Source: an uncultured bacterium (GTDB taxonomy: Bacteria > Chloroflexota > Anaerolineae > J036 > Brachytrichaceae). From it: a DNA stretch of 64,000 nucleotides. Position 1 is the stretch's first letter. Every line of letters begins with the position of its first letter. The stretch lies in the NCBI GenBank assembly GCA_903921365.1, contig CAIXPS010000101.1, positions 1-64,000 of the forward strand, read 5' to 3'. This document shows positions 1 through 64,000 of the stretch, in pieces. The translations under genes and the position numbers were made by a program. Under the pieces are notes generated by a model. The model was not told where the DNA came from. It saw only the letters and a program-made list of their open reading frames with translations, and did not search any database.

Positions 1-165
1 CAACATGCTCTTGACCGCGGCGGCGTAATAGGTGTTGCCGAAGCCGTTCTGCGCCAACTGGAAGAAGTTCAATGCGACAGCGACCAGCAGAATGATGGCA
101 AGCGCGACGAGTTCCCCGCGCTGCCTGAGCGCGGTTGTTTGATGGGGTTGTGATGACGGCGTCAT
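1..165 (-). CDS. Glycosyltransferase family 39 (ArnT/PMT-like), N-terminal fragment
   Basis: Only the first 55 residues are in the window; the gene runs off the left edge. The peptide has a short polar N-terminus, one membrane helix (LVALAIILLVAVALNFF) and then NGFGNTYYAAAVKSML. That last motif resembles the opening of bacterial family 39 glycosyltransferases, where 'N(G/W)xxNxYYAAAV' precedes a large periplasmic loop. Such enzymes are polytopic membrane proteins that move a sugar from a polyprenyl-phosphate carrier to an acceptor. The ATG at 165 lies 32 bp past the stop of the upstream lactonase-like gene, so it is probably the last gene seen of the sugar module. The family call rests on one motif; substrate unknown. 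Confidence 0.6.
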   Translation of the reverse strand, partial: MTPSSQPHQTTALRQRGELVALAIILLVAVALNFFQLAQNGFGNTYYAAAVKSML

Positions 166-197
166 CAGGGTATCGGCCGTTTCTGCCCATTCATTAT

Positions 198-2180
198 TCA
201 GATCAAGTCGAGACGCGCAACCGCATAGGGCAACAGCGCCAAGGTGATGACGCCGTTTATCAACTCACGGTGATTACCCGCGCGGTGCCGGAACGCGTGC
301 GGCGACCGCATGGCCTCTTCCGCGTTCGTCTCATCAATGATCTTGACCGAAGCGACATTGCCGGGGCATGCGACCGCGACCTCCTGCGGCGCGTTCGTCA
401 TGTTCGCCACGATCAGGCGGAGCCGCCCGTTCTTCTGCAAGGCCAGCCCATCAACGCGCAACGGGTCGCTTGATACAGTCCCCACGACGTCGCCGCCGGA
501 GAACTCGCCGGCATCAGCGAGGATGTGATAAAGCGGGAAGACCGCGCCGGGGAGCGAGGGGAACAAGTCAGGTTCAGATGAACCTGTTTCGGTTTCCATG
601 ACGCCGCGCCAGCCGGTCGTCTCATAGTAAGTCGCGCTAAAAGCGCCGCCCTGCGATAAGTATTTGATGCTGCCGGCCGTCCACGCGGCGCCAAATAACG
701 CCATCTGGCGCGGGTCGACCTGTGGGGGCAAGTGACCCGGTGGCGTTGCTGGTACTGCGCCCGTGGCGTACGGGTTGAAGCGCGGTTTGAGCGTCACGGG
801 ACTGACGACGATAGGTTTGCCGCCCGCCACGTGCCGCGCAGTCGCAACGACCGTCGCCTGGGTCTGCAACGTTTCCATGAGCGAGGCGTTGTCGAAGGCG
901 TGCGACTGCGGGTTCATCGCCAGGCAGGCCATATCCAGCAACGCATACGGCGGCGGATGGTTCTGCATGAAGATGAAGTCGGTATTTGTGCCGGAGGCAA
1001 ACTCGGCGTCGGGGTTAACCGAGGCCAGGTGTTGCAGCGCCAACAGCACCGCGGGCTCGGTCATGGAGGCGCGCGTCGACAACTCGACCTCGGGGTAGAT
1101 CAGCCAGCGGATGATGTCCGGCTGGAGTTCGTCGACCAGATTCGCCAACTGCCGCAAGGCCACCCCACCCTCAGGCGCGACCAGCACCGCTACCTCCAGC
1201 GGCACTCCCAGTTGGCGCGCATCCGCCTCGGCGCGGCGGAGCGCGTCGGGATAGGCGGGGTCGGATAAACGCAGATCGACGCGCAGGTGGCGCAGGTGCA
1301 ATGCCTTTAATAACGTCACTTCCTTGTGCGTCAATGGCTGGGCGTGGCTGGCGACGCCGAGGCCAATATGCGGCAGGCTCGTCGCGATTTCTGGTTGCAG
1401 AGTGAACGTGAGCGGGCGTAGTTGTGGTGCGGTGGCCGCCTTAGCATTAGCGCTATCGCGGATCACTGCCAGCCGGATGGTCTGCTCGACGCGCGTCCCG
1501 GCAAGAATCTGCGCCGGGAACGGGAGATGCAGTGGCGTGCAAAAGGTCTTATACGAGGCGTCGGTCCAGTTGCGCTGATCCTCCATCTCGAAGACATCGC
1601 CGCTGAACTGCACCTCGGCCCACACGCCCGGCGCGGCCTCGTGTCGCAACGCCTGCATGTTGGCAAACGGCTTCACCGGTTGATCCGGGACGATGTATTC
1701 CGGCAACACGCCCTGCTCTGTGGCGCCATCGACATGCGTGACCACGCAACTGGCGCCCGCCGCACCCGCAGGATGCAGGACGCAGAAGCCGATGCGGTTC
1801 TTCATAAAGGTCGAGCGCGCCACGCCCGCCATGCGGAAGGCAATGACGCCGCCAGCATCGCCGTTGATATCGGCCTGCCAGGTGAAGTCGATCTCGTCGC
1901 GGATGTTCTCCACCGTGTAGGTGATGTGGAATGAGTCCGCGCCGATATCGACGCTGCTTTGAGTCCCGTTGGGATGACTCGCAGAGAAGGACGGCGCAAC
2001 CGTGCCCCAGTTGCGGTCGCGGACGGCCACAGTAATGCGCCGCAGCACCTCGACCTCGCCGAGTTTGATTGCGCGAAGATCGCCGTTTTCATAAAGCAAG
2101 GTCAACGGCCCAGCGCGCAACGGAACTCGTTCGCCATTGGGTTCGGCGCGACCATAGCGCAGGATGTTGGGTGATTGCAT
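198..2180 (-). CDS. apnL: D-apionate lactonase-like protein
   Basis: A 660-residue soluble protein without signal peptide. The N-terminal half (RYGRAEPNGERVPLRAGPLT, then VAVRDRNWGTV, MEDQRNWTDASYKTFCTPL and FCVLHP) matches my recollection of ApnL, the lactonase that opens D-apionolactone to D-apionate in apiose catabolism. The middle is TIM-barrel-like and the C-terminus a beta domain, as in that family, and the length is typical. It sits 19 bp after a GH35-like hydrolase and downstream of an MFS transporter, so release, uptake and oxidation of a sugar is a plausible joint role. No apiose dehydrogenase or later apionate gene is visible, so substrate identity is inferred. Part of the coding sequence (1954-1974) is a copy of a dispersed palindromic repeat. 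Confidence 0.72.
   Translation of the reverse strand: MQSPNILRYGRAEPNGERVPLRAGPLTLLYENGDLRAIKLGEVEVLRRITVAVRDRNWGTVAPSFSASHPNGTQSSVDIGADSFHITYTVENIRDEIDFTWQADINGDAGGVIAFRMAGVARSTFMKNRIGFCVLHPAGAAGASCVVTHVDGATEQGVLPEYIVPDQPVKPFANMQALRHEAAPGVWAEVQFSGDVFEMEDQRNWTDASYKTFCTPLHLPFPAQILAGTRVEQTIRLAVIRDSANAKAATAPQLRPLTFTLQPEIATSLPHIGLGVASHAQPLTHKEVTLLKALHLRHLRVDLRLSDPAYPDALRRAEADARQLGVPLEVAVLVAPEGGVALRQLANLVDELQPDIIRWLIYPEVELSTRASMTEPAVLLALQHLASVNPDAEFASGTNTDFIFMQNHPPPYALLDMACLAMNPQSHAFDNASLMETLQTQATVVATARHVAGGKPIVVSPVTLKPRFNPYATGAVPATPPGHLPPQVDPRQMALFGAAWTAGSIKYLSQGGAFSATYYETTGWRGVMETETGSSEPDLFPSLPGAVFPLYHILADAGEFSGGDVVGTVSSDPLRVDGLALQKNGRLRLIVANMTNAPQEVAVACPGNVASVKIIDETNAEEAMRSPHAFRHRAGNHRELINGVITLALLPYAVARLDLI
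1954..1974 (+). repeat. Dispersed palindromic repeat, copy in the ApnL-like gene
   Basis: CTGCTTTGAGTCCCGTTGGG with one mismatch to the other copies. It is read by the gene in the minus frame as HPNGTQSS. Confidence 0.7.
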
Positions 2181-2199
2181 AGGCTTTCCGGCGTTGCGC

Positions 2200-3795
2200 T
2201 TACTCGTAGCGATAGACGGTGCATCGGGATATGGCAGTGCCGGCGTTCACGAGATACGCGCCATTGAGCGGTGCGGCGCTCTGCGTGTCAGCGGGGAAAC
2301 GCCAGTAGTCCCCACCCCACGTCTCATCGCCGTTTAGTCGCCGCAGCGGGGTCCAGACGCCGTTGCAGTAGGAGCCCTCATCGACCGTCGCGATGCCAGC
2401 CTGAGCCGGACCCAGTGTGCGCGGGCGAAACGCGACGCAGAATCCAAATCCAGCGCCGAGAAAAGCGTCCGCGCCGGTCGCGATGATCAACCCGCAACCG
2501 CGCTCGGCCTTGTAAGCAAACACCTTGTCGAGGCTGATCTGCAACTCGTACTCGCCCAGCGTGCGCGTCACTGTGGGATGGTCGGCATCGAGGACAAACC
2601 CGGTAATCTCACCCTTGCCTTGATGCTCCAGCAGGGTCGGGGCGAGTTGTTCCAGCACGCCGTAGGTGCGCGTGAGCACCCCGCCAGCGGCAGGGTCGAG
2701 CGAGTCAATGGCGAAGGGCGAGACGCCGATGGCGTCGTACGCGCCGACGGCCATGAACACGTTGCGCGCGCCTTCCTCATCGCGGCGCATCTCCGGGACG
2801 AAGAGCGGATTGCCGCGCCGGGTGTAATCGCGGCACCACTGCTCGTAATTGGTCTGGTAGATATCGGGCGCGAGCAAGTCGATGGTCGGCGCGCCGGCGC
2901 GCCAGATGTCGAGCACATGCGGCAGCGGCCCGCCACTCGGCCAGTTGCCCGGGACCTGATCGGCGCCGTTCAACCACGCGTTGACATACATCGGGAGGGC
3001 GTACTCGGCTTTACCGGCAGCCGCAATCGCGTCAATATAGCGAGCATAGCTCCATGCCATGAAGAGCTCGTCGGTCTCATGGCCGCGCCCAAACACTTCC
3101 TCCCAGCTTCCAGCAGTGCGCATGCCGGTGGACTGCCAGCGGTGCAGCAAAGGCGGGTGCAATTCATTGCGGTGCTGCCGCAGGTGCTCAAAGAGTTCCT
3201 GCGGCGCCGCGCCCGTAAACGCCTCGTTCGCAGCAGCGCAGCGATCGCGCGAATCCCCCAACACGCCAACCTCGTTCTCGACCTGGATCATGATCACGGT
3301 GTGATCGTCGCCGTCCACCTCGCGCAAGTGGCGCATCAGTGCGGCGAATGCCTTCGCATCGGCGTCGCGACTCGCGGGCGACAGCGTCGAGAGAACCTCG
3401 ATCGCTTTGCCATCCTCGCGCCGGACGCGCGGGAAACGCTTGTAGTCACGCTTGACCCATTCCGGGATGTAGCTGGACACGCCGTTCTTCCAACTTCCAA
3501 ACCACAACAGAACGAGCCGCAACCCATGCTCGCGCGCCTTGGTGATCAGGCCATCCACCAATGCGAAGTCGAAGCTGCCCTCGACCGGCTCGATCAACTC
3601 CCAGAAAACCGCTGCGAGCGCGGTGTTCAGGTGGAACCCGACCAGACGCTCCCAGATCGGGCGCATGTAGTCAAGGCTGGACGAGCTTGAATTGTGCAGT
3701 TCGCCGCCAATGACCAGAAAGGGCCGGTCATCGACGACGAGTTGAGTCGCCGTGCCCTGCTGTCGCAGGTGCGGAATGGATGTTGCGTGGGACAT
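2200..3795 (-). CDS. GH35 beta-galactosidase-like glycoside hydrolase (DUF5597 type)
   Basis: 531 residues, no signal peptide, so probably cytoplasmic. It opens with the GH35 motif VVDDRPFLVIGGELHNSSSS and continues with the (beta/alpha)8 barrel; ALAAVFWELIEPVEGSFDF is the usual second block. IQVENEVG carries the likely acid/base Glu and NPLFVPEMRRDEEGARN the likely nucleophile Glu. The C-terminal part resembles the DUF5597 beta domain of GanA-like proteins. Related enzymes cleave terminal beta-galactosides, but substrate varies widely in this subgroup. A TATAAT (minus strand, 3802-3807) lies only 6 bases before the ATG, so the gene probably also has its own leaderless transcript besides read-through from the MFS gene 18 bp upstream. 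Confidence 0.85.
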   Translation of the reverse strand: MSHATSIPHLRQQGTATQLVVDDRPFLVIGGELHNSSSSSLDYMRPIWERLVGFHLNTALAAVFWELIEPVEGSFDFALVDGLITKAREHGLRLVLLWFGSWKNGVSSYIPEWVKRDYKRFPRVRREDGKAIEVLSTLSPASRDADAKAFAALMRHLREVDGDDHTVIMIQVENEVGVLGDSRDRCAAANEAFTGAAPQELFEHLRQHRNELHPPLLHRWQSTGMRTAGSWEEVFGRGHETDELFMAWSYARYIDAIAAAGKAEYALPMYVNAWLNGADQVPGNWPSGGPLPHVLDIWRAGAPTIDLLAPDIYQTNYEQWCRDYTRRGNPLFVPEMRRDEEGARNVFMAVGAYDAIGVSPFAIDSLDPAAGGVLTRTYGVLEQLAPTLLEHQGKGEITGFVLDADHPTVTRTLGEYELQISLDKVFAYKAERGCGLIIATGADAFLGAGFGFCVAFRPRTLGPAQAGIATVDEGSYCNGVWTPLRRLNGDETWGGDYWRFPADTQSAAPLNGAYLVNAGTAISRCTVYRYE

Positions 3796-3801
3796 GCAGT
3801 T

Positions 3802-3807
3802 ATTATA
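3802..3807 (-). promoter_or_regulatory. Candidate -10 element of a leaderless promoter
   Basis: Perfect TATAAT on the minus strand, ending 6 bases before the GH35 start codon and inside the 18-bp gap to the MFS gene. Initiation 6-8 bases downstream would fall at the start codon itself. No good -35 hexamer is obvious, as it would lie in the end of the MFS coding sequence. Confidence 0.5.
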
Positions 3808-3813
3808 GGATCG

Positions 3814-5172
3814 TCAGGCGCGCTGCTCGACGCGCGGAAGCGTGAAGCTGAGAATCGCGCCGACGCCGGCGCAGATTGCCACAGCGCCAAACATGACGGG
3901 ATAAGCGGTGGCGACGCCTGCCGTGCCGGCGGCATCCAGCCACACTCCGGCCAGCACCGGCGACAGCCCCACCAACCCGCCTAATGTGTTCAACACGCCG
4001 ACGTAAATCGAGCGCTGATGGGCAGGCGCACAGTCAATCGTGTACCCGCAGAAACCGAGGACATAGGCGCGCGCAGCGGCGCCATCGAATGCGAGGATGA
4101 CGGCGAAGAGCGCATAAGCGAGCACCGGGACTGTCTCCAGCGAAGGGATGAGCGCCACGAGGAACGCAACCAGCGGCGCCGCCGCCTGGAGCACTGCCGC
4201 CGCGCGCACCACGCTCCGCGCGCCCCAGCGGCTGGCGAGCCAGGTGAACAAGGCGACGCCCAGGATGCCGCCGATGATGAACGCCAGGCTGAAGATGCCG
4301 ATGGATGTGTCGGGAAGCTTGAGACGGTCTTTGATGTAGACCACATAGAAGGCGGCAGCCATCGCCTCCAACCCGGTCAAAATACGCGCAAGCAACACGC
4401 GCCGGTAGATTGCGTCCACGCGCAGCCCATTGAGGACGGAACCGATGAACGAGCCTGAGCGCGCCGCAGCCGCGGCTGCGCTAGCATCCCCCTCCGACGC
4501 AGGGTTCTCTTCGTATGCGAACTGGAACAGTAGTGAGATGATGAACCCCAGCCACGCGCAGATGAAGACAACCGCATAATTCCGCGGAAAGGGCAGGCCA
4601 TCCGGCGAGAGCACGCGCGCCACCACAAAACCCGCGCCGATGCCGGTGATCGAGCCAAGCAGTTGCGCCCTGCCCAGAATGCGCCCGCGCCCGCGCGGCG
4701 ACAGGTTGCGGCTGAGCATGTCGAACCACCCGATGCCGGTGAAGGAGTCGAACACACAGAACACGACGATCGCGGCAATCATTAGAAAGACCGTCAGCAG
4801 GGGCGACTGTGCATTCGTGAACAGCAACCACAAGGCAAACAGCAGCATGGTCTGGCGGCCAATCAGGCTGTAGAGGATGACAGTCGGTTTGGTGCGGCGT
4901 TTGCCCTGCACCAGTCGCGCCGCGATCAGTTGCGGAAAGAGCGACGCCACGCCCCACGCCATCGCGATGATGCCGATCAACGTTTTGTCCGAAGTCAGCG
5001 TGCTGGCCAGGCCGACGAGGACAGTCGTGGCCGGGATGAAGGACATGCCGGTGAAGAAGCCGATCGTGTCCCCGGTGTAGGCGACAACATTGCGGCGCGT
5101 ATCCATGCGCGCAGGCGCGGGCGCGGGTGCAGCGGAATGCTGTGCAGGTTGTGATGTCATTGCTTGCTTCAT
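3814..5172 (-). CDS. MFS transporter
   Basis: A polytopic membrane protein of about 452 residues with roughly 12 hydrophobic segments. The loop PRGRGRILGRAQLLG and the inter-domain break after the sixth helix fit the major facilitator fold. The frame stays open upstream to 5397, but that extension would overlap the kinase gene ending at 5207 and reads as its antisense, so a start at the ATG 5172 (MKQAMTSQP) or 5160 is preferred; neither has a clear ribosome-binding site. It lies between a kinase and two carbohydrate enzymes in the same direction, so sugar import is a reasonable guess. Substrate cannot be read from sequence. Confidence 0.85.
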   Translation of the reverse strand: MKQAMTSQPAQHSAAPAPAPARMDTRRNVVAYTGDTIGFFTGMSFIPATTVLVGLASTLTSDKTLIGIIAMAWGVASLFPQLIAARLVQGKRRTKPTVILYSLIGRQTMLLFALWLLFTNAQSPLLTVFLMIAAIVVFCVFDSFTGIGWFDMLSRNLSPRGRGRILGRAQLLGSITGIGAGFVVARVLSPDGLPFPRNYAVVFICAWLGFIISLLFQFAYEENPASEGDASAAAAAARSGSFIGSVLNGLRVDAIYRRVLLARILTGLEAMAAAFYVVYIKDRLKLPDTSIGIFSLAFIIGGILGVALFTWLASRWGARSVVRAAAVLQAAAPLVAFLVALIPSLETVPVLAYALFAVILAFDGAAARAYVLGFCGYTIDCAPAHQRSIYVGVLNTLGGLVGLSPVLAGVWLDAAGTAGVATAYPVMFGAVAICAGVGAILSFTLPRVEQRA

Positions 5173-5206
5173 TCTAAAGAATTCAAAAACAATCATACGC
5201 GAAAAC

Positions 5207-6871
5207 TCAGGCGCGCTTGACAGGCAGATGCACCTCGACCGTTGTTCCCTGCCCCGCGACGCCTGTAATATGCGCCTCGCCCCCGATGGAGCGCGCCCGT
5301 TCGCGCATCCCAAGCAGCCCAATGGATTTAAGACTGCGCATGTCCTTATCCGCAATCCCGCGACCATTGTCGTGGATGCGCATCTGCAATTGCCCACCCT
5401 GTAATGCCAGACTGACCTCGATTTGGGTCGCTGCGGCGTGCCTCTGAACGTTGGTCAACGCTTCCTGGAGGATGCGGAAAGCAGTGGTGACCACATCGCG
5501 ATCCAGCGCCGGCGCCGAGCCGTCAGATGCAACGAGTTCGGACGCGTCGTGCCTAACGGATTCAGAAGCAAGGGTGAAGATGCTGCGTATACCTGTGAGC
5601 GCCTCAAACTCCTCAAGTTGCCACTCCACTGTCGCCGCCAGCCCGATATCATCCAGCATCGCCGGGCGCAACTGGGTTGCGATCTGGCGCACTGTCCCCA
5701 TACTCCCGTCGATCATTGCCAACATCCCACGAAGCCGTCGCCTGGTAGGCGACTGATCTTTTGCCAGGCCGCCGGCGTGCTCAACCTGACGTTGCAACCA
5801 CCCCACATCGAATCTTAACGCCGTCAGATTCTGGCCAAGCTGATCGTGTAAGGTGTGTGACAGGCTGAGCCGCTCTTCTTCGCGAATAGATTGCAGCCGC
5901 GTCGTAAGTTCGCGCAACTGCGCCTCCACTTCCTTATCTCTACTGAGATCGCGAATGCCCACCGCAACAACCGTCGCAGAAACGCCGACGGCCGGGTTCA
6001 GGCTGATCTGAACTGGGAATTCACTCCCATCCTTGCGCAGACCGCGCAATTCGAGATCGTTGCCCATAGGGCGAATCCTGGGGTTGGCGTTGTAACCCTC
6101 GCGATGGGCTAGGTGGACGGTGCGAAAGCGTTCTGGAATCAGGCTCTCGATCGACAGCCCCATCATTTCACCGCGTGAGTACCCAAATATCTGTTCAACC
6201 TGCGCGTTGTGCGCCACGATCAGGCCCGGTTCGTTCACAAAGAGCATGGCGAAAGGCGCCAGATCGAGCATCACCTGGAGCATCCTTTCCAGTCTCTCGG
6301 ACTCTTCGTCTTTATCAGATACTCCGTCGGACCGCGCCGGGATTGACATGGAATATTGTGTGGCCTGGCGCAACACGTGCTCCACCACGGCCCGGGCGGC
6401 GGGGTCAAGCGGCACCGGGAAACCGTTCAAACGAACTTCCTGCAGGGCAGGATGCATCTCTATGTCGCCAATGCGCATCAATAAGTCATCACGAGGTTGT
6501 GCCTGCGCGCCTGCAAGTAAAACACTCAGGCAATCGACGAGGGCTGTGATCGTAAACGGTTTGATGAGGATCGTATCCCTCCCAAAGGGAGTCAAAGCAG
6601 TCTCACCCAGTCGAGTCGCGCGATCCTTGAGCGCCTCAATTGTCGTCAGCAGAATGGCGGGCGCTTGCAGGCCTTGCTGACGCAAACGTTGAAACAGCGC
6701 CAGCGCCTGCCCGGTCGTCACGTCATCGTCAATCACGATGGCATCGCAAGCTATGTCATATCCGCTATCCTGTGGCAGCTGCGTGTGAACTTCGTAACCG
6801 GAGTCAGCGAGCGCCTGCTGGATGCCATTCACGTCATCCGATTCTTCCTGGATCAGCAGCACACGCGGCAT
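5207..6871 (-). CDS. Hybrid sensor: receiver-PAS-NarL-type histidine kinase
   Basis: 554 residues, no membrane helix. Residues 1-125 form a receiver domain (PRVLLIQEESDDV, AIVIDDD with the phospho-acceptor Asp, ILIKPF with the conserved Lys). A PAS domain follows (LDLAPFAMLFVNEPGLIVAH), then the HisKA_3 dimerisation box LSHTLHDQLGQNLTALRFD with the phosphorylated His, then a HATPase_c domain with DNGRGIADKD and GLLGMRERARSIGG. This is a NarX/DegS-type soluble kinase with the receiver at the front rather than the back. A GGAGG lies 8 bases before the ATG at 6871. It precedes the sugar transporter and hydrolases and may control them; its partner regulator is not adjacent. The codons at 6580-6602 are a copy of the dispersed repeat. 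Confidence 0.9.
   Translation of the reverse strand: MPRVLLIQEESDDVNGIQQALADSGYEVHTQLPQDSGYDIACDAIVIDDDVTTGQALALFQRLRQQGLQAPAILLTTIEALKDRATRLGETALTPFGRDTILIKPFTITALVDCLSVLLAGAQAQPRDDLLMRIGDIEMHPALQEVRLNGFPVPLDPAARAVVEHVLRQATQYSMSIPARSDGVSDKDEESERLERMLQVMLDLAPFAMLFVNEPGLIVAHNAQVEQIFGYSRGEMMGLSIESLIPERFRTVHLAHREGYNANPRIRPMGNDLELRGLRKDGSEFPVQISLNPAVGVSATVVAVGIRDLSRDKEVEAQLRELTTRLQSIREEERLSLSHTLHDQLGQNLTALRFDVGWLQRQVEHAGGLAKDQSPTRRRLRGMLAMIDGSMGTVRQIATQLRPAMLDDIGLAATVEWQLEEFEALTGIRSIFTLASESVRHDASELVASDGSAPALDRDVVTTAFRILQEALTNVQRHAAATQIEVSLALQGGQLQMRIHDNGRGIADKDMRSLKSIGLLGMRERARSIGGEAHITGVAGQGTTVEVHLPVKRA
6580..6602 (-). repeat. Dispersed palindromic repeat, copy in the kinase gene
   Basis: Minus-strand CTGCTTTGACTCCCTTTGGG, one mismatch in the core. 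It encodes ALTPFGRD in the receiver domain. Confidence 0.7.
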
Positions 6872-7150
6872 CGATACACCTCCGTTAAGAAATTATGAAT
6901 TGGGATGTATGAATTATGAAATTTCACCCTTCACCCTCCACACTTCATCCTTCATCCTTCATATTTCATACTTCATATTTGAGTCCCTTTGGGACAGACC
7001 TGATATGGTGATTTTATGGTGACAACAATGTGATTTCTGTGTGAACGCAGTGTTCGACAAGGCTGCTCCATTATAGTGAATAATGAATTGTGCCATTGCG
7101 AACGACACGCCATGGTGAGACTGCTTGTGTGGCGCGCTGGCGTTGCTCGA
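6872..7150. other. Gene-free region with short direct repeats
   Basis: The gap between the kinase and the terminator of the cupredoxin gene holds no credible gene. The kinase-proximal part (about 6885-6980) is an A/T-rich run of degenerate 7-8 bp units of the TTCATCC/TTCATAT type, followed by a copy of the GAGTCCCTTTGGGA repeat (6978-6994). A minus-strand TATAAT at 7070-7075 could be the -10 of a kinase promoter about 200 bp from the start, but no matching -35 is visible. Confidence 0.5.
6978..6994 (+). repeat. Dispersed palindromic repeat, intergenic copy
   Basis: TTTGAGTCCCTTTGGGA in the gap upstream of the kinase gene. Confidence 0.75.
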
Positions 7151-7156
7151 TAAAAA

Positions 7157-7185
7157 AACAACCGGCGAACACACGCCGGTTGTTT
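7157..7185 (-). terminator. Rho-independent terminator of the cupredoxin gene
   Basis: Perfect 11-bp stem AACAACCGGCG/CGCCGGTTGTT with a 6-base loop. On the minus strand it is followed by a run of seven T (complement of 7152-7158). It lies about 30 bp after the cupredoxin stop codon and closes the 7.2-24.9 kb array. Confidence 0.9.
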
Positions 7186-7212
7186 CACACTCTTTGGTTG
7201 ACGGTTAGGCGC

Positions 7213-7680
7213 TTATGGCGCGACAGTGAATTCGCCGCGCATTTTCAGGGTGTAGTGAGCCGCCTTGTTACAGAAGTAGATGTAGTGACCGGCATCAAGT
7301 TTTGCCGTCATCTCACCACCTTTACCCGGCTCAACGTCTTCAACAGACCCCACCTTGGTGTAGTCCTTGGAATTCTCATCAACTTCAGTGCCATCGCTGG
7401 ACATAGGCAATTTGTCGAGCGCAAGATCGGTCTTGACCAGTAGTATCTCGTGCTGGAGATCTGTGGCGTCGTTCTTCACAATGAACTTCACTTCTCCTGG
7501 CTTGATCTTGTCCCCTGTGAACTTAAATCCATAGGTTGTCAAACTGACGTTGACAACCTGTGGCGGCGCCGCGGTCGGGGTCGCCGCCGGCGCCGTGCTG
7601 CAGCCCACCATAGACGCTGCGATAAATGAAGTCGCAATGATTGCTTTGAGTCCCTTTGGGAAGGTCTTAACACTTTTCAT
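7213..7680 (-). CDS. Exported blue-copper (cupredoxin-like) lipoprotein
   Basis: 155 residues from the ATG at 7680, which has AGGAGA 9 bases upstream; the frame is open further but without a better start. A hydrophobic leader ends in SMVGC (Cys27), a slightly atypical lipobox, so it is probably a lipoprotein. A Pro/Ala linker precedes the cupredoxin fold. His77 (LQHEI), Cys137, His142 and Met147 (YFCNKAAHYTLKM) are spaced as type-1 copper ligands, so it should bind copper and carry electrons. It is the last gene of the exported array and a natural electron partner for the multicopper-oxidase-like proteins upstream, though that link is inferred. Codons 7-13 overlap a dispersed repeat copy. Confidence 0.85.
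   Translation of the reverse strand: MKSVKTFPKGLKAIIATSFIAASMVGCSTAPAATPTAAPPQVVNVSLTTYGFKFTGDKIKPGEVKFIVKNDATDLQHEILLVKTDLALDKLPMSSDGTEVDENSKDYTKVGSVEDVEPGKGGEMTAKLDAGHYIYFCNKAAHYTLKMRGEFTVAP
7641..7662 (+). repeat. Dispersed palindromic repeat, copy in the cupredoxin gene
   Basis: TTGCTTTGAGTCCCTTTGGG then AA; encodes FPKGLKA on the minus strand at the start of the signal peptide. Confidence 0.75.
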
Positions 7681-7781
7681 CACACATTTTCTCCTGTAAA
7701 CAACCAATCAAATTACCTGGTGTGCGCGCGTATGAATCACGCCACACTTTCGGCCCGTAAAAACCACCCGCTGAAATTCCG

Positions 7782-10343
7782 CTAGCGATAGGCACTGGGT
7801 ATCCATATAACGTGTAATAAACCCGGATTGGATTCAACCACCTGCACGGGAATGCTCCACTGGCTCGAACTGCCCACACGGTTGGAGTAAGCCGGGTTGT
7901 GCAGGGTGCTCGCGACGGTGACTGTAAGCGCTGAGCCGCCCAATAGCCCCGTATAGGTGAAGACGCCGCTCGCATCCGCCGTCACAGGAGACTGCCGCGT
8001 GATCGTTGTAAGGTCATCGTAGTAAACATCCACCTGCGACAGTGGATTGGCCGTCCCGGTCACGATGACCGTCACAAAGTGATCCAGGGTTGCCGCCCCA
8101 AGAATGACCGGCGTCTGCGCCCAGTTATTGGTATACGTGATGACATCGCCACCTTCAAGGATGCCGGCGCCCTGCATGCCGGTGAGCGCGCGTGGGAACG
8201 AATCGCGCACGATGACGCGTTGTGCCGCTGCGCTATCCGACGCCAGCAGAGTCACTTCGCACATGCCCTGGTCAGGGCAGTCGCCGTGGTTGGCATCTCC
8301 GCTGCCGCCGATCACGTCGCCGATGCGCGTGTCGCTCCCGGTCGGGTTAATGATGATCGGCCCATTCACGTAGCTCTTGTGCAGAATGGCGCCCGCGCCT
8401 GAGACGGTCAGGGTAGCACTGACCGGCGGCGAGAGCGTAAAGACAGTGGCGCTGAGCGGGTCTGGCCGGCTGTTGAGATAACCCAACCCCACGCCGCAGA
8501 TATCCACGTTGGCCCCGGCTGCCTCCACATCGACTAACGCTGCTGTGCCGCCAATATCAATGTTGCGCAGCGTGGCGCCCGTGCCAAGGCTGAAGATGAC
8601 AAACTGTCCGGTTGCGCGGATACTCACGAGCGGATTGGCAGGGCTTCCACAAGGCTGGTAGCGCTTCTGACCCACCGCCACGCCATCAGGCACAGACAGT
8701 GTGCTCGACACGTCAATCGTATCGACCGCCGGGTCAAGTTGCGCAAAGCTGACAACGTCGCCGTTGACCGCATTTGACAGCGCAAAGCGCAATGTGCCGG
8801 TCTTCGAGATCAGATCGCCGTCCGTGGCAAGATCGCCAGTGCCAGTCACATACCAGGTGGCATTGGGCGCGCCAGTCGTCGTTGGCGGCAGAGTATTGAG
8901 AAGGCTGTTATAGGCGGACAGGACATTCAATCGCCCTGCGCCAAATGCATTGTCCGGGCCAGGCGTCCCCATATCCACGCTGGTTGAGATCAGCACGCTC
9001 CGCTGCAGATCAACGGTAAGCGTTGGGAATGCGCTCAACAGCAATGCGAGTGAGCCAGCCACATGCGGCGCAGCCAGGGATGTGCCAGTCGAGCTGACAT
9101 ACATACCATATAGATCAGTGGATCGGATAGCGACGCCAGGAGCGACGATATCGGGATACGTGGTTGAAGGCTCACCGCAAGCAGATGGGCCGCGGCTGCT
9201 ATATGCGTAGAGCTGATTCGTGTTATTGATTGCGCCGACAGCGAGCGCCTCAGGGTAGTTCGCCGGGCTGACACTGGTGTTATTCCCCGGGCCGTTGTTC
9301 CCCGCTGCAAAGATCGGCAGGATGCCCACGGCTGTCAATGCCTGCAAGTCTTGTTGAAATTCAAGATTGCACCCGACCGAGCCATACGCCCAGGAGTTAT
9401 TCACGACCTGCGGCGCATCCGGCGTATTCGGATCGCCGTCCGGATCCAGCAACCATTGGTAGCTCTGATGAATTGCTGAAGTCGTTGCGCCACCCGCATC
9501 GTTAAATATCTTGGCGGCGATCCACTTGGCCTGGGGCGCCACACCGACTGCTATGCCTCCGGCGTCCCCGCCAACCATCACGCCCATCGTCCATGTGCCA
9601 TGACCGCTGGCATCAAACGGGAGTGTGGGATGCTGACCGTAGGGGTCGAACCAACTGTTGGCGCCGCCGCGCCATCTGCCCGCCAGATCGGGGTGGGTCA
9701 CGTCTACGCCGGTGTCCAGGTTCGCGACGACAACCCCTTGCCCAAAATATCCCATACTCCACAACGCTGGCGCGTTGATGAGCGTCAGGTTGGGCGAAGG
9801 CGGATTGGATGCCGCTGCAGAAACCGACTCTGCGACCGGCACGATCGAAATCTCATCGGGCGTGATACTGAACACATCAGGATGTGCAGCCAGTTCCCGG
9901 ATCACATCGGGCGTGGCGGTTACCGCGAGGCCATTGAACACCCAGAATGGCAGGATGCGGCTGACGCGCCCCTGGGATCGTCGTGTCTCGAGCAAGGCGC
10001 GCAATCCTCTTTGAGTGATGCTGGCATGGTCACGCAAGGCGGTGATCACACCCCGCTGGCGTTCTGCGCGGCTGCGCCCTTTGACGGCCCCGACATCCGC
10101 TTGTTGCGCAAGCGTGACGATTACGGTTGTCATCGCCGCCGGTTGCATGCCAGCCAGGATCGTCTGGACTTGCGGATCAAGTTTCGGGCTGTATAGGGTC
10201 ACCGGCGACTGCTTTGAGTCCCTTTGGGAATGAGTTGCCTGCACGGTCGGCGGAGGGTGCTCCACTTTCCTGGCGCCGAAGAGCGCCACAACCGTGATAA
10301 CCGCCAGACCCAGGTTCGTTATTTTCTTCACGGGACTCGACAA
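7782..10343 (-). CDS. Secreted subtilisin-like serine protease (peptidase S8)
   Basis: 853 residues. An N-terminal hydrophobic segment (about 8-23) is the export signal, followed by an I9-like propeptide region (about 70-165). The catalytic domain carries the triad: Asp210 in VANLDTGVD, His248 in DASGHGTWTMG and Ser422 in STGTSLAAPHVAG, with the oxyanion Asn in FAAGNNGPG. This is bacillopeptidase F-like order. From about residue 480 onward is a beta-rich region with Ig-like segments. The protein ends in HVIWIPSAYR, similar to the tails of other exported proteins here. It overlaps no neighbour (10 bp after the membrane protein gene) and may process the large surface proteins; that role is inferred. 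Residues 39-46 are encoded by a dispersed repeat. Confidence 0.92.
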   Translation of the reverse strand: MSSPVKKITNLGLAVITVVALFGARKVEHPPPTVQATHSQRDSKQSPVTLYSPKLDPQVQTILAGMQPAAMTTVIVTLAQQADVGAVKGRSRAERQRGVITALRDHASITQRGLRALLETRRSQGRVSRILPFWVFNGLAVTATPDVIRELAAHPDVFSITPDEISIVPVAESVSAAASNPPSPNLTLINAPALWSMGYFGQGVVVANLDTGVDVTHPDLAGRWRGGANSWFDPYGQHPTLPFDASGHGTWTMGVMVGGDAGGIAVGVAPQAKWIAAKIFNDAGGATTSAIHQSYQWLLDPDGDPNTPDAPQVVNNSWAYGSVGCNLEFQQDLQALTAVGILPIFAAGNNGPGNNTSVSPANYPEALAVGAINNTNQLYAYSSRGPSACGEPSTTYPDIVAPGVAIRSTDLYGMYVSSTGTSLAAPHVAGSLALLLSAFPTLTVDLQRSVLISTSVDMGTPGPDNAFGAGRLNVLSAYNSLLNTLPPTTTGAPNATWYVTGTGDLATDGDLISKTGTLRFALSNAVNGDVVSFAQLDPAVDTIDVSSTLSVPDGVAVGQKRYQPCGSPANPLVSIRATGQFVIFSLGTGATLRNIDIGGTAALVDVEAAGANVDICGVGLGYLNSRPDPLSATVFTLSPPVSATLTVSGAGAILHKSYVNGPIIINPTGSDTRIGDVIGGSGDANHGDCPDQGMCEVTLLASDSAAAQRVIVRDSFPRALTGMQGAGILEGGDVITYTNNWAQTPVILGAATLDHFVTVIVTGTANPLSQVDVYYDDLTTITRQSPVTADASGVFTYTGLLGGSALTVTVASTLHNPAYSNRVGSSSQWSIPVQVVESNPGLLHVIWIPSAYR
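10207..10230 (+). repeat. Dispersed palindromic repeat, copy in the protease gene
   Basis: GACTGCTTTGAGTCCCTTTG followed by GGAA; encodes SQRDSKQS on the minus strand just after the protease signal segment. Confidence 0.8.
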
Positions 10344-10353
10344 AACGCGCCAG

Positions 10354-11253
10354 TTACTGCGCCAGGATATTCTCTGTGCGCAAATTGCCGAAGATCACAC
10401 TGACGGGCGTGCCGGGTCGGATAATGCCTTGTGAATTGGGGAAGAACATGACGTATTGCACGCCCTGTTTCAGCTTTCCGTGAGAATGCATGCGCGGCGC
10501 AAGAATCAGGGATTGGTTATTTACAAGCAATGCCGCATGGTTATCAAGAAGCAAGTGCGCTTTTTCAGGGTCGTCAATTTTGACGCGCACGTCGATGATG
10601 CTGTCCATCGCCGTAAGCCCGACCAGAGTTACCCGCACGCCATACTGCGCTTCCAACTCATTGAAAGTAGTCGCCCGTGTCTTGATCAGGTCAGCAACGG
10701 GCGGGACCATTCCCGGCACAGAAGCGATTGTAGAAGCCTCAGTAACGGCAGCATCCCATATTGACGCTGAGTAACCCACCGCAACGGCGACAAGTATAGC
10801 CAAAACAGGTGGGATCAGGCGCCGCCAGCTAGACGCGACAGGTGGGTTGGCATCAACACCGAGTCTCCAGGGTCGTAGTAGCGCCAGCACGATAAACAGG
10901 ACTTCTGCAGTGACGGCAATCACACCATAAGGCGTGAACCACTCCTGAACGTTCATCGCGGGCATGCCCAGGGTCCTGCTCCAGAGGTAACCTGCCATCG
11001 AGGCAACGGCAATGAGCAGCCCCAGCAACCACCCCCAGACCACCCGGTGATAAATCACATAAGCGGCAACCAGTGCGCCCACGAAGTTGGCCACAAACAA
11101 ATACCCTATATAGGGTGCCTGTGTGTACTCGATCTGCGCAGCTAGCACATGCTGCAACCCGATGACAAGAATCAACACAACGGCAAACCAATGAAGGCCG
11201 CGTGCCTTCATTTGACTGCTTTGTTTATCGATACCAGGTTCTACTATTGCCAT
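10354..11253 (-). CDS. Polytopic membrane protein with an unrecognised C-terminal domain shared with its neighbour
   Basis: 299 residues. About five hydrophobic helices (roughly residues 20-40, 48-68, 72-92, 108-127, 152-172) are followed by an exposed C-terminal domain. That domain (YGVRVTLVGLTAMDSIIDVR near its start, RPGTPVSVIFGNLRTENILA at its end) lines up with the C-terminal domain of the next protein. A later start at Met15 is possible. No family was recognised. It lies 17 bp after its paralogue and 10 bp before the protease, clearly one transcription unit. It could be a membrane anchor or assembly factor for the exported copper proteins, but the sequence does not show a function. Confidence 0.75.
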   Translation of the reverse strand: MAIVEPGIDKQSSQMKARGLHWFAVVLILVIGLQHVLAAQIEYTQAPYIGYLFVANFVGALVAAYVIYHRVVWGWLLGLLIAVASMAGYLWSRTLGMPAMNVQEWFTPYGVIAVTAEVLFIVLALLRPWRLGVDANPPVASSWRRLIPPVLAILVAVAVGYSASIWDAAVTEASTIASVPGMVPPVADLIKTRATTFNELEAQYGVRVTLVGLTAMDSIIDVRVKIDDPEKAHLLLDNHAALLVNNQSLILAPRMHSHGKLKQGVQYVMFFPNSQGIIRPGTPVSVIFGNLRTENILAQ

Positions 11254-11270
11254 TCCAGCTTTCCCAAGTT

Positions 11271-11789
11271 CTATTGCGCGGCAACGGCTTCAACCAGCGT
11301 GTCGCCAAACAGAAGAGAGACCGGGGTTCCCAGCTTAATGGCGCTCCCGCCATTCGGAAACAGAATATAAAAATTGCTGTCGTTAACATAGCGGAATTCG
11401 CCTACCCGCGCATCTTCAGGGACACTGAGTGTCACGCCACGGTCGGCAACATACAGCGCCGGGTAGTTCTTGGCATCCTGTAGCAGCGCTTTGGCTTTCA
11501 CCGCGTCGACCATTTTCAAGCGCACGTCGATCAATCCGCTTGCGGCAGTCAGCGAAATCAGAGTGATGCGCAGCCCATATTTCTGCTCCAGCATGCTTTG
11601 TGAGATTGGCGGCGCCGATGGGGCGACATTGGCGCTCCGGGATGGATTCAGGCCGCGAATCACAAAAAAGGCCGCCACAGCTACGCCTATCACCACGACA
11701 ATGATCATGACAACGATCACCGGGGCGAAAGGCTTGAATGTGCGCGATTGAGGACTGGTTCCTGAAGGATTCAAAGGCAATAAATTCAT
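11271..11789 (-). CDS. Single-pass membrane protein, paralogue of the following gene
   Basis: 172 residues from the ATG at 11789. An upstream ATG at 11825 would put the start inside the terminator-like hairpin at 11814-11848, so the shorter form is preferred. One membrane helix (about 24-45) follows a short N-terminus, then a Pro/Ala linker and a domain with YGLRITLISLTAASGLIDVR and KLGTPVSLLFGDTLVEAVAA. Both blocks match the neighbouring 299-residue protein. This looks like a minimal version of that protein: one helix plus the shared domain. Family and function unknown. Part of the N-terminus (PLNPSGTS) is encoded by a diverged copy of the dispersed repeat. Confidence 0.7.
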   Translation of the reverse strand: MNLLPLNPSGTSPQSRTFKPFAPVIVVMIIVVVIGVAVAAFFVIRGLNPSRSANVAPSAPPISQSMLEQKYGLRITLISLTAASGLIDVRLKMVDAVKAKALLQDAKNYPALYVADRGVTLSVPEDARVGEFRYVNDSNFYILFPNGGSAIKLGTPVSLLFGDTLVEAVAAQ

Positions 11790-11813
11790 TTGCAGGTGTT
11801 CTATCTCTAAACG

Positions 11814-11848
11814 GCAGAAAGCCACTCAGGTCTTGAGTGGCTTTCTGC
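11814..11848 (-). terminator. Terminator-like perfect hairpin
   Basis: Perfect 15-bp inverted repeat GCAGAAAGCCACTCA/TGAGTGGCTTTCTGC with a 5-base loop, 15 bp after the stop of the 1030-residue protein gene. The following T-run is short, so termination may be partial, separating the copper-oxidase half of the array from the membrane protein/protease half. Confidence 0.7.
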
Positions 11849-11862
11849 GATGACTGTAGGAC

Positions 11863-14800
11863 TTAGTTTACCTCGACCATCGGGAGGAACACCGGACTCA
11901 TCGGCCCTCCCTCGTTTCCATTCACAACCAGCAGACCGGCCAGCGTCCGACGGGTCGATACAAAGGCATCAAACATCATCGAACCACTTGCGCCGGCTTG
12001 CAGACCAGCCGACGGGCCAAGCCGCACTGATTCAAGCGTATTAGCGCTCGTGTCCAGTGGGCCTAGTGTTCCGCCGGCAGGGATGGCCCCGTCAATCGAG
12101 AAACTGACGGATGCGGACGGGGCGGAGAACCAGGCAATCTCGAAGTAGTGTGTTGCGTTGGAGATGTTGAACCAGTTGGTGCTTGTCGCGCCACCCTGGC
12201 GCACGACAGAGTAGCGCGCCTGATATTGATTACCCGCTGTCTGGCGTCGCAACTGCACCTGGAAGATGGCGGTATTGAACGCGTTCAACCCGGAGAAGAT
12301 CGTCACACCGTTGGCGCTGTTGTTGTTGTTCAGCACAACGCTGTTCGGGCGGAAGTAGAAGCGCGCATGGTAGCTGGCTTCTGCATTCGGGGTGTTATCG
12401 ATCACCCAGACCGGTGTGCGCGTGGCGCCTGTGGCAACCGTTGCGCGCAGGCCAAATGCCGGAATGCCATCCAGCGAGGCCGTGGAGGTCACCAGCAGGT
12501 TTGTCCCGCTCGATCCGCTCCAGGCCGACCGATTGCCCGATGAGAAGCTATCCGCGAAGATCACGTTTGGCCACACGATGACAACAGATGTGGAGATCGT
12601 GGTGCTCCAGTTGCCCGCAGCATCCTTTGCCCGCAAGGTCACGGTGTGCGTGCCCGCCGCCCAGTCCAGGGCGACGAAGTTGATCACCGCGCTCAACCCT
12701 TCGGTGGAGCTGTTGAAAGCGCCATCTGTGGCCGACATCGGCGTCCCATTGTTGAGGCCAGGATCCGCGCCCTCAAACCACTCGCCGCCTCCGATGTTGC
12801 TGCCGCCTGTGCCTGCATCGGTCGCCGTAGCCGTCAGTGTAAAGACAGAACTGTTACCCGTGTTGTTGTTGGTCGGGTTGGGGCTGACAGCCGCGCCGCT
12901 GATGACCGGGCTGGTCTTGTCGATCACAAAGGAGATGCCAGTGGCTGTAGCCCAGTTGCCCGCGGAATCCCTGGCGTGCACATACAGAGTGTGTGTCCCC
13001 ACGCTCAGAGAATTGATCGTCAACAGCGGGATGTCGGCATACGCATTTTCCATCGCAGTGTCGAATACGCCGTCGCTGGGGACGAAGATAAATCCTTGAC
13101 CGTTGATGCCAACGGCGTCGATAAAGCCTTCACCTGCGCTGATCAAGGAGAGTGCGTCGCTGAATGTGGCCGACAGGCGAACCACCATATCGCTGGAATC
13201 GACGGGGTAAAGCCCGTTATTCGGATTCGGCGACGCGATGACGTTCAATGCTGCCGGGCCAGTAAGGTCCACGATCAGCGTCGCCGTCGCGGGCATGCCC
13301 CAGTTGTTCAGTGAATCCTGGCTGGTAACGACAACCGTATGGGCGCCCTCAGTGAGTGAAATCACCGTTGCTGCCGGAATAATAGCCGCCAGACTGGCGA
13401 CCGGCGCTGCCGTGTTAACAGTCATCGTCGCCTGCGCGCCACCGTCAATAGCATATACCGCGGCGGAGATTATGGAACCACCGTGGATCAGGTCGCTAGC
13501 CGTCCCGCTCAACGACACGTCCGCCGTGCCATTTGTCGGGTTAGGCATAAGCACCAGCGCTGACGTATCAGGGCCAGCCTTGTCCAGATTCAGTGTAATG
13601 AAGTTAAACGGCCCCCAGTTGGCAGCGGCATCTGATCCGCGCACAAAGAGGGTGTGGTTGCCGGCAGAAAGCGTCGCCAGGCTTGCCACGCTGATGGTGA
13701 CCTGAACGGTTTCAGTCGGTGAATCAAACGCCCCATCCAGTGCAGACAGCGGCGTTGGGACGCCAGATACATTGTCAATGTAGTACTCGGCAGATTGGAC
13801 ATTTGATCCGCCGGTGGCAAAGTCGCCAACCGTCGCAGTTAAGCCAATGTCTGAATTCCCGTCAGTGGGATTCGCCGTCAATGCCACATTGGATGTGCCT
13901 GGGCCAGTCACGTCGCCAGCAACGCCAGCAGTTCCCACGGCCAGGAATGTGAGCATCCCGCCAAAACCGCTGTCGGTATTGTTGTGCAGCATGAGGTTGG
14001 CGTCGTACAAAGCATAGCGCGCGCCAGCCACTGCGGTCGCAGGAATCACCACGATGCGGTCGGATGTTTCGCCTGGCGCCATAGTCTCTGCGACGACAGT
14101 GTGGGTTATTGGAAATGCGTTGCCATCCACAGCAACCAGCGTCTGAAGAACGCCCAGAGCGGTGATCGAGTACGGCTGGAGGCCGGAATTGACGTACCGC
14201 AGGAGCACCCTGTGACCTGCCACTGTCGGAATGGAAGCCGTAGCAGGGTAGACATTCCCGTTGATGGTATAGAACTTGGGCGCGTAGTCGCGCATGTCAA
14301 ACGCTGCCGGCGTCAGGCTGGTGTTCAGCGCCGGGTCGATGTCGCCCAGCACCATCACCGCTTCATCATCATACGCGGTTGAAACCGTGCCATATGCAGT
14401 GCCCGCCGCTGCCGGACGCACGACGAGCGCGCCAGACAACCCCATGGCGATCTGATACTCCGTGTTGGGCAACAGACCGGACTCATACAGGAACGTGCCT
14501 GCGGACGAGGCCGTAAATGTGTACGTCTTAGTGCCGCCAGGGCCCACACCTTTCTGATCGGTCGGCATCGCCTGACCCGTGAACAGTAACGAGGTCGAGA
14601 ACGGGAGGCTATTGTGTAATCTCACCACCTCGACATCGCCCTGGGTGGCAAACAGCGTGACGCCGCCTGGCTTCGTTAAGGCGGGGCCGCCTGTGCAGGT
14701 TCCAGTGGTATACCCGTAAACCGTTACCAGCCCGACATATCCGGGCAAGGTGATTTGCGCACTGGTTGCGCATATATCCCTCGTAACCACGGCGGTGGTA

Positions 14801-14955
14801 ACACGGGGGGCGTTTGTGGTCACAACATCCGCCGCCAGAGATGTAGTCGGGGTCGGAATAGACAGCGCAGCCACGGCCACGATGCTAAGCGTCCGTAAAG
14901 CCGTCTGAAATATCTTTTTCATTGCTTTTGAATCCTTTAGGATGGTTTTCCTCAT
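11863..14955 (-). CDS. Secreted cupredoxin-fold protein with Ig-like and LamG-like domains; copper ligands lost
   Basis: 1030 residues. A signal peptide is present whether translation starts at 14955 or at the internal ATG 14922 (MKKIFQTALR). Residues about 40-345 align with the two multicopper-oxidase-like proteins encoded just upstream: ALTKPGGVTLFATQGDVEVV, GTFLYESGLLP...MGLSGALVVRP, FYTINGNVYPAT and LRYVNSGLQPYSITALG. At the positions of copper ligands it has FTGQ instead of HWHG and YESG instead of YHCH, so it should not bind a catalytic copper cluster. Several Ig-like repeats follow (about 355-790; units ending in the SAGNHTLFVRGSDAAANWG type), then a LamG-like jelly roll (800-1000). 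It ends in PVFLPMVEVN. A structural or adhesive partner of the oxidases is the simplest reading. Confidence 0.8.
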   Translation of the reverse strand: MRKTILKDSKAMKKIFQTALRTLSIVAVAALSIPTPTTSLAADVVTTNAPRVTTAVVTRDICATSAQITLPGYVGLVTVYGYTTGTCTGGPALTKPGGVTLFATQGDVEVVRLHNSLPFSTSLLFTGQAMPTDQKGVGPGGTKTYTFTASSAGTFLYESGLLPNTEYQIAMGLSGALVVRPAAAGTAYGTVSTAYDDEAVMVLGDIDPALNTSLTPAAFDMRDYAPKFYTINGNVYPATASIPTVAGHRVLLRYVNSGLQPYSITALGVLQTLVAVDGNAFPITHTVVAETMAPGETSDRIVVIPATAVAGARYALYDANLMLHNNTDSGFGGMLTFLAVGTAGVAGDVTGPGTSNVALTANPTDGNSDIGLTATVGDFATGGSNVQSAEYYIDNVSGVPTPLSALDGAFDSPTETVQVTISVASLATLSAGNHTLFVRGSDAAANWGPFNFITLNLDKAGPDTSALVLMPNPTNGTADVSLSGTASDLIHGGSIISAAVYAIDGGAQATMTVNTAAPVASLAAIIPAATVISLTEGAHTVVVTSQDSLNNWGMPATATLIVDLTGPAALNVIASPNPNNGLYPVDSSDMVVRLSATFSDALSLISAGEGFIDAVGINGQGFIFVPSDGVFDTAMENAYADIPLLTINSLSVGTHTLYVHARDSAGNWATATGISFVIDKTSPVISGAAVSPNPTNNNTGNSSVFTLTATATDAGTGGSNIGGGEWFEGADPGLNNGTPMSATDGAFNSSTEGLSAVINFVALDWAAGTHTVTLRAKDAAGNWSTTISTSVVIVWPNVIFADSFSSGNRSAWSGSSGTNLLVTSTASLDGIPAFGLRATVATGATRTPVWVIDNTPNAEASYHARFYFRPNSVVLNNNNSANGVTIFSGLNAFNTAIFQVQLRRQTAGNQYQARYSVVRQGGATSTNWFNISNATHYFEIAWFSAPSASVSFSIDGAIPAGGTLGPLDTSANTLESVRLGPSAGLQAGASGSMMFDAFVSTRRTLAGLLVVNGNEGGPMSPVFLPMVEVN

Positions 14956-14968
14956 CTCTCCGGCGGCA

Positions 14969-16261
14969 TTACGGACAATTGTTAGGTAGCGGCGGATCGA
15001 TTCGCAAGTAGGTGATCTGGCCTGCCATCGTCATACCCCACGCATCGAGTTGGAACAGCGCGTGGTTGTGTGAAATGATGTAGTACTCACCGCACTGGTT
15101 CAGGCTTGACGTGCCGGGCGGCAAAGTTCCCTTCACACCCAGATACGGGCTGCCGCTGTAGAACATGCCGGTGGTCATGTTGCTGATGTCAGGAACGGTG
15201 ACGGGGATGGGATTAGCCATGCTGTAGTTCTCCGCGTCATACCACTGCATGAGAACATCCCAGGTCTGCCCCGGCCCGATATTAATCGCGTACTTCTCGA
15301 AGGACATATCCTGACCGGCCGGCCCTGCAACAGGTTGACCGTCGCGTCCAATCACCACCCCGTTATGACCGTGCGGATGGTGTGAGTACTCTTCCGAGCC
15401 CGCGTTGATGTAACGCGCCAGGCCGGGATAAGGATGCGCTGTGGCATCATATGGATGGATGCGGGCCAGAGAACCATACGGCTGGCTGGGCAGGCGCGTG
15501 GCGAAATTGTCAGCGATCGTATCGGGGAAGGTGCGCCCGTTGAGCAACCAGTAATGCACATGATAGGTTGTCAGGTCAAAGGGCAGGTTCTGCTCAGCCG
15601 CGCTGTGCTGGTAGGGGTCGATTTCGGTCAGGAAGACCAGGAACTCTTCCTCCGGCGTGAACCTGCTGTCCGCGCGGTTGTAGGCGAAGTTTGCGCCACT
15701 GGTTGGCCGCACGATCAGGGCGCCGGACAGACCCATGCGCGCCTGCTTCTCAGGATTCGTGCCGGACTGGTAAAGATAGGTGCCGGGGTTGCTGGCGACG
15801 AAGCTATAAGTCATGCTGCCGCCGTTGGCAGGCGCCACGTTCGTCAGCGAGGTCGCTTTCCCCGTGCCGTCAAATTGCGGTTGGGCCGGGGCGCCATTGG
15901 CCAGGACATTGGTCTGACCAGGGAAGATGATGGAAGAATCCTCCGACAGTGTATTGTGGAAGATCACCGTGACCGTGTCGCCCTGGTTCACGCACAGCAC
16001 CGGACCGGGGTACTGGAACGGCTGGCCGCCGACCGAGTAGCTCCACATGAAGACGGTATTGCCATCCGAGATGGTGATGATACCGGTCTTGGCATCCACC
16101 GTAAAGGTAGGGCCATAGGTGCACGCGAGGCCGATCGCCGGCGCTGTTGCGGCAGCAACGCGCTGCGCGCCAGTCTGTGCGCCAAGGGACAGTCCCCCTA
16201 CGCTGAGCGCCAGCAGCAGCACGATTCCCAGCCGCAACGATTTGAATCCTGAAGGTTGCAT
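14969..16261 (-). CDS. Secreted multicopper-oxidase-like protein with domain-3 copper motif only
   Basis: 430 residues with a signal peptide (about 1-37); AAGGAG lies 7 bases before the ATG. It aligns over its whole length with the 452-residue protein upstream: PGPVLCVNQGDTVTVIFHNT, NPGTYLYQSGTNP...MGLSGALIVRP, YWLLNGRTFPDTIADN, ARYINAGSEEYSHHPHGHN. The first-domain ligand motifs are replaced (FPGQ for HWHG, YQSG for YHCH), but residues 294-299 (HHPHGH) resemble the HPxHxHG motif of the last cupredoxin domain of multicopper oxidases; the 452-residue protein lacks it there. CGEYYIISHNHALFQLDAWG near the end adds further His residues. It may need its paralogue to form a complete copper cluster; this is inference. 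Confidence 0.82.
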   Translation of the reverse strand: MQPSGFKSLRLGIVLLLALSVGGLSLGAQTGAQRVAAATAPAIGLACTYGPTFTVDAKTGIITISDGNTVFMWSYSVGGQPFQYPGPVLCVNQGDTVTVIFHNTLSEDSSIIFPGQTNVLANGAPAQPQFDGTGKATSLTNVAPANGGSMTYSFVASNPGTYLYQSGTNPEKQARMGLSGALIVRPTSGANFAYNRADSRFTPEEEFLVFLTEIDPYQHSAAEQNLPFDLTTYHVHYWLLNGRTFPDTIADNFATRLPSQPYGSLARIHPYDATAHPYPGLARYINAGSEEYSHHPHGHNGVVIGRDGQPVAGPAGQDMSFEKYAINIGPGQTWDVLMQWYDAENYSMANPIPVTVPDISNMTTGMFYSGSPYLGVKGTLPPGTSSLNQCGEYYIISHNHALFQLDAWGMTMAGQITYLRIDPPLPNNCP

Positions 16262-16294
16262 TAATAACTCCTTTTCACGCCTGAACAGATCAGC

Positions 16295-17653
16295 CTACAT
16301 ACCCCAGTCATTGGGATACTGTTGTGCCGCCACGCCGCTTGGGTAAACACGCACCTCAGTTGCCTGACCGCCAAAGCCCCCGGCGCTCAGGTTAGACACC
16401 TGAGTCAGCCGGCGGTTATAAACCATATAGGTGTCGTAACCATGGCCGCTGCTGCCGCTGCCACCGGTATAAGCAGGGGCGGTGAAGATAGCGTCAAAAC
16501 TCTCGCCCGCGCTAGCCAGAACCGTATTCGTGACATAGCTGGTATCTGTGCCGTCGCGACCGCGCATCAACGTCGCATCGCGACCGACGATGCGCATCTT
16601 GATCCCCGCCAGCGTCATCGCTGCTTCGCGGAAACCCAGGTTGATGAAACGCAGCAACACGCGCTCGCCAGGCTTGCAGGTGATCAATGAGGACAACGGC
16701 TGGTACTGGAGTTGGGGATATCCTACCGGGGCGACCAATTCGCCATTCGCATCGCGCTGCACGGAGTGCGCGTTGATGGAGGTCGCGGCGTTGATCGGTG
16801 AATTTGGCGCGATCGTATCAGGATATACGCGCCCATTGAGCAAGCTGAAGTCGGCGTGATAGTCGCTCCAGTCAGGCAACTGGATATGCGAGTCGCACCA
16901 GTGCGCCTCTGCCCAGACCTCGCTCATAAACATGACAAACTCGCGATCGTGACCCGTAGAACCATCGCCGTCGTTATAGACATACTTGCCGCTGGGGTAC
17001 AGCGCCGTGTTGCCATTCTGCAACGGACGGATGAAAACCGGGCCGGTCATGCCCATGTGCACATGCTCAACATCTTCAACATGACAGTGGTACATGTACG
17101 TGCCAGGGTCGCGCGGGCGATAGACATAGGTAAAGTCACGCCCGATGGGGACTGAGATCGAACCCGTCGGCTCGCCGTCAAAGAAAGGGATGACGTTGCG
17201 AAAACCGTGCCAGTGCAAGGTATGCGAGTCCACCAGGTCGGGGCGTTGCCCCAGACCCAGGTTGGTCAATTGGACTCTAAAGTCCTTTGGATGCGCGGGA
17301 TCATACTGATTTGCCCAGAACAACGGCGCGTTGTGCTGCGCATGATTCTTCTGATTGTTTTTCTGCACAGTCGTCAGGCCGGTCACGTTGCGAAAGCCGA
17401 AGATGTACGTGTTGAACGGCGCCGGAGCATAGTCATCCGGGAAATAGAATCCGACCGGCGGGTCTGGCGGCAGGTATATCCACCCATCCGTGCCTGCCCA
17501 GTACAGGTCCGGCGCGGGGGTCTGCGCCTCTACCACCTCATCGGGCGCGAGCGCCTTGCGCACGAAGGGGGGCAAGACACCCACTCCGGCCGCGATCACA
17601 GCTGCGCCGCCTGCCAGTTTGAGAAAATCTCGTCGGGAAATGTGCTTTTTCAT
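16295..17653 (-). CDS. Tat-exported multicopper oxidase with domain-1 copper motifs
   Basis: 452 residues. The N-terminus is a twin-arginine signal (SRRDFLKLAGG, residues 6-16), as expected for a cofactor loaded before export; AGGAGAAG precedes the ATG. Copper motifs are HWHG (147-150) and YHCHVEDVEHVHMGM (178-192), the latter able to supply both trinuclear and type-1 ligands. The corresponding late-domain HPxHxHG motif is missing: RFINLGFREAAMTLAGIKMR stands where the 430-residue paralogue has HHPHGH. Usual three-domain enzymes carry both in one chain. It lies 28 bp after the giant surface protein gene and 33 bp before the 430-residue paralogue. Substrate unknown; metal oxidation or matrix cross-linking are possibilities. 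Confidence 0.88.
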   Translation of the reverse strand: MKKHISRRDFLKLAGGAAVIAAGVGVLPPFVRKALAPDEVVEAQTPAPDLYWAGTDGWIYLPPDPPVGFYFPDDYAPAPFNTYIFGFRNVTGLTTVQKNNQKNHAQHNAPLFWANQYDPAHPKDFRVQLTNLGLGQRPDLVDSHTLHWHGFRNVIPFFDGEPTGSISVPIGRDFTYVYRPRDPGTYMYHCHVEDVEHVHMGMTGPVFIRPLQNGNTALYPSGKYVYNDGDGSTGHDREFVMFMSEVWAEAHWCDSHIQLPDWSDYHADFSLLNGRVYPDTIAPNSPINAATSINAHSVQRDANGELVAPVGYPQLQYQPLSSLITCKPGERVLLRFINLGFREAAMTLAGIKMRIVGRDATLMRGRDGTDTSYVTNTVLASAGESFDAIFTAPAYTGGSGSSGHGYDTYMVYNRRLTQVSNLSAGGFGGQATEVRVYPSGVAAQQYPNDWGM

Positions 17654-17681
17654 CTCTTCTCCTGTTCAGTGCCTGATGCTG

Positions 17682-20600
17682 CTAAGGCAGCGTCGCTCCT
17701 CTAAAGTCATCGATACGCGCGCCGGCTGGGAGCTGGATGCCGATCCTTCCAGTAGTGGTGAAGCTCGATGTCGCGGTCAGGCCGAGGTAAGTCGCGTTCT
17801 GCCACACATCCACCGACCCATCCGCGTTTGCAACCGCTGTCAGACGGTCGCCCGTCGCATAGGTTGCAGTGAATGTGCCGATCGGTGTATACGTTGCAGC
17901 CAGGGTGTTTCCATCCGTCGTCGTCTCGACGATGACTTGTCCTGCGCTGTAACGCACTCGAATGAAACTCGCCGGACTAGTCGTCGTCCCTACGCCGTTG
18001 GTTACTTTCAGCAGCAGGCTCGAATCACTCAACGGCGCCGCCGGTGATCCTGCACTCTGTGTAAAGGTAAACGCAGTTCCCTGATGCAGGCCAAAAGTCG
18101 CGCCAGGCGCCACTGCGCTATTCCAAATCGCCTGACCTGCCAGGACGGCAGAGGCCTGGTTGGTATTTACCTGGATGGCGCCGAGGCCAATTAGGAGCGC
18201 CTGACTCCAACTGGCGCCAAGGCTATTCTGGTTAACACGGTTGAAAGTATCCAGAACTGTCAGAGCGGGCAGTGCTTTGGCAATCAAGTCGGTATCGGTC
18301 GCGGTGTTGTTGCCGGGGTACGGGTCAATGACGCTGGGCGTGACTTGCGGAGTCACGTTGGCGGTATCAACAAGCGTCCCTGTCGCGAGAGCAGACAGCG
18401 TCGTCACTGCCGTGTAGGTCGCAGTAGCGCCAGCAGGAAGGGCAACCGTGCCTGTTCTGTTATTGCCAGTGCCGCCTGTCGCACAACTTGAGCCCGGAGC
18501 GACCGAGCATATCCAACGGCTGACGGTGAGTGACGACGGGAAGGAGTCGTTCATGCTGGCGCCCACGACCGCATCTGGGCCAATGTTGGTCACAAGGACG
18601 GTGTAGGTAACCACACTGCCAGGGAGAACGATTGCCTTATTGTCAGTGACGCTGATGGCGAGGTCGGCTGTCGGAATCGAGTCGATGTCAGTCGCCGTAT
18701 TGTTAACCGTATTCCGGTCTGTGAAACCGACTGGCGCAGCGACGACGGCGATGTTTTCAACGGCATCGAACGCGCTTGGCGCCACTGTGGCGCGAGCGAT
18801 GAATGTCGCTCGTCCGCCCGCCAACAGGTTGACCGTCCGGCTGATGTTGACGCTGCCGCTAGCCACGATACAACTGGACCCTGCGGTTGCAGTGCACGTC
18901 CAGGTGACGCCGCTCAGTGTGGCCGGGAAGTCGTCGGTGACGCCGACGCCATTGATGTTGTAGATGCTGCTATTGGTGACGATGATCGTGTACGTAATCT
19001 GGGTTCCCGGCGTCACAACAGTCCGCCCATCGGTCTTCGAGATCGCAAGATCGGCCAACGCTGGAACCTCATCTGCGCCGATATCGAATGCGCCGAACGC
19101 CGGGCGGGAATCCCTGTCGATGTCGAACGCCGGGGCTGCCAGGTTAGCCAGGGGCTGCTGATAGGCAGGCACTGCCACAGAAGCAACACCTGTGTTGTAC
19201 GCTGGCGATGCTGACCCCACCAGATGGTAGTCGGCCAATAGGTCGGGCGGCAGGTCAACGGTGACCATGATGGCGCCGACGTAGTTGATGTTGTTTCGCC
19301 ATGGGGCAAACGCGACCGAGATATCGTAGGTCGAACTCACCAGTGGATCCGCGGTGATATTCGTCGCAACACCCACGCCATCACCCACCTGGATGATTGA
19401 GTAAGTCGGAGCCAGCACACCGGCGCCATCGGCTACGCCCAGATCCCAGTGGTTAATCGGGGTCGTATCGCTGATCGCGCCAAGACCCGTCACAACCCCC
19501 AGGCCGCGCGTGCCGGCACGGTTATCCCAGAAAATATCATTGAACAACAATGGCTTGCTGAAGAGCGGCGAGCCTGCCGGCAGCGTAGCCTGCAACATCG
19601 TGCTGTTGCCCGATGTTGAAAGACCCGCCGGCGCCGGTGAGCCGTTGCTGGTCACGGCCGTTGCCGTGGTCAGGTTCTTCATGATCGTGTTGTTGTAGAT
19701 GCGCACATTCGGCGAATCATTCAAGGCGATGCCGCCGCCCTCATGCGTGGAGATGTTGTTGACAATGATGTTGTTGTAGACGTTGTACTGGAAGTTGCCG
19801 GCCATCAGGAACCTCAGGCCGCCGCCATCGTCATTGCCCAGATTGCTCTGGATAAGGTTGTTATAGATGTCCACCGGGCCAGCGCCTGGCGACAGGGTTG
19901 GCGTAATGATCACGGGAATGCAGTTCGGGTCGTCCGGATTAGTCGTCTCGCAGACTGGCGGCGGGTTGATCACCGTAACGATGCTGGCGGGGAGTTGACC
20001 GGACACCATGATGCCGCCGCCTTCGTCGTACGACTGGTTGAAGTAGACGCGGTTGTCATGGATCTTGCCATTCGGGCTCAAACCATAAGCGGTGAGACCG
20101 CCGCCGTATTCGGCAGAGAAGTTGCCGCAAATGTCGTTGTGCGCAACTTCGTACCCATCTGTGCCGGCGTAGATACCCACTGCGCCAGCGAGGTTGGTGC
20201 CAGAGTTGGCGAAAATCCGGTTGTTCACGATGCGCAGGTTTTCGTTGTGCTGATTCGTATCAGGCTCGACCAGGTCGGGTGTGCCGATGCGGATGGAGCC
20301 ATACGAACTGCTGTTGCCCTGGATTGTGTTGTTCGTGATCTGCAGGTTGTGAATGTAGGCGTTGGCAAAGATCGCGCCGCCCTGGTTGAGGGTATTGGCC
20401 TGACCCTGCTGGTCGCCGTTGCGGATATCAAAGCCGTCGATGGCCGCGTTAAACGCCGCGGTGTACTGTGTCTCGTTTTGGGCAAGTAAGTAGATCACCT
20501 GGCCATCAGACACAGTCTGGTTGCCAACCCAGATCATGGGGCCAATCCTGGCATACCAGGCAGTCGCCAGATCCGAATCGCCACCAAAAGCGCTCCCGTC

Positions 20601-23600
20601 GATAATCGAGCCGGGCACAGGGGGCGTCGTATCAGAATACACACCGCCGGGGCCAACGCCTTGCAACTTGATAGGGGCATTGATGATCAGGTTCTCGTAG
20701 TACGCGCCGCGACCGTTGTAGCGTGGATTCGTCAGGTCCGGCGCACCAGGGTAAACCACGACCAGAGCATCACCAGGGCTTGCAACCGCCGCATCAATTG
20801 CGTTCTGAATCACGGTATATGTCTGGCTTGGGCCAACCTCGTAGACAGTAGGCTGGTAACCAATCACCGACACCGTTCCAACGCGGAAGTTGTCAACACG
20901 GGCGCCGGTTGGAAGCTGTATGCCAAGCCGGCCGCCGCCTGTGAAGGTAGTCGCAGCCGAGTGGCCCACAATCGAGGTGACGTTGGCTGCGCTTGACTTG
21001 CGCACATCGACTGAGCCGTCAGCGTTTGCAATAGCTGTCAACGTATCGCGCGTTGCAAAGGTCACTGGGAAAGCATTGACCTGCGCGTAGTTGATCCCGG
21101 CGTTGTCGGTCGTTTCAACAATGACCCGATTGGGGCCGGTCGCATAGCGCACACGGATATAGTTGGTTGGCGCAGCGGCTGTGCCGCCGCTTGCCTTTAA
21201 GATGAGGCTGGAACCATTTACGGGCGCAGCAGGGGCGCCCGCAGTCTGTGTAAAGGTAAATGAGGCGCCCTGCACCGACCCGTAAACATTGGTCGGGCCG
21301 TTCCATATCGCCAGACCACTTGCGACTGCCCTAGCCTGGTTGCCGTTCAATTGGATGAAGGCCGACCCGAGCAGAATCGTCTGGCTCCAGTTCGTGCCGA
21401 GCGTAGTCGCATTCACACGGTTAAAGTCATCCAGCACCGGGCTGAGCGAGAACGGTGTATCACCGATGACGTGGTAGGTCAACCCATTGATCGTGACAAG
21501 ACCAGCGTTGGTCCGGACGGTCAACTGTTGTGCGCCGCGCGCGGTGGTCGATGGGACCATGACCTGGATCACGCGATCGCTCCACGACTGGACTTGCAAG
21601 GGCAAATTGCCCAGCAACACCTGTCCGGCGGCGGCGCCGAAGCCAATTCCGGTGATCGTGAACGTGGCATTCACGGCGGTATTGCGGAAGTCCGCGTACG
21701 GCTTGGATACCGCGAAGAGCTGCGGCACAAAGTCTGACAGTTTGCAGCTTGGGGAGTAATTGAACTGGCCGCCAGGCAACTGGGCGAGCGTGCGCACCTG
21801 CGTTGGCGCGTTGTCCGCAGGGATCAGCAAGCCAGGCAGTGTCTCGAACTCGGTCGCGATGGTGCGGAATTGCGGATTGTAGTTCGCATTCAGCCGGCCT
21901 GGGATGCCGGGATCGTTACCGACGAAACGATACAGGTTGGCGCATACACCAGATGGCGTCGGGCAGCTGATGCGGTTCGACGACGGCAGAAGCACATCGT
22001 ACAAGCCGCTGTAATCGGTCTCAACAGTGGTGATCAGCCGGTTCTCAAAATCATAGATACCGACGGGAGCGAAAGGCACGCCAGCTTTTTCGCCAAAGTC
22101 CAGCGACTTTGGATCTGTCGAATAGTTGAGGTCGTCAACGAGCAACCCCCACAGACGCGCTGGCTGCTGGATATCGGTGAACAAGTTAAAGTTGGGTGCA
22201 ACAGATCGGCCATTGCTGACAGTGACCAGCTTGGTGGTGCACAGCGGTCGCGGCTGACCCTCATAATAGGTTCCGACGGCGGCGACATAATCCGGATTAT
22301 GTACGGGTGTTGAGGATGTGACAACGATGCCGTTCGTCAGGGTTATTGGGCCATAGTTATCTGTGCCGAAGCCTTCAAGGTCCACTGTGTGCAGCGGCCC
22401 GACGCATTCGGGCGGTGGAATCTGCGGGATAAACTGGTCGCCAGTAAAGATGTTGATATCCTCTTCTTTGGTGACCTTATACTGAGGTTTGCCGACGGCA
22501 TCCTTAGGAATATTCACTTCGACGAGGTAATCAGCAGGCGTCAATTCCTGGAAAGTACCGCCAACACAAACTGGTTTCGAGGGATCCGTAGCATCGAGTG
22601 TCCCTGTATAACAGGCGCTCCCAAAGCTATAGTTGCCATCGACAGTCGAATATCCCGACTGGAATTGCACACCCATCAATGGCGCTTCGAGGCAGTCGGT
22701 GGGCGACTTTGTGACCTGCTGCCCAGCTGGATAAGCCAACGGCGCATTATTGACGTCACGAGGAATGCAATTGCCGTCCCCATTGACATTGTGATTGAAG
22801 CCCGGCCGGCGCCAGGTTTCGGACACATACGTATTGAGTAGCTTTCCCTTGGCAAGCGAACCATCTTTGGCGAGTTCGTAGCGACCAGTCGCGTCGCATG
22901 GAGTTCCTGCGTTCGTGCCACAGGCAACGGGTGGATATAGGCTCACAGTCACGTTTGGAATACCTGGCTGCCAGACTTCAACTACTGCGTAACGCGGATC
23001 ATATTCGTTGCGGGTGGTGTCAAAACTGACCGTACCGACAATTCCACCGTTGCGCGGATCAACCCCACCGCTTTTTCCATCCGCGTCATAAGGGTGCACG
23101 CCCCAGTCCAGGCGGCCGCCCAGACCAATGACGGGCAGGAAACTCACGTCTACACCTCTGCCCAGAATCGTTGTAGGCGAGGGTTGGTTGTCCGCCTGCC
23201 ATGTCACGCCAGTGGTGTAATAAGCATCGGTATAGGCCTCTTCCACCAGCCATTGCGTGAGCGGATAGGCATTCTCCATATAGTAGTAGCCACTCTGGTC
23301 GGTGAAGACAGTCGTGGCGCCGCGATCGCTCAACGAGTTATCGCGCTTCTTAACCGCTATAGGATAATGCGCAACGCCTTTCTCGCCTGGGTCCATGATT
23401 CCGTTGCGGTTGTCATCCTGGAATACATAACCCTCAAGGGTAGTCCACCAACCTGTAGTGGAGAGCAGACCCAGGTTTACCGCCTCGCCGTTGTGAACTG
23501 AAAGATTCTTGGTCTGAATAATATAGTTCTGTGGTTCGTCCCAGTAGGTCAATGTGTAATCGCCATCCGGAACATTCGGGATGGTGAACGAGCCATCGGC

Positions 23601-24914
23601 GTTGCCATGGACAACGTAGAGTGTTGTGTCGCCTTGCTGCAGATCGCTCAATGCAAGCCAGGGCTTGACAATTGGCTTAAATGGGCGCGCGCCAAGAATG
23701 CCAGGATCGACCAGGAGACCGCCGCTTGGCGGGACATAAAGCTTATACGCCTCGACGATGCCGGAGATCGAACCAGTTGTAGGGGCAGCGGTAAGACCGG
23801 GGTTCTTCCATACATTGCCAATAACCGGAGCTGGCACAAACCCGAAGATGATCGCAGGATATGGTTCGCCGGCGACAACAAACTCAGTATCGTAACCGGT
23901 CGCGCCTTCCATCACCCAGGCATCCCAGTCATGGTTGCCTTCGAGCGTGGTCGTTTGAATCCAATGCGAGCCATCCGGCGCTGTGGCCGATAATCCATAG
24001 CGGTTTGGGCCAACATGTGGGATCACCAGGTCGCCATTTACGTCGCTCAAGCATTTTCCACCCATCACTGCAATAACAGGCAATTGGTTCGCGTCGAGGA
24101 AGGTGTTCGAGATCACATGCGTCACCGGATCCTCGCCCACGTACTTGGTGCAGAGCGGGTGACCATAGATATCATTCGTCACTTCGCCAATATAGTCCTG
24201 GATATGCCCCTGGAAACCTGCCAGTCCCACTTCAGCGGGCTCATCCGGAGCGCCGTTTGTGGGAGAAACATCCGCAAACACTCTTGCGCGGATGGTGGCA
24301 TCCGGCACTGGATGCGGCTGCAACTCTACTGTGAGCAAACCAGGCGATTCCAATGGAATGCTGAAGTGCTTGCCATCAAGCTTGTAACCATCAGAACTAA
24401 CCGATATCAGATAACGCCCAGGCGGAAGTGTCAAACCGGCAGCAAAGTCATTTTGGTCGCCCTGGGTATAGATAGGGGCTGTTGAGCGCGCGCCGGCAAC
24501 CGATACCCAGTTGCATGAATCAGGATATCCTGCATCTTCCGGTGAGCATCCCGTCCCTGGCGCAGGACTACGCTGTCCGGTTGTTGCGGTATTGTCGATA
24601 TTAATAAGATACTTAAACGTGGTGATCGCGGCGCCTGCCGTCACACCTGTTCCTCCAAATGCGCGCGGTTCGGTGCGCGCACTCTGCACAGCCAGTTGAA
24701 TGGTGCTGGTGGGAGTATGAATCACTGGCGTAGTTTCAGTAACGAGCGCCGATAGGCCAGCCATAATAAGGGGAAGGAATACATGGATGCCGCCAATTCC
24801 CGGGTTCGGGCTAACGGTCACGGGCGCCGCGGTCACATTCAAGGAAGATGCACCCACGATAAACACCGTGACGACACTCATTACAGCCCTAAGCGCGCGT
24901 CTTCTCAATAACAT
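17682..24914 (-). CDS. Giant secreted multidomain surface protein (SdrD-like B, TIG, beta-helix, DUF11, jelly rolls)
   Basis: 2410 residues with a signal peptide (about 1-30) and GAGGAG 7 bases before the ATG. Near the N-terminus is IHVFLPLIMAG. Residues about 480-555 form an SdrD B-like repeat (EGYVFQDDNRNGIMDPGEKG). About 1075-1155 is an IPT/TIG domain, and 1161-1348 a jelly-roll unit (LDDFNRVNATTLGTNWSQ) that recurs at 2218-2408 (LDTFNRVNQNSLGASWSQ). Between them lie a right-handed parallel beta-helix (about 1358-1940, NNxI/NNRI rungs) and two DUF11 repeats (about 1950-2205). No cell-wall sorting motif is visible. It is first in the array that encodes the copper oxidases, so it may be a scaffold or the substrate for them. 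Confidence 0.88.
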   Translation of the reverse strand: MLLRRRALRAVMSVVTVFIVGASSLNVTAAPVTVSPNPGIGGIHVFLPLIMAGLSALVTETTPVIHTPTSTIQLAVQSARTEPRAFGGTGVTAGAAITTFKYLINIDNTATTGQRSPAPGTGCSPEDAGYPDSCNWVSVAGARSTAPIYTQGDQNDFAAGLTLPPGRYLISVSSDGYKLDGKHFSIPLESPGLLTVELQPHPVPDATIRARVFADVSPTNGAPDEPAEVGLAGFQGHIQDYIGEVTNDIYGHPLCTKYVGEDPVTHVISNTFLDANQLPVIAVMGGKCLSDVNGDLVIPHVGPNRYGLSATAPDGSHWIQTTTLEGNHDWDAWVMEGATGYDTEFVVAGEPYPAIIFGFVPAPVIGNVWKNPGLTAAPTTGSISGIVEAYKLYVPPSGGLLVDPGILGARPFKPIVKPWLALSDLQQGDTTLYVVHGNADGSFTIPNVPDGDYTLTYWDEPQNYIIQTKNLSVHNGEAVNLGLLSTTGWWTTLEGYVFQDDNRNGIMDPGEKGVAHYPIAVKKRDNSLSDRGATTVFTDQSGYYYMENAYPLTQWLVEEAYTDAYYTTGVTWQADNQPSPTTILGRGVDVSFLPVIGLGGRLDWGVHPYDADGKSGGVDPRNGGIVGTVSFDTTRNEYDPRYAVVEVWQPGIPNVTVSLYPPVACGTNAGTPCDATGRYELAKDGSLAKGKLLNTYVSETWRRPGFNHNVNGDGNCIPRDVNNAPLAYPAGQQVTKSPTDCLEAPLMGVQFQSGYSTVDGNYSFGSACYTGTLDATDPSKPVCVGGTFQELTPADYLVEVNIPKDAVGKPQYKVTKEEDINIFTGDQFIPQIPPPECVGPLHTVDLEGFGTDNYGPITLTNGIVVTSSTPVHNPDYVAAVGTYYEGQPRPLCTTKLVTVSNGRSVAPNFNLFTDIQQPARLWGLLVDDLNYSTDPKSLDFGEKAGVPFAPVGIYDFENRLITTVETDYSGLYDVLLPSSNRISCPTPSGVCANLYRFVGNDPGIPGRLNANYNPQFRTIATEFETLPGLLIPADNAPTQVRTLAQLPGGQFNYSPSCKLSDFVPQLFAVSKPYADFRNTAVNATFTITGIGFGAAAGQVLLGNLPLQVQSWSDRVIQVMVPSTTARGAQQLTVRTNAGLVTINGLTYHVIGDTPFSLSPVLDDFNRVNATTLGTNWSQTILLGSAFIQLNGNQARAVASGLAIWNGPTNVYGSVQGASFTFTQTAGAPAAPVNGSSLILKASGGTAAAPTNYIRVRYATGPNRVIVETTDNAGINYAQVNAFPVTFATRDTLTAIANADGSVDVRKSSAANVTSIVGHSAATTFTGGGRLGIQLPTGARVDNFRVGTVSVIGYQPTVYEVGPSQTYTVIQNAIDAAVASPGDALVVVYPGAPDLTNPRYNGRGAYYENLIINAPIKLQGVGPGGVYSDTTPPVPGSIIDGSAFGGDSDLATAWYARIGPMIWVGNQTVSDGQVIYLLAQNETQYTAAFNAAIDGFDIRNGDQQGQANTLNQGGAIFANAYIHNLQITNNTIQGNSSSYGSIRIGTPDLVEPDTNQHNENLRIVNNRIFANSGTNLAGAVGIYAGTDGYEVAHNDICGNFSAEYGGGLTAYGLSPNGKIHDNRVYFNQSYDEGGGIMVSGQLPASIVTVINPPPVCETTNPDDPNCIPVIITPTLSPGAGPVDIYNNLIQSNLGNDDGGGLRFLMAGNFQYNVYNNIIVNNISTHEGGGIALNDSPNVRIYNNTIMKNLTTATAVTSNGSPAPAGLSTSGNSTMLQATLPAGSPLFSKPLLFNDIFWDNRAGTRGLGVVTGLGAISDTTPINHWDLGVADGAGVLAPTYSIIQVGDGVGVATNITADPLVSSTYDISVAFAPWRNNINYVGAIMVTVDLPPDLLADYHLVGSASPAYNTGVASVAVPAYQQPLANLAAPAFDIDRDSRPAFGAFDIGADEVPALADLAISKTDGRTVVTPGTQITYTIIVTNSSIYNINGVGVTDDFPATLSGVTWTCTATAGSSCIVASGSVNISRTVNLLAGGRATFIARATVAPSAFDAVENIAVVAAPVGFTDRNTVNNTATDIDSIPTADLAISVTDNKAIVLPGSVVTYTVLVTNIGPDAVVGASMNDSFPSSLTVSRWICSVAPGSSCATGGTGNNRTGTVALPAGATATYTAVTTLSALATGTLVDTANVTPQVTPSVIDPYPGNNTATDTDLIAKALPALTVLDTFNRVNQNSLGASWSQALLIGLGAIQVNTNQASAVLAGQAIWNSAVAPGATFGLHQGTAFTFTQSAGSPAAPLSDSSLLLKVTNGVGTTTSPASFIRVRYSAGQVIVETTTDGNTLAATYTPIGTFTATYATGDRLTAVANADGSVDVWQNATYLGLTATSSFTTTGRIGIQLPAGARIDDFRGATLP

Positions 24915-25070
24915 TTAAGTCTCCTCGTATACTCAAACAACACATTCAAAGCGCAGGATTCATTGCCTGTGACCCGCAGGGTCAAATCGCCATCACCTGC
25001 CGAACTCGCCTGCCCCGACATGAAAATAACATGAAACAATTCTCATAATAGCTATGATCTTCAGAAAGGT

Positions 25071-25112
25071 CTGTAGGACGATTGACAAGCAACTGTAAGT
25101 ATTTGTCCTACA
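25071..25112 (-). promoter_or_regulatory. Candidate operator upstream of the giant surface protein gene
   Basis: The interval carries CTGTAGGAC (25071-25079), a diverged CTGTAAGTA exactly 21 bp further (25092), and an inverted GTCCTACA (25105-25112). GTCCTACAGAC read on the minus strand recurs exactly upstream of the other giant surface protein (30295-30305). The arrangement, two turns apart and upstream of two similar genes, fits a shared regulator site. The regulator is unknown. Confidence 0.4.
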
Positions 25113-25142
25113 TCGCGCCTATAGGTAGAGAATCCCTGGATA

Positions 25143-25760
25143 TCACGGTTCCTGTTGGAGCACGTAACGAATGATTTCAGAATTCGAGCGCCACACCATC
25201 TTCTGCATGATGCGCCTCCGATAGGTGCTCACGGTCTTTACGCTTAAAGAGAGCAGCTTGGCAATCTCGGTCACCGTATTGCCATCTCCGATCATCCGCA
25301 TCACCTCATGCTCGCGTTCCGACAGCACGGTGTGGGGATGTTGATCGTAAGAATCGGCGCTGATGGATTCTGCCAGCGTAGGGCTGGAGTACTTGCGATG
25401 ACCCGCCACATGACGGATCGCCTCAACAATCTGCTCCGGCGCGCTGTCCTTGGGCAGGTAACCCGCCGCGCCCGCTTTCAGCACGCGTAAGGCATACTGC
25501 CTCTCGGGGTGCATACTGAACACGAGCACAGCCATATTCGGGTAAAGCTCTTTGACAGGCTTCAGAATATCAAAGCCACTGCGCCCGGGCATGTTGATAT
25601 CCAGAATCAACACATCGCAGTTTGCCGTCAGCAGCTTGCTCAACGTCTGTTGAGCATCCCCTGCCTCAGCCGCAACCATAATATCGCCCGCTTCAGAGAA
25701 TATCTGCTTTAGCCCCTGCCGCACAACCGCGTGATCATCCGCCACAACAACCTTTATCAT
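25143..25760 (-). CDS. NarL/FixJ-family response regulator
   Basis: 205 residues. Residues 1-120 are a receiver domain: acidic VVADDHAVVRQG, phospho-acceptor Asp in DVLILDINMPG (about residue 54), and the conserved Lys in YLPKDS. Residues 140-203 are a LuxR-type helix-turn-helix: LSEREHEVMRMIGDGNTVTEIAKLLSLSVKTVSTYRRRIMQK. It is divergent from the sensor kinase gene at 26121 and lies immediately upstream of the giant surface protein gene in the same direction, so it is the best local candidate to control the exported array. Partner kinase not proven; both nearby kinases are of the matching HisKA_3 class. Confidence 0.93.
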   Translation of the reverse strand: MIKVVVADDHAVVRQGLKQIFSEAGDIMVAAEAGDAQQTLSKLLTANCDVLILDINMPGRSGFDILKPVKELYPNMAVLVFSMHPERQYALRVLKAGAAGYLPKDSAPEQIVEAIRHVAGHRKYSSPTLAESISADSYDQHPHTVLSEREHEVMRMIGDGNTVTEIAKLLSLSVKTVSTYRRRIMQKMVWRSNSEIIRYVLQQEP

Positions 25761-26120
25761 CTGTGTTCATCCCATAGGCAGGTGGACTTCACGCTAAACA
25801 ACGACTCTTTTACATCTACAAATACAAACATTTACAAACATTAAACCCATTACACTCTACAAAGCACACCGTACAAAGTGCAACAAATGGAGCACAGCAA
25901 AACAAACAGAAGTGGCGGGAGGACATGACAGACCTCAGTCTGGAGCCATGTTCAATGTCAATTCTAAACATAACCTGCCAGGCTGTCATGAGTAAAATGA
26001 ACCATGTGTGTTGCCACAAAATAGTCATGATGATCTACAACGGCGTAAAACTTAGCGCGACATCGACGGGTGAGTCAGCATCGTCAATGTTATGTAGACA
26101 CGTTATGTAGATATTGACTT
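25761..26120. promoter_or_regulatory. Divergent intergenic region with repeated TACAAA and GTTATGTAGA motifs
   Basis: This 360-bp A/T-rich gap separates the divergent response regulator and sensor kinase genes and holds no gene. Five copies of TACAAA occur at 25817, 25823, 25833, 25858 and 25872. Two exact direct repeats of GTTATGTAGA lie at 26089-26098 and 26102-26111, just before the kinase start. They look like regulator-binding repeats, but no protein can be assigned. Confidence 0.4.
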
Positions 26121-28175
26121 GTGAGAGTCTATGGGCTAAAGTTGTTTGGAAGAATGTGTGACGTAAGTATAGGAGCACATGGACCTAATCTGGCGAGAGC
26201 AGCGCTACAGCGCGCCAGACGTTCTGCGCCAATCTGCGGGTTTGTGCTAGCCGTAAACGTGCTTGCACTAATCGTGACCCTTGTTTTATCCCCCATTTTT
26301 GAAGCAAGCCCATTTCCCTTATTTGTCATCGCCGTAGCCCTATCGGTACAATATGGCGGTATGGCGGCCGGGGTATTCTCTGTCATCTTTGCGACCTTAA
26401 CCACCGACTACTTCTTTTATGTCCCATATGGCGTCATTATTCTTGACTTCAATGATATTCCGCGCATAGGACTATTCGTACTAGCAGCAATAATCGTCTC
26501 AGCGCTGATCGCGGCGCGCAAACAAACCGAGGAACGACTCGCCAGGCTGTCCAGCGCTGTCGAGCAAACGGCAGACAACGTCATTATTACTGACCGTCGC
26601 GGAGTGGTCCAGTACGTCAACCCGGCGTTTGAGGCGCTCACAGGATACAGCAAGAGCGAAGCCGTCGGTAAGACGCCTCGCATCCTGAAGTCAGGTGAAC
26701 ACAACCTGGAGTTTTATGCGCAACTGTGGACCGTGATTCTATCGGGTGGGGTTTTTCGGGACGAGATCGTCAATCGCAGGAAGGACGGCACATTTTACGT
26801 CGAAGAAAAAACTATCACGCCAATCAAAGACAATGATGGCAATATCACCCATTTCGTCTCGACTGGGAAAGATATCACCGAGCGCGTGCATGCCTACATG
26901 ACGCTTGAACGCCGGGTGGAGGAAAGGACGCTCGAAATCGTCCGGCTTTACCAGGAGTCCGAACTGCGCAGCCGCGAGTTGGAAGCATTGTACCTGGCAG
27001 ATGAGCAATTACACCGTCATTTGCAACTCGACCAGGTGCTGAAAGCGCTCGTGGATGTGGTCGTGGACATCCTGCACGCCGATAAGGCCAGGGTGCAGGT
27101 ATTGGACGAGGTACTCGGTGATCTGGTCGTCCACGCAGCGCGCGGCTACAGCCTGGGAACGATGGAGCGCATGTCTCGATACCGCTTGGACGCAGCGCTA
27201 ATAAATGGAGCCTTCCGCGGCGATGAGCCCATCGTGATCGAGGATATGCGTTCCGCTCCGCCTCCCGCCAACCAGATCGCCGAGCAGGAGGGCATCCAGA
27301 CCGCGGTATCCATGCCTATCACCATTAATGGCCGCTTCTTTGGCATCCTAGGCATGGATTACTGCCAGGCGCGCGCGTTCACCGCTGCTGATAAACGACT
27401 CTTCGTGGCGCTCGCTCAACGCGCAGCTGTTGCGATTGAGAACGCCCAACTGTATGGGCGGGCGGAACAGGCTGCCATCCTAGTAGAACGGCAGCGCCTG
27501 GCGCGCGAACTACACGACTCAGTGACTCAGTCGGTATACGGATTGACGTTGCTGGCTGAAGGAGGGCGCAGAATGCTGTCCGCCGGCGATATCGAGCACG
27601 GGAAGCAGACACTCGAATGGCTAGGTGAGACGGCACAGCACGCCTTGAAAGAGATGCGCATGGTTGTGCACGAACTCAGACCCATGGCGCTGTCGCGGGA
27701 AGGACTGGTGGAAGCACTGCAACAGCGATTGGACGCCGTCGAGGCGCGCGCAGGCGTGCAGGCGCGCCTGATCGTGGATGGCTCCGTGGATCTGCCTGCA
27801 TCTGTCGAAGAGCATATCTACCGCTTCATACTGGAAGCGCTCAACAACGCTCTCAAGCACTCAGCCGCGACCTCAATCCTCGTGCGAATCCGATCTACAG
27901 ATAAGGAGACCGAACTGGAAGTAATCGATAGCGGTAAAGGGTTCAATCCCGACGCCGGCAGTTCCAAAGGCGGTATGGGACTGCTCAACATGAGGGAAAG
28001 GTCCAAACATATTGGCGCCGAAATGACGATAATATCTTCACTAGGACAAGGGACGACCATTCGAATATGCCTCCCGAAACCGGCGGAGAGCAAGTCACCT
28101 GGCGAACCATTCCGCCCTGGCGAACCATTCCGCCCTGGCGAAGCAATACATCCGTTTGCAGGTAAATATGGGTGA
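26121..28175 (+). CDS. Membrane sensor histidine kinase (DUF4118-like, PAS, GAF, HisKA_3)
   Basis: 684 residues from GTG 26121; an in-frame ATG at 26154 is an alternative and neither has a clear ribosome-binding site. Three to four membrane helices (about 38-130) resemble the DUF4118/KdpD-type sensor. A PAS/PAC domain (about 140-260, RRGVVQYVNPAFEALTGYSK) is followed by a coiled segment, a GAF domain (300-445), the HisKA_3 box RQRLARELHDSVTQSVYGLT with the phosphorylated His, and a HATPase domain (VIDSGKGFNPD, GMGLLNMRERSKHIGAE). The last 20 residues include a doubled PGEPFR encoded by an 18-bp tandem repeat. It overlaps the next response regulator gene by 8 bp, marking a kinase-regulator pair. 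Confidence 0.93.
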   Translation: MRVYGLKLFGRMCDVSIGAHGPNLARAALQRARRSAPICGFVLAVNVLALIVTLVLSPIFEASPFPLFVIAVALSVQYGGMAAGVFSVIFATLTTDYFFYVPYGVIILDFNDIPRIGLFVLAAIIVSALIAARKQTEERLARLSSAVEQTADNVIITDRRGVVQYVNPAFEALTGYSKSEAVGKTPRILKSGEHNLEFYAQLWTVILSGGVFRDEIVNRRKDGTFYVEEKTITPIKDNDGNITHFVSTGKDITERVHAYMTLERRVEERTLEIVRLYQESELRSRELEALYLADEQLHRHLQLDQVLKALVDVVVDILHADKARVQVLDEVLGDLVVHAARGYSLGTMERMSRYRLDAALINGAFRGDEPIVIEDMRSAPPPANQIAEQEGIQTAVSMPITINGRFFGILGMDYCQARAFTAADKRLFVALAQRAAVAIENAQLYGRAEQAAILVERQRLARELHDSVTQSVYGLTLLAEGGRRMLSAGDIEHGKQTLEWLGETAQHALKEMRMVVHELRPMALSREGLVEALQQRLDAVEARAGVQARLIVDGSVDLPASVEEHIYRFILEALNNALKHSAATSILVRIRSTDKETELEVIDSGKGFNPDAGSSKGGMGLLNMRERSKHIGAEMTIISSLGQGTTIRICLPKPAESKSPGEPFRPGEPFRPGEAIHPFAGKYG
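28098..28138 (+). repeat. 18-bp tandem repeat in the end of the kinase gene
   Basis: Two full copies and a partial third copy of CCCTGGCGAACCATTCCG, nearly identical. In frame they encode PGEPFR twice and then PGEA. The repeat sits after the kinase catalytic domain, where extra residues are tolerated. Confidence 0.85.
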
Positions 28176-28833
28176 ACCGATTCGTGTTTTGATTGCCGAC
28201 GACCATTCGATTGTTCGACTGGGGTTGCGCACCCTGCTCGCAACTGTCCCGGATATGCTAGTGGTTGGCGAAGCAGAGGATGGGGAGAGGGCAGTGGAAT
28301 TATTTTTGACGCTGCAGCCGGACGTCATGCTGCTGGATCTGATGATGCCGAACAAAGACGGCATCACAGTCATCCGCGAGATCATGGCGCAGAATAGTCA
28401 GGCGCGCGCACTGGTGCTCACCAGCTTCGCAGGTGACAACCAGGTATTCCCGGCGATCAAGGCGGGCGCGCTGGGTTATCTGCTAAAGGATGCATCACCC
28501 CAGGATTTACTAACTGCAATCCGGGCAGTCATGCGCGGCGAGCCCTTCATGCACCCGACGATTGCGCGCAAGCTGATGCTCGAACTCAACCGCCCATCTG
28601 ACCTGCCGCCAACCCCTGAACCGCTCACAGAGCGCGAGCTTGAAGTATTGAGCCTGCTTGCGCAAGGTCTATCCAACCAGGAAGTCGCCATTACGCTGGC
28701 AATCAGCGAGAATACAGCGCGCAATCATGTCGCCAGCATATTGAGCAAACTGCACCTTGCCAACCGCACACAGGCTGCCCTGTATGCGCTACGCAAAGGG
28801 CTGACCAAATCGAGCGCCGCTCAGACCGAGTAG
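28168..28833 (+). CDS. NarL/FixJ-family response regulator paired with the upstream kinase
   Basis: 221 residues from the ATG at 28168, with AGG 6 bases upstream; an earlier TTG at 28156 is less likely. The receiver domain has IRVLIADDHSIVRLG, the phospho-acceptor in DVMLLDLMMPNKDG and Lys in YLLKDAS. The LuxR-type helix-turn-helix follows (LTERELEVLSLLAQGLSNQEVAITLAISENTARNHV). The 8-bp overlap with the kinase indicates translational coupling, so the two form a dedicated two-component system. Targets are not shown; the GH39-like gene 21 bp downstream and the surface protein after it are nearest. Confidence 0.95.
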   Translation: MGEPIRVLIADDHSIVRLGLRTLLATVPDMLVVGEAEDGERAVELFLTLQPDVMLLDLMMPNKDGITVIREIMAQNSQARALVLTSFAGDNQVFPAIKAGALGYLLKDASPQDLLTAIRAVMRGEPFMHPTIARKLMLELNRPSDLPPTPEPLTERELEVLSLLAQGLSNQEVAITLAISENTARNHVASILSKLHLANRTQAALYALRKGLTKSSAAQTE

Positions 28834-28854
28834 GCCGGCGCAAGGAAAATCACC

Positions 28855-30213
28855 ATGCCCCTACCCCACGCACAATTAGAAATCGACTTCAGTGTTGCAT
28901 CCGGCGTCATTCGCCCCCTGCACGGTGTCAACCTTGGGCCGCTGATGATGAACGGCTGGCTTGATGTTTCCGCCATTTATAAGGAGCTGGCTTTCCCGCT
29001 CACCCGTCTGCACGACTGCCCCTATGCGGTTCCGGAGACCGTGGATGTGCACAGTATCTTCCCGATCTTCGACGCCGACCCGCAGGACCCGAAGAACTAT
29101 CGCTTCGCCATGACTGACGATTACATCCAGTCCATCCTCGATACCGGCTCACAAATCGTCTATCGCCTTGGCGAAACCATCGAACACTACACGCGCCGCC
29201 GCTACCATGTCCACCCACCCGCCGATTTCGCCAAGTGGGCTGCCATCTGCGTGAACATCATCCGCCACTACAACCAGGGCTGGAACAATGGCTTCCACCA
29301 CAACATCCGGTACTGGGAGATATGGAATGAGCCGATGGTGCAACCGCAGTGCTGGACCGGCACGATGCAGCAATATTACGATCTGTACGAAGTCGCAGCC
29401 AAGGCGATCAAGGCGTTCGATCCGACGTTGATGGTAGGCGGCCCAACCGAGTGCAGCGGCGTGCCAGAACGGGCATTCCTGGAACATTGCCGAAAGAGCG
29501 GCGCCCCCCTCGACTTCTACTCGTGGCACGTGTACGCGCGCGACCCGATCCAGATTGTCGAACTGGCCAGACAGCACCGCGATGCATTGAACACCGCCGG
29601 GTATACCCAGACCGAGTCGCACTTGAACGAGTGGAACCTGCTGCCGACAGAAGGCTGGCAGTTCAACTCACCGGAGAAGAACCCGGATTGCATCCGCCGC
29701 GCGTGCGAGGAAATTGGCGGAATCACTGGCGCCGCCTTCGACGCAGCAACGCTCATCACTATGCAGGATCTGCCGATCGATGTCGCCAACTTCTACTGGA
29801 TGCGCGACAGCTTCTGGGGCATCCTCGACCAGTACGGCGCAAAACGCAAGAACTATTATGCGTTCAAGGCGTTCCGCGCCATGCTCGACACGGCGCAACG
29901 CGTGAAGACAACACCCAACGACGCCGCCACTGGCTACGCGTTGCTTGCAGGGCTGGGCCAGGGCGCGAGTGCAGGTGTCCTTCTCGCGAACTTCCGCGCG
30001 CGCGAAGCCAACTTCACGCTGACTTGCAAGGGTTGGCCATGGCAAGGGGGCGCGGTCTGCCGGCAGTATCTGCTGGACTATGACCGCAACTTGACCCTGG
30101 TTGACGAACATCATCTGGAGGACTGCTTTGAGTCCCCTTGGGAAGGCAACGCCACGCTAAACCTGTGCATGCCCGCACCCGCTTTCTGCTATATGACATT
30201 GACGCCGACTTAA
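28855..30213 (+). CDS. GH39-like glycoside hydrolase
   Basis: 452 residues, no signal peptide, so cytoplasmic. The opening block (GVIRPLHGVNLGPLMMNG) and the barrel motifs resemble the GH39 beta-xylosidase clan. RYWEIWNEPMVQP carries the likely acid/base Glu and ESHLNEWNLLP the likely nucleophile Glu. A beta domain ends the protein. GH39 members act on xylosides, iduronides or other glycosides; substrate is not predictable here. It is 21 bp after the response regulator, likely cotranscribed. Codons near the end (DCFESPWEG, from 30121-30144) are one of the best copies of the dispersed 24-bp repeat, placed in a late surface loop. Confidence 0.82.
   Translation: MPLPHAQLEIDFSVASGVIRPLHGVNLGPLMMNGWLDVSAIYKELAFPLTRLHDCPYAVPETVDVHSIFPIFDADPQDPKNYRFAMTDDYIQSILDTGSQIVYRLGETIEHYTRRRYHVHPPADFAKWAAICVNIIRHYNQGWNNGFHHNIRYWEIWNEPMVQPQCWTGTMQQYYDLYEVAAKAIKAFDPTLMVGGPTECSGVPERAFLEHCRKSGAPLDFYSWHVYARDPIQIVELARQHRDALNTAGYTQTESHLNEWNLLPTEGWQFNSPEKNPDCIRRACEEIGGITGAAFDAATLITMQDLPIDVANFYWMRDSFWGILDQYGAKRKNYYAFKAFRAMLDTAQRVKTTPNDAATGYALLAGLGQGASAGVLLANFRAREANFTLTCKGWPWQGGAVCRQYLLDYDRNLTLVDEHHLEDCFESPWEGNATLNLCMPAPAFCYMTLTPT
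30121..30144 (+). repeat. Dispersed palindromic repeat, copy in the GH39-like gene
   Basis: GACTGCTTTGAGTCCCCTTG followed by GGAA, one base different from the copy at 10207, 20 kb away. Read on the plus strand as DCFESPWE. Confidence 0.8.
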
Positions 30214-30251
30214 AGGCTGATTTCGTCGGCGCACATACAACATAACTCGAT

Positions 30252-30282
30252 ATGACTGGCGCACATACAGTGCGCCAGTCAT
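30252..30282 (+). terminator. Terminator-like hairpin after the GH39-like gene
   Basis: Perfect 13-bp stem ATGACTGGCGCAC/GTGCGCCAGTCAT with a 5-base loop, about 40 bp after the stop codon. There is no T-run, so it may be a weak terminator or a transcript-stabilising structure. Confidence 0.6.
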
Positions 30283-30294
30283 TGATGCGCCTTT

Positions 30295-30326
30295 GTCCTA
30301 CAGACAATCCCGCTATTCCTACGCTA
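30295..30326 (+). promoter_or_regulatory. Candidate operator upstream of the second giant surface protein
   Basis: GTCCTACAGAC (30295-30305) is followed by TTCCTACGCT whose CCTAC core is exactly 21 bp later (30318). The first 11 bases are identical to the minus-strand motif upstream of the other giant surface protein, which shows the same 21-bp spacing and gene-relative orientation. ATG is at 30395; TACATAAT (30362-30369) could be the -10. Confidence 0.4.
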
Positions 30327-30394
30327 GAATTTCCTTTTCTGTTACCGCCGCCTGTCCTTGTTACATAATGTGTTGTTTTATTAAAGGAATTTTC

Positions 30395-33300
30395 ATGCGT
30401 ATTATTGGCTTTTCTCATGTCATTAGGCGCTCTCGACGTTTTGTTAAGGTTATTTGGGTAACCGCATTACTTCTCGCCGCGAACCCCCTGGGCGCCACTG
30501 CAGCCCCCGTCGCTAGTTTACCCGCACAGGTTGGAACCGTCACATGGACAGGGGCCGGCGACGGAATCCGTTGGAGCAACCGCGCAAACTGGGACGCGGG
30601 GCGATTGCCTGGGCCAAATGATGTTGTGCGATTAGGGCCGGCGCCCGCGGGCGCCGTGATCGACGGGACATTCGTTGGCGTGATCGCGGGGCTGAAAATA
30701 GACGCGGGCTTCCAAGGCACGCTGCGGCTAAAGCAGCCGCTTCGCATCACCGGCGACCTTGACATGCAGGGGGGGGTGCTGGATGGCGGGTTTGCATCCC
30801 TATGGGTCAACGGCGCAGTGCGCGTCAACGGCGGCATGCTGATTACACCCCGCGCAGTAATGCACGTCAATTCGCTGGATATTCAGGCGCCGGGCGTCGT
30901 GCAGATGGGCTCACGCGGCAAACTCAACCTTGCGGGCAACGGAACGCCCTTAAGCGGCAACGGTCTGCTCGATGTCACAACGAATCGTCCCAACAGCGTG
31001 GAATTCACGGGTAAGACAACGAGCAGCCTTGATCTGGCAGGGCCGGTCAGCGCGCTCCAGTCAATCCACATCAGCGCTAGCGCAATGCAGCGGTTAGCCG
31101 CCGGCCGCGCAATTTCCGCGCCGCGCGCGCCAAACGCGCCCCTATTTGCCGAATACGGTAGCAGTCTCACGCTGAATGGGGGTGAGGACAACCTGTCTGC
31201 GGCTGTGATCGACGCGGCCAATGGCTACGCCTATTTCGGCACGTTTACATCCAGCGGCATCATCATAAAGGTGGACCTTGCCACATTCCAGCGGGTCGGC
31301 GCGCTGACGTTGGATCCGGGAGAGGATATTCTCACCTCGGCCGTGCTCGACGACGTGGATGGTTTTGCATACTTTGGCACCGCGACAGCGCCCGGCATCG
31401 TGGTGAAGATCGACCTTTCCACCTTCACGCGCGCCAGCGCTGTGACGCTGGATGTCAATTTAAATCAGTACCCGCTCACATCAGCCGTAATCGACACTGG
31501 CAATGGATTCGCCTACTTCGGCACGTCCAACACCTCGCCAGCAAACATCATCAGAATCGCCCTCAACGGCGCCAATTTACCCACCTATGATGGCATGCTC
31601 ACACTCAACCCGGGCGAGGAAAATCTCCTGTCGGCTGTGATTGATACAGCCAACGGGCAAGCCTACTTCGGCACACTGGATACGAGCGCCGCGAACACAG
31701 CCAGCGTTATCCAGGTCGATCTCGCCAACTTCAACCGCGCCGGCGCGCTGGCGCTGAACCAGGATGAAAATGGGCTCGGATCAGCCGTCATAGATACAGC
31801 CAATAATGCTGCCTACTTTGCGACGTCGACCTCGCCTATCAACATTGTCAAGGTCCAACTATCTCCACTCAGCCGGGTTGGCGCGATTCAACCGTTCAGC
31901 ACAGACTACAACCTGGTATACGCCGGGGTGATCGACGCCAGCAAAGGCTATGCTTACTTCGGCGCACAGGGAGCGCCCAGCGTAATCGCCAAGGTGCGCA
32001 TCTCACCCGGCTTCACCACCGTCCAAACTATCACACTCCCGTCGGGCGAAGACTTTATCGCATCTGCCGTGCTCGATCCAAACCAGCACTACGCCTATTT
32101 TGGAACCACTAACAGTCCAGGCGTTATTGTGCGCGTGGCGCTGTTAAATGCCCAGACGACGCTGACATCCACGGTTAACCCATCAGTGTATGGCCAATCA
32201 GTCACCTTTACGGCAACAGTCATCCCAATCGGGACGCCGGGCACGCCAACCGGCGTCGTTACATTCAGTGTCGACAGCGGGCCGAACGTCACACGGACGC
32301 TCACAAGCGGGATAGCGGCCTACACACCGGCATCGCTGACCGTGGGAACGCATTTCATCACCGCCACTTATGGCGGCACGGCGGTTTTCGACATCGCAGG
32401 TGGAACGCTGACGCAGATCGTGAGCCAGGCAAGCACGACAACAACCCTCAGTTCATCAGTTAATCCTTCGAGTTATGGTCAGGGACTGACATTCACGGCA
32501 ACCGTAACATCCGTTGCCCCAGGCAGCGGGACGCCGACCGGCCCGCTCACGTTTATCATCGACGGGACGCCTATAGTAACGCCCACGTTGAACGCCGGCG
32601 GTGTGGCAACATACACCACGTCAACCTTGGCGGCAGGCGCACACACTGTCAATGCCCTGTATGGCGGCAGCACGAGCTACATCTCGAGCACCGGGTCGCT
32701 GACGACAAGCCAGACGGTAAACAAGGCAGGCACGCTAGAGACCATCACTTCTTCGTCTAATCCCGCGGTGTTCGGGCAAACGGTGACATTCACGACAATC
32801 GTGTCGGTCGTCGCGCCAGCCGCAGGCACGCCGACGGGGGTTGTGACTATTACAATTGACGGCAACGTCATTGCCACACCCACATTAGGCAGCAACCGGG
32901 TGGCGACCTTCACAACCTCGTCTCTGATCGTCGGGACGCACACCGTATCGGTCACCTTCAGCGGCGACGCGAACTACAGCGGCGGCTCTGCTGCGATCGC
33001 CAATGGTCAGGTGATCAACAAGGCCAACTCGACAGTCAGTGTCGCCTCTTCGGCAAACCCATCGTACTTCGGACAGCCAGTCACCTTCACGGCAGCCGTA
33101 ACGCCCGTTTCACCCGGGGGAGGCGCCGTCGCGCCGTCCGGCACGGTGAACTTCACCGTCGACGGAATCGTGGCCGGCTCAGGCACACTCAGCGGCGGCG
33201 TGGCGACCATGACGCTGAACGCCACAACCATGGCCGTGGGCGCGCACACAATATCAGCGATCTATTCCGGCGACGCCAGTTTTAACGGCAGCGCGGGTAA

Positions 33301-36300
33301 CCTTGCGGCGAGTCAACGTGTCAGTAAGACGAACACGACAGCTGGCATCGTTTCCTCGGCCAATCCTTCGATATTCGGCCAGGCGATAACATTTACCGTC
33401 ACCATCACGCCAGTCGCGCCAGGCGCCGGCGCCCCGAGCGGCGTTGTGACTTTCACCATAGACAATGCCGTCGTCGGAACAAGCGGTGTGAGCGGAGGTG
33501 TGGCAACCTACGTCACCCAGACGCTTGTGGTCGGCACGCATGCGGTCACCGCGACCTATGGCGGTGATGCGAACTTCAACATTGGCACGGCAACGCTGGC
33601 GTCAGGGCAGATAGTGAATAAGGCCAATACCTCGACAACTATCGCGTCATCGGTAAACGCATCGGTGTACGGTCAGTCGGTGACCTTCACCGCGACAGTT
33701 GCGGTGCTGGCGCCAAGCGGCACGGTGCTATCCGGCAGCGTGAACTTCATGGTTGATGGCGTCATTGTGTTAACCCCCACCCTCAGCGGCGGGGTCGCTT
33801 TGTTTACCACCTCGGCATTGCCCGCCGGGACACATGCTATCTCGGCGACCTACGCCGGCACGACCTCAATCAACGGCAGCACCGCAACACTCTCACCCGA
33901 TCAGACGGTGAACAACGCGAGCACGGCCACAAGCGTCGGTTCCAGCGCCAACCCATCGGTGTACGGTCAGGTGATCACGTTTACGGCGGTGGTGTCACTC
34001 GTAGCGCCAAGCACTGGGACGCCGCAGGGTGTGATGAACTTCATCATTGACAGCAACCTCGTAAGCGCGCCCACGATCAGTGGAGGGGTGGCACAGTACG
34101 TAACCACAACACTGAGCGCCGGAACGCATACAGTGTCGGCAGTGTATGGCGGAAACCTGAACGTCTTCGGCAGCATAGGAAATCTGGCAGGCGACCAGAT
34201 CGTCAACAAAGCCAACACGACTGTAACCGTGACCTCTACAGTGAATCCATCCGTGTACGGGCAAGCGGTGACGTTCACGACTACCGTCAAGTCGGTTGCG
34301 CCAAGCGTTGCAACGCCAACAGGTCCGATCACTGTCAGCATTGACGGCGCCTCACCCGTCGCATTGACGTTAAGCAACGGTGTGGCCGCCTATACCACAT
34401 CCACCCTCACGATCGGGGCGCATCGCATTGTGGCAACCTACGATGGCGCAGCGAACTTCAACGGTAGCACAGCCTCGTTAGCGCTGAGCCAGACGGTGGC
34501 TTTTGCGAGCACGACGACGAGTGTTGCCTCATCGCTGACCCCCGCGGTCTTCGGTGATGAAGTGGCATTTACAGCCACCGTCACTGCGGTATTGCCGGGC
34601 GCAGGAACCCCCACCGGTGTCGTGACCTTTACAATCGATGGCGCCCTCTCCACAATCGCAACGCTTAGCAACGGCGCCGCATCAATGGCAACCAGTGTTC
34701 TGACAAAGGGGCTGCACACGGTTGTGGTCGCTTATGGCGGCGATGGACAGTTTAAGACCAGCACGGGAAGCTTGACGCCGAATCAACAGGTCGTCGGAGC
34801 GAGCACGACAACCAGCGTCGACGCGTCCGCAAACACGACGGTGTATGGGCAGGCGGCGGCATTTACTGCCACGGTATCCTCCGTTGCTGGAACGCCAACC
34901 GGCATCGTGAGCTTTACCGTCGATGGCGTCGCCGGCAGCACGCTTGCGCCGCTCAACGGCAACATCGCCGCGTTCTCGACAACGCTGATCCCTGGCGGGA
35001 CACACACGGTAACAGCGCTATATCTTGGCACTGCGGACTACGGTCCAAGCACGGGGTCAATCACGCACACCGTCAGCAAAACCGATACCACGACTAGCGT
35101 AGACACCTCAGCCAACCCGACGCTGTTTGGTGAAGTCGTCACTTTCACGGCGGTAGTAACCCCGGTCGCGCCTGGTAGCGGCACAGTTGGCGGCACAGTG
35201 AACTTCATCATCGATGGCAGCCTGGCGGGCAGCGGCGACCTCAGCGGCGGCGTAGCGACGTTTACCAGCACATCACTCACGATTGGAACCCACACAATAA
35301 CGGCAACCTATGCCGGCGACAATAACTTCAACGGCAGCAGCGGTTCGCTTGCGCCGGATCAGGGGATCAACCCCGCCGACAGTGCGACGACCGTCGACTC
35401 CTCAGCAAACCCATCAATTTACGGGCAAAGCGTGACGTTCACCGCCACGGTGTCCGCAGTGGCGCCGAGTATTGGCACGCCGACTGGACTGATCACATTC
35501 TCGGTCGATGGCATCCCCGTCAGCAGCCCCTATCTGGGCGATGGCATCGCGACATACGTCATATCGATCCTCCCGGTCGGAACGCATACGATCGAGGTAA
35601 TCTATGAGGGCGATCCAGGATTCTCACCCAGTGGCGGATCACTGACAGTCAGCCAGACTGTCAACGTCGCGGGCACAACGACGAGCATCGCCTCCCTAAA
35701 GAACCCGTCCATCATAGGTGAATCAGCACACTTTACGGTGACCGTCGCTGCACCGGCGCCTTCAAGCGGCACACCCAGCGGAATGGTTACCATCACACTC
35801 GACAACGGCGTAGTCGCCACGCCAGTGCTATTCAATGGTGAGGCGACGTTTACTGCGCCGTCGCTCACGGTCGGCCAGCATATAGTGACGGCATCGTACA
35901 GCGGCGACGGAAGCTATGATGTCAGTTCAGGCGTGCTCACGCAGACCGTGAACCGGCCTGCGGCGACGATCACCATAACTTCATCGCAGAACCCGTCGGT
36001 ATACGGTCAGACGGTGACGTTTACGGCTATAGTGACCTCTGCGGCTGGAACGCCGACTGGCGCGGTCACCATCACCGTCGATGGAACCCCGCTGACGACC
36101 CAATCGGTGGACGCCGGCGGTCGTATCACGGTTGCAACCTCTGCGCTGCCCACGGGGAACCACACGGTTACCGCGCAATATAGCGGCAATGCAAACTTCA
36201 ACACAGGCGTCACAACGCTCGCTCCGAGTCAGGTTGTAAACAAGGCAAGCACAACGACAGCCATGGCCTTGTCGGCAAACCCGGTCATGGCAACGCATGC

Positions 36301-36574
36301 TGTGACGTTCACCGCAATGGTGGCGGTAGTGTCCCCGGGCGCGGGCGCACCTGGCGGCGTGGTGACGTTCACGATCAATGGCGCACCGGTTGGGACGTCG
36401 TCACTGACGGGCGCCAGTGCGACCTACATCACGTCGACGCTACCTGCGGGCGCGTACACAGTCACCGCGACCTATGGCGGCGATGTGAACTTCGCGCAGA
36501 GCGTCGGGACGCTGAACCCCATTCTCACAGTGACGCCGTTGTATGGAATCTACCTGCCCATAGCTCTGCGGTGA
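30395..36574 (+). CDS. Giant secreted protein: seven-bladed propeller plus fifteen Ig-like repeats
   Basis: 2059 residues from the ATG at 30395, which has AAAGGA just upstream; an upstream open stretch to 30293 lacks start features. A signal peptide (about 1-40) is followed by a G8/beta-helix-like region opening with VTWTGAGDGIRWSNRANW. Residues about 257-585 contain seven blades of the form SAVIDxANGYAYFGT...KVDLxxFxRVGALT. From about 588 come fifteen Ig-like (Big_3-type) repeats of about 98 residues, each with xSSxNPSVYGQ(S/A)VTFTATV, a TPTG(V/T)V(T/N)F turn, (L/P)xGTHTVxATYxGDxNF, and a closing QTVNKA. The protein ends in YGIYLPIALR. Such Ig arrays usually form long stalks on the cell surface; the propeller would then be the outward or binding part. 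No anchor motif is evident. Confidence 0.9.
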   Translation: MRIIGFSHVIRRSRRFVKVIWVTALLLAANPLGATAAPVASLPAQVGTVTWTGAGDGIRWSNRANWDAGRLPGPNDVVRLGPAPAGAVIDGTFVGVIAGLKIDAGFQGTLRLKQPLRITGDLDMQGGVLDGGFASLWVNGAVRVNGGMLITPRAVMHVNSLDIQAPGVVQMGSRGKLNLAGNGTPLSGNGLLDVTTNRPNSVEFTGKTTSSLDLAGPVSALQSIHISASAMQRLAAGRAISAPRAPNAPLFAEYGSSLTLNGGEDNLSAAVIDAANGYAYFGTFTSSGIIIKVDLATFQRVGALTLDPGEDILTSAVLDDVDGFAYFGTATAPGIVVKIDLSTFTRASAVTLDVNLNQYPLTSAVIDTGNGFAYFGTSNTSPANIIRIALNGANLPTYDGMLTLNPGEENLLSAVIDTANGQAYFGTLDTSAANTASVIQVDLANFNRAGALALNQDENGLGSAVIDTANNAAYFATSTSPINIVKVQLSPLSRVGAIQPFSTDYNLVYAGVIDASKGYAYFGAQGAPSVIAKVRISPGFTTVQTITLPSGEDFIASAVLDPNQHYAYFGTTNSPGVIVRVALLNAQTTLTSTVNPSVYGQSVTFTATVIPIGTPGTPTGVVTFSVDSGPNVTRTLTSGIAAYTPASLTVGTHFITATYGGTAVFDIAGGTLTQIVSQASTTTTLSSSVNPSSYGQGLTFTATVTSVAPGSGTPTGPLTFIIDGTPIVTPTLNAGGVATYTTSTLAAGAHTVNALYGGSTSYISSTGSLTTSQTVNKAGTLETITSSSNPAVFGQTVTFTTIVSVVAPAAGTPTGVVTITIDGNVIATPTLGSNRVATFTTSSLIVGTHTVSVTFSGDANYSGGSAAIANGQVINKANSTVSVASSANPSYFGQPVTFTAAVTPVSPGGGAVAPSGTVNFTVDGIVAGSGTLSGGVATMTLNATTMAVGAHTISAIYSGDASFNGSAGNLAASQRVSKTNTTAGIVSSANPSIFGQAITFTVTITPVAPGAGAPSGVVTFTIDNAVVGTSGVSGGVATYVTQTLVVGTHAVTATYGGDANFNIGTATLASGQIVNKANTSTTIASSVNASVYGQSVTFTATVAVLAPSGTVLSGSVNFMVDGVIVLTPTLSGGVALFTTSALPAGTHAISATYAGTTSINGSTATLSPDQTVNNASTATSVGSSANPSVYGQVITFTAVVSLVAPSTGTPQGVMNFIIDSNLVSAPTISGGVAQYVTTTLSAGTHTVSAVYGGNLNVFGSIGNLAGDQIVNKANTTVTVTSTVNPSVYGQAVTFTTTVKSVAPSVATPTGPITVSIDGASPVALTLSNGVAAYTTSTLTIGAHRIVATYDGAANFNGSTASLALSQTVAFASTTTSVASSLTPAVFGDEVAFTATVTAVLPGAGTPTGVVTFTIDGALSTIATLSNGAASMATSVLTKGLHTVVVAYGGDGQFKTSTGSLTPNQQVVGASTTTSVDASANTTVYGQAAAFTATVSSVAGTPTGIVSFTVDGVAGSTLAPLNGNIAAFSTTLIPGGTHTVTALYLGTADYGPSTGSITHTVSKTDTTTSVDTSANPTLFGEVVTFTAVVTPVAPGSGTVGGTVNFIIDGSLAGSGDLSGGVATFTSTSLTIGTHTITATYAGDNNFNGSSGSLAPDQGINPADSATTVDSSANPSIYGQSVTFTATVSAVAPSIGTPTGLITFSVDGIPVSSPYLGDGIATYVISILPVGTHTIEVIYEGDPGFSPSGGSLTVSQTVNVAGTTTSIASLKNPSIIGESAHFTVTVAAPAPSSGTPSGMVTITLDNGVVATPVLFNGEATFTAPSLTVGQHIVTASYSGDGSYDVSSGVLTQTVNRPAATITITSSQNPSVYGQTVTFTAIVTSAAGTPTGAVTITVDGTPLTTQSVDAGGRITVATSALPTGNHTVTAQYSGNANFNTGVTTLAPSQVVNKASTTTAMALSANPVMATHAVTFTAMVAVVSPGAGAPGGVVTFTINGAPVGTSSLTGASATYITSTLPAGAYTVTATYGGDVNFAQSVGTLNPILTVTPLYGIYLPIALR
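32140..36540 (+). repeat. Fifteen tandem Ig-domain coding repeats of about 294 bp
   Basis: Diverged tandem units encode the Ig-like array. The units differ at many silent sites, so the array is old rather than recently expanded. Units 10 and 14 lack a short loop (VAGTPTG instead of VAPGxGTPTG). Confidence 0.9.
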
Positions 36575-36606
36575 GAGTGTCGCCAGATGGCGATCAGATC
36601 AACGGT

Positions 36607-36642
36607 GAAACGCGGGCGGTTTTGACAACCACCCGCGTTTCC
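36607..36642 (+). terminator. Terminator hairpin after the giant Ig protein
   Basis: Stem of about 14 bp, GAAACGCGGGCGGT pairing with ACCACCCGCGTTTC with one mismatch, 32 bp past the stop. The tail is CATTTTGTG, a modest T-run. Confidence 0.8.
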
Positions 36643-36724
36643 ATTTTGTGATATTCGTTACTTTACGCGGTATTGGCGATTCACACGCGCCCACCGGCAG
36701 ACGACGATACAACAAGGTGAAGCC

Positions 36725-37744
36725 ATGAATCTCATGAAGTTCCGGGCGCAGTTGCACTGCGCCTCTGTCGCGACCATCGCGCTCTTTGGCGCCACGGTAG
36801 CACTCGCCGGCGTGACCGCGACGACAGCAGCTCCTATGCTCGGAGGGTGCCCGATGTTCCCTTCCGACAATGTGTGGAACGCGCGCGCCGACACACTGCC
36901 GGTTGATCCAAATTCAAATGCCTACGTCGCTGCGATGGGCGCAAACGCCAAAGCACACGCCGACTTCGGCTCAGGCACATGGGACGGCGGGCCAATCGGC
37001 ATTCCGTTTGTCGTCGTCCCAGCGACGCAAACACTCGTCGCGATCACCTACGTCGAGTATGGCGACGAAAGCGACCCCGGCCCATTCCCAATCCCGCCAA
37101 CTGCGCCTGTCGAATGGGGCTCGGACAATCATGTGCTGGTGCTGCGGCAGGGCGAGTGCAAGCTATACGAGCTGTACCACGCCGTGAAACAATCCGACAA
37201 CAGTTGGGAGGCTGGCTCTGGCGCGGTGTACACGCTGACAGTCAACGGCCCGTTTCGCCCGGCAGGTTGGACGTCCGCCGACGCCGCCGGGCTGCCCATG
37301 TTGCCGGGGCTGGCGCGTTACGACGAAGTTGCCACCGGCGAGATCAACCACGCGTTGCGCTTTACCTCTAATAGCTCGCGCGCTGCCTACATCTGGCCGG
37401 CGTTGCACCAGGCGCCTTACCACGCAACACCGACATCGCCGCCGATGGGTCAGCGCTTCCGCCTCAAGGCGTCATTCGCCATCGATGCGCACTTCTCGGC
37501 GCAGACGGCGGTCATCCTGCGCGCGCTCAAGCGCTACGGCATGATCCTCGCCGATAACGGCACATCGTGGTTTATCAGCGGCGCACCTGATGAGCGCTGG
37601 AACGAAGACGCACTGCACCAACTCGACACATCCGTGAAAGGCTCCGACTTCGAGGCTGTCGATGAGTCCAGCCTGATGGTGCGCAACAACACCGGGCAAG
37701 TGTGGGCGCGCACCTACATTCCGCTTGTAATCAGGCCTGGCTAA
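36725..37744 (+). CDS. Secreted protein of unknown function with C-terminal YIPLVIR tail
   Basis: 339 residues with a signal peptide (about 1-36). The mature protein opens with CPMFPSDNVWNARADTLPVD and has blocks GPIGIPFVVV, ESDPGPFPIPP, RPAGWTSADAAGLPMLPGLA, RFRLKASFAIDAHF and ILADNGTSWFISGAPDERWN. I recall this block pattern in secreted proteins of Actinobacteria and Chloroflexota but know no assigned activity. It ends in ARTYIPLVIRPG, a tail like those of the giant surface proteins nearby. It lies 150 bp after the giant gene, separated by a terminator. No catalytic motif was recognised. Confidence 0.8.
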   Translation: MNLMKFRAQLHCASVATIALFGATVALAGVTATTAAPMLGGCPMFPSDNVWNARADTLPVDPNSNAYVAAMGANAKAHADFGSGTWDGGPIGIPFVVVPATQTLVAITYVEYGDESDPGPFPIPPTAPVEWGSDNHVLVLRQGECKLYELYHAVKQSDNSWEAGSGAVYTLTVNGPFRPAGWTSADAAGLPMLPGLARYDEVATGEINHALRFTSNSSRAAYIWPALHQAPYHATPTSPPMGQRFRLKASFAIDAHFSAQTAVILRALKRYGMILADNGTSWFISGAPDERWNEDALHQLDTSVKGSDFEAVDESSLMVRNNTGQVWARTYIPLVIRPG

Positions 37745-37752
37745 CGAACTTC

Positions 37753-38553
37753 TTAAGCCGAATAGTTGCGCATCGCCACGCGCTGTTCCGGCACAGCATA
37801 TTGGCCAGTCACAGCCACAATCACTTTATTGGTGTCAAAGTACACCTGCCAGTAGTCATTGTTGTGGCAGTACGGGCGGACAGCGATGACAGGCCCCCAT
37901 TGCGTAAACTGCAACACTTCTACGGCTGGCGCAGGGTTGGGCAGCACGTTTGGAATCTTCGCAATGGCCTCTTGCAACTTCATCATGACTTCGGCAGGAT
38001 TGGCAGAGTGAGCGATTTGCGCGGTGAGATCAACCCGCCGATGGGGGTTTGTCGTGTAGTTCTGAATAGTGCCGGAGAAAATGGCATTGTTGCCTAAATA
38101 CACATGGATGTTATCCGCCGTGTCCACGGCAGTCACGAACAAGCCTATTTCGCGCACGTCACCCGTCACGCCAGCGGCGGTGATCATATCCCCCACCTTG
38201 AAGGGGCGCAGCAGGATGAGAAACACGCCCGCTGCAAAATTGGCCAGCAGGCCACCCCACGCCGCGCCGATGGCAATGCCTACCGCGGCTAACAATGCTG
38301 CAAAGGATGTGGTCTCAATCCCCAGCACGCCCAAAATAGCAATGATAATCAGCAGGCGCAACAATACGCTGACGCCTCCTTCAACGTAACGAGCCAGGGT
38401 CGGCTCCACCTTGCTCGCGTTGAGACCGCTGGCCAGCAACTTAACCAGGAGCCCAATGAGCCAGCCTCCAACGACCCAGATGACAATTGCCCCAATAACC
38501 TTTAAAACTAACGGAACAAGAAAAATATTCGCGGCACTCGTAATATCTTGCAT
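37753..38553 (-). CDS. Small mechanosensitive ion channel (MscS family)
   Basis: 266 residues. Helices at about 10-32, 60-80 and 82-110 are followed by the MscS beta domain. The pore helix region AALLAAVGIAIGAAWGGLLANFAAG has the Ala/Gly packing of TM3, and LLRPFKVGDMI follows as in all MscS channels; IFSGTIQNYT is the usual later block. It is expected to open under membrane tension and release solutes on osmotic down-shock. It converges on the preceding gene with 8 bp between stops. Confidence 0.95.
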   Translation of the reverse strand: MQDITSAANIFLVPLVLKVIGAIVIWVVGGWLIGLLVKLLASGLNASKVEPTLARYVEGGVSVLLRLLIIIAILGVLGIETTSFAALLAAVGIAIGAAWGGLLANFAAGVFLILLRPFKVGDMITAAGVTGDVREIGLFVTAVDTADNIHVYLGNNAIFSGTIQNYTTNPHRRVDLTAQIAHSANPAEVMMKLQEAIAKIPNVLPNPAPAVEVLQFTQWGPVIAVRPYCHNNDYWQVYFDTNKVIVAVTGQYAVPEQRVAMRNYSA

Positions 38554-38747
38554 AGTGGATTATCCTGAATAAAACTGTTATGGCATCGCATTTATAGCGA
38601 TTCCATGCGGATTTGACGCGCAGATTGTAGCAGAAAATCGACACGAAAAACCGTATGAGAGGTTGAGTATTCCAAGTTATTTGTGCCAGAATACACTTGA
38701 ATGTGTGAGATATTTTCAGGCACTTTAACGCAAAAATATCTGGTAGC

Positions 38748-39602
38748 ATGCACCCCATGGCTACCCTATATCCGACCACGAATGCGGACGGCAAACCCGT
38801 CATCGCGATGACTGATGAGCAGAAGTACTGGTTTGACATCAAAGGCTGGATTCTGCTGTCGGCGTTGTTCAGCGAGACAGAGCTGACGCCGATCCGGGAA
38901 CACCAGATGCGCTTCCTGTACGACCGCGAGTCGCTGCCGGCACACGAGCGCGACAACCACGGCGGGGCGTCCGAGGTGCTGCTGGATCACCCGGCCGTCG
39001 TTGGCGTATTGAATGAGATCATCTCGCACCAGCCGATGGCCTCGGAAGACTGTTACGGTTTCCGCTACGACCACACCTATTCCAGCCATCGCAAAGCCGG
39101 CCACGACAATTGGGGACCGCATGGCGGAAGCGGTCTGTTTAACTTCAACGGCAACTCGCATGTCTACCAGCATCAGTTGGGACAGATTCACGCCGGGCTG
39201 GTGCGCGTGGTGTGGGAATTGAACGAGGTGCAGAAGGGCGACAGCGGCACGCTGTTGTTGTCGGGCAGCCACAAGGCGGCTTTCCCGCGCCCGGACTCCA
39301 CCAACACCAACCGGGATCACCCGCTCTACGAGTCGTACTCATGCCCGGCTGGCTCGGCGCTGATCTTCACCGAGGCGCTATGCCACAGTGGAACGAAATG
39401 GGTCAACCCGGATCGTGATCGGCTGTCGCTGTTCACCTGCTACAACACCGTTAACGCCAAATGGGGCAAGGGCGCCGTCGCAGCCGACGTAATCGCAGCG
39501 ATGAAACCCAAGCGCCAGACGCTGTTTCGCGGGGTGTGGACCTCCTTTGGCGAAGGCGAGCGCAGCAACAAGTACTATAGCGAGGCCAACCGGGCGGTTT
39601 AA
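38748..39602 (+). CDS. Phytanoyl-CoA dioxygenase (PhyH) family protein
   Basis: 284 residues; ATGs at 38748 and 38757 both fit and neither has a clear ribosome-binding site. FDIKGWILLSALFSETEL is the typical PhyH opening, and QLGQIHAGLVRVVWELNEVQ, DSGTLLLSGSHKAAFPRP and ALCHSGTKWVN form the double-stranded beta-helix core of Fe(II)/2-oxoglutarate oxygenases. Bacterial members hydroxylate diverse small molecules, so the substrate is open. A 55-residue membrane peptide gene starts directly after its stop codon. Confidence 0.88.
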   Translation: MHPMATLYPTTNADGKPVIAMTDEQKYWFDIKGWILLSALFSETELTPIREHQMRFLYDRESLPAHERDNHGGASEVLLDHPAVVGVLNEIISHQPMASEDCYGFRYDHTYSSHRKAGHDNWGPHGGSGLFNFNGNSHVYQHQLGQIHAGLVRVVWELNEVQKGDSGTLLLSGSHKAAFPRPDSTNTNRDHPLYESYSCPAGSALIFTEALCHSGTKWVNPDRDRLSLFTCYNTVNAKWGKGAVAADVIAAMKPKRQTLFRGVWTSFGEGERSNKYYSEANRAV

Positions 39603-39770
39603 ATGTTCAAAACCCTGGTCGTCGTTGTGATTATCACGGTACTCGTTTTGCTCGGAGTCAGGTTCATTTTGTATGGCGTCCATAACTTGCTGGCGGGAAT
39701 CGGGGCGTTCGTGGTAGTTGCAGGTATCGTCTATCTTGTGGTTGCCCGCGACGACAAGCCTAAGGGCTAG
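39603..39770 (+). CDS. Small two-helix membrane protein
   Basis: 55 residues starting at the base after the PhyH stop codon. Nearly the whole chain is hydrophobic: two helices (about 4-24 and 30-48) with a short loop and a charged tail RDDKPKG. The zero gap suggests translational coupling with the PhyH gene. No family recognised. Confidence 0.55.
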   Translation: MFKTLVVVVIITVLVLLGVRFILYGVHNLLAGIGAFVVVAGIVYLVVARDDKPKG

Positions 39771-39864
39771 GCGCGTTGCCATATGATGAGCGAGATAGCA
39801 CGATCTCTTCATCAAAAACCACGGGTGAACGCACATCCATTTTTACGTCAGGAGTATAGACACA

Positions 39865-40617
39865 ATGAGCGCAACGAGCTATTTTCAAGCCGCAGACAGC
39901 GTCCTCGCGGCAGTCCGCAATACACAAACGCAGAATATCCAGCGCGCCGCGACGGCTATTGCCGATGCGTTGGCGACAAAGAAGGTGTGGCATTTCCTCG
40001 ATCAGGGTCATACTGGCGAGGAATTCGTCGGGCGCACCGGCGGCATGATCGCCCTCAACCCGATCAAAATCGCCCTCGACGTGCGCCACCAGGGCGCCCT
40101 GCCCGGCTTTCGCACCGGGCAAAGTTCCGCGTTTGACTATGTCGCCTATCGCAAAGGCGACGTGCCGATCGATTTCATCCTCGACAAATGCCAGATTGTC
40201 CCCGGCGACATCATGATGATTCACTCGGTATCCGGCTCGCGCGGGATGCCCATCAGCCTCGCCATCGGCGCGAAAGCGCGCGGCGCGATTGTGCTGGCGA
40301 TCACCTCATTGACCTATAGCAAGGCATTGCAGCCGGTGCATCCCAGCGGCAAACGCCTGTGCGAAGTTGCTGACCTGGTGATCGACGATTGCGGCCCGGT
40401 CGGCGACACGCTGCTCAAAGTCGACGGGATGGGCGAGGAAATCTGCGCCAGTTCCGGTCTGAGCTTTGTCTACATCATGTGGGCGCTTGAGGCCGAGATT
40501 TGCGCACTCCTGACGCAGCGCGGCATCGTTCCAAGCGTCTATCGCAATGCCAATCTGCCCGGCGCGCAGCAGGTCAATGAGGGTATCACACAGGCCTATA
40601 ACGAAAGAGGCGTTTGA
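39865..40617 (+). CDS. SIS-domain sugar-phosphate isomerase-like protein
   Basis: 250 residues with AGGAG upstream of the ATG. The domain resembles the SIS_2/UPF0309 group: KKVWHFLDQGHTGEE, then IVPGDIMMIHSVSGSRGMPI, where the Ser-rich loop binds sugar phosphate, and GAIVLAITSLTYSKALQPVHPSGKRLCEVADLVIDD. UPF0309 proteins are thought to bind or isomerise phosphosugars. It may serve in amino-sugar metabolism, but no neighbour supports a specific pathway. The downstream CPBP gene begins 10 bp later. Confidence 0.88.
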   Translation: MSATSYFQAADSVLAAVRNTQTQNIQRAATAIADALATKKVWHFLDQGHTGEEFVGRTGGMIALNPIKIALDVRHQGALPGFRTGQSSAFDYVAYRKGDVPIDFILDKCQIVPGDIMMIHSVSGSRGMPISLAIGAKARGAIVLAITSLTYSKALQPVHPSGKRLCEVADLVIDDCGPVGDTLLKVDGMGEEICASSGLSFVYIMWALEAEICALLTQRGIVPSVYRNANLPGAQQVNEGITQAYNERGV

Positions 40618-40627
40618 GCAGAAGCCG

Positions 40628-41299
40628 ATGAGAGTAGTCAACGCGCTGCGTAAAGACATCCAGGGCATCCCTGTCTGGGTGGAATTTGTCCTGATCATCA
40701 CGATCTGCTTCGGACACCTGATTTACCATTCTTCGCAGACGCTGTTCATTGATGCCAGTAAAGTCACGAACATCATCACCGATCAGAGCGCGCTGGCCGA
40801 CGGCATGTTCGATATCGTCGTGGTATGTATCACCCTTGGCTTTCTCAAGCTGCGCGGTTGGAAGCTGACCGAGTTCCTGCCAGTGAAAGCAACGTGGACG
40901 GGGTTGTTCCTTGCAGTCGCCATGCTGGCCGGGCACCGCTTTCTGGCAATCGTCAGCTACACGTTGCTGTCGGGCATCTTCGGCATTCAGATGGTTGCCG
41001 GTGTGCAGAGCACTCTCTCGCCCATCGGCGTGATCGCGACATCGATTGATGTCGGCTTTATCGAGGAGTTGATCGTGCTGGGGTATGTGACACATGTGCT
41101 GCAGCATCGCGGCCCGTTTTTCGCCATCACCATCAGCACGTGCATTCGCTTGTCGTATCACCTGTATCAGGGGCCGTTGGTGATGATCATCGTCATTCCC
41201 ATGGGCGTTCTGTTTGGCATCATCTACTGGCGCTATCGCAACTTATGGCCTTTCATGTTAGCGCACGCGTTCTACGATCTGATGATTCTGGCGCCATAA
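40628..41299 (+). CDS. CPBP-family intramembrane metalloprotease-like protein
   Basis: 223 residues from the ATG at 40628; an open stretch back to 40547 overlaps the SIS gene. Six or so membrane helices. FIEELIVLGYVTHVLQ carries the EE of motif 1 (though the usual Arg after it is Gly), LSYHLYQG the motif-2 His, and LAHAFYDLMI the motif-3 His-(x)3-D. These make the CPBP/Rce1-like active site. Bacterial members process peptides or membrane proteins; target unknown. Confidence 0.85.
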   Translation: MRVVNALRKDIQGIPVWVEFVLIITICFGHLIYHSSQTLFIDASKVTNIITDQSALADGMFDIVVVCITLGFLKLRGWKLTEFLPVKATWTGLFLAVAMLAGHRFLAIVSYTLLSGIFGIQMVAGVQSTLSPIGVIATSIDVGFIEELIVLGYVTHVLQHRGPFFAITISTCIRLSYHLYQGPLVMIIVIPMGVLFGIIYWRYRNLWPFMLAHAFYDLMILAP

Positions 41300-41350
41300 A
41301 CCCGTTCAGCCCCGATGGTATAGTTGTGCCCGCTGGCAGGGTTGTTGAAA

Positions 41351-41794
41351 ATGGGTTGTAATAGTGTGGCACGAGGTGTGATTGCTGAACAGGCAAGGAT
41401 GGTTGGCGCGACAGGCGTAGCCATCCTCATTTTACATGCCCTGATGATGGCATTTATCCCTGCGCAGATCCTGCTGCTGGCCGACCACGATCACCTCACG
41501 CTCGGCGTCCCCACGGCAGAAGAATGGCAGGCGCACCTGCACCACCATCTCCAGGAAGCTCAGGACTACCTTGCCGGGCGGGCCACAGCGATCCCGGCGC
41601 CACAGAAAGGCAGTGTCACGATTGCGTCGGAGGCGCGCAGCGTCGCAGGCATCGTTAAAGAGCTGGCGCCGGCGCTCGTGGCAATCCGTTTTCTGGGCGG
41701 CGCCGCAGTCGAGCCAGGCGACAGGGCCGTGTGTTGTGCAGGGCCATTTGCGCGCACCCCGGCGTCGATAGTTCCCCGGTTGCCCCCCAGGTAA
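41351..41794 (+). CDS. Hypothetical His-rich membrane protein
   Basis: 147 residues from the ATG at 41351. One strong helix (VAILILHALMMAFIPAQILLL) is followed by LADHDHLTLGV and AHLHHHLQEAQDYL, a His-rich segment that could bind metal. The C-terminal third (after residue 110) is less ordered and ends in Pro/Arg. No family was recognised. It precedes a signal-peptide protein resembling copper-associated periplasmic proteins, so a metal role is possible; this is inference. Confidence 0.55.
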   Translation: MGCNSVARGVIAEQARMVGATGVAILILHALMMAFIPAQILLLADHDHLTLGVPTAEEWQAHLHHHLQEAQDYLAGRATAIPAPQKGSVTIASEARSVAGIVKELAPALVAIRFLGGAAVEPGDRAVCCAGPFARTPASIVPRLPPR

Positions 41795-41957
41795 TAAGCC
41801 TTATCACCCATCGGTCAAACGCATCCTCTCGGAACGTAAAGCGGACGCCCGGCGATGCCGGTTTCTCACGGGTCACGCTGACTGTGAATCAGAACAGGTC
41901 ACACAGTCCAATGACGAGTGTGGTCGGGTGTCGTTCAATACTTTATACGGGCTTATT

Positions 41958-42554
41958 GTGAATACTTCAAAAATAACCAGACTGGCCGCAGGCGTTGTCT
42001 GCGCGTCTCTTTTGTCCATCGCCGCAGTGCTTCCCGCGTTTGCCCATCAGCAAAAAGAGCTGGGCAACTACAATGTCGAGGTCGGGTTTACGGCGGAACC
42101 CGCCGTGCAGAACCAGATGAACGCGATCGAGTTCAACGCCGAGACCAAGGACGGCAAGAAGGTTGAGGGGCTGGAGGCGACGGTCAAGTTCGAAGTGACG
42201 GCGGGCGGCAAGACCCAGCCCATCGCCATCCACGCCGTCGAGGGCGCGCCTGGGCATTACCTCGGCGAGTTCATGCCGACGCTGGTGGGCGACTACACCT
42301 TCCACATGACCGGCAAGATCGAAGATTTGGCCGTGGATGAGAAGTTCGATTCCGGGCCGAACCGCTTTAGCCCGGTCGTGTCAGCGCGCGAGGTGCAGTT
42401 CCCCAACAAGCTACAGTCTCTGGATGAACTTGGCGCCCAGTTGGCAGCGGCAGATGCAAAAATCAGCCAGGCGCAGACCTTCGGCATTGCGGGCGTCGTG
42501 GCAGGCGTCCTTGGATTGATCGTCGGCGTGGCGGCGCTTGTCAAGCGCAAGTAA
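41958..42554 (+). CDS. Exported FixH/YtkA-like beta-sandwich protein with C-terminal membrane helix
   Basis: 198 residues from a GTG at 41958; an earlier GTG at 41928 also fits but would put residues before the signal peptide. NTSKITRLAAGVVCASLLSI leads to a cleavage region after FAH. The mature domain (NYNVEVGFTAEPAVQNQMNA, GAPGHYLGEFMPTLVGDYTF) resembles the YtkA/CopC-like beta-sandwich of the FixH group. A C-terminal helix (about 173-193) ends in KRK and should anchor it. A strong terminator follows. A role in metal handling or oxidase assembly is likely but unproven. Confidence 0.72.
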   Translation: MNTSKITRLAAGVVCASLLSIAAVLPAFAHQQKELGNYNVEVGFTAEPAVQNQMNAIEFNAETKDGKKVEGLEATVKFEVTAGGKTQPIAIHAVEGAPGHYLGEFMPTLVGDYTFHMTGKIEDLAVDEKFDSGPNRFSPVVSAREVQFPNKLQSLDELGAQLAAADAKISQAQTFGIAGVVAGVLGLIVGVAALVKRK

Positions 42555-42562
42555 ACGGCTTT

Positions 42563-42602
42563 CGCGCTAGCGAGGGCGTTGTCATGCGCCCTCGCTAGCG
42601 CG
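42563..42602 (+). terminator. Strong terminator-like hairpin
   Basis: Perfect 16-bp stem CGCGCTAGCGAGGGCG/CGCCCTCGCTAGCGCG with a short loop, just after the stop of the FixH-like gene. It is followed by CCTCTATTTTG, a short T-run. Confidence 0.85.
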
Positions 42603-42667
42603 CCTCTATTTTGCGGAAATGCCTGGCCGGCCCCGCACCGTTTATAATCCCTGTCCAAAGGCGGAAC

Positions 42668-42940
42668 ATGTTTGGAATTCAACCTATTCATATTATTGTC
42701 GTTGTAATCGTGGCATTGCTCATATTCGGGCCGGAAAAGCTGCCCACCATGGGGCGTGACCTCGCGCGCATGATCAACCAGTTCCGCACCGGCGCGGATG
42801 AGATGACGCGCGGATTCCGCGACGAGGTTGCCAAACCGCTCGAACAGCAATTGGCTGAACCAAAGACCTGCGTCAATTGCAACGCGGTCAACCTCGGCGA
42901 ATCGGGCTTCTGCAGCAAGTGCGGCACAAAACTCGGCTAA
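42668..42940 (+). CDS. tatA: TatA/TatB-like twin-arginine translocase subunit with C-terminal zinc ribbon
   Basis: 90 residues from the ATG at 42668; AAAGGCGG precedes it and a TATAAT lies about 20 bases upstream (42644-42649). The first 65 residues are a typical TatA: a short periplasmic start, one helix (HIIVVVIVALLIF), the hinge FGPEKLP, and an amphipathic helix (GRDLARMINQFRTGADEMTR). The last 22 residues are a zinc ribbon, TCVNCNAVNLGESGFCSKCG, with four Cys in two CxxC pairs. TatA forms the membrane pore used by proteins such as the Tat-signal oxidase at 16295. The zinc ribbon is not a normal part of TatA. Confidence 0.88.
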   Translation: MFGIQPIHIIVVVIVALLIFGPEKLPTMGRDLARMINQFRTGADEMTRGFRDEVAKPLEQQLAEPKTCVNCNAVNLGESGFCSKCGTKLG

Positions 42941-42961
42941 CCCGACAACATCCCCACTTCC

Positions 42962-44395
42962 TTGCTCAACCGTTTAGCCCAATGTGTCCTGGCCGCCGTG
43001 TTGCTCGCGGCGTGTCAGTCTCCGGTTAATCCATCATTCGCACCGCGCCCAGCGCCGCCCACGGTCATTCCAACGGCGATTTCCGTCAGCGGCGGGCGCG
43101 ATCCGCAGGCGCTCTCCGACACGTTCTTCGCCGCGCTGCAGAAAAGCGACTATAGCGCCGCCGAAGCCGACTTCGACGCCACGATGCAGAGCAAGCTTGG
43201 CCCGGAGGCGCTCAAACAGGTGTGGGAAGGGCTGGTTACTCAGGTCGGAACGTATCAAAAGCCACTCGGCACCCGAACGCAGGCGCAAGCGCCCTATTAC
43301 GCCGTTATCACCACACTGCAGTTCGAGCGCGCCGCGCTGGATATGCGCGTCGTGGTGGACACCAACACCGGCCTGATCACCGGGCTATTCTTCACACCGA
43401 ACCAGAACCCTGCTTCTGTTCAGGCCACTGCCGAGGCTGCCTACAGCCCGCCTGCCTATGCCGATCATAGCCGCTTCACCGAACGCGAGGTCGCCGTCGG
43501 CTCCGCGCCATGGGCGCTGTCCGGCACGCTCAGCCTGCCCACCGGCGACGGGCCATTCCCGGTGGTCGTGCTGGTGCATGGCTCGGGGCCAAGCGACCGC
43601 GATGAAACCATCGGGTTGAATAAACCGTTCCGCGACCTGGCGTGGGGTCTGGCAACGGCTGGCGTGGCCGTGCTGCGATACGAGAAACGCACTCGCGCTT
43701 ACGCGGCGCAGATGGCGAACCTCATCACCGGTTTTACCGTGAAGGAAGAGACGACTGACGACGCGCACGCCGCGATCGCGCTGCTGCGCCAACTCCGCGA
43801 CATCGATCCGAAGCGCATTTACGTCCTGGGACACAGCCTCGGCGGCATGCTGATCCCGCGCATCGGGCAGGCTGATCCCGATCTCGCCGGACTGATCATC
43901 ATGGCGGGGCCGACGCGTCCGTTGCAGACGCTGGTGGTCGAACAAACCGCCTACCTGCTCTCGCTGCATGGCGCCCAAACCGATCAAGACAGGACTACGC
44001 TGGAACAAACTCGCACTGCGGCTGCCGCAATTGACGCACTCACACCTTCAGATGCTACTGCGGGCGCGGCCAACCTATTCGGTGCGCCGCCGTCTTACTG
44101 GCTCGACCTGCGCGCCTACAACCCGGTCGAAGTGGCCGCGACTTTGCGCCAGCGCATTCTGATCCTGCAGGGCGGCCGCGACTATCAGGTCACACTGGAT
44201 GATTTGAAAGGCTGGCAGGACGCGCTGACGGCGCGAGCAAACGTTGAGGTGACACTGTTCCCCGATCTGAACCATTTGTTCGCGACCGGTCAAGGCAAGA
44301 GCACGCCCGACGAGTACAACCAGCCGGGTCACGTTGCTGCGCCGGTGATTGCGCGCATCAGCGCATGGATACAGGCGCCGCGTAGATTATCATAA
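42962..44395 (+). CDS. Alpha/beta-hydrolase lipoprotein with DUF3887-like domain
   Basis: 477 residues starting at TTG 42962. The leader ends in LLAACQS, a clean lipobox, so it is a lipoprotein. Residues about 45-140 resemble the DUF3887 domain often fused to such hydrolases. The hydrolase part has VLVHGSGPSDRDE, the nucleophile elbow GHSLGG, LQGGRDYQV with the acid Asp and FPDLNHLF with the catalytic His. It should hydrolyse an ester or a similar bond outside the membrane; substrate unknown. It starts 21 bp after TatA. Confidence 0.88.
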   Translation: MLNRLAQCVLAAVLLAACQSPVNPSFAPRPAPPTVIPTAISVSGGRDPQALSDTFFAALQKSDYSAAEADFDATMQSKLGPEALKQVWEGLVTQVGTYQKPLGTRTQAQAPYYAVITTLQFERAALDMRVVVDTNTGLITGLFFTPNQNPASVQATAEAAYSPPAYADHSRFTEREVAVGSAPWALSGTLSLPTGDGPFPVVVLVHGSGPSDRDETIGLNKPFRDLAWGLATAGVAVLRYEKRTRAYAAQMANLITGFTVKEETTDDAHAAIALLRQLRDIDPKRIYVLGHSLGGMLIPRIGQADPDLAGLIIMAGPTRPLQTLVVEQTAYLLSLHGAQTDQDRTTLEQTRTAAAAIDALTPSDATAGAANLFGAPPSYWLDLRAYNPVEVAATLRQRILILQGGRDYQVTLDDLKGWQDALTARANVEVTLFPDLNHLFATGQGKSTPDEYNQPGHVAAPVIARISAWIQAPRRLS

Positions 44396-44401
44396 GACCA
44401 C

Positions 44402-47038
44402 ATGCCAGAAACGAGCAGCAATAAGTCCACGTTTGGCGCATGGCTGAAACAGCGCCGCAAGGAATTGGACCTTACTCAGAACGAACTTGCAGGCCAGATT
44501 GGATGCGCCACAGACACCGTCAAGAAGATGGAGTCGGGTGTGTTGCGCCCTTCCAAACAACTGAGTGAGTTGATGGCCATATTCTTTGGCATCAAGCTGG
44601 AGGACCGCAACACCTTCATCCAGTTCGCGCGCGGGCTGGCGGTGGATGTCCTCTTTGAGACGGCCACACCCACTGGTACTGGCGCTGCCGCCTCGGTGCG
44701 CGCTGCGCCGCGCAATGCGGCCCAGCCCGGCCCAGAAGCGTTGTTTCGGTCGCCCGTCCCTTTTACGTCGTTCGTAGGGCGCTCGCGCGAATTGCACGCT
44801 GCCTCGACTCTATTGTTGCAGGGCGCCACGCGACTGTTGACGTTGTATGGCCCGCCCGGCGTCGGCAAAACACGGCTGAGCCAGGAAATTGCTGTGCGCC
44901 TGCAGAATGAGTTCGCGCACGGCGTGTGTTTTGTGCCCCTCGCGCCAATCACGGATGCGGCCATGGTGCTTCCGGCCATCGCGGCCGCGTTGCGCCAGAA
45001 AGAAACGCCAGGCGAGACGCTGTTGCAGACGGTGCAGTCGTTCCTGGTGGACAAGCGCCTGCTGCTCGTGCTTGACAACTTCGAGCAGGTTGTCGACGCC
45101 GCGCCGATCATTCATGATCTGCTCACTGCCGCGCCAGGTGTGAAGGCGCTGGTGAGCAGCCGCGAAATCCTCAAGTTGTATGGCGAACAGGGCTTTCCAC
45201 TCCCGCCGCTTGAAGTGCCCGACGTGCGCCTCAAATCCATCCCGCCGCTGGAGGCGATTGCGCTGTATCCATCGGTGGAGCTATTCGCCCAACGCGCGCG
45301 CGCCAACAAACCGGACTTCATACTGACGCGCGCCAATGCGGCGGAGGTGGCGCAGATTTGCGCCTGGCTCGACGGGCTACCGCTGGCGATCGAAATGGCC
45401 GCTGCGCAGGTCAAGTGGCTGCCGCTGCCGCGCCTGCTGGCCGAGTTGAGCGAGCGGCTCACCGAGTTGACTGGCGGGATGCGCGACCTGAGCCCGCGCC
45501 AACAGACGTTGCGCGGCGCAATTGATTGGAGCTTCCAGTTGCTCAGCGCCGCCGACCGGGCGCTGTTCACCTATCTCGCGATTTTTGTCGGCGGCTTTTC
45601 GTCCGAGGCGGCGCTGGATATCATCAGCAATCCGCGCTATCCAATCTCATCCGCGCTGGAGCAACTGGCTGATAAAAGCTTATTACGCAGCGAAATGGAT
45701 GCCGATGGCGCCGCGCGCTTCGCGATGTTCGAGATGATCCGCGAGTATGCGCTCGAAAAACTGGAAGCGTCGGGCGAGATGATCGAGATCGGGCGCAGGC
45801 ATGCCTATCATTACCTGAGTCTGGTGCGCCACGCCGAACTGCACTTTGGCGCCTCCGACGAAGGGGTGTGGATGAACCGCCTCGACATCGACCTGAGCAA
45901 CCTGCGCGCCGCGTTCAACTGGTTCACGTCAAATGATCCCGTCAAAGGACTGGAACTGGCCGTGCTGGTCTGGCCGTTCTACGCCACCGTCGGCTATCTC
46001 ACCGAGATACGCGCGCGCGTCAAAGACCTGCTGCAATTGGCAGTCGACGCGCCTCCGCTTTTGCGTGGATGGGGCTTGCGCGCAGAGGCGGCGCTTGCCA
46101 ACCACCAGGGCGATTGGCAAGCGTCCACGCTGCTGGCTGATCAGTGTCTTGACCTTTTTCGCGCACAGGGTGCCAAAGACGGTATCGCGGCAGCGCTGCA
46201 CCTCAAAGGAAGCATCGCCTTTATGCGCAGCGAATACGCGACCGCAACGACCTACTTCACCGAGGCGCTGGCGCTATACCGTGAGACGGGCAATCTTCAA
46301 TCGGCTGCGACGGTGCTGCGCAACCTCGGTTTGATCGCCAAGGATCAGGGGGATTACGCGCGCGCCATCGGTCTGTACGACGAGAGCATGGGGATGCATC
46401 GCGCACTTGGCAACAAGCGCGGCATTATGGCATCGCTGACGCATATGAGCATCGCCTACTACTGGATGGGCGAGTACGCGCGCGCAGGAGCGGTTGGCGA
46501 ACAGGCGCTGGATCTCTATCGCGGCTCGGACAATCGGCTCGATGAGGCCTACGCGCTCGAGAATCTGGGGATGATTTATTACAAACAGGGTGATTTGGCG
46601 CGCGCCGAAAAACTACTGATCGAATGTCTGGACATGATGCGCGACCTGGGCAACCAGTCCGGCATCGCCCTTGTTTATACCGACTACGGCCTCGTGCTCT
46701 ATGCGCGCGGCGACAGCGCCCAGGCTATTGAGATGCACCGCCAGGGGCTGCACTACAGCACTGTGGTGGATGACAAGCGCCGCATTGCCTTCTGCCTTGA
46801 AGGGCTGGCGATAGCCGTGGGAGCGGAACACCCTGCCTATGCCGCGCAACTCTTTGGCGCTGCGGAACACCTGCGCCAGGTCATCGGCTCGCCCCTGCCG
46901 CCCTCGGAGATTCACGATTACAACGCCGCCATGGAAAAGGCGCGCACGGCGCTCGGCGATGCTGCCTACGCCAGCGCCCACGCGGCGGGCGCGTCCATGA
47001 TGCTCAGCGATGCAATTGCGTTTGCGTCTCACTCGTAG
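44402..47038 (+). CDS. STAND-type regulator: HTH-XRE, NB-ARC ATPase, TPR repeats
   Basis: 878 residues. An N-terminal XRE helix-turn-helix (about 10-65, LTQNELAGQIGCATDTVKKME) binds DNA. The NB-ARC ATPase has a Walker A GPPGVGKT (150-157), Walker B LLLVLDNFEQV, sensor-1 ALVSSREIL and the GLPLAIEMAA motif, then a winged-helix segment. The C-terminal third is TPR-like with units of about 40 residues (FTEALALYRETGNLQSAATV). Such proteins are signal-gated transcription switches. A TATCAT lies 8 bases before the ATG, so it may be leaderless. Its ligand and target genes are not evident. Confidence 0.92.
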   Translation: MPETSSNKSTFGAWLKQRRKELDLTQNELAGQIGCATDTVKKMESGVLRPSKQLSELMAIFFGIKLEDRNTFIQFARGLAVDVLFETATPTGTGAAASVRAAPRNAAQPGPEALFRSPVPFTSFVGRSRELHAASTLLLQGATRLLTLYGPPGVGKTRLSQEIAVRLQNEFAHGVCFVPLAPITDAAMVLPAIAAALRQKETPGETLLQTVQSFLVDKRLLLVLDNFEQVVDAAPIIHDLLTAAPGVKALVSSREILKLYGEQGFPLPPLEVPDVRLKSIPPLEAIALYPSVELFAQRARANKPDFILTRANAAEVAQICAWLDGLPLAIEMAAAQVKWLPLPRLLAELSERLTELTGGMRDLSPRQQTLRGAIDWSFQLLSAADRALFTYLAIFVGGFSSEAALDIISNPRYPISSALEQLADKSLLRSEMDADGAARFAMFEMIREYALEKLEASGEMIEIGRRHAYHYLSLVRHAELHFGASDEGVWMNRLDIDLSNLRAAFNWFTSNDPVKGLELAVLVWPFYATVGYLTEIRARVKDLLQLAVDAPPLLRGWGLRAEAALANHQGDWQASTLLADQCLDLFRAQGAKDGIAAALHLKGSIAFMRSEYATATTYFTEALALYRETGNLQSAATVLRNLGLIAKDQGDYARAIGLYDESMGMHRALGNKRGIMASLTHMSIAYYWMGEYARAGAVGEQALDLYRGSDNRLDEAYALENLGMIYYKQGDLARAEKLLIECLDMMRDLGNQSGIALVYTDYGLVLYARGDSAQAIEMHRQGLHYSTVVDDKRRIAFCLEGLAIAVGAEHPAYAAQLFGAAEHLRQVIGSPLPPSEIHDYNAAMEKARTALGDAAYASAHAAGASMMLSDAIAFASHS

Positions 47039-47040
47039 CA

Positions 47041-47075
47041 CTGTCATTCCGACCGCGAAGCGGGAGGAATCCTGG
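47041..47075. repeat. Dispersed palindromic repeat of the TCATTCC...GGAATC type
   Basis: TGTCATTCCGACCGCGAAGC followed by GGGAGGAATCC lies in the gap between two convergent genes. The centre CCGCGAAGCGG is a palindrome. The sequence matches a widely seen class of intergenic repeats in diverse bacteria, as far as I recall; only one copy is in this window. Confidence 0.55.
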
Positions 47076-47120
47076 CATCACGCCGACGCGCGCAAAACAC
47101 TACACCGCCGGAAACGTAAA

Positions 47121-47756
47121 TCAATGATCGCCTACATCGCCGCCTGCGGTCAACGTCCTCAGATGGCAACGGTCGTTCAGGCTGCGCATGCGCCAACGCG
47201 CATGCCCATGTTCGTAGCTCACCTTGGTGACGGATGTGTTGCCGAAGTGAAACGGCTGCCGCCGGATAGGCGGCAGGTCTAGAATCGCGCTGACCATCGC
47301 CCCAAGCGTCCCGCCGTGGCACACGACCACGATCATTTTCTCGCGATGCCGGTTCACCACCTCGTCAAGAAACGAACTGACGCGCGCGCGCATCTCCAGG
47401 CCGGTCTCGGCGCCCGGGCCAACGTGATCCAGGCCTTCGTCCCAGCGGTGCGGCGGCATCATCTGCTCGATTTCGGCTGCCGTCAAGCCCGTCCAGGCGC
47501 CCATGTGATATTCGCGCAGCCGGTCATCGAAGATGACGCGCAAGTGGTGTGGATCAGCAATGGCGCGCGCAGTATCGGCGGCGCGCTGCAACGGGCTGGA
47601 ATAAACGGCAATAAGCGGTTTGCGCTGGAAACGGTCTCCGACCAGGCGCGTCTGTTTGCGCCCGTAATCGTCAAGCGGCAGATCCAGCCAACCCTGGATC
47701 TGTTGCGCTGCATTGCCCACGCTGCGAGCGTGTCGCACCAGGTAGAGCGTCGTCAT
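47121..47756 (-). CDS. Histidine phosphatase superfamily protein
   Basis: 211 residues. LYLVRHARSVGNAAQQIQGW holds the RHG-type catalytic motif (RHA) with the phosphorylated His; VVVCHGGTLGAM supplies the second His, and RLREYHMGAWTGLT the acid region. This is the phosphoglycerate-mutase-like fold. Members hydrolyse small phosphates such as alpha-ribazole phosphate or phosphoglycerate. It overlaps the meaB stop codon by 4 bp, so it is translated with the B12-linked genes and could act on a B12-related phosphate; that is inference. Confidence 0.9.
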   Translation of the reverse strand: MTTLYLVRHARSVGNAAQQIQGWLDLPLDDYGRKQTRLVGDRFQRKPLIAVYSSPLQRAADTARAIADPHHLRVIFDDRLREYHMGAWTGLTAAEIEQMMPPHRWDEGLDHVGPGAETGLEMRARVSSFLDEVVNRHREKMIVVVCHGGTLGAMVSAILDLPPIRRQPFHFGNTSVTKVSYEHGHARWRMRSLNDRCHLRTLTAGGDVGDH

Positions 47757-48733
47757 AGATGTAAGCTGTCCAGCAATTTCAGCGCAGCCTCAGCCGGATG
47801 CAGGCTGCGCTGACCGACCGCGGCCAGCACGGCCTGATAGTCGATTTGCGTGATGCGCCGCATGGCCGTCTGCAACAGCAATTCGCGCAGGCGCGCCTTG
47901 ATGTCGGACTCGATGCGCTGCTGGTAGCGCCGTTCGCCCTCGCCCGTAGCGACCAGGTAGTCCCTGTGAGTGTCAACGGCGGCCAGCAGTTCGACGATGC
48001 CCTCGCGGTTGAGCGCACTCACCTTGACGATGGGCGGTCGCCAGCCGGTCCCATCATCCGACGCAAGTTCGGTCGCGGCGCGAGCGCCGTGGTGGCCGTT
48101 CGCCGGCGCGATGTCGAGCGCCGATTGCAGTGCGCTGATTGTTTGCGCCACGCCTTCACGGTCGGCCTTGTTCACCGCAATCACGTCGGCGATCTCGAGG
48201 ATGCCGGCCTTCACCGCCTGCACCTCATCGCCTGCGCCAGGCGCTTCGACTACGATAACCGTCTGCGCGATGCGCGCCACATCCACTTCCAACTGCCCCG
48301 CGCCTACCGTCTCGATCAGGACGATTTCGAATCCGTAGGCATCGAGCGCACTCACCACGTCGGCGGTGGCTGCCGCTATCCCGCCAAGCGCCCCACGGCT
48401 GGCCATGCTGCGGATGAAAATACCGCTATCGCCATACAGATCGCGCATGCGGATGCGGTCACCGAGGATGGCCCCGCCGCTGAACGGGCTGCTGGGGTCG
48501 ACGGCGACGATGGCGACCTGCGGCTGGTCGAGGCCGCTACGCAGGCGCCAGGCGCGCGCCATCTCGCTGACGAGTGTGCTCTTGCCCGATCCGGGCGCGC
48601 CCGTTATGCCGATGACGCGCGCGCGACCGGTGTGGGGATAAAGCGCGTTCAGCGCCTCCTGCGCGCCACGCTCGCCGTTTTCGATGCGCGTGATCAGCCG
48701 CGCCAGGTCTCGCCGAGTAAGGTTCAGGCTCAT
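47753..48733 (-). CDS. meaB: Methylmalonyl-CoA mutase-associated GTPase MeaB
   Basis: 326 residues of the G3E GTPase family. The P-loop is GITGAPGSGKST, with VDPSSPFSGGAILGDRIRM, IRSMASRGALGGI and the switch VLIETVGAGQLEVD; NKADREG is the base-recognition motif. MeaB guards methylmalonyl-CoA mutase by gating adenosylcobalamin loading and removing damaged cofactor. It lies 18 bp after the mutase B12-binding subunit, as expected. The large catalytic subunit is not in this window. Confidence 0.95.
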   Translation of the reverse strand: MSLNLTRRDLARLITRIENGERGAQEALNALYPHTGRARVIGITGAPGSGKSTLVSEMARAWRLRSGLDQPQVAIVAVDPSSPFSGGAILGDRIRMRDLYGDSGIFIRSMASRGALGGIAAATADVVSALDAYGFEIVLIETVGAGQLEVDVARIAQTVIVVEAPGAGDEVQAVKAGILEIADVIAVNKADREGVAQTISALQSALDIAPANGHHGARAATELASDDGTGWRPPIVKVSALNREGIVELLAAVDTHRDYLVATGEGERRYQQRIESDIKARLRELLLQTAMRRITQIDYQAVLAAVGQRSLHPAEAALKLLDSLHL

Positions 48734-48751
48734 TGCCGCGCGTCCGCTGTC

Positions 48752-49195
48752 TCAATCGCGCGCGGGGGTGCGCGCGCGGATAAACGCGATGATGTCGGCG
48801 ATGGGGCTGCCGGGGCCGAAGACGCCAGCGATGCCAGCCTGCACCAACGCCGGCACGTCTTCGTCGGGGATGATGCCGCCGGCGAAAATCGGCACATCGC
48901 TCAATCCCCGCTCGCGCAATGCCTCGGCAATGCGGGGCAGCAACACATTGTGCGCGCCGCTCAGAATGCTGAGACCTACGGCGTCAACGTCCTCCTGCAA
49001 GGCCGCTTCGGCAATCATCTCGGGCGTCTGGCGCAGACCGGTATAGATCACCTCCATCCCGGCGTCACGCAACGCGCGCGCGATCACCTTCGCGCCACGA
49101 TCGTGGCCGTCCAGCCCGGGTTTGGCAATAAGTATGCGCAATGGCCGGGCAGAAATCTCGCTGGCGCCTGGTTTCGGTTCTGGTAGTGTTGTCAT
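48752..49195 (-). CDS. Cobalamin-binding subunit of methylmalonyl-CoA mutase
   Basis: 147 residues. [20 protein letters not shown] carries the DxHxxG motif whose His ligates cobalt; [20 protein letters not shown] and [10 protein letters not shown] are the other B12-fold blocks. The protein corresponds to the isolated C-terminal domain of the mutase, so the enzyme is made from separate chains in this organism. A minus-strand TATAAT (49205-49210) 9 bases before the ATG gives a probable leaderless start. It interconverts methylmalonyl- and succinyl-CoA together with the missing large chain. Confidence 0.94.
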
Positions 49196-49204
49196 GACGC
49201 GATG

Positions 49205-49210
49205 ATTATA
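49205..49210 (-). promoter_or_regulatory. Candidate -10 element of a leaderless promoter
   Basis: TATAAT on the minus strand 9 bases before the ATG of the B12-binding subunit, within the 29-bp gap to rsmG. The expected start of transcription is at or within 3 bases of the ATG. Confidence 0.5.
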
Positions 49211-49224
49211 TTGGAGATTAGTGA

Positions 49225-49959
49225 TTACAAAAACGGTTCACTGCGGGGTTTCCCAGCGGGACGCGGATAGATCGATGGCGAGGGTTTAGCCTTGCGGATG
49301 ACGACGAGCGCCCTTTGATCGGGCGCGCCGGGCAACGTCACCGGTTCGACACGGTCGAGTTCTCCGCCGATCAGTTTGATCGCGCGCGCTGCCTGCGCGG
49401 CCTCCACCTGCGCGTCGCTGCCCTTCATCGCGATACACACGCCGTTCATGCGGGCGAGTGGCAGCAGATATTCGACCAGCGTCGGCAGAGGCGCGAGCGC
49501 GCGCGCAATCACGACTTTGTAGTAGGCGCGGTGATGCTTGTCGTGCGCCAGTTCCTCGGCGCGGCCCTTGATGACCCGTATGCCGATCAACCCCAGTTCG
49601 GCGATGACGGTCTCGCAGAATGCGACCTTCTTACCGGTGCCGTCCACCAGCGTAACATCGAGGTCGGGACGCGCAATCTTAAGCGGGATGCCGGGCAACC
49701 CTGCGCCGGTGCCAACGTCGACGAGCGTCAGGCCAGGCGTGGATGGAATCGCGCGCAGAGCGGTCAACGAGTCGGCGAAATGGCGCGACAGGATCGACTC
49801 GTCATCGGTGATGGCGGTGAGGTTCATGCGCTCGTTCCACTCGACCAGCAGGTCGCGGAATTGGGCGAATTGAGCGGCTTGCGCCGTATCGAGCATCACG
49901 CCGATAGCGGCGGCAGCGGTTTGGATCTGTTCAGTGGTCAGGCTCATGGATTGAGCCAT
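49225..49959 (-). CDS. rsmG: 16S rRNA (guanine527-N7)-methyltransferase RsmG
   Basis: 244 residues. The SAM-binding motif is [44 protein letters not shown] is the family signature before it, and [20 protein letters not shown] follows. RsmG methylates N7 of G527 in 16S rRNA. The usual gid/mnmG neighbour is absent. ATGs at 49959 and 49944 both fit. Its first codons overlap the tail of a pseudogene reading frame on the same strand. Confidence 0.96.
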
Positions 49960-50101
49960 TATCGTGCATCGCGGGACAAAACGTGAAATGTGAAATCACG
50001 ACGTAGGGGATGACCTGTGTGTCATCCCAATCCGGCAAACTGGTAACTGGCGACGCCGTCCTATTTGATGGATGGCTGAACGATTGGGAACCCCGGAGGG
50101 G

Positions 50102-50386
50102 TTTGCCTTGCACGATGTCGATTAGCGCGAGGTTTGCAAGTGATGAAGCCACACCACCGCCAAAGCCCGAGGTGCGGCACTCAGCCAACAGCTCCTCATG
50201 CATGGCGCGCGACTTCTCGTCTTCACACTGGTTGAAGGCGATGTTGGCTAGAAGGCGCCGTGCAGTAAGGGCCCCATGGGGATTACCGGCCTCGACCGCC
50301 GCAGATAAGGCTTGTTCTGCGAGTAATCGGGCATCTCTCAGCGTGATGGGTATACTGGAATCATCTTGCTGAACCCGGAGTGACAT
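50102..50386 (-). pseudogene. Truncated TPR fragment of a STAND-like regulator
   Basis: The reading frame encodes about 95 residues with TPR-like units (LAEQALSAAVEAGNPHGALT, MHEELLAECRTSGFGGGVAS, SLANLALIDIVQG) typical of the C-terminal third of LuxR/STAND regulators such as the one at 44402. After IVQG the frame runs into unrelated sequence. The N-terminal DNA-binding and ATPase parts are missing, since the next gene starts on the other strand at 50389. It reads as a remnant with both ends lost. Confidence 0.65.
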
Positions 50387-50388
50387 TC

Positions 50389-51024
50389 ATGAGCGACCCT
50401 GTGACCGAACCGTCGAGTGGTTTTTTCAGCGCCGCCTATCGCCAGAAACCGCCATGGGATATTGGCGAAGCACAACCCGCGTTGACCGCACTATTTGATG
50501 AATACCCGCCCGCCGGGCCGGCGTTGGACGCCGGTTGCGGTACTGGTACCCTCGTCTTTGCCCTGGCGCAGCGCGGCCTGACAGTTCTCGGCGTCGATAC
50601 CGCCTCAACCGCGATCAACCAGGCAGTCGATGCCGCAAAGTTGCTGCCTCCGGCAGTCGCAGAGCGCGTCGAGTTTCGCGCCGGCGACGCGCTGCATCCG
50701 TCGCAGTTGGACGCCGCACCATTCGCAACGATTGCCGACTGTGGCTTTCTGCACCTGTTCGGCCAGCCCGAGCGCGACCAGTATGCGCTGGATATGGCGA
50801 AGGCACTTGCGCCCGGCGGCAGGTACTACGTCCTGGGATTTGCGTTCGATGCGCCAATGGCAGCCATGCCGTTGCGCGTTGGCGAAGACGAGCTGCGTGC
50901 GCGATTCACACCGGAACGCGGCTGGAAGATACTGGCGGCACGCCCATCACAGTTTGCCTTAAGCGGTCCGCGTCGCACGGTCCCCGCAACCATCGCCTGC
51001 ATAGAAAGGATCACACACCCATGA
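50389..51024 (+). CDS. SAM-dependent methyltransferase
   Basis: 211 residues from the ATG at 50389 with GGAG 9 bases upstream. ALDAGCGTGTLVFALAQRG is motif I of class I methyltransferases, LGVDTAS motif II and FATIADCGFLHLF the acidic post-II loop. GYYR-like YYVLGFAF closes the Rossmann fold. The stop codon overlaps the start of the next gene (ATGA), so the two are translationally coupled. Substrate unknown; the UroD-like partner suggests a methyl-transfer pathway. Confidence 0.9.
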   Translation: MSDPVTEPSSGFFSAAYRQKPPWDIGEAQPALTALFDEYPPAGPALDAGCGTGTLVFALAQRGLTVLGVDTASTAINQAVDAAKLLPPAVAERVEFRAGDALHPSQLDAAPFATIADCGFLHLFGQPERDQYALDMAKALAPGGRYYVLGFAFDAPMAAMPLRVGEDELRARFTPERGWKILAARPSQFALSGPRRTVPATIACIERITHP

Positions 51025-52157
51025 ACTCACGCCAAAGGTACATCCAGACGCTATTATTCGGTCAGCCCGACCGCATCCCGCTCGACCCCGGCTACGGGCG
51101 CAAATCCACGCGAAGCGCCTGGCACGCCCAGGGGCTGCCGCCGGAGATCGACAGCGGCGACGCCATCGCGGAGTACGCCTATGGCTTGAACGGCGGGACG
51201 CTGCCGTGGCCACAACGCGGCGAAGACTTCTCGGTCAACACACGCATGATCCCCGAATTCACCGAGGAAGTGCTGTCGCGCGGTGAACGCACGCAGATCG
51301 TGCGCGACTGGAAGGGGAACGTGTGCGAGATATCGAACGAGTACACGACCGAGTACCTGCGCAACGCCATCGACTTCGTCACGCGCCGCTGGGTCAAATG
51401 CCCGGTCGAATCGCGCGCAGACTGGGATGACATGATGCGCCGTTACGACCCCGACGATCCGGCGCGCTACCCTGCGGACGCGACCGCGCGCGGCGTGCGT
51501 TTGCGCGAGCGCGCGTGGCCGATCACGATCAACATCAATGGCCCGTTCTGGCAACTGCGCGAGTGGCTCGGTTTCGAGAACCTGTGCTTCTTATTCCACG
51601 ATGATCCCGCCTTCGCGCGCGACATGATCTCGTTCTGGGACGACTTCGTCGCCCGTGTGCTGCGCAACGCTCTCCGTCACCTGGTGGTGGACGAAGTGCA
51701 TCTGTCGGAAGACATGGCCTTTAAGTCGTTTGCGATGATCTCGCCCGCCATGACGCGCGAGTATCTGCTGCCGGCGTATCGGCACTGGGGCGACATCATC
51801 CGCACCGCCGGCGTGCCCATCTACGGGATGGACTCGGACGGCTACATCGGTCAGTTGATCCCGATCTGGATCGACGCCGGGATCAACATGTGCGACCCGA
51901 TCGAGGTCGCGGCCGGCAACGACATCAACATGTTCCGCCGGCAGTTCGGGCGGCACATCAGCTTTCGCGGCGGCGTGGACAAACGCCAGATGGCGCAGGG
52001 CGGGCAGGCGTTGGCGGACGAGATGGCGCGCGTCGCGCCCGTGATCGGCGATGGCGGTTACATCCCCAGTTGCGACCACGGCGTCCCGTCGGATGTGTCG
52101 TTTCCCAACTTCGTCAACTACACCGGCATGCTCGCGCGGCTGACGGGATGGTTATAA
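51021..52157 (+). CDS. Uroporphyrinogen decarboxylase (URO-D)-like protein
   Basis: 378 residues from the ATG at 51021 with AAAGGA upstream; the long open stretch before it is the methyltransferase in another frame. NSRQRYIQTLLFGQPDRIPL is the standard URO-D superfamily opening. ININGPFWQLREWLGFENLC, IYGMDSDGYIGQLIPIWIDA, GINMCDPIEVAAGNDINMFR and ISFRGGVDKR follow the barrel of the group that includes MtaA/CmuA-type corrinoid-protein methyltransferases rather than true HemE. The tail IPSCDHGVPSDVSFPNFVNY is typical of that group. It probably binds a metal and transfers methyl groups or acts on a small methylated compound. Confidence 0.88.
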   Translation: MNSRQRYIQTLLFGQPDRIPLDPGYGRKSTRSAWHAQGLPPEIDSGDAIAEYAYGLNGGTLPWPQRGEDFSVNTRMIPEFTEEVLSRGERTQIVRDWKGNVCEISNEYTTEYLRNAIDFVTRRWVKCPVESRADWDDMMRRYDPDDPARYPADATARGVRLRERAWPITININGPFWQLREWLGFENLCFLFHDDPAFARDMISFWDDFVARVLRNALRHLVVDEVHLSEDMAFKSFAMISPAMTREYLLPAYRHWGDIIRTAGVPIYGMDSDGYIGQLIPIWIDAGINMCDPIEVAAGNDINMFRRQFGRHISFRGGVDKRQMAQGGQALADEMARVAPVIGDGGYIPSCDHGVPSDVSFPNFVNYTGMLARLTGWL

Positions 52158-52291
52158 CGTCTGCCACGCGCGCGCCTTCGGGTGTTGCACACCTGAAGGG
52201 TTTTCTGGATTTTGCACTAAAATTAACAATGTATTTGAGATAATCAGGTTGCGCCTCGACGCGCGCCTGTTTGTGATTGTCGGAGGACATG

Positions 52292-53470
52292 ATGGCTCTT
52301 AATAAACGAACAATTAAGGATTTACTACCCCTCGCCGGGAAGCGCGTTTTGCTGCGCGTTGACTTCAACGTGCCAATCAAGAACGGCGTAATCGGTGATG
52401 ACACCCGCATCCGCGCCGCGCTTCCAACCATTCAATTCATCATTGCCAACGGCGCATCTGCCGTGCTGATGTCGCACCTGGGCCGCCCCAAGGGCGTGGA
52501 TCTGTCACAGAGCACGAAACCCGCCGCTGTGCGCCTGGCCGAACTGCTCGGTATGCCGGTGAAGTTCGCCGAGGACTGCGTCGGCCCGGTCGCGGAAGCG
52601 GCCGCGCAGGCGTTGCAGCCGGGCGAAGTGCTGTTGCTTGAGAACCTGCGCTTCCACAAGGAAGAGGAGAAGAATGACCCGAATTTCGCCAAGCAACTCG
52701 CGGCGCTGGGCGATGTGTATGTGGATGATGCGTTCGGCAGCGCCCACCGCGCGCACGCGTCCGTCGAAGCAGTGGCGCACTTCCTGCCCGCAGCGGCCGG
52801 TTTCCTGATGGAAAAGGAAATCAACTTTCTCGGCGGCATCCTGAGCGCGCCGGAGCATCCGCTCGTCGCGATTCTCGGCGGCGCCAAGATCAGCGATAAG
52901 CTGCCCGTGATCAATAACCTGCTCCCGCTGGCGGACGTGCTGATCATCGGCGGCGGCATGGCGAACACCTTCCTCAAGGCCGAGGGCTATGAGATGGGCG
53001 ACTCGCTCGTCGAAGCTGACGCGATTGACAAGGCGCGCGAACTGCTGGCGTGCTGCAGCGGTAAGCTCATGCTCCCGCTCGATGTGGTCGTCGCAGATGC
53101 ATTCAGCAACGACGCGAATAGCGAAGTCGTGTCGGTCGGCCAGGTCAAGCCCGGCTGGCGCATTCTGGATATCGGCCCGCACACTACTGCGCACTACGCT
53201 GATGCCCTGCGTAACGCAAAGATGATCCTGTGGAACGGCCCGATGGGCGTGTTCGAGATGCCTAAGTTTGCAGCGGGCACAACTGCCATCGCCAAGGCCG
53301 TGGCCGCCACATCGGCGATTACCGTAATCGGCGGCGGCGACTCGGTCGCGGCGGTCGAGAAGGCTGGCGTGGCGGACAAGATCACCCACATCAGCACCGG
53401 CGGCGGCGCGTCGCTCGAATTCCTCGAGGGCAAGACGCTCCCCGGCGTGGCAGTGTTGCCCGATAAGTGA
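52292..53470 (+). CDS. pgk: Phosphoglycerate kinase
   Basis: 392 residues. GGAGG lies 5 bases before the ATG at 52292. [71 protein letters not shown] and [14 protein letters not shown] cover the whole PGK signature set. It makes ATP from 1,3-bisphosphoglycerate in glycolysis. No gapA or tpiA is adjacent. A terminator follows. Confidence 0.98.
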
Positions 53471-53489
53471 TTCGGAACTAACAGCCAGC

Positions 53490-53530
53490 ACACCTGACAG
53501 GTCACTTAAGACTTGCCAGGTGTTTTTGTT
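53490..53530 (+). terminator. Terminator of pgk
   Basis: ACACCTGACAGGTC pairs with GACTTGCCAGGTGT (two G-U pairs in RNA) and is followed by TTTTTGTTT. It ends 8 bases before the next start codon. Confidence 0.85.
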
Positions 53531-53537
53531 TAACACC

Positions 53538-54047
53538 ATGACGCAATACGATATTGATGTCCTAACACCCGAACGAGTGGACTGGATCGATCGCGAGTTC
53601 GCCGCTGGCTTTTACGCCAAGCGGGCGGGATACTTCAGCGCCTGTCTGGCCGCACAGTTGCGCGGTGAACTGGTGCTGTTGCTCGCGCGCGATGATGAAG
53701 CACTACTGGGTTACCTGAAGGTTGTGTGGGAACCGGATTATCCCCCGTTCCGCGCGCAGGGCATCCCTGAAGTGCAGGACCTCAACGTCGTGACATCCGC
53801 GCGCCGGCGCGGGGTCGCCTCGCGGCTGATGGATCGCGCAGAGCACCTCATCGCGACGCGCAACCCGGTTGCAGGGATCGGCGTCGGGCTGCACCCCGGG
53901 TATGGGGCAGCGCAACGCATGTACGTCCTGCGCGGCTATGTGCCCGATGCTCTACCGATCACCTATCACGACGAGCCAGTGACGGAGTATCAGGCGGTCA
54001 TACTTGATGATGACCTGGTGTTGCACCTGACGAAGCAGCTACGATAA
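53538..54047 (+). CDS. GNAT-family N-acetyltransferase
   Basis: 169 residues from the ATG at 53538. GYLKVVWEPDYPPF and PEVQDLNVVTSARRRGVASRLMDRAEH make the GNAT core, with RRRGVAS as the acetyl-CoA binding loop (R/QxxGxG/A). PGYGAAQRMYVLRGYVPDALP is the usual C-terminal block. Acceptor unknown. It lies just after the pgk terminator and converges with the MFS gene. Confidence 0.9.
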   Translation: MTQYDIDVLTPERVDWIDREFAAGFYAKRAGYFSACLAAQLRGELVLLLARDDEALLGYLKVVWEPDYPPFRAQGIPEVQDLNVVTSARRRGVASRLMDRAEHLIATRNPVAGIGVGLHPGYGAAQRMYVLRGYVPDALPITYHDEPVTEYQAVILDDDLVLHLTKQLR

Positions 54048-54074
54048 ATGGCCGGCGAGCGGCGCACTCATAAA

Positions 54075-54210
54075 TCCCCTGCGAAGGTTGGACTTGCGCA
54101 TTACGAAGACCACCAAAATCCTTCGCAGGGCTGGTTACTCGTGACGCCAACTCTGCGAAGGGACACGCGATGGGTAACGGCTCGTGGAAGCAACCTTCGC
54201 AGGGGGGTTT
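54075..54210. repeat. Four CTGCGAAGG inverted repeats between convergent genes
   Basis: CTGCGAAGG cores lie at about 54080, 54120, 54153 and 54194 in alternating orientation. The outer pair (CCCCTGCGAAGGTTG at 54076-54090 and its exact complement at 54191-54205) can form a 15-bp stem, and the inner pair can also fold. GGGGGGTTTT follows the last arm. This fits a bidirectional terminator for the GNAT and MFS genes. Confidence 0.7.
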
Positions 54211-54214
54211 TGGC

Positions 54215-55468
54215 TTACGCAGTCACGGTCTCACCGGGTTTGACGCGACGGATGGTGATGTACACGAGGATGGCGCTGACGGTGAACAGGATGATATTCA
54301 GGATGAACGGCAGGCTGCGATTGGCTTGCGAGAGCAACCCGGCGATCCATCCGAAGGGCGAGGTGATCACGATCACCGCCACATACATCATCGCCATGAT
54401 GCGCGCGCGTTCTTTCGCATCCACGGTGACCACGGTCAACTTATCGAGCAGCGTAGTCGCCGCCGGCGTGCTAAAGGCCTCGATCACAGTGGACACGATG
54501 AGCAGCAGGTAGTCGCCGGACGAGACAATGATCAACAGCACCTGGCTGATGATCAGCCCGATGAGTCCCCACAGCATCGGCTTGCGCGTGTCCATATAGC
54601 GCAGGCGCGGCATCAAGACGAAGTAGAAGATGAGCATGACGACTGAACGGGCGAAGGTGAAGATCACCAGATGCTCCGCGGGGATGCCCAGCTTCTCAGT
54701 AACGAGGATCGACCAGAAAGTGCCCTTGATCATCCAGCAAATGTTGAGCAGCACCATGAGGCCAGCGGTCACCATTGTCGCGGGCGTGCGCACCAGCTTC
54801 TTCAGCACGCTGAACGATTCACCGAGGACGGAGAAGAGCGGCTGATTGCGCGTTTCGTGCATACGCACCACGCCCTGCTGCGTTTCCTTCACCAGGAAGT
54901 TCATCACCACGAACTTGGCGGTCATCATGACGAACGAGAGGACGTACAACCCGCGCATGGTGGGGACGAGTGAGAACTTGTCGATCAGCAGCCCGGTGAC
55001 CGGAGAGACGAACGCCGTGATCAACCCAGCGATGTAGATCCACGACCACACATCGACCAGCAGGTTATGATCGGTATCCTCGACCAGCAGACACGTCCAC
55101 GAGTTGGCCGTGACGCGCCACACGGCGTTGACGACGGCCGCCAGGAAGAAGTAGTTGATGTCCTGCGCGACGGCCCAGATCAAACACGGGACGCTCCACG
55201 AGATGATGTCGAAGATCAACGTCGTGCGCTTGCGCCCGAGCTTGTCGGTAATCGCGCCGCTGATCAGCATCCAGAATGTCTGGAAGATCATTCCGATGCT
55301 GGTGATCAGCCCGATTTCAGCGTCTTTGATGCCGAAGGCCAGCATGTAGATTGAGACATATGGAGCGTACAGGTTGAATGGAATCGCCCACAGGGCTTCG
55401 GTGTAGACGCACCCACGGGCGTTGCCGCGCAGGTTTCGGAGAGTTGTAATGAAGGGATGTGTTGTCAT
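54215..55468 (-). CDS. MFS transporter
   Basis: 417 residues with 12 predicted helices. SGAITDKLGRKRTTLIFDII is the conserved loop-2/3 motif of the major facilitator superfamily (GxxxDxxGRK). The half-way loop (about 200-225, LVKETQQGVV) is charged. A TATAAT (minus strand, 55484-55489) lies 15 bases upstream of the ATG. Substrate unknown; not close to the sugar transporter at 3814. Confidence 0.9.
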   Translation of the reverse strand: MTTHPFITTLRNLRGNARGCVYTEALWAIPFNLYAPYVSIYMLAFGIKDAEIGLITSIGMIFQTFWMLISGAITDKLGRKRTTLIFDIISWSVPCLIWAVAQDINYFFLAAVVNAVWRVTANSWTCLLVEDTDHNLLVDVWSWIYIAGLITAFVSPVTGLLIDKFSLVPTMRGLYVLSFVMMTAKFVVMNFLVKETQQGVVRMHETRNQPLFSVLGESFSVLKKLVRTPATMVTAGLMVLLNICWMIKGTFWSILVTEKLGIPAEHLVIFTFARSVVMLIFYFVLMPRLRYMDTRKPMLWGLIGLIISQVLLIIVSSGDYLLLIVSTVIEAFSTPAATTLLDKLTVVTVDAKERARIMAMMYVAVIVITSPFGWIAGLLSQANRSLPFILNIILFTVSAILVYITIRRVKPGETVTA

Positions 55469-55520
55469 CTATGTTCGGACATGATTATAGTTGTCCCTGC
55501 GAATTCGGAAAAAGACAATG

Positions 55521-55587
55521 AAACGCAAAGAGGCGAAGACCACGAAGCATTCCTAATTATCTTCGCGGTCTTCGCCCCTTCGCGTTT
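55521..55587. repeat. Long imperfect inverted repeat after leuS
   Basis: A 27-base arm AAACGCAAAGAGGCGAAGAC... (55521-55547) pairs with the arm at 55561-55587 with three transition mismatches and a 13-base loop. It starts 15 bp past the leuS stop and on the minus strand is followed by CATTGTCTTTTTCC, so it can act as the leuS terminator. The arm resembles dispersed AAACGC(G/A)AAG intergenic repeats. Confidence 0.75.
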
Positions 55588-55601
55588 AGATTCGTGGTCT
55601 G

Positions 55602-58367
55602 CTATACCACGATGTTGACCAGCCGCCCAGGCACATACCGCACCATCTTCGGCGTGCCCGCGCCGATGTAGCGCTGCGCGCCCTCGGTCGCCAGCGCCGC
55701 GGCGCGCACAATGGACTCGTCGGCGCCCGCAGCGACGACGATGCGATCGCGCACTTTGCCGTTAACCTGCACGACGATGGTGATCTCGTCCTCCTTCGCC
55801 GCCGCAACATCCACGACCGGGAAAGGTTGCTTGTGGATGCTGTAGGCGTGACCGGTGCGCTGCCACAGTTCTTCGGCCATGTGCGGCCCGACCGGCGCGA
55901 CCAGATGGAGCAGGATATCGATGGCCTCGGCCCATTCGGGGCTGCCGTACAGCCCGGCGTCGCGCGCCTTGTACAGCGCATTGGTGAACTCCATTAGCGC
56001 CGACACCGCCGTGTTGAAGCTGAAGCTGGCCAGGTCGTGCTCGTAGCGCTGAATGGTCTGATGCGCAATGCGGCGCAGTTCGCGCGCGCTGAACTCGACC
56101 GGTTGACCCTTGTCTTCCTCAGGCGACAACACGATCCGCCAGACGCGTTCCAGCCAGCGGCGCACACCCGGCACGCCAGACGTGCTCCATGGCACCGTCT
56201 GTGAAAAGTCACTGATGAACATCTCGTAGCCGCGCAGCGCGTCCGCGCCGTGTTCGGCGATGACATCGTCAGGCGTAATCACATTGCCCTTCGACTTGCT
56301 CATCTTCTCGTAGTACTCGCGCCCCTTCTCATCCACCTTCTTCTGCGGCGACAGGATCATGCCCTGATTGCGCAATGACTTGAACGGCTCGATGAACGGC
56401 ACGACGCTCAGGTCGTATAACACCTTCGTCCACATGCGCGAATACAACAGGTGCAGCACCGCGTGTTCCGCGCCTCCGACGTACATATCCACCGGCAGCC
56501 AGTAGGCGATCTCACTGGGACTGAAGGGTGCGTTGTCATTGTGCGGATCGGAGAAGCGCATGTAATACCACGACGAACACGCCCACGTCGCCATCGTGTC
56601 CGTCTCACGGCGACCGCGCGGCGTATCCACAAAACCGGCGATGTTAGCCAGCGGCGACTCACCCGTGGCGGTTGGCTCATAGTTAGCCACAGGGGGCAAC
56701 TTCACCGGCAGTTCACTCTCGTCCACCGCGACCTCGCCGTCGGCGGTGTGAATAATCGGGATCGGCGTGCCCCAGTAGCGTTGGCGGCTGATCAGCCACG
56801 CGCGAATCTTGTAGTTCACGCGGCGCTTGCCCACGCCCTGCTCAGCCAGCCACGCAATCGTCTTGCGCACGCTCTCGCTGGCCGGCACGCCGGTGATCGG
56901 CCCGGAATTTACCATCACGCCTTCATTGGCTTCGTAGGCGGCGGTCATCTCTGAGGAGAGAGATTCGAGATTCGAGATTCGAGATTGGCTGTCTGATGAA
57001 TCCCTAATCTCGATTCTCGAATCTCCTTCTGGCATAACGACGATCTTGATCGGCAGGTTAAATTTGCGCGCGAACTCGAAGTCGCGTTGATCATGCGCAG
57101 GCACCGCCATGATCGCGCCGGTGCCATAGCCCATCAACACGTAGTCGGCCACCCACACCGGAATCGGCTCGCCATTGACCGGGTTCGTGGCATACGCGCC
57201 CGTGAACACGCCCGTCTTCTCCTTGTGTTCGGCAGTGCGCTGCTCTTCGGTCTCGCCCTTGGCATAGGCCTGATACTTCTCCACCGCCTCACGCTGCTCT
57301 GGCGTGGTGATCGCACCCACCAGCGGATGTTCTGGCGACAGCACCATAAACGTCGCACCCCACAAGGTGTCGGGGCGGGTGGTGTAAACAGAGATGAGAG
57401 CTGGGGGATGGGAGATGGGAGATTTGCCATGTGAAGCGTCTAATCTCAAATCTCTAATCTCAAATCTCACCTCCGCGCCTTCGCTCTTACCGATCCAGTT
57501 GCGCTGCATCTTGACGATCTTCTCCGGCCAGTCGACCGTGTCCAGATCGTTGATCAGCCGGTCGGCGTAGGCCGTGATGCGGAAGAACCACTGGCGGATC
57601 ACCTTCTTCTCGACCAGCGCACCGCTGCGCCAGGCGCGCCCGTTTTCGACCTCTTCGTCAGCGACCACCACCTTGTCGACCGGGTCCCAGTTGACCTGCG
57701 TTTCAGTTCGGAAGGCCAGGCGGTAGTTCATCAAATAGGCGTTCTGCTCACGCCGGCTCATGGCGTTCCACTCGGCGGCGGTGACGGACGGCGCGCCTTT
57801 GGTAATCACACCCACCTGCTCGGGGTGCGCATCGATGTAGTCAAAGATAACGGCGCTGCCGACTTGCGACAGCTCGCGCTCCAGGTCGCTGATCGGCGCG
57901 GCCTTGTTCAGGCGCGGGTCATACCACGACTTGAAAATCTGCACGAAGATCCACTGCGTCCAGTGGTAATAATCGTCGTGCGCGCTGTTCAGCAGGCGCG
58001 ACCAGTCGTAGCTCAACCCCATCAGTTTGTACTGGCGAACATAGTTGGCCGAGTAGCGCTCGTTCAGATCGTGCGGGTTGGCCTTGAGCTTGATCGCAGC
58101 GTTTTCGGTTGGCAGGCCGAAGGCGTCAAACCCCATTGGATGGAGCACGTTATAGCCTTTCATGCGGTAATAACGCGCCACAACATCCGTCGGCACGTAA
58201 TTGCGCGCATGCCCCACCGACATCCCCTCTCCGGACGGGTACGGGTAGAAGTCCAGGATGTAATACTTGGGCTTATCCCCGGCCGGCTCAGACTCATACA
58301 GGCGATCCGCCTCCCAGCGCGCCTGCCACTTCGGCTCGATTTCCTGCGGTATGTATCTGTCTGCCAT
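55602..58367 (-). CDS. leuS: Leucyl-tRNA synthetase with two repeat-derived insertions
   Basis: 921 residues from the ATG at 58367, which has AGGAGAAGG upstream; an open stretch to 58400 is the leader. Signatures: YPYPSGEGMSVGHARNY (HIGH region), NWIGKSEG, VYTTRPDT and MGYGTGAIMAVPAHDQRD of the CP1 editing domain, and MSKSKG (KMSKS). Length and order fit bacterial LeuRS. Two peptides have no counterpart in normal LeuRS: about residues 300-325 (FEIRDLRLDASHGKSP...) and 446-470 (DSRIEIRDSSDSQSRIS...). They are encoded by AATCTC/GAGATT repeat clusters and stay in frame. Both lie in the editing domain. Expression is set by the upstream T-box. Confidence 0.97.
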   Translation of the reverse strand: MADRYIPQEIEPKWQARWEADRLYESEPAGDKPKYYILDFYPYPSGEGMSVGHARNYVPTDVVARYYRMKGYNVLHPMGFDAFGLPTENAAIKLKANPHDLNERYSANYVRQYKLMGLSYDWSRLLNSAHDDYYHWTQWIFVQIFKSWYDPRLNKAAPISDLERELSQVGSAVIFDYIDAHPEQVGVITKGAPSVTAAEWNAMSRREQNAYLMNYRLAFRTETQVNWDPVDKVVVADEEVENGRAWRSGALVEKKVIRQWFFRITAYADRLINDLDTVDWPEKIVKMQRNWIGKSEGAEVRFEIRDLRLDASHGKSPISHPPALISVYTTRPDTLWGATFMVLSPEHPLVGAITTPEQREAVEKYQAYAKGETEEQRTAEHKEKTGVFTGAYATNPVNGEPIPVWVADYVLMGYGTGAIMAVPAHDQRDFEFARKFNLPIKIVVMPEGDSRIEIRDSSDSQSRISNLESLSSEMTAAYEANEGVMVNSGPITGVPASESVRKTIAWLAEQGVGKRRVNYKIRAWLISRQRYWGTPIPIIHTADGEVAVDESELPVKLPPVANYEPTATGESPLANIAGFVDTPRGRRETDTMATWACSSWYYMRFSDPHNDNAPFSPSEIAYWLPVDMYVGGAEHAVLHLLYSRMWTKVLYDLSVVPFIEPFKSLRNQGMILSPQKKVDEKGREYYEKMSKSKGNVITPDDVIAEHGADALRGYEMFISDFSQTVPWSTSGVPGVRRWLERVWRIVLSPEEDKGQPVEFSARELRRIAHQTIQRYEHDLASFSFNTAVSALMEFTNALYKARDAGLYGSPEWAEAIDILLHLVAPVGPHMAEELWQRTGHAYSIHKQPFPVVDVAAAKEDEITIVVQVNGKVRDRIVVAAGADESIVRAAALATEGAQRYIGAGTPKMVRYVPGRLVNIVV
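56955..57030 (-). repeat. GAGATTC/AATCTCG palindromic repeat inserted in leuS
   Basis: GAGATTCGAGATTCGAGATT on one side and AATCTCGATTCTCGAATCTC on the other form an imperfect palindrome within the leuS reading frame. It encodes about 23 extra residues between MPEG and the AAYEANEG block. The frame is kept. Confidence 0.75.
57388..57472 (-). repeat. Second GAGAT/AATCTC repeat inserted in leuS
   Basis: GGGAGATGGGAGATTTG and, 20 bases later, CTAATCTCAAATCTCTAATC form another imperfect palindrome in frame. It encodes about 25 residues between NWIGKSEG and VYTTRPDT, where other LeuRS proteins have a short loop. It is similar to, but not the same as, the insertion at 56955. Confidence 0.75.
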
Positions 58368-58382
58368 TTGACCTTCTCCTGG

Positions 58383-58427
58383 AAAATGAAAAAGACCCAC
58401 TCATCCTTATCAGGGACGAGTGGGCCC
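58383..58427 (-). terminator. T-box-controlled terminator of leuS
   Basis: On the minus strand CCCACTCGTCCC and GGATGAGTGGG form the stem, followed by TCTTTTTCATTTT. It lies between the T-box antiterminator and the leuS ribosome-binding site, so it stops transcription when tRNA-Leu is charged. Confidence 0.9.
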
Positions 58428-58660
58428 GTGGTACCACCCTGGTTTGTGGCAGCATATGCCGCCACCTCAAGTGCGCGTTAACGGGCGCAACCCCGGCAAC
58501 AGCTACATGCGCACATGTTCACTGCTGCGGCTCACGGACGAGTTCGACTTGGGACACTATTGTCATGCGCTCCTTGTGGCGCTGCGCCGGGCTCACACCT
58601 TGCTCTCCCGACTCGCTGCAAGGAAGGTCTACTACTTCCGCTCAATGCCGTTACATATAA
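58388..58660 (-). promoter_or_regulatory. T-box riboswitch leader of leuS (Leu specifier CTC)
   Basis: The minus strand carries, in order, an AGTAGTAG segment (near 58633), the stem I bulge GCAGCGAGTCGGG, the apical GGTGTGAGCCC, a specifier region GAACTCGTCC with CTC (Leu) at 58540-58542, and the antiterminator box AGGGTGGTACCACG (58427-58440). TGGT in the box pairs with ACCA, as needed for tRNA-Leu with discriminator A. Uncharged tRNA-Leu should favour read-through into leuS. Stem I and the box are clear; the exact 5' end is not. Confidence 0.93.
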
Positions 58661-58662
58661 AA

Positions 58663-58738
58663 GTGGACCTGAGGGGATTCGAACCCCTGACCTTCTCAAT
58701 GCCATTGAGACGCGCTCCCAACTGCGCTACAGGCCCAC
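58663..58738 (-). tRNA. tRNA-Ala (GGC)
   Basis: A 76-base cloverleaf on the minus strand. Acceptor arms GTGGGCC/GGTCCAC pair with one G-U. The D arm is TAGCGCAGTTGGGAGCGC; the anticodon arm is TCTCA-ATGGCAT-TGAGA with anticodon GGC; the T arm is CAGGGGTTCGAATCCCCT. The CCA end is not encoded. It lies directly upstream of the leuS T-box leader in the same direction. Confidence 0.93.
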
Positions 58739-58810
58739 TAAACCAGCTTCAACATTCTAGCCGCAACTCGCGTGGTTGTCAAATGGTAACGCGAACTCAT
58801 GGCGCCCGGT

Positions 58811-58816
58811 TATAAT
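58811..58816 (+). promoter_or_regulatory. Candidate -10 element of a leaderless promoter
   Basis: TATAAT 10 bases before the ATG at 58827. With normal spacing the transcript would start within about 4 bases of the start codon. Confidence 0.5.
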
Positions 58817-58826
58817 CTCCCCTCAC

Positions 58827-59270
58827 ATGAGCGAACACACGCTGTGCCCTAACTGCGGCAGCTATAAGGTCACAACAAAATCGAAGATCAAGGGTTATGC
58901 CTACGTGACGCGCCCGATGGGGTCGCGCGCATGGATGTTCAACGTGGCGGGATTCGCCGGGCTGCATCTGCTGTTAATGGTGCAATTGATGTACATTTTC
59001 CGCCTGAACCTGGGGTTGGCGGCCATTGTGGTAGCGGTTTTCGCCGGGCTGATCCTGTGGTCAAAAGGCCCCCGCACCCGGCTGTTCAAGCGCCAATATC
59101 TCGACCGTATCCCGACAGATGGCGTCTATCGCCATACGTGCGCCCTGTGCAACTATCAGTGGGTGTGGCACACCGGAACGCCAAAGCCCACGGTCCATGT
59201 GCGTCCTGAACTGGTGATGCAAGGGGCCGAACGGCTGTGGGGCAAGCGCCGCCGCAAAGAGTCAACATAA
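58827..59270 (+). CDS. Membrane protein with N-terminal zinc ribbon
   Basis: 147 residues from the ATG at 58827; earlier in-frame starts overlap the tRNA side and lack support. TLCPNCGSYKV at the start and HTCALCNYQW near the end give two CxxC pairs, likely one zinc site. Two membrane helices (about 40-58 and 62-80) lie between them. No family was recognised. It may be a small membrane-bound metal-binding or sensor protein. Confidence 0.75.
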   Translation: MSEHTLCPNCGSYKVTTKSKIKGYAYVTRPMGSRAWMFNVAGFAGLHLLLMVQLMYIFRLNLGLAAIVVAVFAGLILWSKGPRTRLFKRQYLDRIPTDGVYRHTCALCNYQWVWHTGTPKPTVHVRPELVMQGAERLWGKRRRKEST

Positions 59271-59274
59271 AAAA

Positions 59275-59303
59275 CCTCCGGATCCGCTAGGTGGATCCGG
59301 AGG
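59275..59303 (-). terminator. Terminator of the GH16 gene (bidirectional)
   Basis: Perfect 11-bp stem CCTCCGGATCC/GGATCCGGAGG with a 7-base loop between convergent genes. On the minus strand it is followed by TTTTTT, so it ends the GH16 transcript; for the plus strand there is no T-run. Confidence 0.9.
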
Positions 59304-59336
59304 GCTTGTCTGTCGTCCGTCGCACTCCCCGTGGTT

Positions 59337-60176
59337 TTATCGCGAGTAGACCCGCACATAATCAACGTACATACTCTGCGGGAAAGCCGTCGTGCTGTCC
59401 GGGCTGCCGGGCCAGCTTCCACCTACCGCCACATTAAAGATGATGTAGAACGGCTTGTTGAAGACCCACGTCGATCCTGCCGGCATGTTGGCCTTGTTGA
59501 TCGTCTGGAAAAGGGTGTTGTCCACGTAGAACCGCACAGCATCTGTTTCCCACTCAACGGCGTAAATATGATAATCGTTGGAGAAGGAGACGTTTCCGGG
59601 CAATGTGTATGCCATTCCGACCTTAGCGTCGCTGCTTGTGCCGGGCATGTGGATCGTGCTGACGATCGACGCATCCTTGTTCACGTGCTCCATAACGTCG
59701 ATCTCGCCGCTCTGCGGCCAGCCCGCCGTATCAATGTCAGCACCGAGCAGCCAGAACGCCGGCCATATGCCTTTTCCATATGGGATCTTCATGCGCGCTT
59801 CATAGCGGCCATAAGTCATGGTGAACTTGCCTTGCGTCTTGATGCGCGCCGAAGTGTACTGGTTGCCACTGTAGTTTTCCTTCTTAGCGGTGATAACCAT
59901 ATTGCCGTTCTGCTTTGAGACGTTGGTTGTGCGGTTGGTGTAGTTCTGCAACTCGGTTCCGTTGCCCCATTTCCCGCCGGTGTCATACGTCCACTTGGCC
60001 GGGTCCATCGCGGAACCATTCGCGCCATTGAAATCATCCGACCAAACCAGGTTCCAAGTTCCGGCGGCCGGCGCAGCAGCCTGGGCGGCCTGGGTTCCAA
60101 ACGCTGTCTGGGCAAACAACGAAATCAGCAATGAAGCAGCGGTGATTGTGAGTGTGATTTTTGATCGGTTAAGCAT
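59337..60176 (-). CDS. Secreted GH16 endo-beta-1,3-glucanase (laminarinase-like)
   Basis: 279 residues with a signal peptide (about 1-34). VWSDDFNG opens the GH16 jelly roll, and SGEIDVMEHV (157-165) holds the catalytic residues: nucleophile Glu158, Asp160 and acid/base Glu163, with the extra residue between that marks laminarinases. GKGIWPAFWLLG and NVAVGGSWPG are the other family blocks. It should cut beta-1,3-glucans such as laminarin outside the cell. A palindrome 120 bp upstream (60294-60312) is a possible operator. Confidence 0.95.
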   Translation of the reverse strand: MLNRSKITLTITAASLLISLFAQTAFGTQAAQAAAPAAGTWNLVWSDDFNGANGSAMDPAKWTYDTGGKWGNGTELQNYTNRTTNVSKQNGNMVITAKKENYSGNQYTSARIKTQGKFTMTYGRYEARMKIPYGKGIWPAFWLLGADIDTAGWPQSGEIDVMEHVNKDASIVSTIHMPGTSSDAKVGMAYTLPGNVSFSNDYHIYAVEWETDAVRFYVDNTLFQTINKANMPAGSTWVFNKPFYIIFNVAVGGSWPGSPDSTTAFPQSMYVDYVRVYSR

Positions 60177-60546
60177 CCTATTATCCCTTTCGCCCTGCAG
60201 CAGGCTTTTTTTGTGTCGGCGCTGCGGTGCGATCTAGGATGATTATGCGGATGTTATTCGCGATAGATATAAGCTAAATTGCTGAAATCACCTATTAATG
60301 ACTATCATTAATAATAGTTTTACGTGTAGTTAAGGATATACGCGAAACCGCTTACAGGCACTTCGGGGGATTTCCAGAACTGCCTGGGGTGTTGGGACAA
60401 AACTCCCCTCCCGGGATATGGTTGAATTCCCGGTTTGCACCGCACTTCTCTAGTTGTTTGCCGTGTCGCTTGACCACCCTGCACGGGTGTGGCGGCATTA
60501 CTTCAATGATTGCGCCGGAAAAAACCTCGTGAATACGCGGTTGCGC
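60177..60546. other. Gene-free region between the GH16 and CsbD genes
   Basis: No credible gene. The GH16-proximal part is A/T-rich and carries the perfect palindrome at 60294-60312; the rest (60340-60546) is a G/C-rich stretch with no recognised feature. Confidence 0.5.
60294..60312. promoter_or_regulatory. Perfect palindrome, probable operator
   Basis: ATTAATGACTATCATTAAT has perfect 8-base arms around CTA, within the A/T-rich region about 120 bp before the GH16 start codon. Its size fits a dimeric repressor site. Regulator unknown. Confidence 0.5.
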
Positions 60547-60732
60547 CTAAAGTCGTTCCACTTCCTGTTCAGCGCGCTCGCGGCTGTAGCCATATTTCTC
60601 CTGCAGCAGGCCAACGAACTTGTCGTACTGACCATTCACCTTGTCCAGGTCGTCATCGGTGCGATTGCCCCACGCAACTTTGATCTGTCCACGCATTTGC
60701 TTCCACTTACCTGAAAAGATGTCCGAATTCAT
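60547..60732 (-). CDS. CsbD-family general stress protein
   Basis: 61 residues from the ATG at 60732, with GGAGGAG upstream; a longer open frame lacks support. NSDIFSGKWKQMRGQIKVAWG and KYGYSRERAEQEVERL are the CsbD/YjbJ hallmarks. The protein is small, charged and helical. Homologues are induced by stress; molecular role is not known. Confidence 0.92.
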   Translation of the reverse strand: MNSDIFSGKWKQMRGQIKVAWGNRTDDDLDKVNGQYDKFVGLLQEKYGYSRERAEQEVERL

Positions 60733-61254
60733 ATCAGTCTCCTCCTGGTCACACTGGTGTTTAGCCATGGCCAGAGCTAATAAACAGGCCGGCATCCAAA
60801 CGATTCGCAACATCCAGGCCTCTTTGGATAGGCCTGTATGTGATCGGCGGAAAGCCGTCCGCGTGATTCGCCCTGTGATATGGACATTGCCCTGGCCCGC
60901 ACGGTATCTCGACGTAACCAGACCTGGGCACAACTCCAAGCACAGGAATACACACCCATGCTACGATGGGCGCTCTCACCTGGCATCGCCTTCTCAGAGA
61001 GTATTTATCCCGGCCGGTTGGGGGGTAACTGGATTCTCCAACCACAGGATGGTATAAATAAAAGTCACCTACTTAGTTTTGAAAGATGAATAATGTTTTT
61101 TCAAAACTCAGTTGCAGCATTCGGAGGGGTGGTATCATTTATATCCTGTGCTGCAGCCGACCCTTCGAAGGATTTCGCGCAAGATGACGTATAGTGAAAG
61201 CAACTCTCGCAGGGAGTTAGCGCCAATCTCGAACCTCCAATCTCTCTCCGAAAC
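60733..61254. other. Gene-free region upstream of the HNH gene
   Basis: 522 bp with several short open frames, none with a convincing start or composition. Near the right end (about 61225-61247) is AATCTCGAACCTCCAATCTC, related to the AATCTC repeats inside leuS, ending just before the HNH start codon. No RNA gene was recognised. Confidence 0.5.
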
Positions 61255-61977
61255 ATGAGTGAAATCGCGTATATCGACCCGCCCGCTGGCTGCATCGGCG
61301 ACTTGACGCTGGACGAGGTGTGGCTGGATCAGTTGCGCCAGGCCGTGTATGAGCGCATCGCGCGCATGGACGAGATTCCCGCGTTGCTGGCGCAACTCAA
61401 CGCCACTGACTGGGTGCGCTGGCTGAACGACTCCGGCGCGCGCGTGACAGTATGCGCGGCATGCAACCACTATGTGCGCATGGGCGATGCGGTGAATTCC
61501 GAGTTGCCGTGGCTCGATGAGCGTCTGTTCTGCCACGAGTGCGCCGAACGCCTGCGCGCAGAACACACCTTCGTGTGCGATGTGTGCGGCCATGAGTTTT
61601 TTGCCCAGCGCCAACCGGCGCCCTTCAACATCTGCCCCGAATGCGACGGGCCAAGCGTCACGGTCGCCCTGTCATCTTTGTGGGCGCAGTTGCAACGCGC
61701 GCGCAAGCTCAACCTCCCTGCCACGCTCACCCCGCGCGAATGGCTCGATACGCTCGATTACTTTGGCTGGCGCTGCGCCTACTGCCTGCGCGCCGACTTC
61801 GCATGCCTGGATCACTATGTGCCGGTGGTTCAGGGCGGCGGCACCACGCAGGGCAATTGTGTGCCAGCCTGCACGTCGTGCAATAGCGCCAAGGGTGGGC
61901 GCGCCCCGCAGGGCTATTTAATCAAAGCCAGCGCCTTCACGCGCGTGAAGGAGTACCTGGCGGGGGTTGAGAAATGA
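61255..61977 (+). CDS. HNH endonuclease-like protein with zinc-ribbon region
   Basis: 240 residues. Cys pairs CAAC, CHEC, CDVC and CPEC (residues about 74-140) form one or two zinc ribbons. The C-terminal third is an HNH fold: WRCAYCLRADFACLDHYVPV, then GNCVPACTSCNSAKGG, with CxxC pairs, the DH of the active site and the N of the motif. It may cut nucleic acid, but cellular role and target are not shown. It overlaps the EamA gene by 4 bp. Confidence 0.85.
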   Translation: MSEIAYIDPPAGCIGDLTLDEVWLDQLRQAVYERIARMDEIPALLAQLNATDWVRWLNDSGARVTVCAACNHYVRMGDAVNSELPWLDERLFCHECAERLRAEHTFVCDVCGHEFFAQRQPAPFNICPECDGPSVTVALSSLWAQLQRARKLNLPATLTPREWLDTLDYFGWRCAYCLRADFACLDHYVPVVQGGGTTQGNCVPACTSCNSAKGGRAPQGYLIKASAFTRVKEYLAGVEK

Positions 61978-62972
61978 AAGTCACAACAAAGACACACACA
62001 GCGGCACTGACAAGAGGCTACACCATCGCGCTAGTTGCCGCCGCCATCTTGTCCACGACCGCGATCTTCATCCACTACCTCACCGAAACCTATCATGTGC
62101 CGGCGCTGGTGCTGGCATTCTGGCGCGATGCATTTGTGGTCGTCACGCTGCTGCCTGTCCTCGCGCGGTTTCAGCCAAAGCTGTTGAAGGTCGAGCGCCG
62201 CCATGTGCCCTATCTGGCGCTGTACGGGCTGGTGCTCGCCCTGTTTAACTCGCTCTGGACGTTGTCAGTCGCGCTGAACGGCGCCGCCGTCTCGACCGTG
62301 CTCGTCTACAGCTCTGCCGCGTTTACCGCCCTGCTCGGTTGGTGGCTGCTCAAAGAGCCGCTCGGCTGGGTCAAGCTGGTGGGGGTGGTGTTCAGCCTGG
62401 CAGGCTGCGTGTTTGTGTCGGGCGCGTACGATCCCTCGGTCTGGGGCGCCAACCTGCTTGGGATACTGTGCGGTATCCTGGCGGGACTGGCGTATGCGGG
62501 CTACAGCCTGATGGGGCGCTCAGCCTCACAACGCGGGCTGAGCCCCTGGACCACGTTGCTGGCCACGTTTGGATTCGCGGCGCTCTTCCTGCTCGCGTTC
62601 AACCTGGCGCCAGGCGGCATCCTGCCCGGTTCTGCGACGCGCCCAGCCGATCTGCTGTGGTTGGGAGACGCCTGGGCCGGCTGGGGGGTGTTGTTTATCC
62701 TTGCCGCTTTGCCCACTGTGCTGGGATATGGACTATACAATGTCAGCCTCACGCACCTGCCATCCAGCGTCGCCAACCTGGTCGCAACAACGGAGCCTGC
62801 GTTCACTGCCGTCACCGCCTATGTGCTGCTCAACGAGCGCTTCAGTTTGATCCAGATCGGCGGCGGCTGCCTGATCCTCGGTGGCGTCCTGTTCCTGCGG
62901 TTGTTTGAGGGTCGCTCGATAACCTCGATAACCTCACTAACAACTTCACTGCGGCGACGCAACAAGACGTAA
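61974..62972 (+). CDS. EamA/DMT-family transporter
   Basis: 332 residues with about ten helices in two EamA repeats: VVTLLPVLARFQPK and YLALYGLVLALFNSLWTLSV in the first; GYSLMGRSASQRGLSPWTT, LGYGLYNVSLTHLPSSVANL and TTEPAFTAVTAYVLLNERFS in the second. The family exports or imports small metabolites such as amino acids. Substrate unknown. Its start overlaps the HNH gene, so the two are translated together. Confidence 0.92.
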   Translation: MKVTTKTHTAALTRGYTIALVAAAILSTTAIFIHYLTETYHVPALVLAFWRDAFVVVTLLPVLARFQPKLLKVERRHVPYLALYGLVLALFNSLWTLSVALNGAAVSTVLVYSSAAFTALLGWWLLKEPLGWVKLVGVVFSLAGCVFVSGAYDPSVWGANLLGILCGILAGLAYAGYSLMGRSASQRGLSPWTTLLATFGFAALFLLAFNLAPGGILPGSATRPADLLWLGDAWAGWGVLFILAALPTVLGYGLYNVSLTHLPSSVANLVATTEPAFTAVTAYVLLNERFSLIQIGGGCLILGGVLFLRLFEGRSITSITSLTTSLRRRNKT

Positions 62973-63150
62973 AAGCTCTTTTCGCACTATGCGAGTAAAT
63001 AACAAGACGCTGATGTGCGTAACTGTCATTAATACACGGTGTTTCTTATCCATATTACACAATAATTGTTAGCTGACAAATCGACTAATGCCTGGTTGCG
63101 CGTCAGGAAGAAACCCGAGTATCAACTCTTACCAGAACAGGAGACAATCT

Positions 63151-64000
63151 GTGGATTTAAACAACCAATATGCGGCGCCTCATCGCGTTGTCATCACGGG
63201 CATGGGGCTGATCAGCCCACTCGGTAGTTCCGTTGAATCGACGTGGGAAGCGCTGATCAACGGGAGGACCGGCTGCGACCGCATCACCCTGTTCGACACG
63301 AGCAACATCGAGATCAAGATCGGATGCGAGGTCAAAGGATTCGATCCCTTAGCGCACTTCAGCGCCCGCGATGCCCGTCGCATGGATCGCTGCGCCCAAT
63401 TCGCCGTCGTCGCTGGCAAGGCCGCGCTTGAAAACGCAAACTACGTCATCACAGAAGAAAACACCTACGACACTGGCATCATCCTGGGAAGCGGCATCGG
63501 GGGCGTCGGCACATTGACCACCGAGCACGCCGTGATGCTGAACAAAGGGCCAAACCGCGTCAGCCCGTTTGCCGTGCCGATGATGCTGCCCGATACGGCC
63601 ACCGGCCAGATGTCGATCCACCTCAAGATCAAGGGGCCCAACTTTTGCGTGGTCTCGGCCTGCGCCAGCGGCACAAACGCCATCGGCGAGGCCTTCGAAT
63701 TGATCCGCGCTGGTCGCGCCAGCACGATGCTGGCAGGCGGGACTGAGTCGCCGATCAACGCATTCGCCATTTCCGCGTTCCACAACATGGGCGCGCTCTC
63801 CACAAACAACAACGACCCCGCGCATGCCTGTCGCCCGTTTGACGCCAAGCGCAACGGGTTCGTCACCGGCGAAGGCGCCGGTGTGCTGGTGTTGGAATCG
63901 CTCGAACACGCACAAGCGCGCGGCGCGCGCATCTATGCCGAGGTGACTGGCTATGGGGTCACCAATGACGCCTATCACATCACCGCGCCCGATACAGTCG
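63151..64000 (+). CDS. fabF: 3-oxoacyl-ACP synthase II, N-terminal part
   Basis: The first 283 residues are in the window; the gene continues past the right edge. A GTG at 63151 follows AGGAG by about 9 bases. HRVVITGMGLISPLGSSVES is the FabF opening, and CVVSACASGTNAIGEAFELI holds the catalytic Cys. GTESPINAFAISAFHNMGAL and FVTGEGAGVLVLESLEHAQA follow. The enzyme elongates fatty acids on ACP. The catalytic His pair lies beyond the window. Confidence 0.95.
   Translation, partial: MDLNNQYAAPHRVVITGMGLISPLGSSVESTWEALINGRTGCDRITLFDTSNIEIKIGCEVKGFDPLAHFSARDARRMDRCAQFAVVAGKAALENANYVITEENTYDTGIILGSGIGGVGTLTTEHAVMLNKGPNRVSPFAVPMMLPDTATGQMSIHLKIKGPNFCVVSACASGTNAIGEAFELIRAGRASTMLAGGTESPINAFAISAFHNMGALSTNNNDPAHACRPFDAKRNGFVTGEGAGVLVLESLEHAQARGARIYAEVTGYGVTNDAYHITAPDTV

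Follow-up and report, generated by a model that had tools for sequence, protein, structure and literature searches.

An extracellular multicopper oxidase probably assembled from cupredoxin paralogues of Chloroflexota and other bacteria, with its active site divided between two gene products

We propose that a gene array of an uncultured Chloroflexota bacterium, found in a 64,000-nt stretch of contig CAIXPS010000101.1 (hereafter, the window; Table 1), very probably has as its core one extracellular, heteromeric multicopper oxidase, encoded beside a giant surface protein and with its active site lying between two cupredoxin paralogues, C7 and C6. The array genes are conserved across genomes, C7, C6 and a third paralogue, C5, share a common descent, and C7 and C6 carry complementary, invariant copper ligands. 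The core set would consist of the giant, C7, C6, C5 and a small membrane protein. Our searches of an open-access library found no report of a heteromeric bacterial multicopper oxidase.

The array comprises eight open reading frames, all at the coordinates initially annotated and on the minus strand, with intergenic gaps of 28, 33, 13, 37, 17, 10, and 74 nt. Seven of the eight products had been described as exported or membrane-bound, and all eight appear to be so, judging from a Tat signal (C7), Sec-like N-termini, a lipobox (MVGC, in the blue-copper protein), and predicted membrane helices (in the two small proteins). Pfam searches identified Cu-oxidase domains in three proteins, Peptidase_S8 with Inhibitor_I9, Copper-bind, and SdrD_B/DUF11 in the giant. 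The domain common to the two small membrane proteins is indeed shared at their C-termini, where no Pfam match exceeded the cut-off. Genes on the same strand flank the array on both sides.

Table 1 Features of the array and its flanks, in window coordinates
Feature	Position	Strand	Description
LuxR-type response regulator	25143..25760	-	Candidate regulator, by position only; directly upstream; Pfam
Giant exported surface protein, 2410 aa	17682..24914	-	SdrD_B, polysaccharide-lyase fn3_3-like, DUF11, repeated C-terminal module
C7, Tat-exported two-domain cupredoxin	16295..17653	-	Domain 1: T1 site and half of trinuclear cluster; domain 2 ligands lost
C7 motif H144-T-L-H147-W-H149-G	17204..17224	-	T1 His and first HxH of trinuclear cluster
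C7 motif H189-C190-H191...H197...M202	17048..17089	-	Second cluster HxH and T1 Cys, His, Met
C6, exported two-domain cupredoxin	14969..16261	-	Domain 1 ligands lost; domain 2: other half-cluster, without T1 cysteine
C6 motif H295-P-H297	15371..15379	-	Third HxH of trinuclear cluster
C6 motif H398-N-H400	15062..15070	-	Fourth HxH of trinuclear cluster
C5, exported two-domain cupredoxin	11863..14955	-	Big_13 Ig-like repeats; without trinuclear or T1 ligand sets
Hairpin, perfect 15-bp stem	11814..11848	-	14 nt past C5 stop
Small membrane-anchored protein	11271..11789	-	One predicted helix; conserved extracytoplasmic domain without known family
Second membrane protein	10354..11253	-	Five predicted helices; ends in same domain as 11271-11789 protein
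Subtilisin-like serine protease, accessory	7782..10343	-	I9 propeptide, S8 domain; triad motifs DTG, HGT, GTSxAAPH
Blue-copper lipoprotein	7213..7707	-	Lipobox, H..C..H..M
PAS/HisKA_3 histidine kinase	5207..6871	-	Candidate partner of regulator, by position only; directly downstream

The copper ligands of the array are divided between paralogues. The trinuclear set of eight histidines in four HxH motifs is made up of H147, H149, H189, and H191 of C7 together with H295, H297, H398, and H400 of C6, and the T1 set (H144, C190, H197, M202) lies entirely in domain 1 of C7. In alignments of the homologues, H144, H147, and H149 of C7 were kept in all 79 rows with residues and the H189–M202 motif in 78–79 of 79; these two motifs align with HTIHWHG of the two-domain oxidases 2zwn and 3g5w and with HCH...H...M of 3g5w, respectively. 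H295 and H297 of C6 were present in 82 of 82 rows, aligning with HAIHTHGH of 3g5w, and H398 and H400 in 81 of the 81 rows with residues; by pattern, this last motif corresponds to the HxH found in the second domain of two-domain oxidases that are complete. Cluster histidines were absent from C7 domain 2 and C6 domain 1 in every aligned row. Only C7 and C6 combined therefore carry the ligands of a multicopper oxidase, a split that holds in essentially all of the ~80 loci, including those of Burkholderiaceae at ~30% identity. The initial annotation had read the paralogues as several oxidases; C7, C6, and C5 instead hold one ligand set jointly, and three independent oxidases are rejected, since none of the paralogues has the full set. 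Ordinary two-domain oxidases related to the trio (at loci L131 and L132, in other genomes of the phylum) retain all sites in one chain, which indicates that the ligand losses are specific to the array. We propose C5, from its sequence, as a structural third subunit.

Conserved gene neighbourhood had been named beforehand as an observation on which the reading of the array as a unit should stand or fall, and in a scan of a genome collection the order giant-C7-C6-C5 recurred in 79 loci. Such recurrence of the core order in independently fetched loci is not explained by chance. The hosts are mainly Chloroflexota and Actinomycetota, and also include Methylobacter and others; many of them are soil Actinomycetota. 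The giant is the conserved first gene in 72 of the 79 loci, and C7 is absent from only two, both of which end at a contig edge just upstream of C6. A small membrane protein gene usually follows C5; homologues of the 184-aa type occur in 65 of the 79 loci and in several proteobacterial clusters, with a second copy of the small-protein domain gene in only seven loci. Phylogenetic trees placed C7 and C6 each in one clade and C5 in its own clade except for one row, which was apparently mis-called. Methylobacter nested with Chloroflexota in the trees of all three paralogues, suggesting that the trio moved together.

In Cupriavidus and Paraburkholderia, the C5 homologue and the giant are fused into one protein of ~2700 aa while C7 and C6 remain separate (ORFs of Cupriavidus CH34 were called directly from the sequence). 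A fused C7-C6 protein, sought as proof of contact, was found in none of the fetched loci, where the only fusions joined C5 to the giant. A SCO1/SenC gene occurs in one locus (L149), and a cytochrome c with a periplasmic-binding domain in two clusters.

The accessory genes are conserved less evenly. The subtilisin, first taken as a part of the machine, was detected in 37 of the 79 loci and in four proteobacterial clusters. The blue-copper lipoprotein had been cast as the electron carrier; no homologue was detected in any fetched locus, and we dropped it from the core as probably a local addition. The original idea of one extracellular copper machine thus gains from a neighbourhood conserved across phyla but loses its plural oxidases and its blue-copper carrier. 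The giant, which also has a weak beta-helix region (Pfam Beta_helix, sub-threshold), is presumably a scaffold or adhesin. The listed GTG start of the 184-aa protein (11825) falls within the hairpin, so translation probably begins at ATG 11789. From its sequence and place, the hairpin may be a terminator or processing point that splits the array; a terminator scan did not report it, and total matches in that scan were no higher than in shuffled sequences.

Structure prediction is consistent with association of the paralogues. In AlphaFold2 models, tethered C7-C6 reached a pTM of 0.86 and tethered C7-C6-C5 a pTM of 0.84, with low confidence mainly in the linkers, in constructs where the stop codon was read as glycine and where tethering itself favours contact; the packing of both assemblies is confidently predicted. 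In the window, an in-frame stop separates C7 from C6, and the six cupredoxin domains are spread over three ORFs. The best fold match of the C7 model was 3g5w_A (Z 29.6, rmsd 2.4 over 277 residues), and the C6 part of the model matched 3gdc_A (Z 27.2); overall, the model chains matched the two-domain oxidase 3g5w at Z ~30. A Foldseek comparison of the trimer model with the three-domain laccase 2xu9 gave a target-normalised TM of 0.70, a likeness of fold from which we draw nothing about how the ligands are arranged. Sequential fold alignments to ceruloplasmin and MnxG had high rmsd, without a rigid six-domain match, which may reflect a different order of domains around the proposed ring.

We suggest the following model. 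C7, C6, and C5, which share a common descent, would derive from a single type-C-like multicopper oxidase with two domains and together form a ring of six cupredoxins, as in homotrimeric two-domain enzymes. Only one of the three inter-subunit sites would be retained and loaded with copper, with the T1 site and four histidines supplied by domain 1 of C7 and four histidines by domain 2 of C6. Copper-free C5, fused to the giant in some Proteobacteria, would link the ring through the giant to a mineral or to the surface of the cell. The T1 copper of C7 would accept electrons singly from a reductant and hand them on to the cluster between C7 and C6, the site at which O2 would be reduced to water. 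Fe(II) or Mn(II) is our best guess at the reductant, a speculative one, and the metal may be bound in a mineral; the window itself holds no pointer to a metal substrate. A fuller version of this proposal, which we put forward only tentatively, is that the array represents a widespread, multi-phylum oxidase of metals in solid minerals, whose trinuclear site would lie obligately between two gene products, whose copper-free C5 would complete the ring and tie it to a giant adhesin, and which would be a living, unfused counterpart of the ancestor proposed for ceruloplasmin and MnxG.

The same assembly and split site could instead serve as a surface laccase for phenolics, humics, or lignin-like compounds, which we regard as rather unlikely though deserving of attention. 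Two-domain oxidases are commonly laccases (PMC13151041), the frequent soil Actinomycetota hosts would fit such substrates, and the window has glycoside hydrolase genes close by; yet the giant adhesin-like partner suits a target that is a surface or a mineral no less well, and the sole expression result for an apparent relative concerns solid Fe(II) (PMC12016527). We consider it improbable that the enzyme hardens a sheath or a biofilm matrix by cross-linking surface proteins, the giant among them, with a maturation role for the subtilisin: the giant and the oxidase are co-encoded nearly everywhere and the protease in about half of the loci, but the protease falls short of universal occurrence, no motif marking a substrate was identified, and a direct scaffold role accounts for the C5-giant fusion equally well. 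We give still less credence to the paralogues acting separately without a common cluster, with C7 as a one-electron blue-copper protein or homo-oligomer, C6 as a metal-binding protein, and C5 as a structural one. Paralogues can diverge independently and the C7-C6 assembly is a prediction, but separate action leaves unexplained both the confident predicted packing and the two complementary four-histidine sets, one per protein, that are invariant in ~80 loci. NirK-like copper nitrite reductases, whose structures were also among the fold matches, were rejected on ligands as a most improbable reading, because, at the position where the NirK-like proteins of this analysis read HCA or HCG, C7 reads HCH in every aligned row with residues except one, and because all eight trinuclear histidines are present across C7 and C6.

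Among the closest published counterparts of the proposed split-site oxidase is an apparently related cluster of the iron oxidiser Sideroxydans lithotrophicus ES-1 (Slit_1812-1818). The initial view that no described system has this set was nearly right: no system with the same set was found, but a proteobacterial relative has been reported. According to the published accounts (PMC5566968, PMC12016527), the ES-1 cluster encodes three adjacent cupredoxin proteins of unassigned role, two with oxidase motifs and a larger third without them but with adhesin and polysaccharide-lyase-like domains, along with SCO1 and a cytochrome; its proteins reached higher levels on magnetite than with Fe(II)-citrate (PMC12016527), and a cluster of this type was also reported in Paraburkholderia, a host common to the array. 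The apparent relationship rests on this published description, in the accessible text of which neither a split active site nor a form in Chloroflexota or Actinomycetota is described. The window array differs in that its giant is a separate protein and its genes include neither SCO1 nor a cytochrome. If our reading is true, it supplies a clear hypothesis for the ES-1 cupredoxin proteins that rise on magnetite, and searches that require a single protein to carry all four copper motifs would miss an oxidase whose hosts are Chloroflexota, Actinomycetota, and Proteobacteria from soil, groundwater, and sediment.

Proteobacterial copies of the array adjoin genes for SCO1 and for a cytochrome with a periplasmic-binding domain (MofC-like), as does the mof operon (PMC5566968). 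MofA/OmpB is, like our proposal, an extracellular oxidase, but it is described as a single oxidase gene, and no mofA-like gene is present in the window array. Heterodimeric fungal laccases (Pleurotus) are likewise oxidases of unlike subunits; their large subunit carries all the coppers and their small subunit is not a cupredoxin, whereas in the array the copper site itself would be divided.

Two-domain oxidases are trimers in which each trinuclear site uses two protomers (PMC13151041). The type C enzyme of Nitrosomonas europaea (blue copper oxidase, 3g5w) resembles C7 in its two cupredoxin domains, T1 site in the first domain, and shared motifs, but it is a homotrimer of one chain with both half-sites, whereas here the half-sites lie on two gene products and a third paralogue has none. 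Ceruloplasmin, hephaestin, and bacterial MnxG (MnxEFG complex, PDB 9bxa) have six domains and at most one trinuclear site, an arrangement explained by a two-domain ancestor that was triplicated and lost sites (PMC3600357), and the array likewise has six cupredoxin domains, with ligands for at most one trinuclear site. Ceruloplasmin and MnxG are single polypeptides, whereas the array distributes its six domains across three genes; if our reading is true, gene triplication and the loss of two of three sites took place here without fusion, and the array would offer a natural test of how two-domain trimers evolved into six-domain oxidases such as ceruloplasmin.

In alignments with solved two-domain oxidases, domain 1 of C7, one of the three cupredoxin paralogues of the array (C7, C6 and C5), carries the type-1 (T1) copper ligands and two of the HxH motifs that supply the histidine pairs of a trinuclear copper cluster (HTLHWHG and HCH...H...M), while the histidines at the equivalent third motif in domain 2 are substituted. 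C6 mirrors this arrangement, with no ligands in domain 1 and HPH and HNH in domain 2; C5, aligned likewise, lacks both the C7-type and the C6-type ligand set. Across ~80 aligned loci, C7 residues H144, H147, H149, H189, C190, H191, H197 and M202 are kept in 78–79 of 79 rows, and C6 residues H295, H297, H398 and H400 in every row with residues there. The complementary ligand loss is a feature of the array, since ordinary two-domain relatives encoded by other genomes in the phylum (L131 and L132) hold all four motifs in a single chain. A partial single-chain two-domain oxidase at another locus (L041, genome G051) has T1 and cluster motifs together, followed by several fibronectin-like repeats; because it lies near C6/C5 in the tree (89/90), it may be a relative retaining the whole site in one chain.

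Window C7 and C6 share a reading frame with a single TAG between them, which allowed a tethered C7–C6 chain to be folded by entering glycine at the stop, a modelling device that does not suggest read-through. This model had a mean pLDDT of 86.4 and pTM of 0.86, the signal peptide and linker making up most of its low-confidence regions, and a tethered C7–C6–C5 model from locus L072 reached 82.5 and 0.84; relative subunit placement is predicted with confidence in these chains with disordered linkers, the scores being silent on which faces meet. Within the models, C7 and C5 matched the fold of type C oxidase 3g5w (Z 29.6 for C7, 30.4 for C5), and C6 that of 3gdc (Z 27.2). We propose that C7, C6 and C5 would form a ring retaining one copper site, which would fit both the trimers of two-domain oxidases, to whose trinuclear site two protomers contribute residues (PMC13151041), and the six-domain proteins, thought to derive from a triplicated two-domain ancestor through site loss (PMC3600357). 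In a maximum-likelihood tree, C7 and C6 each form one clade, as does C5 save for one very long-branched row (L118), regarded as a mis-called ORF, and in each of the three groups the proteins of Methylobacter fall among those of Chloroflexota. The most economical history is a single triplication, after which the copper site was divided and the trio spread as a unit.

ORF calling bore out the coordinates of the initial annotation, with eight minus-strand ORFs separated by short gaps; ATG 11789 is the probable start of the 184-aa gene. Pfam searches found multicopper-oxidase domains in three array proteins, a plastocyanin-type protein, an I9 propeptide on the subtilase, and SdrD_B, fn3_3 and DUF11 domains in the giant surface protein. 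On its own strand the array lies between genes for a response regulator and a histidine kinase. There is also a divergent plus-strand pair, a PAS/GAF histidine kinase (26121–28175) and a response regulator (28156–28833); with the kinase at 5207–6871 and the regulators in 25143–28833, two-component genes lie on both flanks. A second very large plus-strand ORF (30221–36574, 2117 aa) ends in YGIYLPIALR, a hydrophobic-Pro tail like those of C5 (VFLPMVEVN) and the subtilisin (VIWIPSAYR), perhaps a sorting or anchoring tag common to all three.

Features of the array and its upstream flank
Feature	Position	Strand	Remark
C7	16295-17653	minus	first gene after giant in transcription order
C6	14969-16261	minus	oxidase-like paralogue
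C5	11863-14955	minus	oxidase-like paralogue
Perfect 15-bp hairpin	11814-11848		just after C5
LuxR-type response regulator	25143-25760	minus	just upstream of giant gene

The distribution of the array is patchy. A close C6 (50–57% identity) occurs in only 3 of 99 relatives of the host genome, all with array order identical to the window, and strong C7 matches in 9 of 400 genomes of the phylum and 7 of 399 in an order centred on an Oxalobacteraceae MAG. When a collection of bacteria and archaea was scanned with a profile built from six C6 proteins, 427 related stretches came up; the best 79, used here, belong mainly to Chloroflexota and Actinomycetota, the others being from Methylobacter or lone contigs of other groups. 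Nearly all of these 79 keep the order giant–C7–C6–C5, with membrane protein and subtilisin optional, a conserved neighbourhood that favours the initial annotation's reading of one extracellular machine. The giant gene is present in 72/79, C7 in 77/79 and C5 in 76/79, with median gaps of 9–13 nt at the giant–C7, C7–C6 and C6–C5 junctions; both C7-less loci end at a contig edge just upstream of C6. Two tandem copies occur in Oscillochloris sp. ZM17-4 (L088; G332, contig C98). Contigs that binning assigned to Oxalobacteraceae, Nocardioides and Deltaproteobacteria (loci L044, L049 and L062) carry arrays whose C6 is 63–65% identical to that of the window, which suggests recent transfer or mis-binning.

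Among the same best 79 of 427 loci, the small membrane protein occurs in 65, the second membrane protein is matched in just 7, and the subtilisin, found in 37, is common, not universal, and outside the core. The blue-copper lipoprotein, earlier cast as the electron carrier, has no detected homologue in these loci and drops out of the core; an external carrier would be unnecessary because the oxidase would reduce O2 by itself. The C-terminal domain common to the membrane proteins at 11271–11789 and 10354–11253 is conserved across ~70 homologues, with a motif around GIRVTLVAVTADGGLVDLRY; no Pfam family was found for it, and it is a candidate new domain.

The ligand set, being complete, strongly implies an O2-reducing oxidase; it does not imply the substrate, and all the alternatives use one and the same enzyme model. 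We favour Fe(II) or Mn(II) oxidation at a surface, at roughly even odds, because an apparently related cluster in the iron oxidiser Sideroxydans lithotrophicus ES-1 is described as reaching higher levels with magnetite than with Fe(II)-citrate (PMC12016527), and because the window array has a homologous counterpart in Paraburkholderia. Phenolics, which the same enzyme could oxidise instead, are a possible second choice, and cross-linking, ranked last, is improbable.

The fold family is already known and a proteobacterial cluster had been noticed before; in the open-access literature searched, we found no description of one trinuclear site divided between two gene products, of its conservation across phyla, or of the Chloroflexota and Actinomycetota form of the array. 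A single 2700-aa protein combines the C5 and giant parts in Cupriavidus metallidurans CH34 and in Paraburkholderia. Proteobacterial clusters L148–L150 have a downstream membrane protein, subtilisin, candidate SCO protein and cytochrome-motif protein, which Pfam resolved in L149 as SCO1/SenC and a cytochrome c with a periplasmic-binding domain. The ES-1 cluster, first noted as three tandem oxidases (PMC5566968), is reported to comprise, in Slit_1812-1818, two cupredoxins with oxidase motifs, SCO1 and a cytochrome, and a third, larger cupredoxin that lacks these motifs and has adhesin and polysaccharide-lyase-like domains; similar clusters are named there in Paraburkholderia, among other organisms (PMC12016527). 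From this published description and the Paraburkholderia homology, the ES-1 cluster appears to be a relative of the window array.

Follow-up and report, generated by a model that had tools for sequence, protein, structure and literature searches.

How a multicopper oxidase might assemble its copper centre when no one of its genes encodes all of the ligands is the question raised by three adjacent genes in the window, the whole 64,000-nucleotide stretch of DNA analysed here. The first-pass annotation had described their products as neighbouring paralogues of 452, 430 and 1030 residues, and had suggested that copper sites are completed between the chains. The open reading frames, all on the minus strand, and the Cu-oxidase_3 domain that Pfam finds in all three alike bear out the first part of that description. 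We refer to the genes as A, B and C.

17653-16295, minus strand: gene A, 452 aa, open reading frame with Pfam Cu-oxidase_3/2
16261-14969, minus strand: gene B, 430 aa, open reading frame with Pfam Cu-oxidase_3
14955-11863, minus strand: gene C, 1030 aa, open reading frame with Pfam Cu-oxidase_3 and Big_13

Only 33 bp separate A from B in the window, and 13 bp separate B from C. The signal of A is of the TAT type (Pfam TAT_signal; TIGR01409), and those of B and C are Sec-like. Two cupredoxin domains make up each of A and B: in A, domain 1 carries the T1 site and half of the trinuclear site and domain 2 is without ligands, and in B, domain 1 is without ligands and domain 2 carries the other trinuclear half, without a T1 Cys. 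The first ~350 residues of C form a two-domain paralogue without copper ligands, after which Ig-like repeats follow. Of the extra domains that had been ascribed to C, the Ig domains stand, as the Pfam matches to Big_13 (bacterial Ig-like) are significant, and the LamG domain does not, as Pfam returned no LamG match in the 1030-residue protein.

The ligands lie in short segments of A and B, and we take the role of each residue in the T1 or trinuclear site to be that given by alignment with the oxidases 3g5w and 2zwn and by general knowledge of the family.

17207-17224, minus strand: A H144-x-x-H147-x-H149 (HTLHWH, in HTLHWHG), T1 His and two trinuclear His
17048-17089, minus strand: A H189-C190-H191 ... 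H197 ... M202 (HCHVEDVEHVHMGM), two trinuclear His and the T1 Cys, His and Met
15371-15379, minus strand: B H295-x-H297 (HPH, in SHHPHGH), two trinuclear His
15062-15070, minus strand: B H398-x-H400 (HNH, in ISHNHALF, near the end of B), two trinuclear His

In phmmer alignments, HTLHWH of A is matched to HTIHWH of 3g5w and 2zwn, the H295-x-H297 region of B is matched to AIHTHGH of 3g5w, and domain 1 of A and the first half of domain 2 of B align with the matching domains of both structures. The T1 set (H144, C190, H197 and M202) is found in A, together with four trinuclear His (H147, H149, H189 and H191); B and C are without T1 ligands. A retains its first-domain motifs, with YHCHVEDVEHVHMGM present alongside HTLHWHG, and the late HxH pair is absent from it; B retains HHPHGH, and its first-domain positions are dead. 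Both observations had been made previously and hold on re-reading. The motifs quoted at that time are all present, and the list overlooked the second pair of B, H398/H400 in ISHNHALF. Jointly, A and B possess all eight trinuclear His and the T1 H-C-H-M, each once. There is one full eight-His set in total across A, B and C, and thus one predicted trinuclear site per six domains.

We propose that A, B and C are the subunits of one secreted multicopper oxidase, an obligate hetero-oligomer with a single A/B site in an A-C-B ring, and we consider this reading quite likely. We infer the complex, its A1B1C1 ring, its copper loading and its reduction of O2. Judging from sequences and models, the ring A-C-B probably comprises six domains and one live site, at the contact of domain 2 of B with domain 1 of A. 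The ancestor is expected to have been a two-domain oxidase of type C whose homotrimer held three identical sites, each formed by domain 1 of one chain and domain 2 of the next. Triplication would have been followed by complementary degeneration of the copies, in which A retained domain 1 (T1 and four trinuclear His), B retained domain 2 (four trinuclear His) and C retained neither. An A-C-B ring would set domain 2 of B against domain 1 of A and generate exactly one complete T1/trinuclear site, and six cupredoxin domains that share one oxygen-reducing centre would amount to the layout of ceruloplasmin on three chains. Electrons from the substrate would enter at the T1 site of A and travel via H-C-H to reduce O2 to water at the A/B trinuclear cluster.

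Motif loss in a single genome could look alike if these genes belonged to a decaying multicopper oxidase family and the losses were drift in non-functional copies. Comparison across species speaks to this point. One genome per species carrying A, plus genomes of the same phylum, gave 86 distinct loci, which span at least nine phyla: Chloroflexota, Actinomycetota, Pseudomonadota, Thermodesulfobacteriota, Nitrospirota, Acidobacteriota, Myxococcota, Planctomycetota and Dormibacterota. The carriers include cultured strains such as Methylobacter tundripaludum SV96, Humibacillus xanthopallidus DSM 21776 and Thiomicrorhabdus chilensis DSM 12352. Residues H144, H147, H149, H189, C190, H191 and H197 of A are identical in 86/86 loci, and the axial M202 is kept in 84 of the 86. 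H295 and H297 of B are present in 83/83 loci, and H398 and H400 in 80/80 loci having that region (three have gaps). The complementary positions in domain 2 of A, in domain 1 of B and in both domains of C are not conserved as ligands. C had been said to be without copper motifs, and indeed no conserved ligand set was found in it across 76 loci. In all loci with intact A and B the trinuclear halves are on separate chains. Because the ligands are conserved across loci, chance is excluded as the source of the partition, which is, as far as these sequences tell, not local decay. We give the decay reading next to no credence: the frames are open, the ligand pattern is common to the loci, synteny extends over at least nine phyla, and only one B is frame-broken (L052).

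The near-invariant, complementary partition across phyla supports the suggestion that copper sites are completed between chains. The arrangement of the genes supports it as well. The order A-B-C is kept across loci, and A and B are on the same strand in 83/83, with a median gap of 17 bp. B is missing only at L044 and L070, which are contig ends, and at L052, where its frame is broken. C is found after B wherever the contig is long enough, and a missing C is explained by a locus that reaches the contig edge; at L032, DUF11 repeats open the next reading frame, which runs into the C domain where the contig stops. When 400 genomes of the phylum were scanned with full-length profiles, A (E < 1e-150) and B (E < 1e-158) were each found in ten copies, adjacent to one another and in the same nine genomes, with two tandem A-B-C sets in G380. 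The next matches of the A and B profiles lie at about 1e-30 to 1e-50, a wide score gap. No A without B was found away from contig ends, either in the 86 loci or in the 400 genomes. Whether the genes always occur together, a question raised with the original suggestion, can be answered in the affirmative: A and B share the same nine of 400 genomes in the phylum, absences of B or C correspond to a contig end or a frame break, and the fixed-order co-occurrence of the genes is without real exception. A gene carrying all motifs in one chain, which would have spoken against divided sites, was looked for and was not found among true A/B orthologs.

It could also be imagined that A and B form separate homo-oligomers, A serving as a T1 electron-transfer protein and B as a copper-binding chaperone or scaffold. 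The complete T1 set in A alone and the confident single-chain folds described below would suit this proposal. An isolated T1 protein, however, would have no reason to keep H147, H149, H189 and H191, yet A keeps these four trinuclear His and B exactly the missing four, near-invariantly across phyla, and A and B co-occur one to one. We therefore regard separate homo-oligomers as very unlikely.

A hetero-oligomer sharing one site also makes sense from the perspective of known enzymes. The best PDB matches of both the A and the B profile are 3g5w and 2zwn, which are type C two-domain oxidases. Type C designates a T1 site in the N-terminal domain, and in 2dMCO trimers two neighbouring protomers contribute to the trinuclear site (PMC13151041). 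The type C enzymes share with A and B the two cupredoxin domains per chain, the T1 site in domain 1 and a trinuclear site at the junction of one chain's domain 1 with another's domain 2, an arrangement that for A/B is a prediction. That the closest solved relatives are two-domain oxidases with the site between protomers further supports inter-chain copper sites. In the known type C oxidases, which are homotrimers, each chain bears the full ligand set; here two paralogous chains share the ligands out between them, and a third chain without ligands is added. Two cupredoxin domains per chain and an N-terminal T1 site, the latter provided by A, are thus present (C has extra domains), but no chain among A, B and C bears both trinuclear halves. 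This partition argues for a hetero-oligomer.

Under the accepted scheme, ceruloplasmin and its kin descend from a two-domain oxidase that was triplicated in one chain and lost two of its three trinuclear sites (PMC3600357). Ceruloplasmin, hephaestin and other six-domain oxidases would resemble an A/B/C ring in having six domains and a single trinuclear site. They are one polypeptide with T1 sites in even-numbered domains, whereas here there are three polypeptides, from three genes with two cupredoxin domains each, and the T1 site is in the first domain of A. By analogy, the module probably works like both the type C and the six-domain enzymes, and it falls under the definition of neither. The MnxEFG complex (PDB 9bxa) likewise is a bacterial oxidase, of manganese, needing several operon genes, and MnxG is among the full-length fold matches given below. 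Within it MnxG alone is a multicopper oxidase, and the other two, MnxE and MnxF, are small proteins without known homologs (PMC5622069). In A/B/C, by contrast, the division runs through the copper site itself, between oxidase chains that are paralogues.

Copper nitrite reductase (NirK), which combines T1 with a mononuclear T2 site and does not have the complete HxH pairs of a trinuclear centre, was considered as an identity and ruled out: HCH and HxH are present in A and a further two HxH pairs in B, and scores for TIGR02376, our test for NirK, are far below the cut-off. We found no description of a heteromeric, heterotrimeric, heterodimeric or split oxidase like A-B-C in the open literature, and no mention of the module in the open literature on cable bacteria or on manganese and Chloroflexi. 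We know of no purified protein, copper content or activity for any member.

Related proteins from the same phylum provide an independent view of how such a division can arise. The next-best profile matches, L119, L120 and L122, are proteins of about 370-390 aa from another family of the phylum. They are the nearest complete single-chain relatives of A and B that we found, with every T1 and trinuclear ligand in one chain and T1 in domain 1; the ligands divided in A/B are undivided there. Two species of this family, G451 and G457, have a tandem pair with complementary losses. In the first partner domain 1 is retained (GHTIHLHG and YHCH...EHIQMGM) and the HxxHxH of domain 2 is gone; in the second, domain 1 is lost and domain 2 retained (MMHTHGHHF and MFHDHIE). 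The tree places this pair among the single-chain proteins (98/98) and away from A, B and C, and its split is therefore independent. In G322, two halves, one A-like and one B-like, show the same complementary losses and make up a single 815-aa open reading frame, which by its sequence is a natural fusion of a complementary pair. The independent G451/G457 pair and the G322 fusion both support the hetero-oligomer reading.

In the tree, A (100/100), B (94/83) and C (100/99) form separate clades, each of which splits into the same two sublineages, one with Chloroflexota, Actinomycetota and some methanotrophs, the other with Proteobacteria and allies. Such mirrored sublineages would be expected of three genes that were already moving together before the two sublineages parted. 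The root was set at the midpoint, and an earlier, larger tree agrees on A and B.

Structure models address how confidently the chains pack. A, B and C lie in one reading frame in L078, as do A and B in the window, and reading through the stops gave single chains for AF2. The L078 A-B-C chain was modelled with a mean pLDDT of 85 and a pTM of 0.88 (one chain with disordered linkers), from an alignment (A2) without single C rows and with only 14 rows for C. The window A-B chain reached a pLDDT of 87.5 and a pTM of 0.87. The single-chain folds are confident, and the strand pattern is that of two cupredoxin domains per chain. A high pTM across disordered linkers implies confident mutual placement of the chains, and the packing in both models supports inter-chain copper sites.

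Foldseek returned ceruloplasmin, factors V and VIII and MnxG as the best full-length fold matches (E 1e-33 or lower). The sequence-order TM of the L078 A-B-C single-chain model to ceruloplasmin is 0.21. Rings of two-domain chains bring domain 2 of each chain up to domain 1 of the following one. The contact between domain 2 of B and domain 1 of A that the copper site needs implies that the ring runs A-C-B although the genes run A-B-C, and with that ring order a sequential alignment to ceruloplasmin must fail. A TM of 0.21 fits such a ring indirectly and falls short of proof, and we dropped the thought that it marks a failure of the ring idea. A three-domain Thermus laccase is matched as well (TMt 0.66-0.73, residue ranges not shown), which we take as no more than a weak hint at a laccase-like packing of domain 1 of A and domain 2 of B in the model.

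The argument for C as a ring member draws only on ancestry and co-occurrence, and a different stoichiometry deserves consideration. A and B could share the copper site as A2B, AB2 or (AB)n, with C, a descendant of the family, outside the catalytic ring as a protein of the surface or matrix. C is ligand-less and in many loci bears long Ig, DUF11 or beta-helix extensions, the G451/G457 pair and the G322 fusion have two partners only, and the window A-B chain models well by itself. Against this, C comes after B on every contig of sufficient length, its two-domain core remains conserved even at a total length of only ~330 aa, and the A-B-C single chain models with a pTM of 0.88. We consider a C outside the ring unlikely. 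The first-pass annotation had cast C as a structural partner, a role with which its conserved sequence and its loss of ligands are consistent.

Returning to the A-C-B heterotrimer, we think it probable that the module represents a widespread bacterial class in which a homotrimeric oxidase has turned into an obligate heterotrimer with one site split over two gene products. This class would have arisen from the opposite (type C) start, in parallel to the six-domain oxidases of one chain, with complementary loss at least twice and with the halves fused in one lineage. The module resembles the site loss of the ceruloplasmin type (two of three, PMC3600357) spread over separate genes, which opens the sequence of steps in site loss, and the selection behind it, to study in living bacteria. 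It would also offer a clean example of complementary loss making subunits depend on one another in a complex, and one with an independent replicate. From a practical standpoint, each of A, B and C would be annotated as a multicopper oxidase, and any one expressed alone should fail; the predicted active site draws four ligands from each of two gene products, and all three proteins are probably needed for expression of the enzyme.

The three genes belong to a closely spaced minus-strand run that reads 2410-aa protein, A, B, C, 184-aa protein, 299-aa protein, subtilase and plastocyanin-like protein, of which the flanking members are as follows.

17682-24914, minus strand: giant secreted protein, 2410 aa, with SdrD_B, carboxypeptidase-regulatory-like, beta-helix and DUF11 domains, directly upstream of A
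11271-11825, minus strand: membrane-anchored protein, 184 aa, family not assigned, conserved after C
10354-11253, minus strand: membrane protein, 299 aa, a paralogue of the 184-aa protein in the same cluster
7782-10343, minus strand: subtilase (Peptidase_S8, Pfam E 1.4e-50), a recurrent downstream neighbour
7213-7707, minus strand: plastocyanin-like cupredoxin, 164 aa (Pfam PF00127), at the end of the run

Of the 66 loci with sufficient upstream sequence, 58 have the giant protein upstream of A. Among the eight giant-less loci, five have a C of 2200-2630 aa, and the one such C that was scanned carries the giant's domains. In some genomes the giant is fused to A or to C (a giant-A fusion in L118; L089 and others), and these giant-A and C-giant fusions tie the module together. 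The conserved position of the giant upstream of A and the L118 fusion suggest that the enzyme is anchored at the cell surface together with this neighbour.

Downstream, the cluster of the 184-aa protein (cluster 1) is represented in 46/59 loci with enough downstream DNA, and the subtilase in at least 23/59 by a strict motif that undercounts it; the neighbour in L054 is also an S8 protein. The 164-aa plastocyanin-like protein forms a singleton cluster and is not conserved in other loci; going by its family, it is a possible electron partner. SCO1-like, CopC-like and NosL-like neighbours, recognised by eye from the cluster sequences, occur in some loci and would fit copper delivery.

Two species of one genus (G451 and G457) each carry two tandem two-domain oxidases that have lost complementary sets of ligands, a split independent of the A-B-C module of adjacent two-cupredoxin-domain paralogues.

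L121, 459-2741, minus strand: tandem oxidase pair, complementary ligand loss
L128, 355-2670, minus strand: tandem oxidase pair, complementary ligand loss

In both loci the B-like gene (domain 2 ligands kept) precedes the A-like gene (domain 1 ligands kept), no C gene lies beside the pair, and the dead domain 2 of the A-like member retains HEH. Single chains that hold both ligand sets also occur.

L123 (G322:C101): A-like and B-like halves naturally fused in one ORF of 815 aa
L012, 649-2355, minus strand: longer single-chain oxidase, 568 aa
L037, 1-2553, plus strand: longer single-chain oxidase, over 850 aa

Domain 1 ligands are intact in the A-like half of the fusion and domain 2 ligands in its B-like half. 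The L012 and L037 oxidases carry the T1 set and HxH pairs within one chain, their N-terminal features resemble those of A, and they are possibly a closer outgroup to A-B-C.

Fusion also involves the giant secreted protein encoded upstream of A in the window.

L118, 1302-8543, plus strand: giant SdrD_B/beta-helix protein fused to A
L089, 12328-19914, plus strand: long C

C reaches 2200-2630 aa in six gammaproteobacterial-type loci (L089, L091, L109, L112, L114 and L116); the domain scan, which among these covered only L089, finds the giant's SdrD_B and beta-helix domains within its long C.

Judging from the alignment of A, its export route seems to have changed between lineages, since a twin-arginine signal is present in the Chloroflexota/Actinomycetota lineage and none is obvious in the proteobacterial one. 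Two further genes are kept downstream of C in most loci.

Window 10354-11825, minus strand: two paralogous membrane-anchored proteins, 184 and 299 aa

Pfam and NCBIfam gave neither an assignment; our guess is an assembly factor. Regulatory genes adjoin the operon.

Window 25143-25760, minus strand, and 26121-28833, plus strand: LuxR-type response regulators and histidine kinase

In about 34 loci the module again has regulators of this kind nearby, and one genome carries two complete tandem A-B-C sets (L124, G380:C98).
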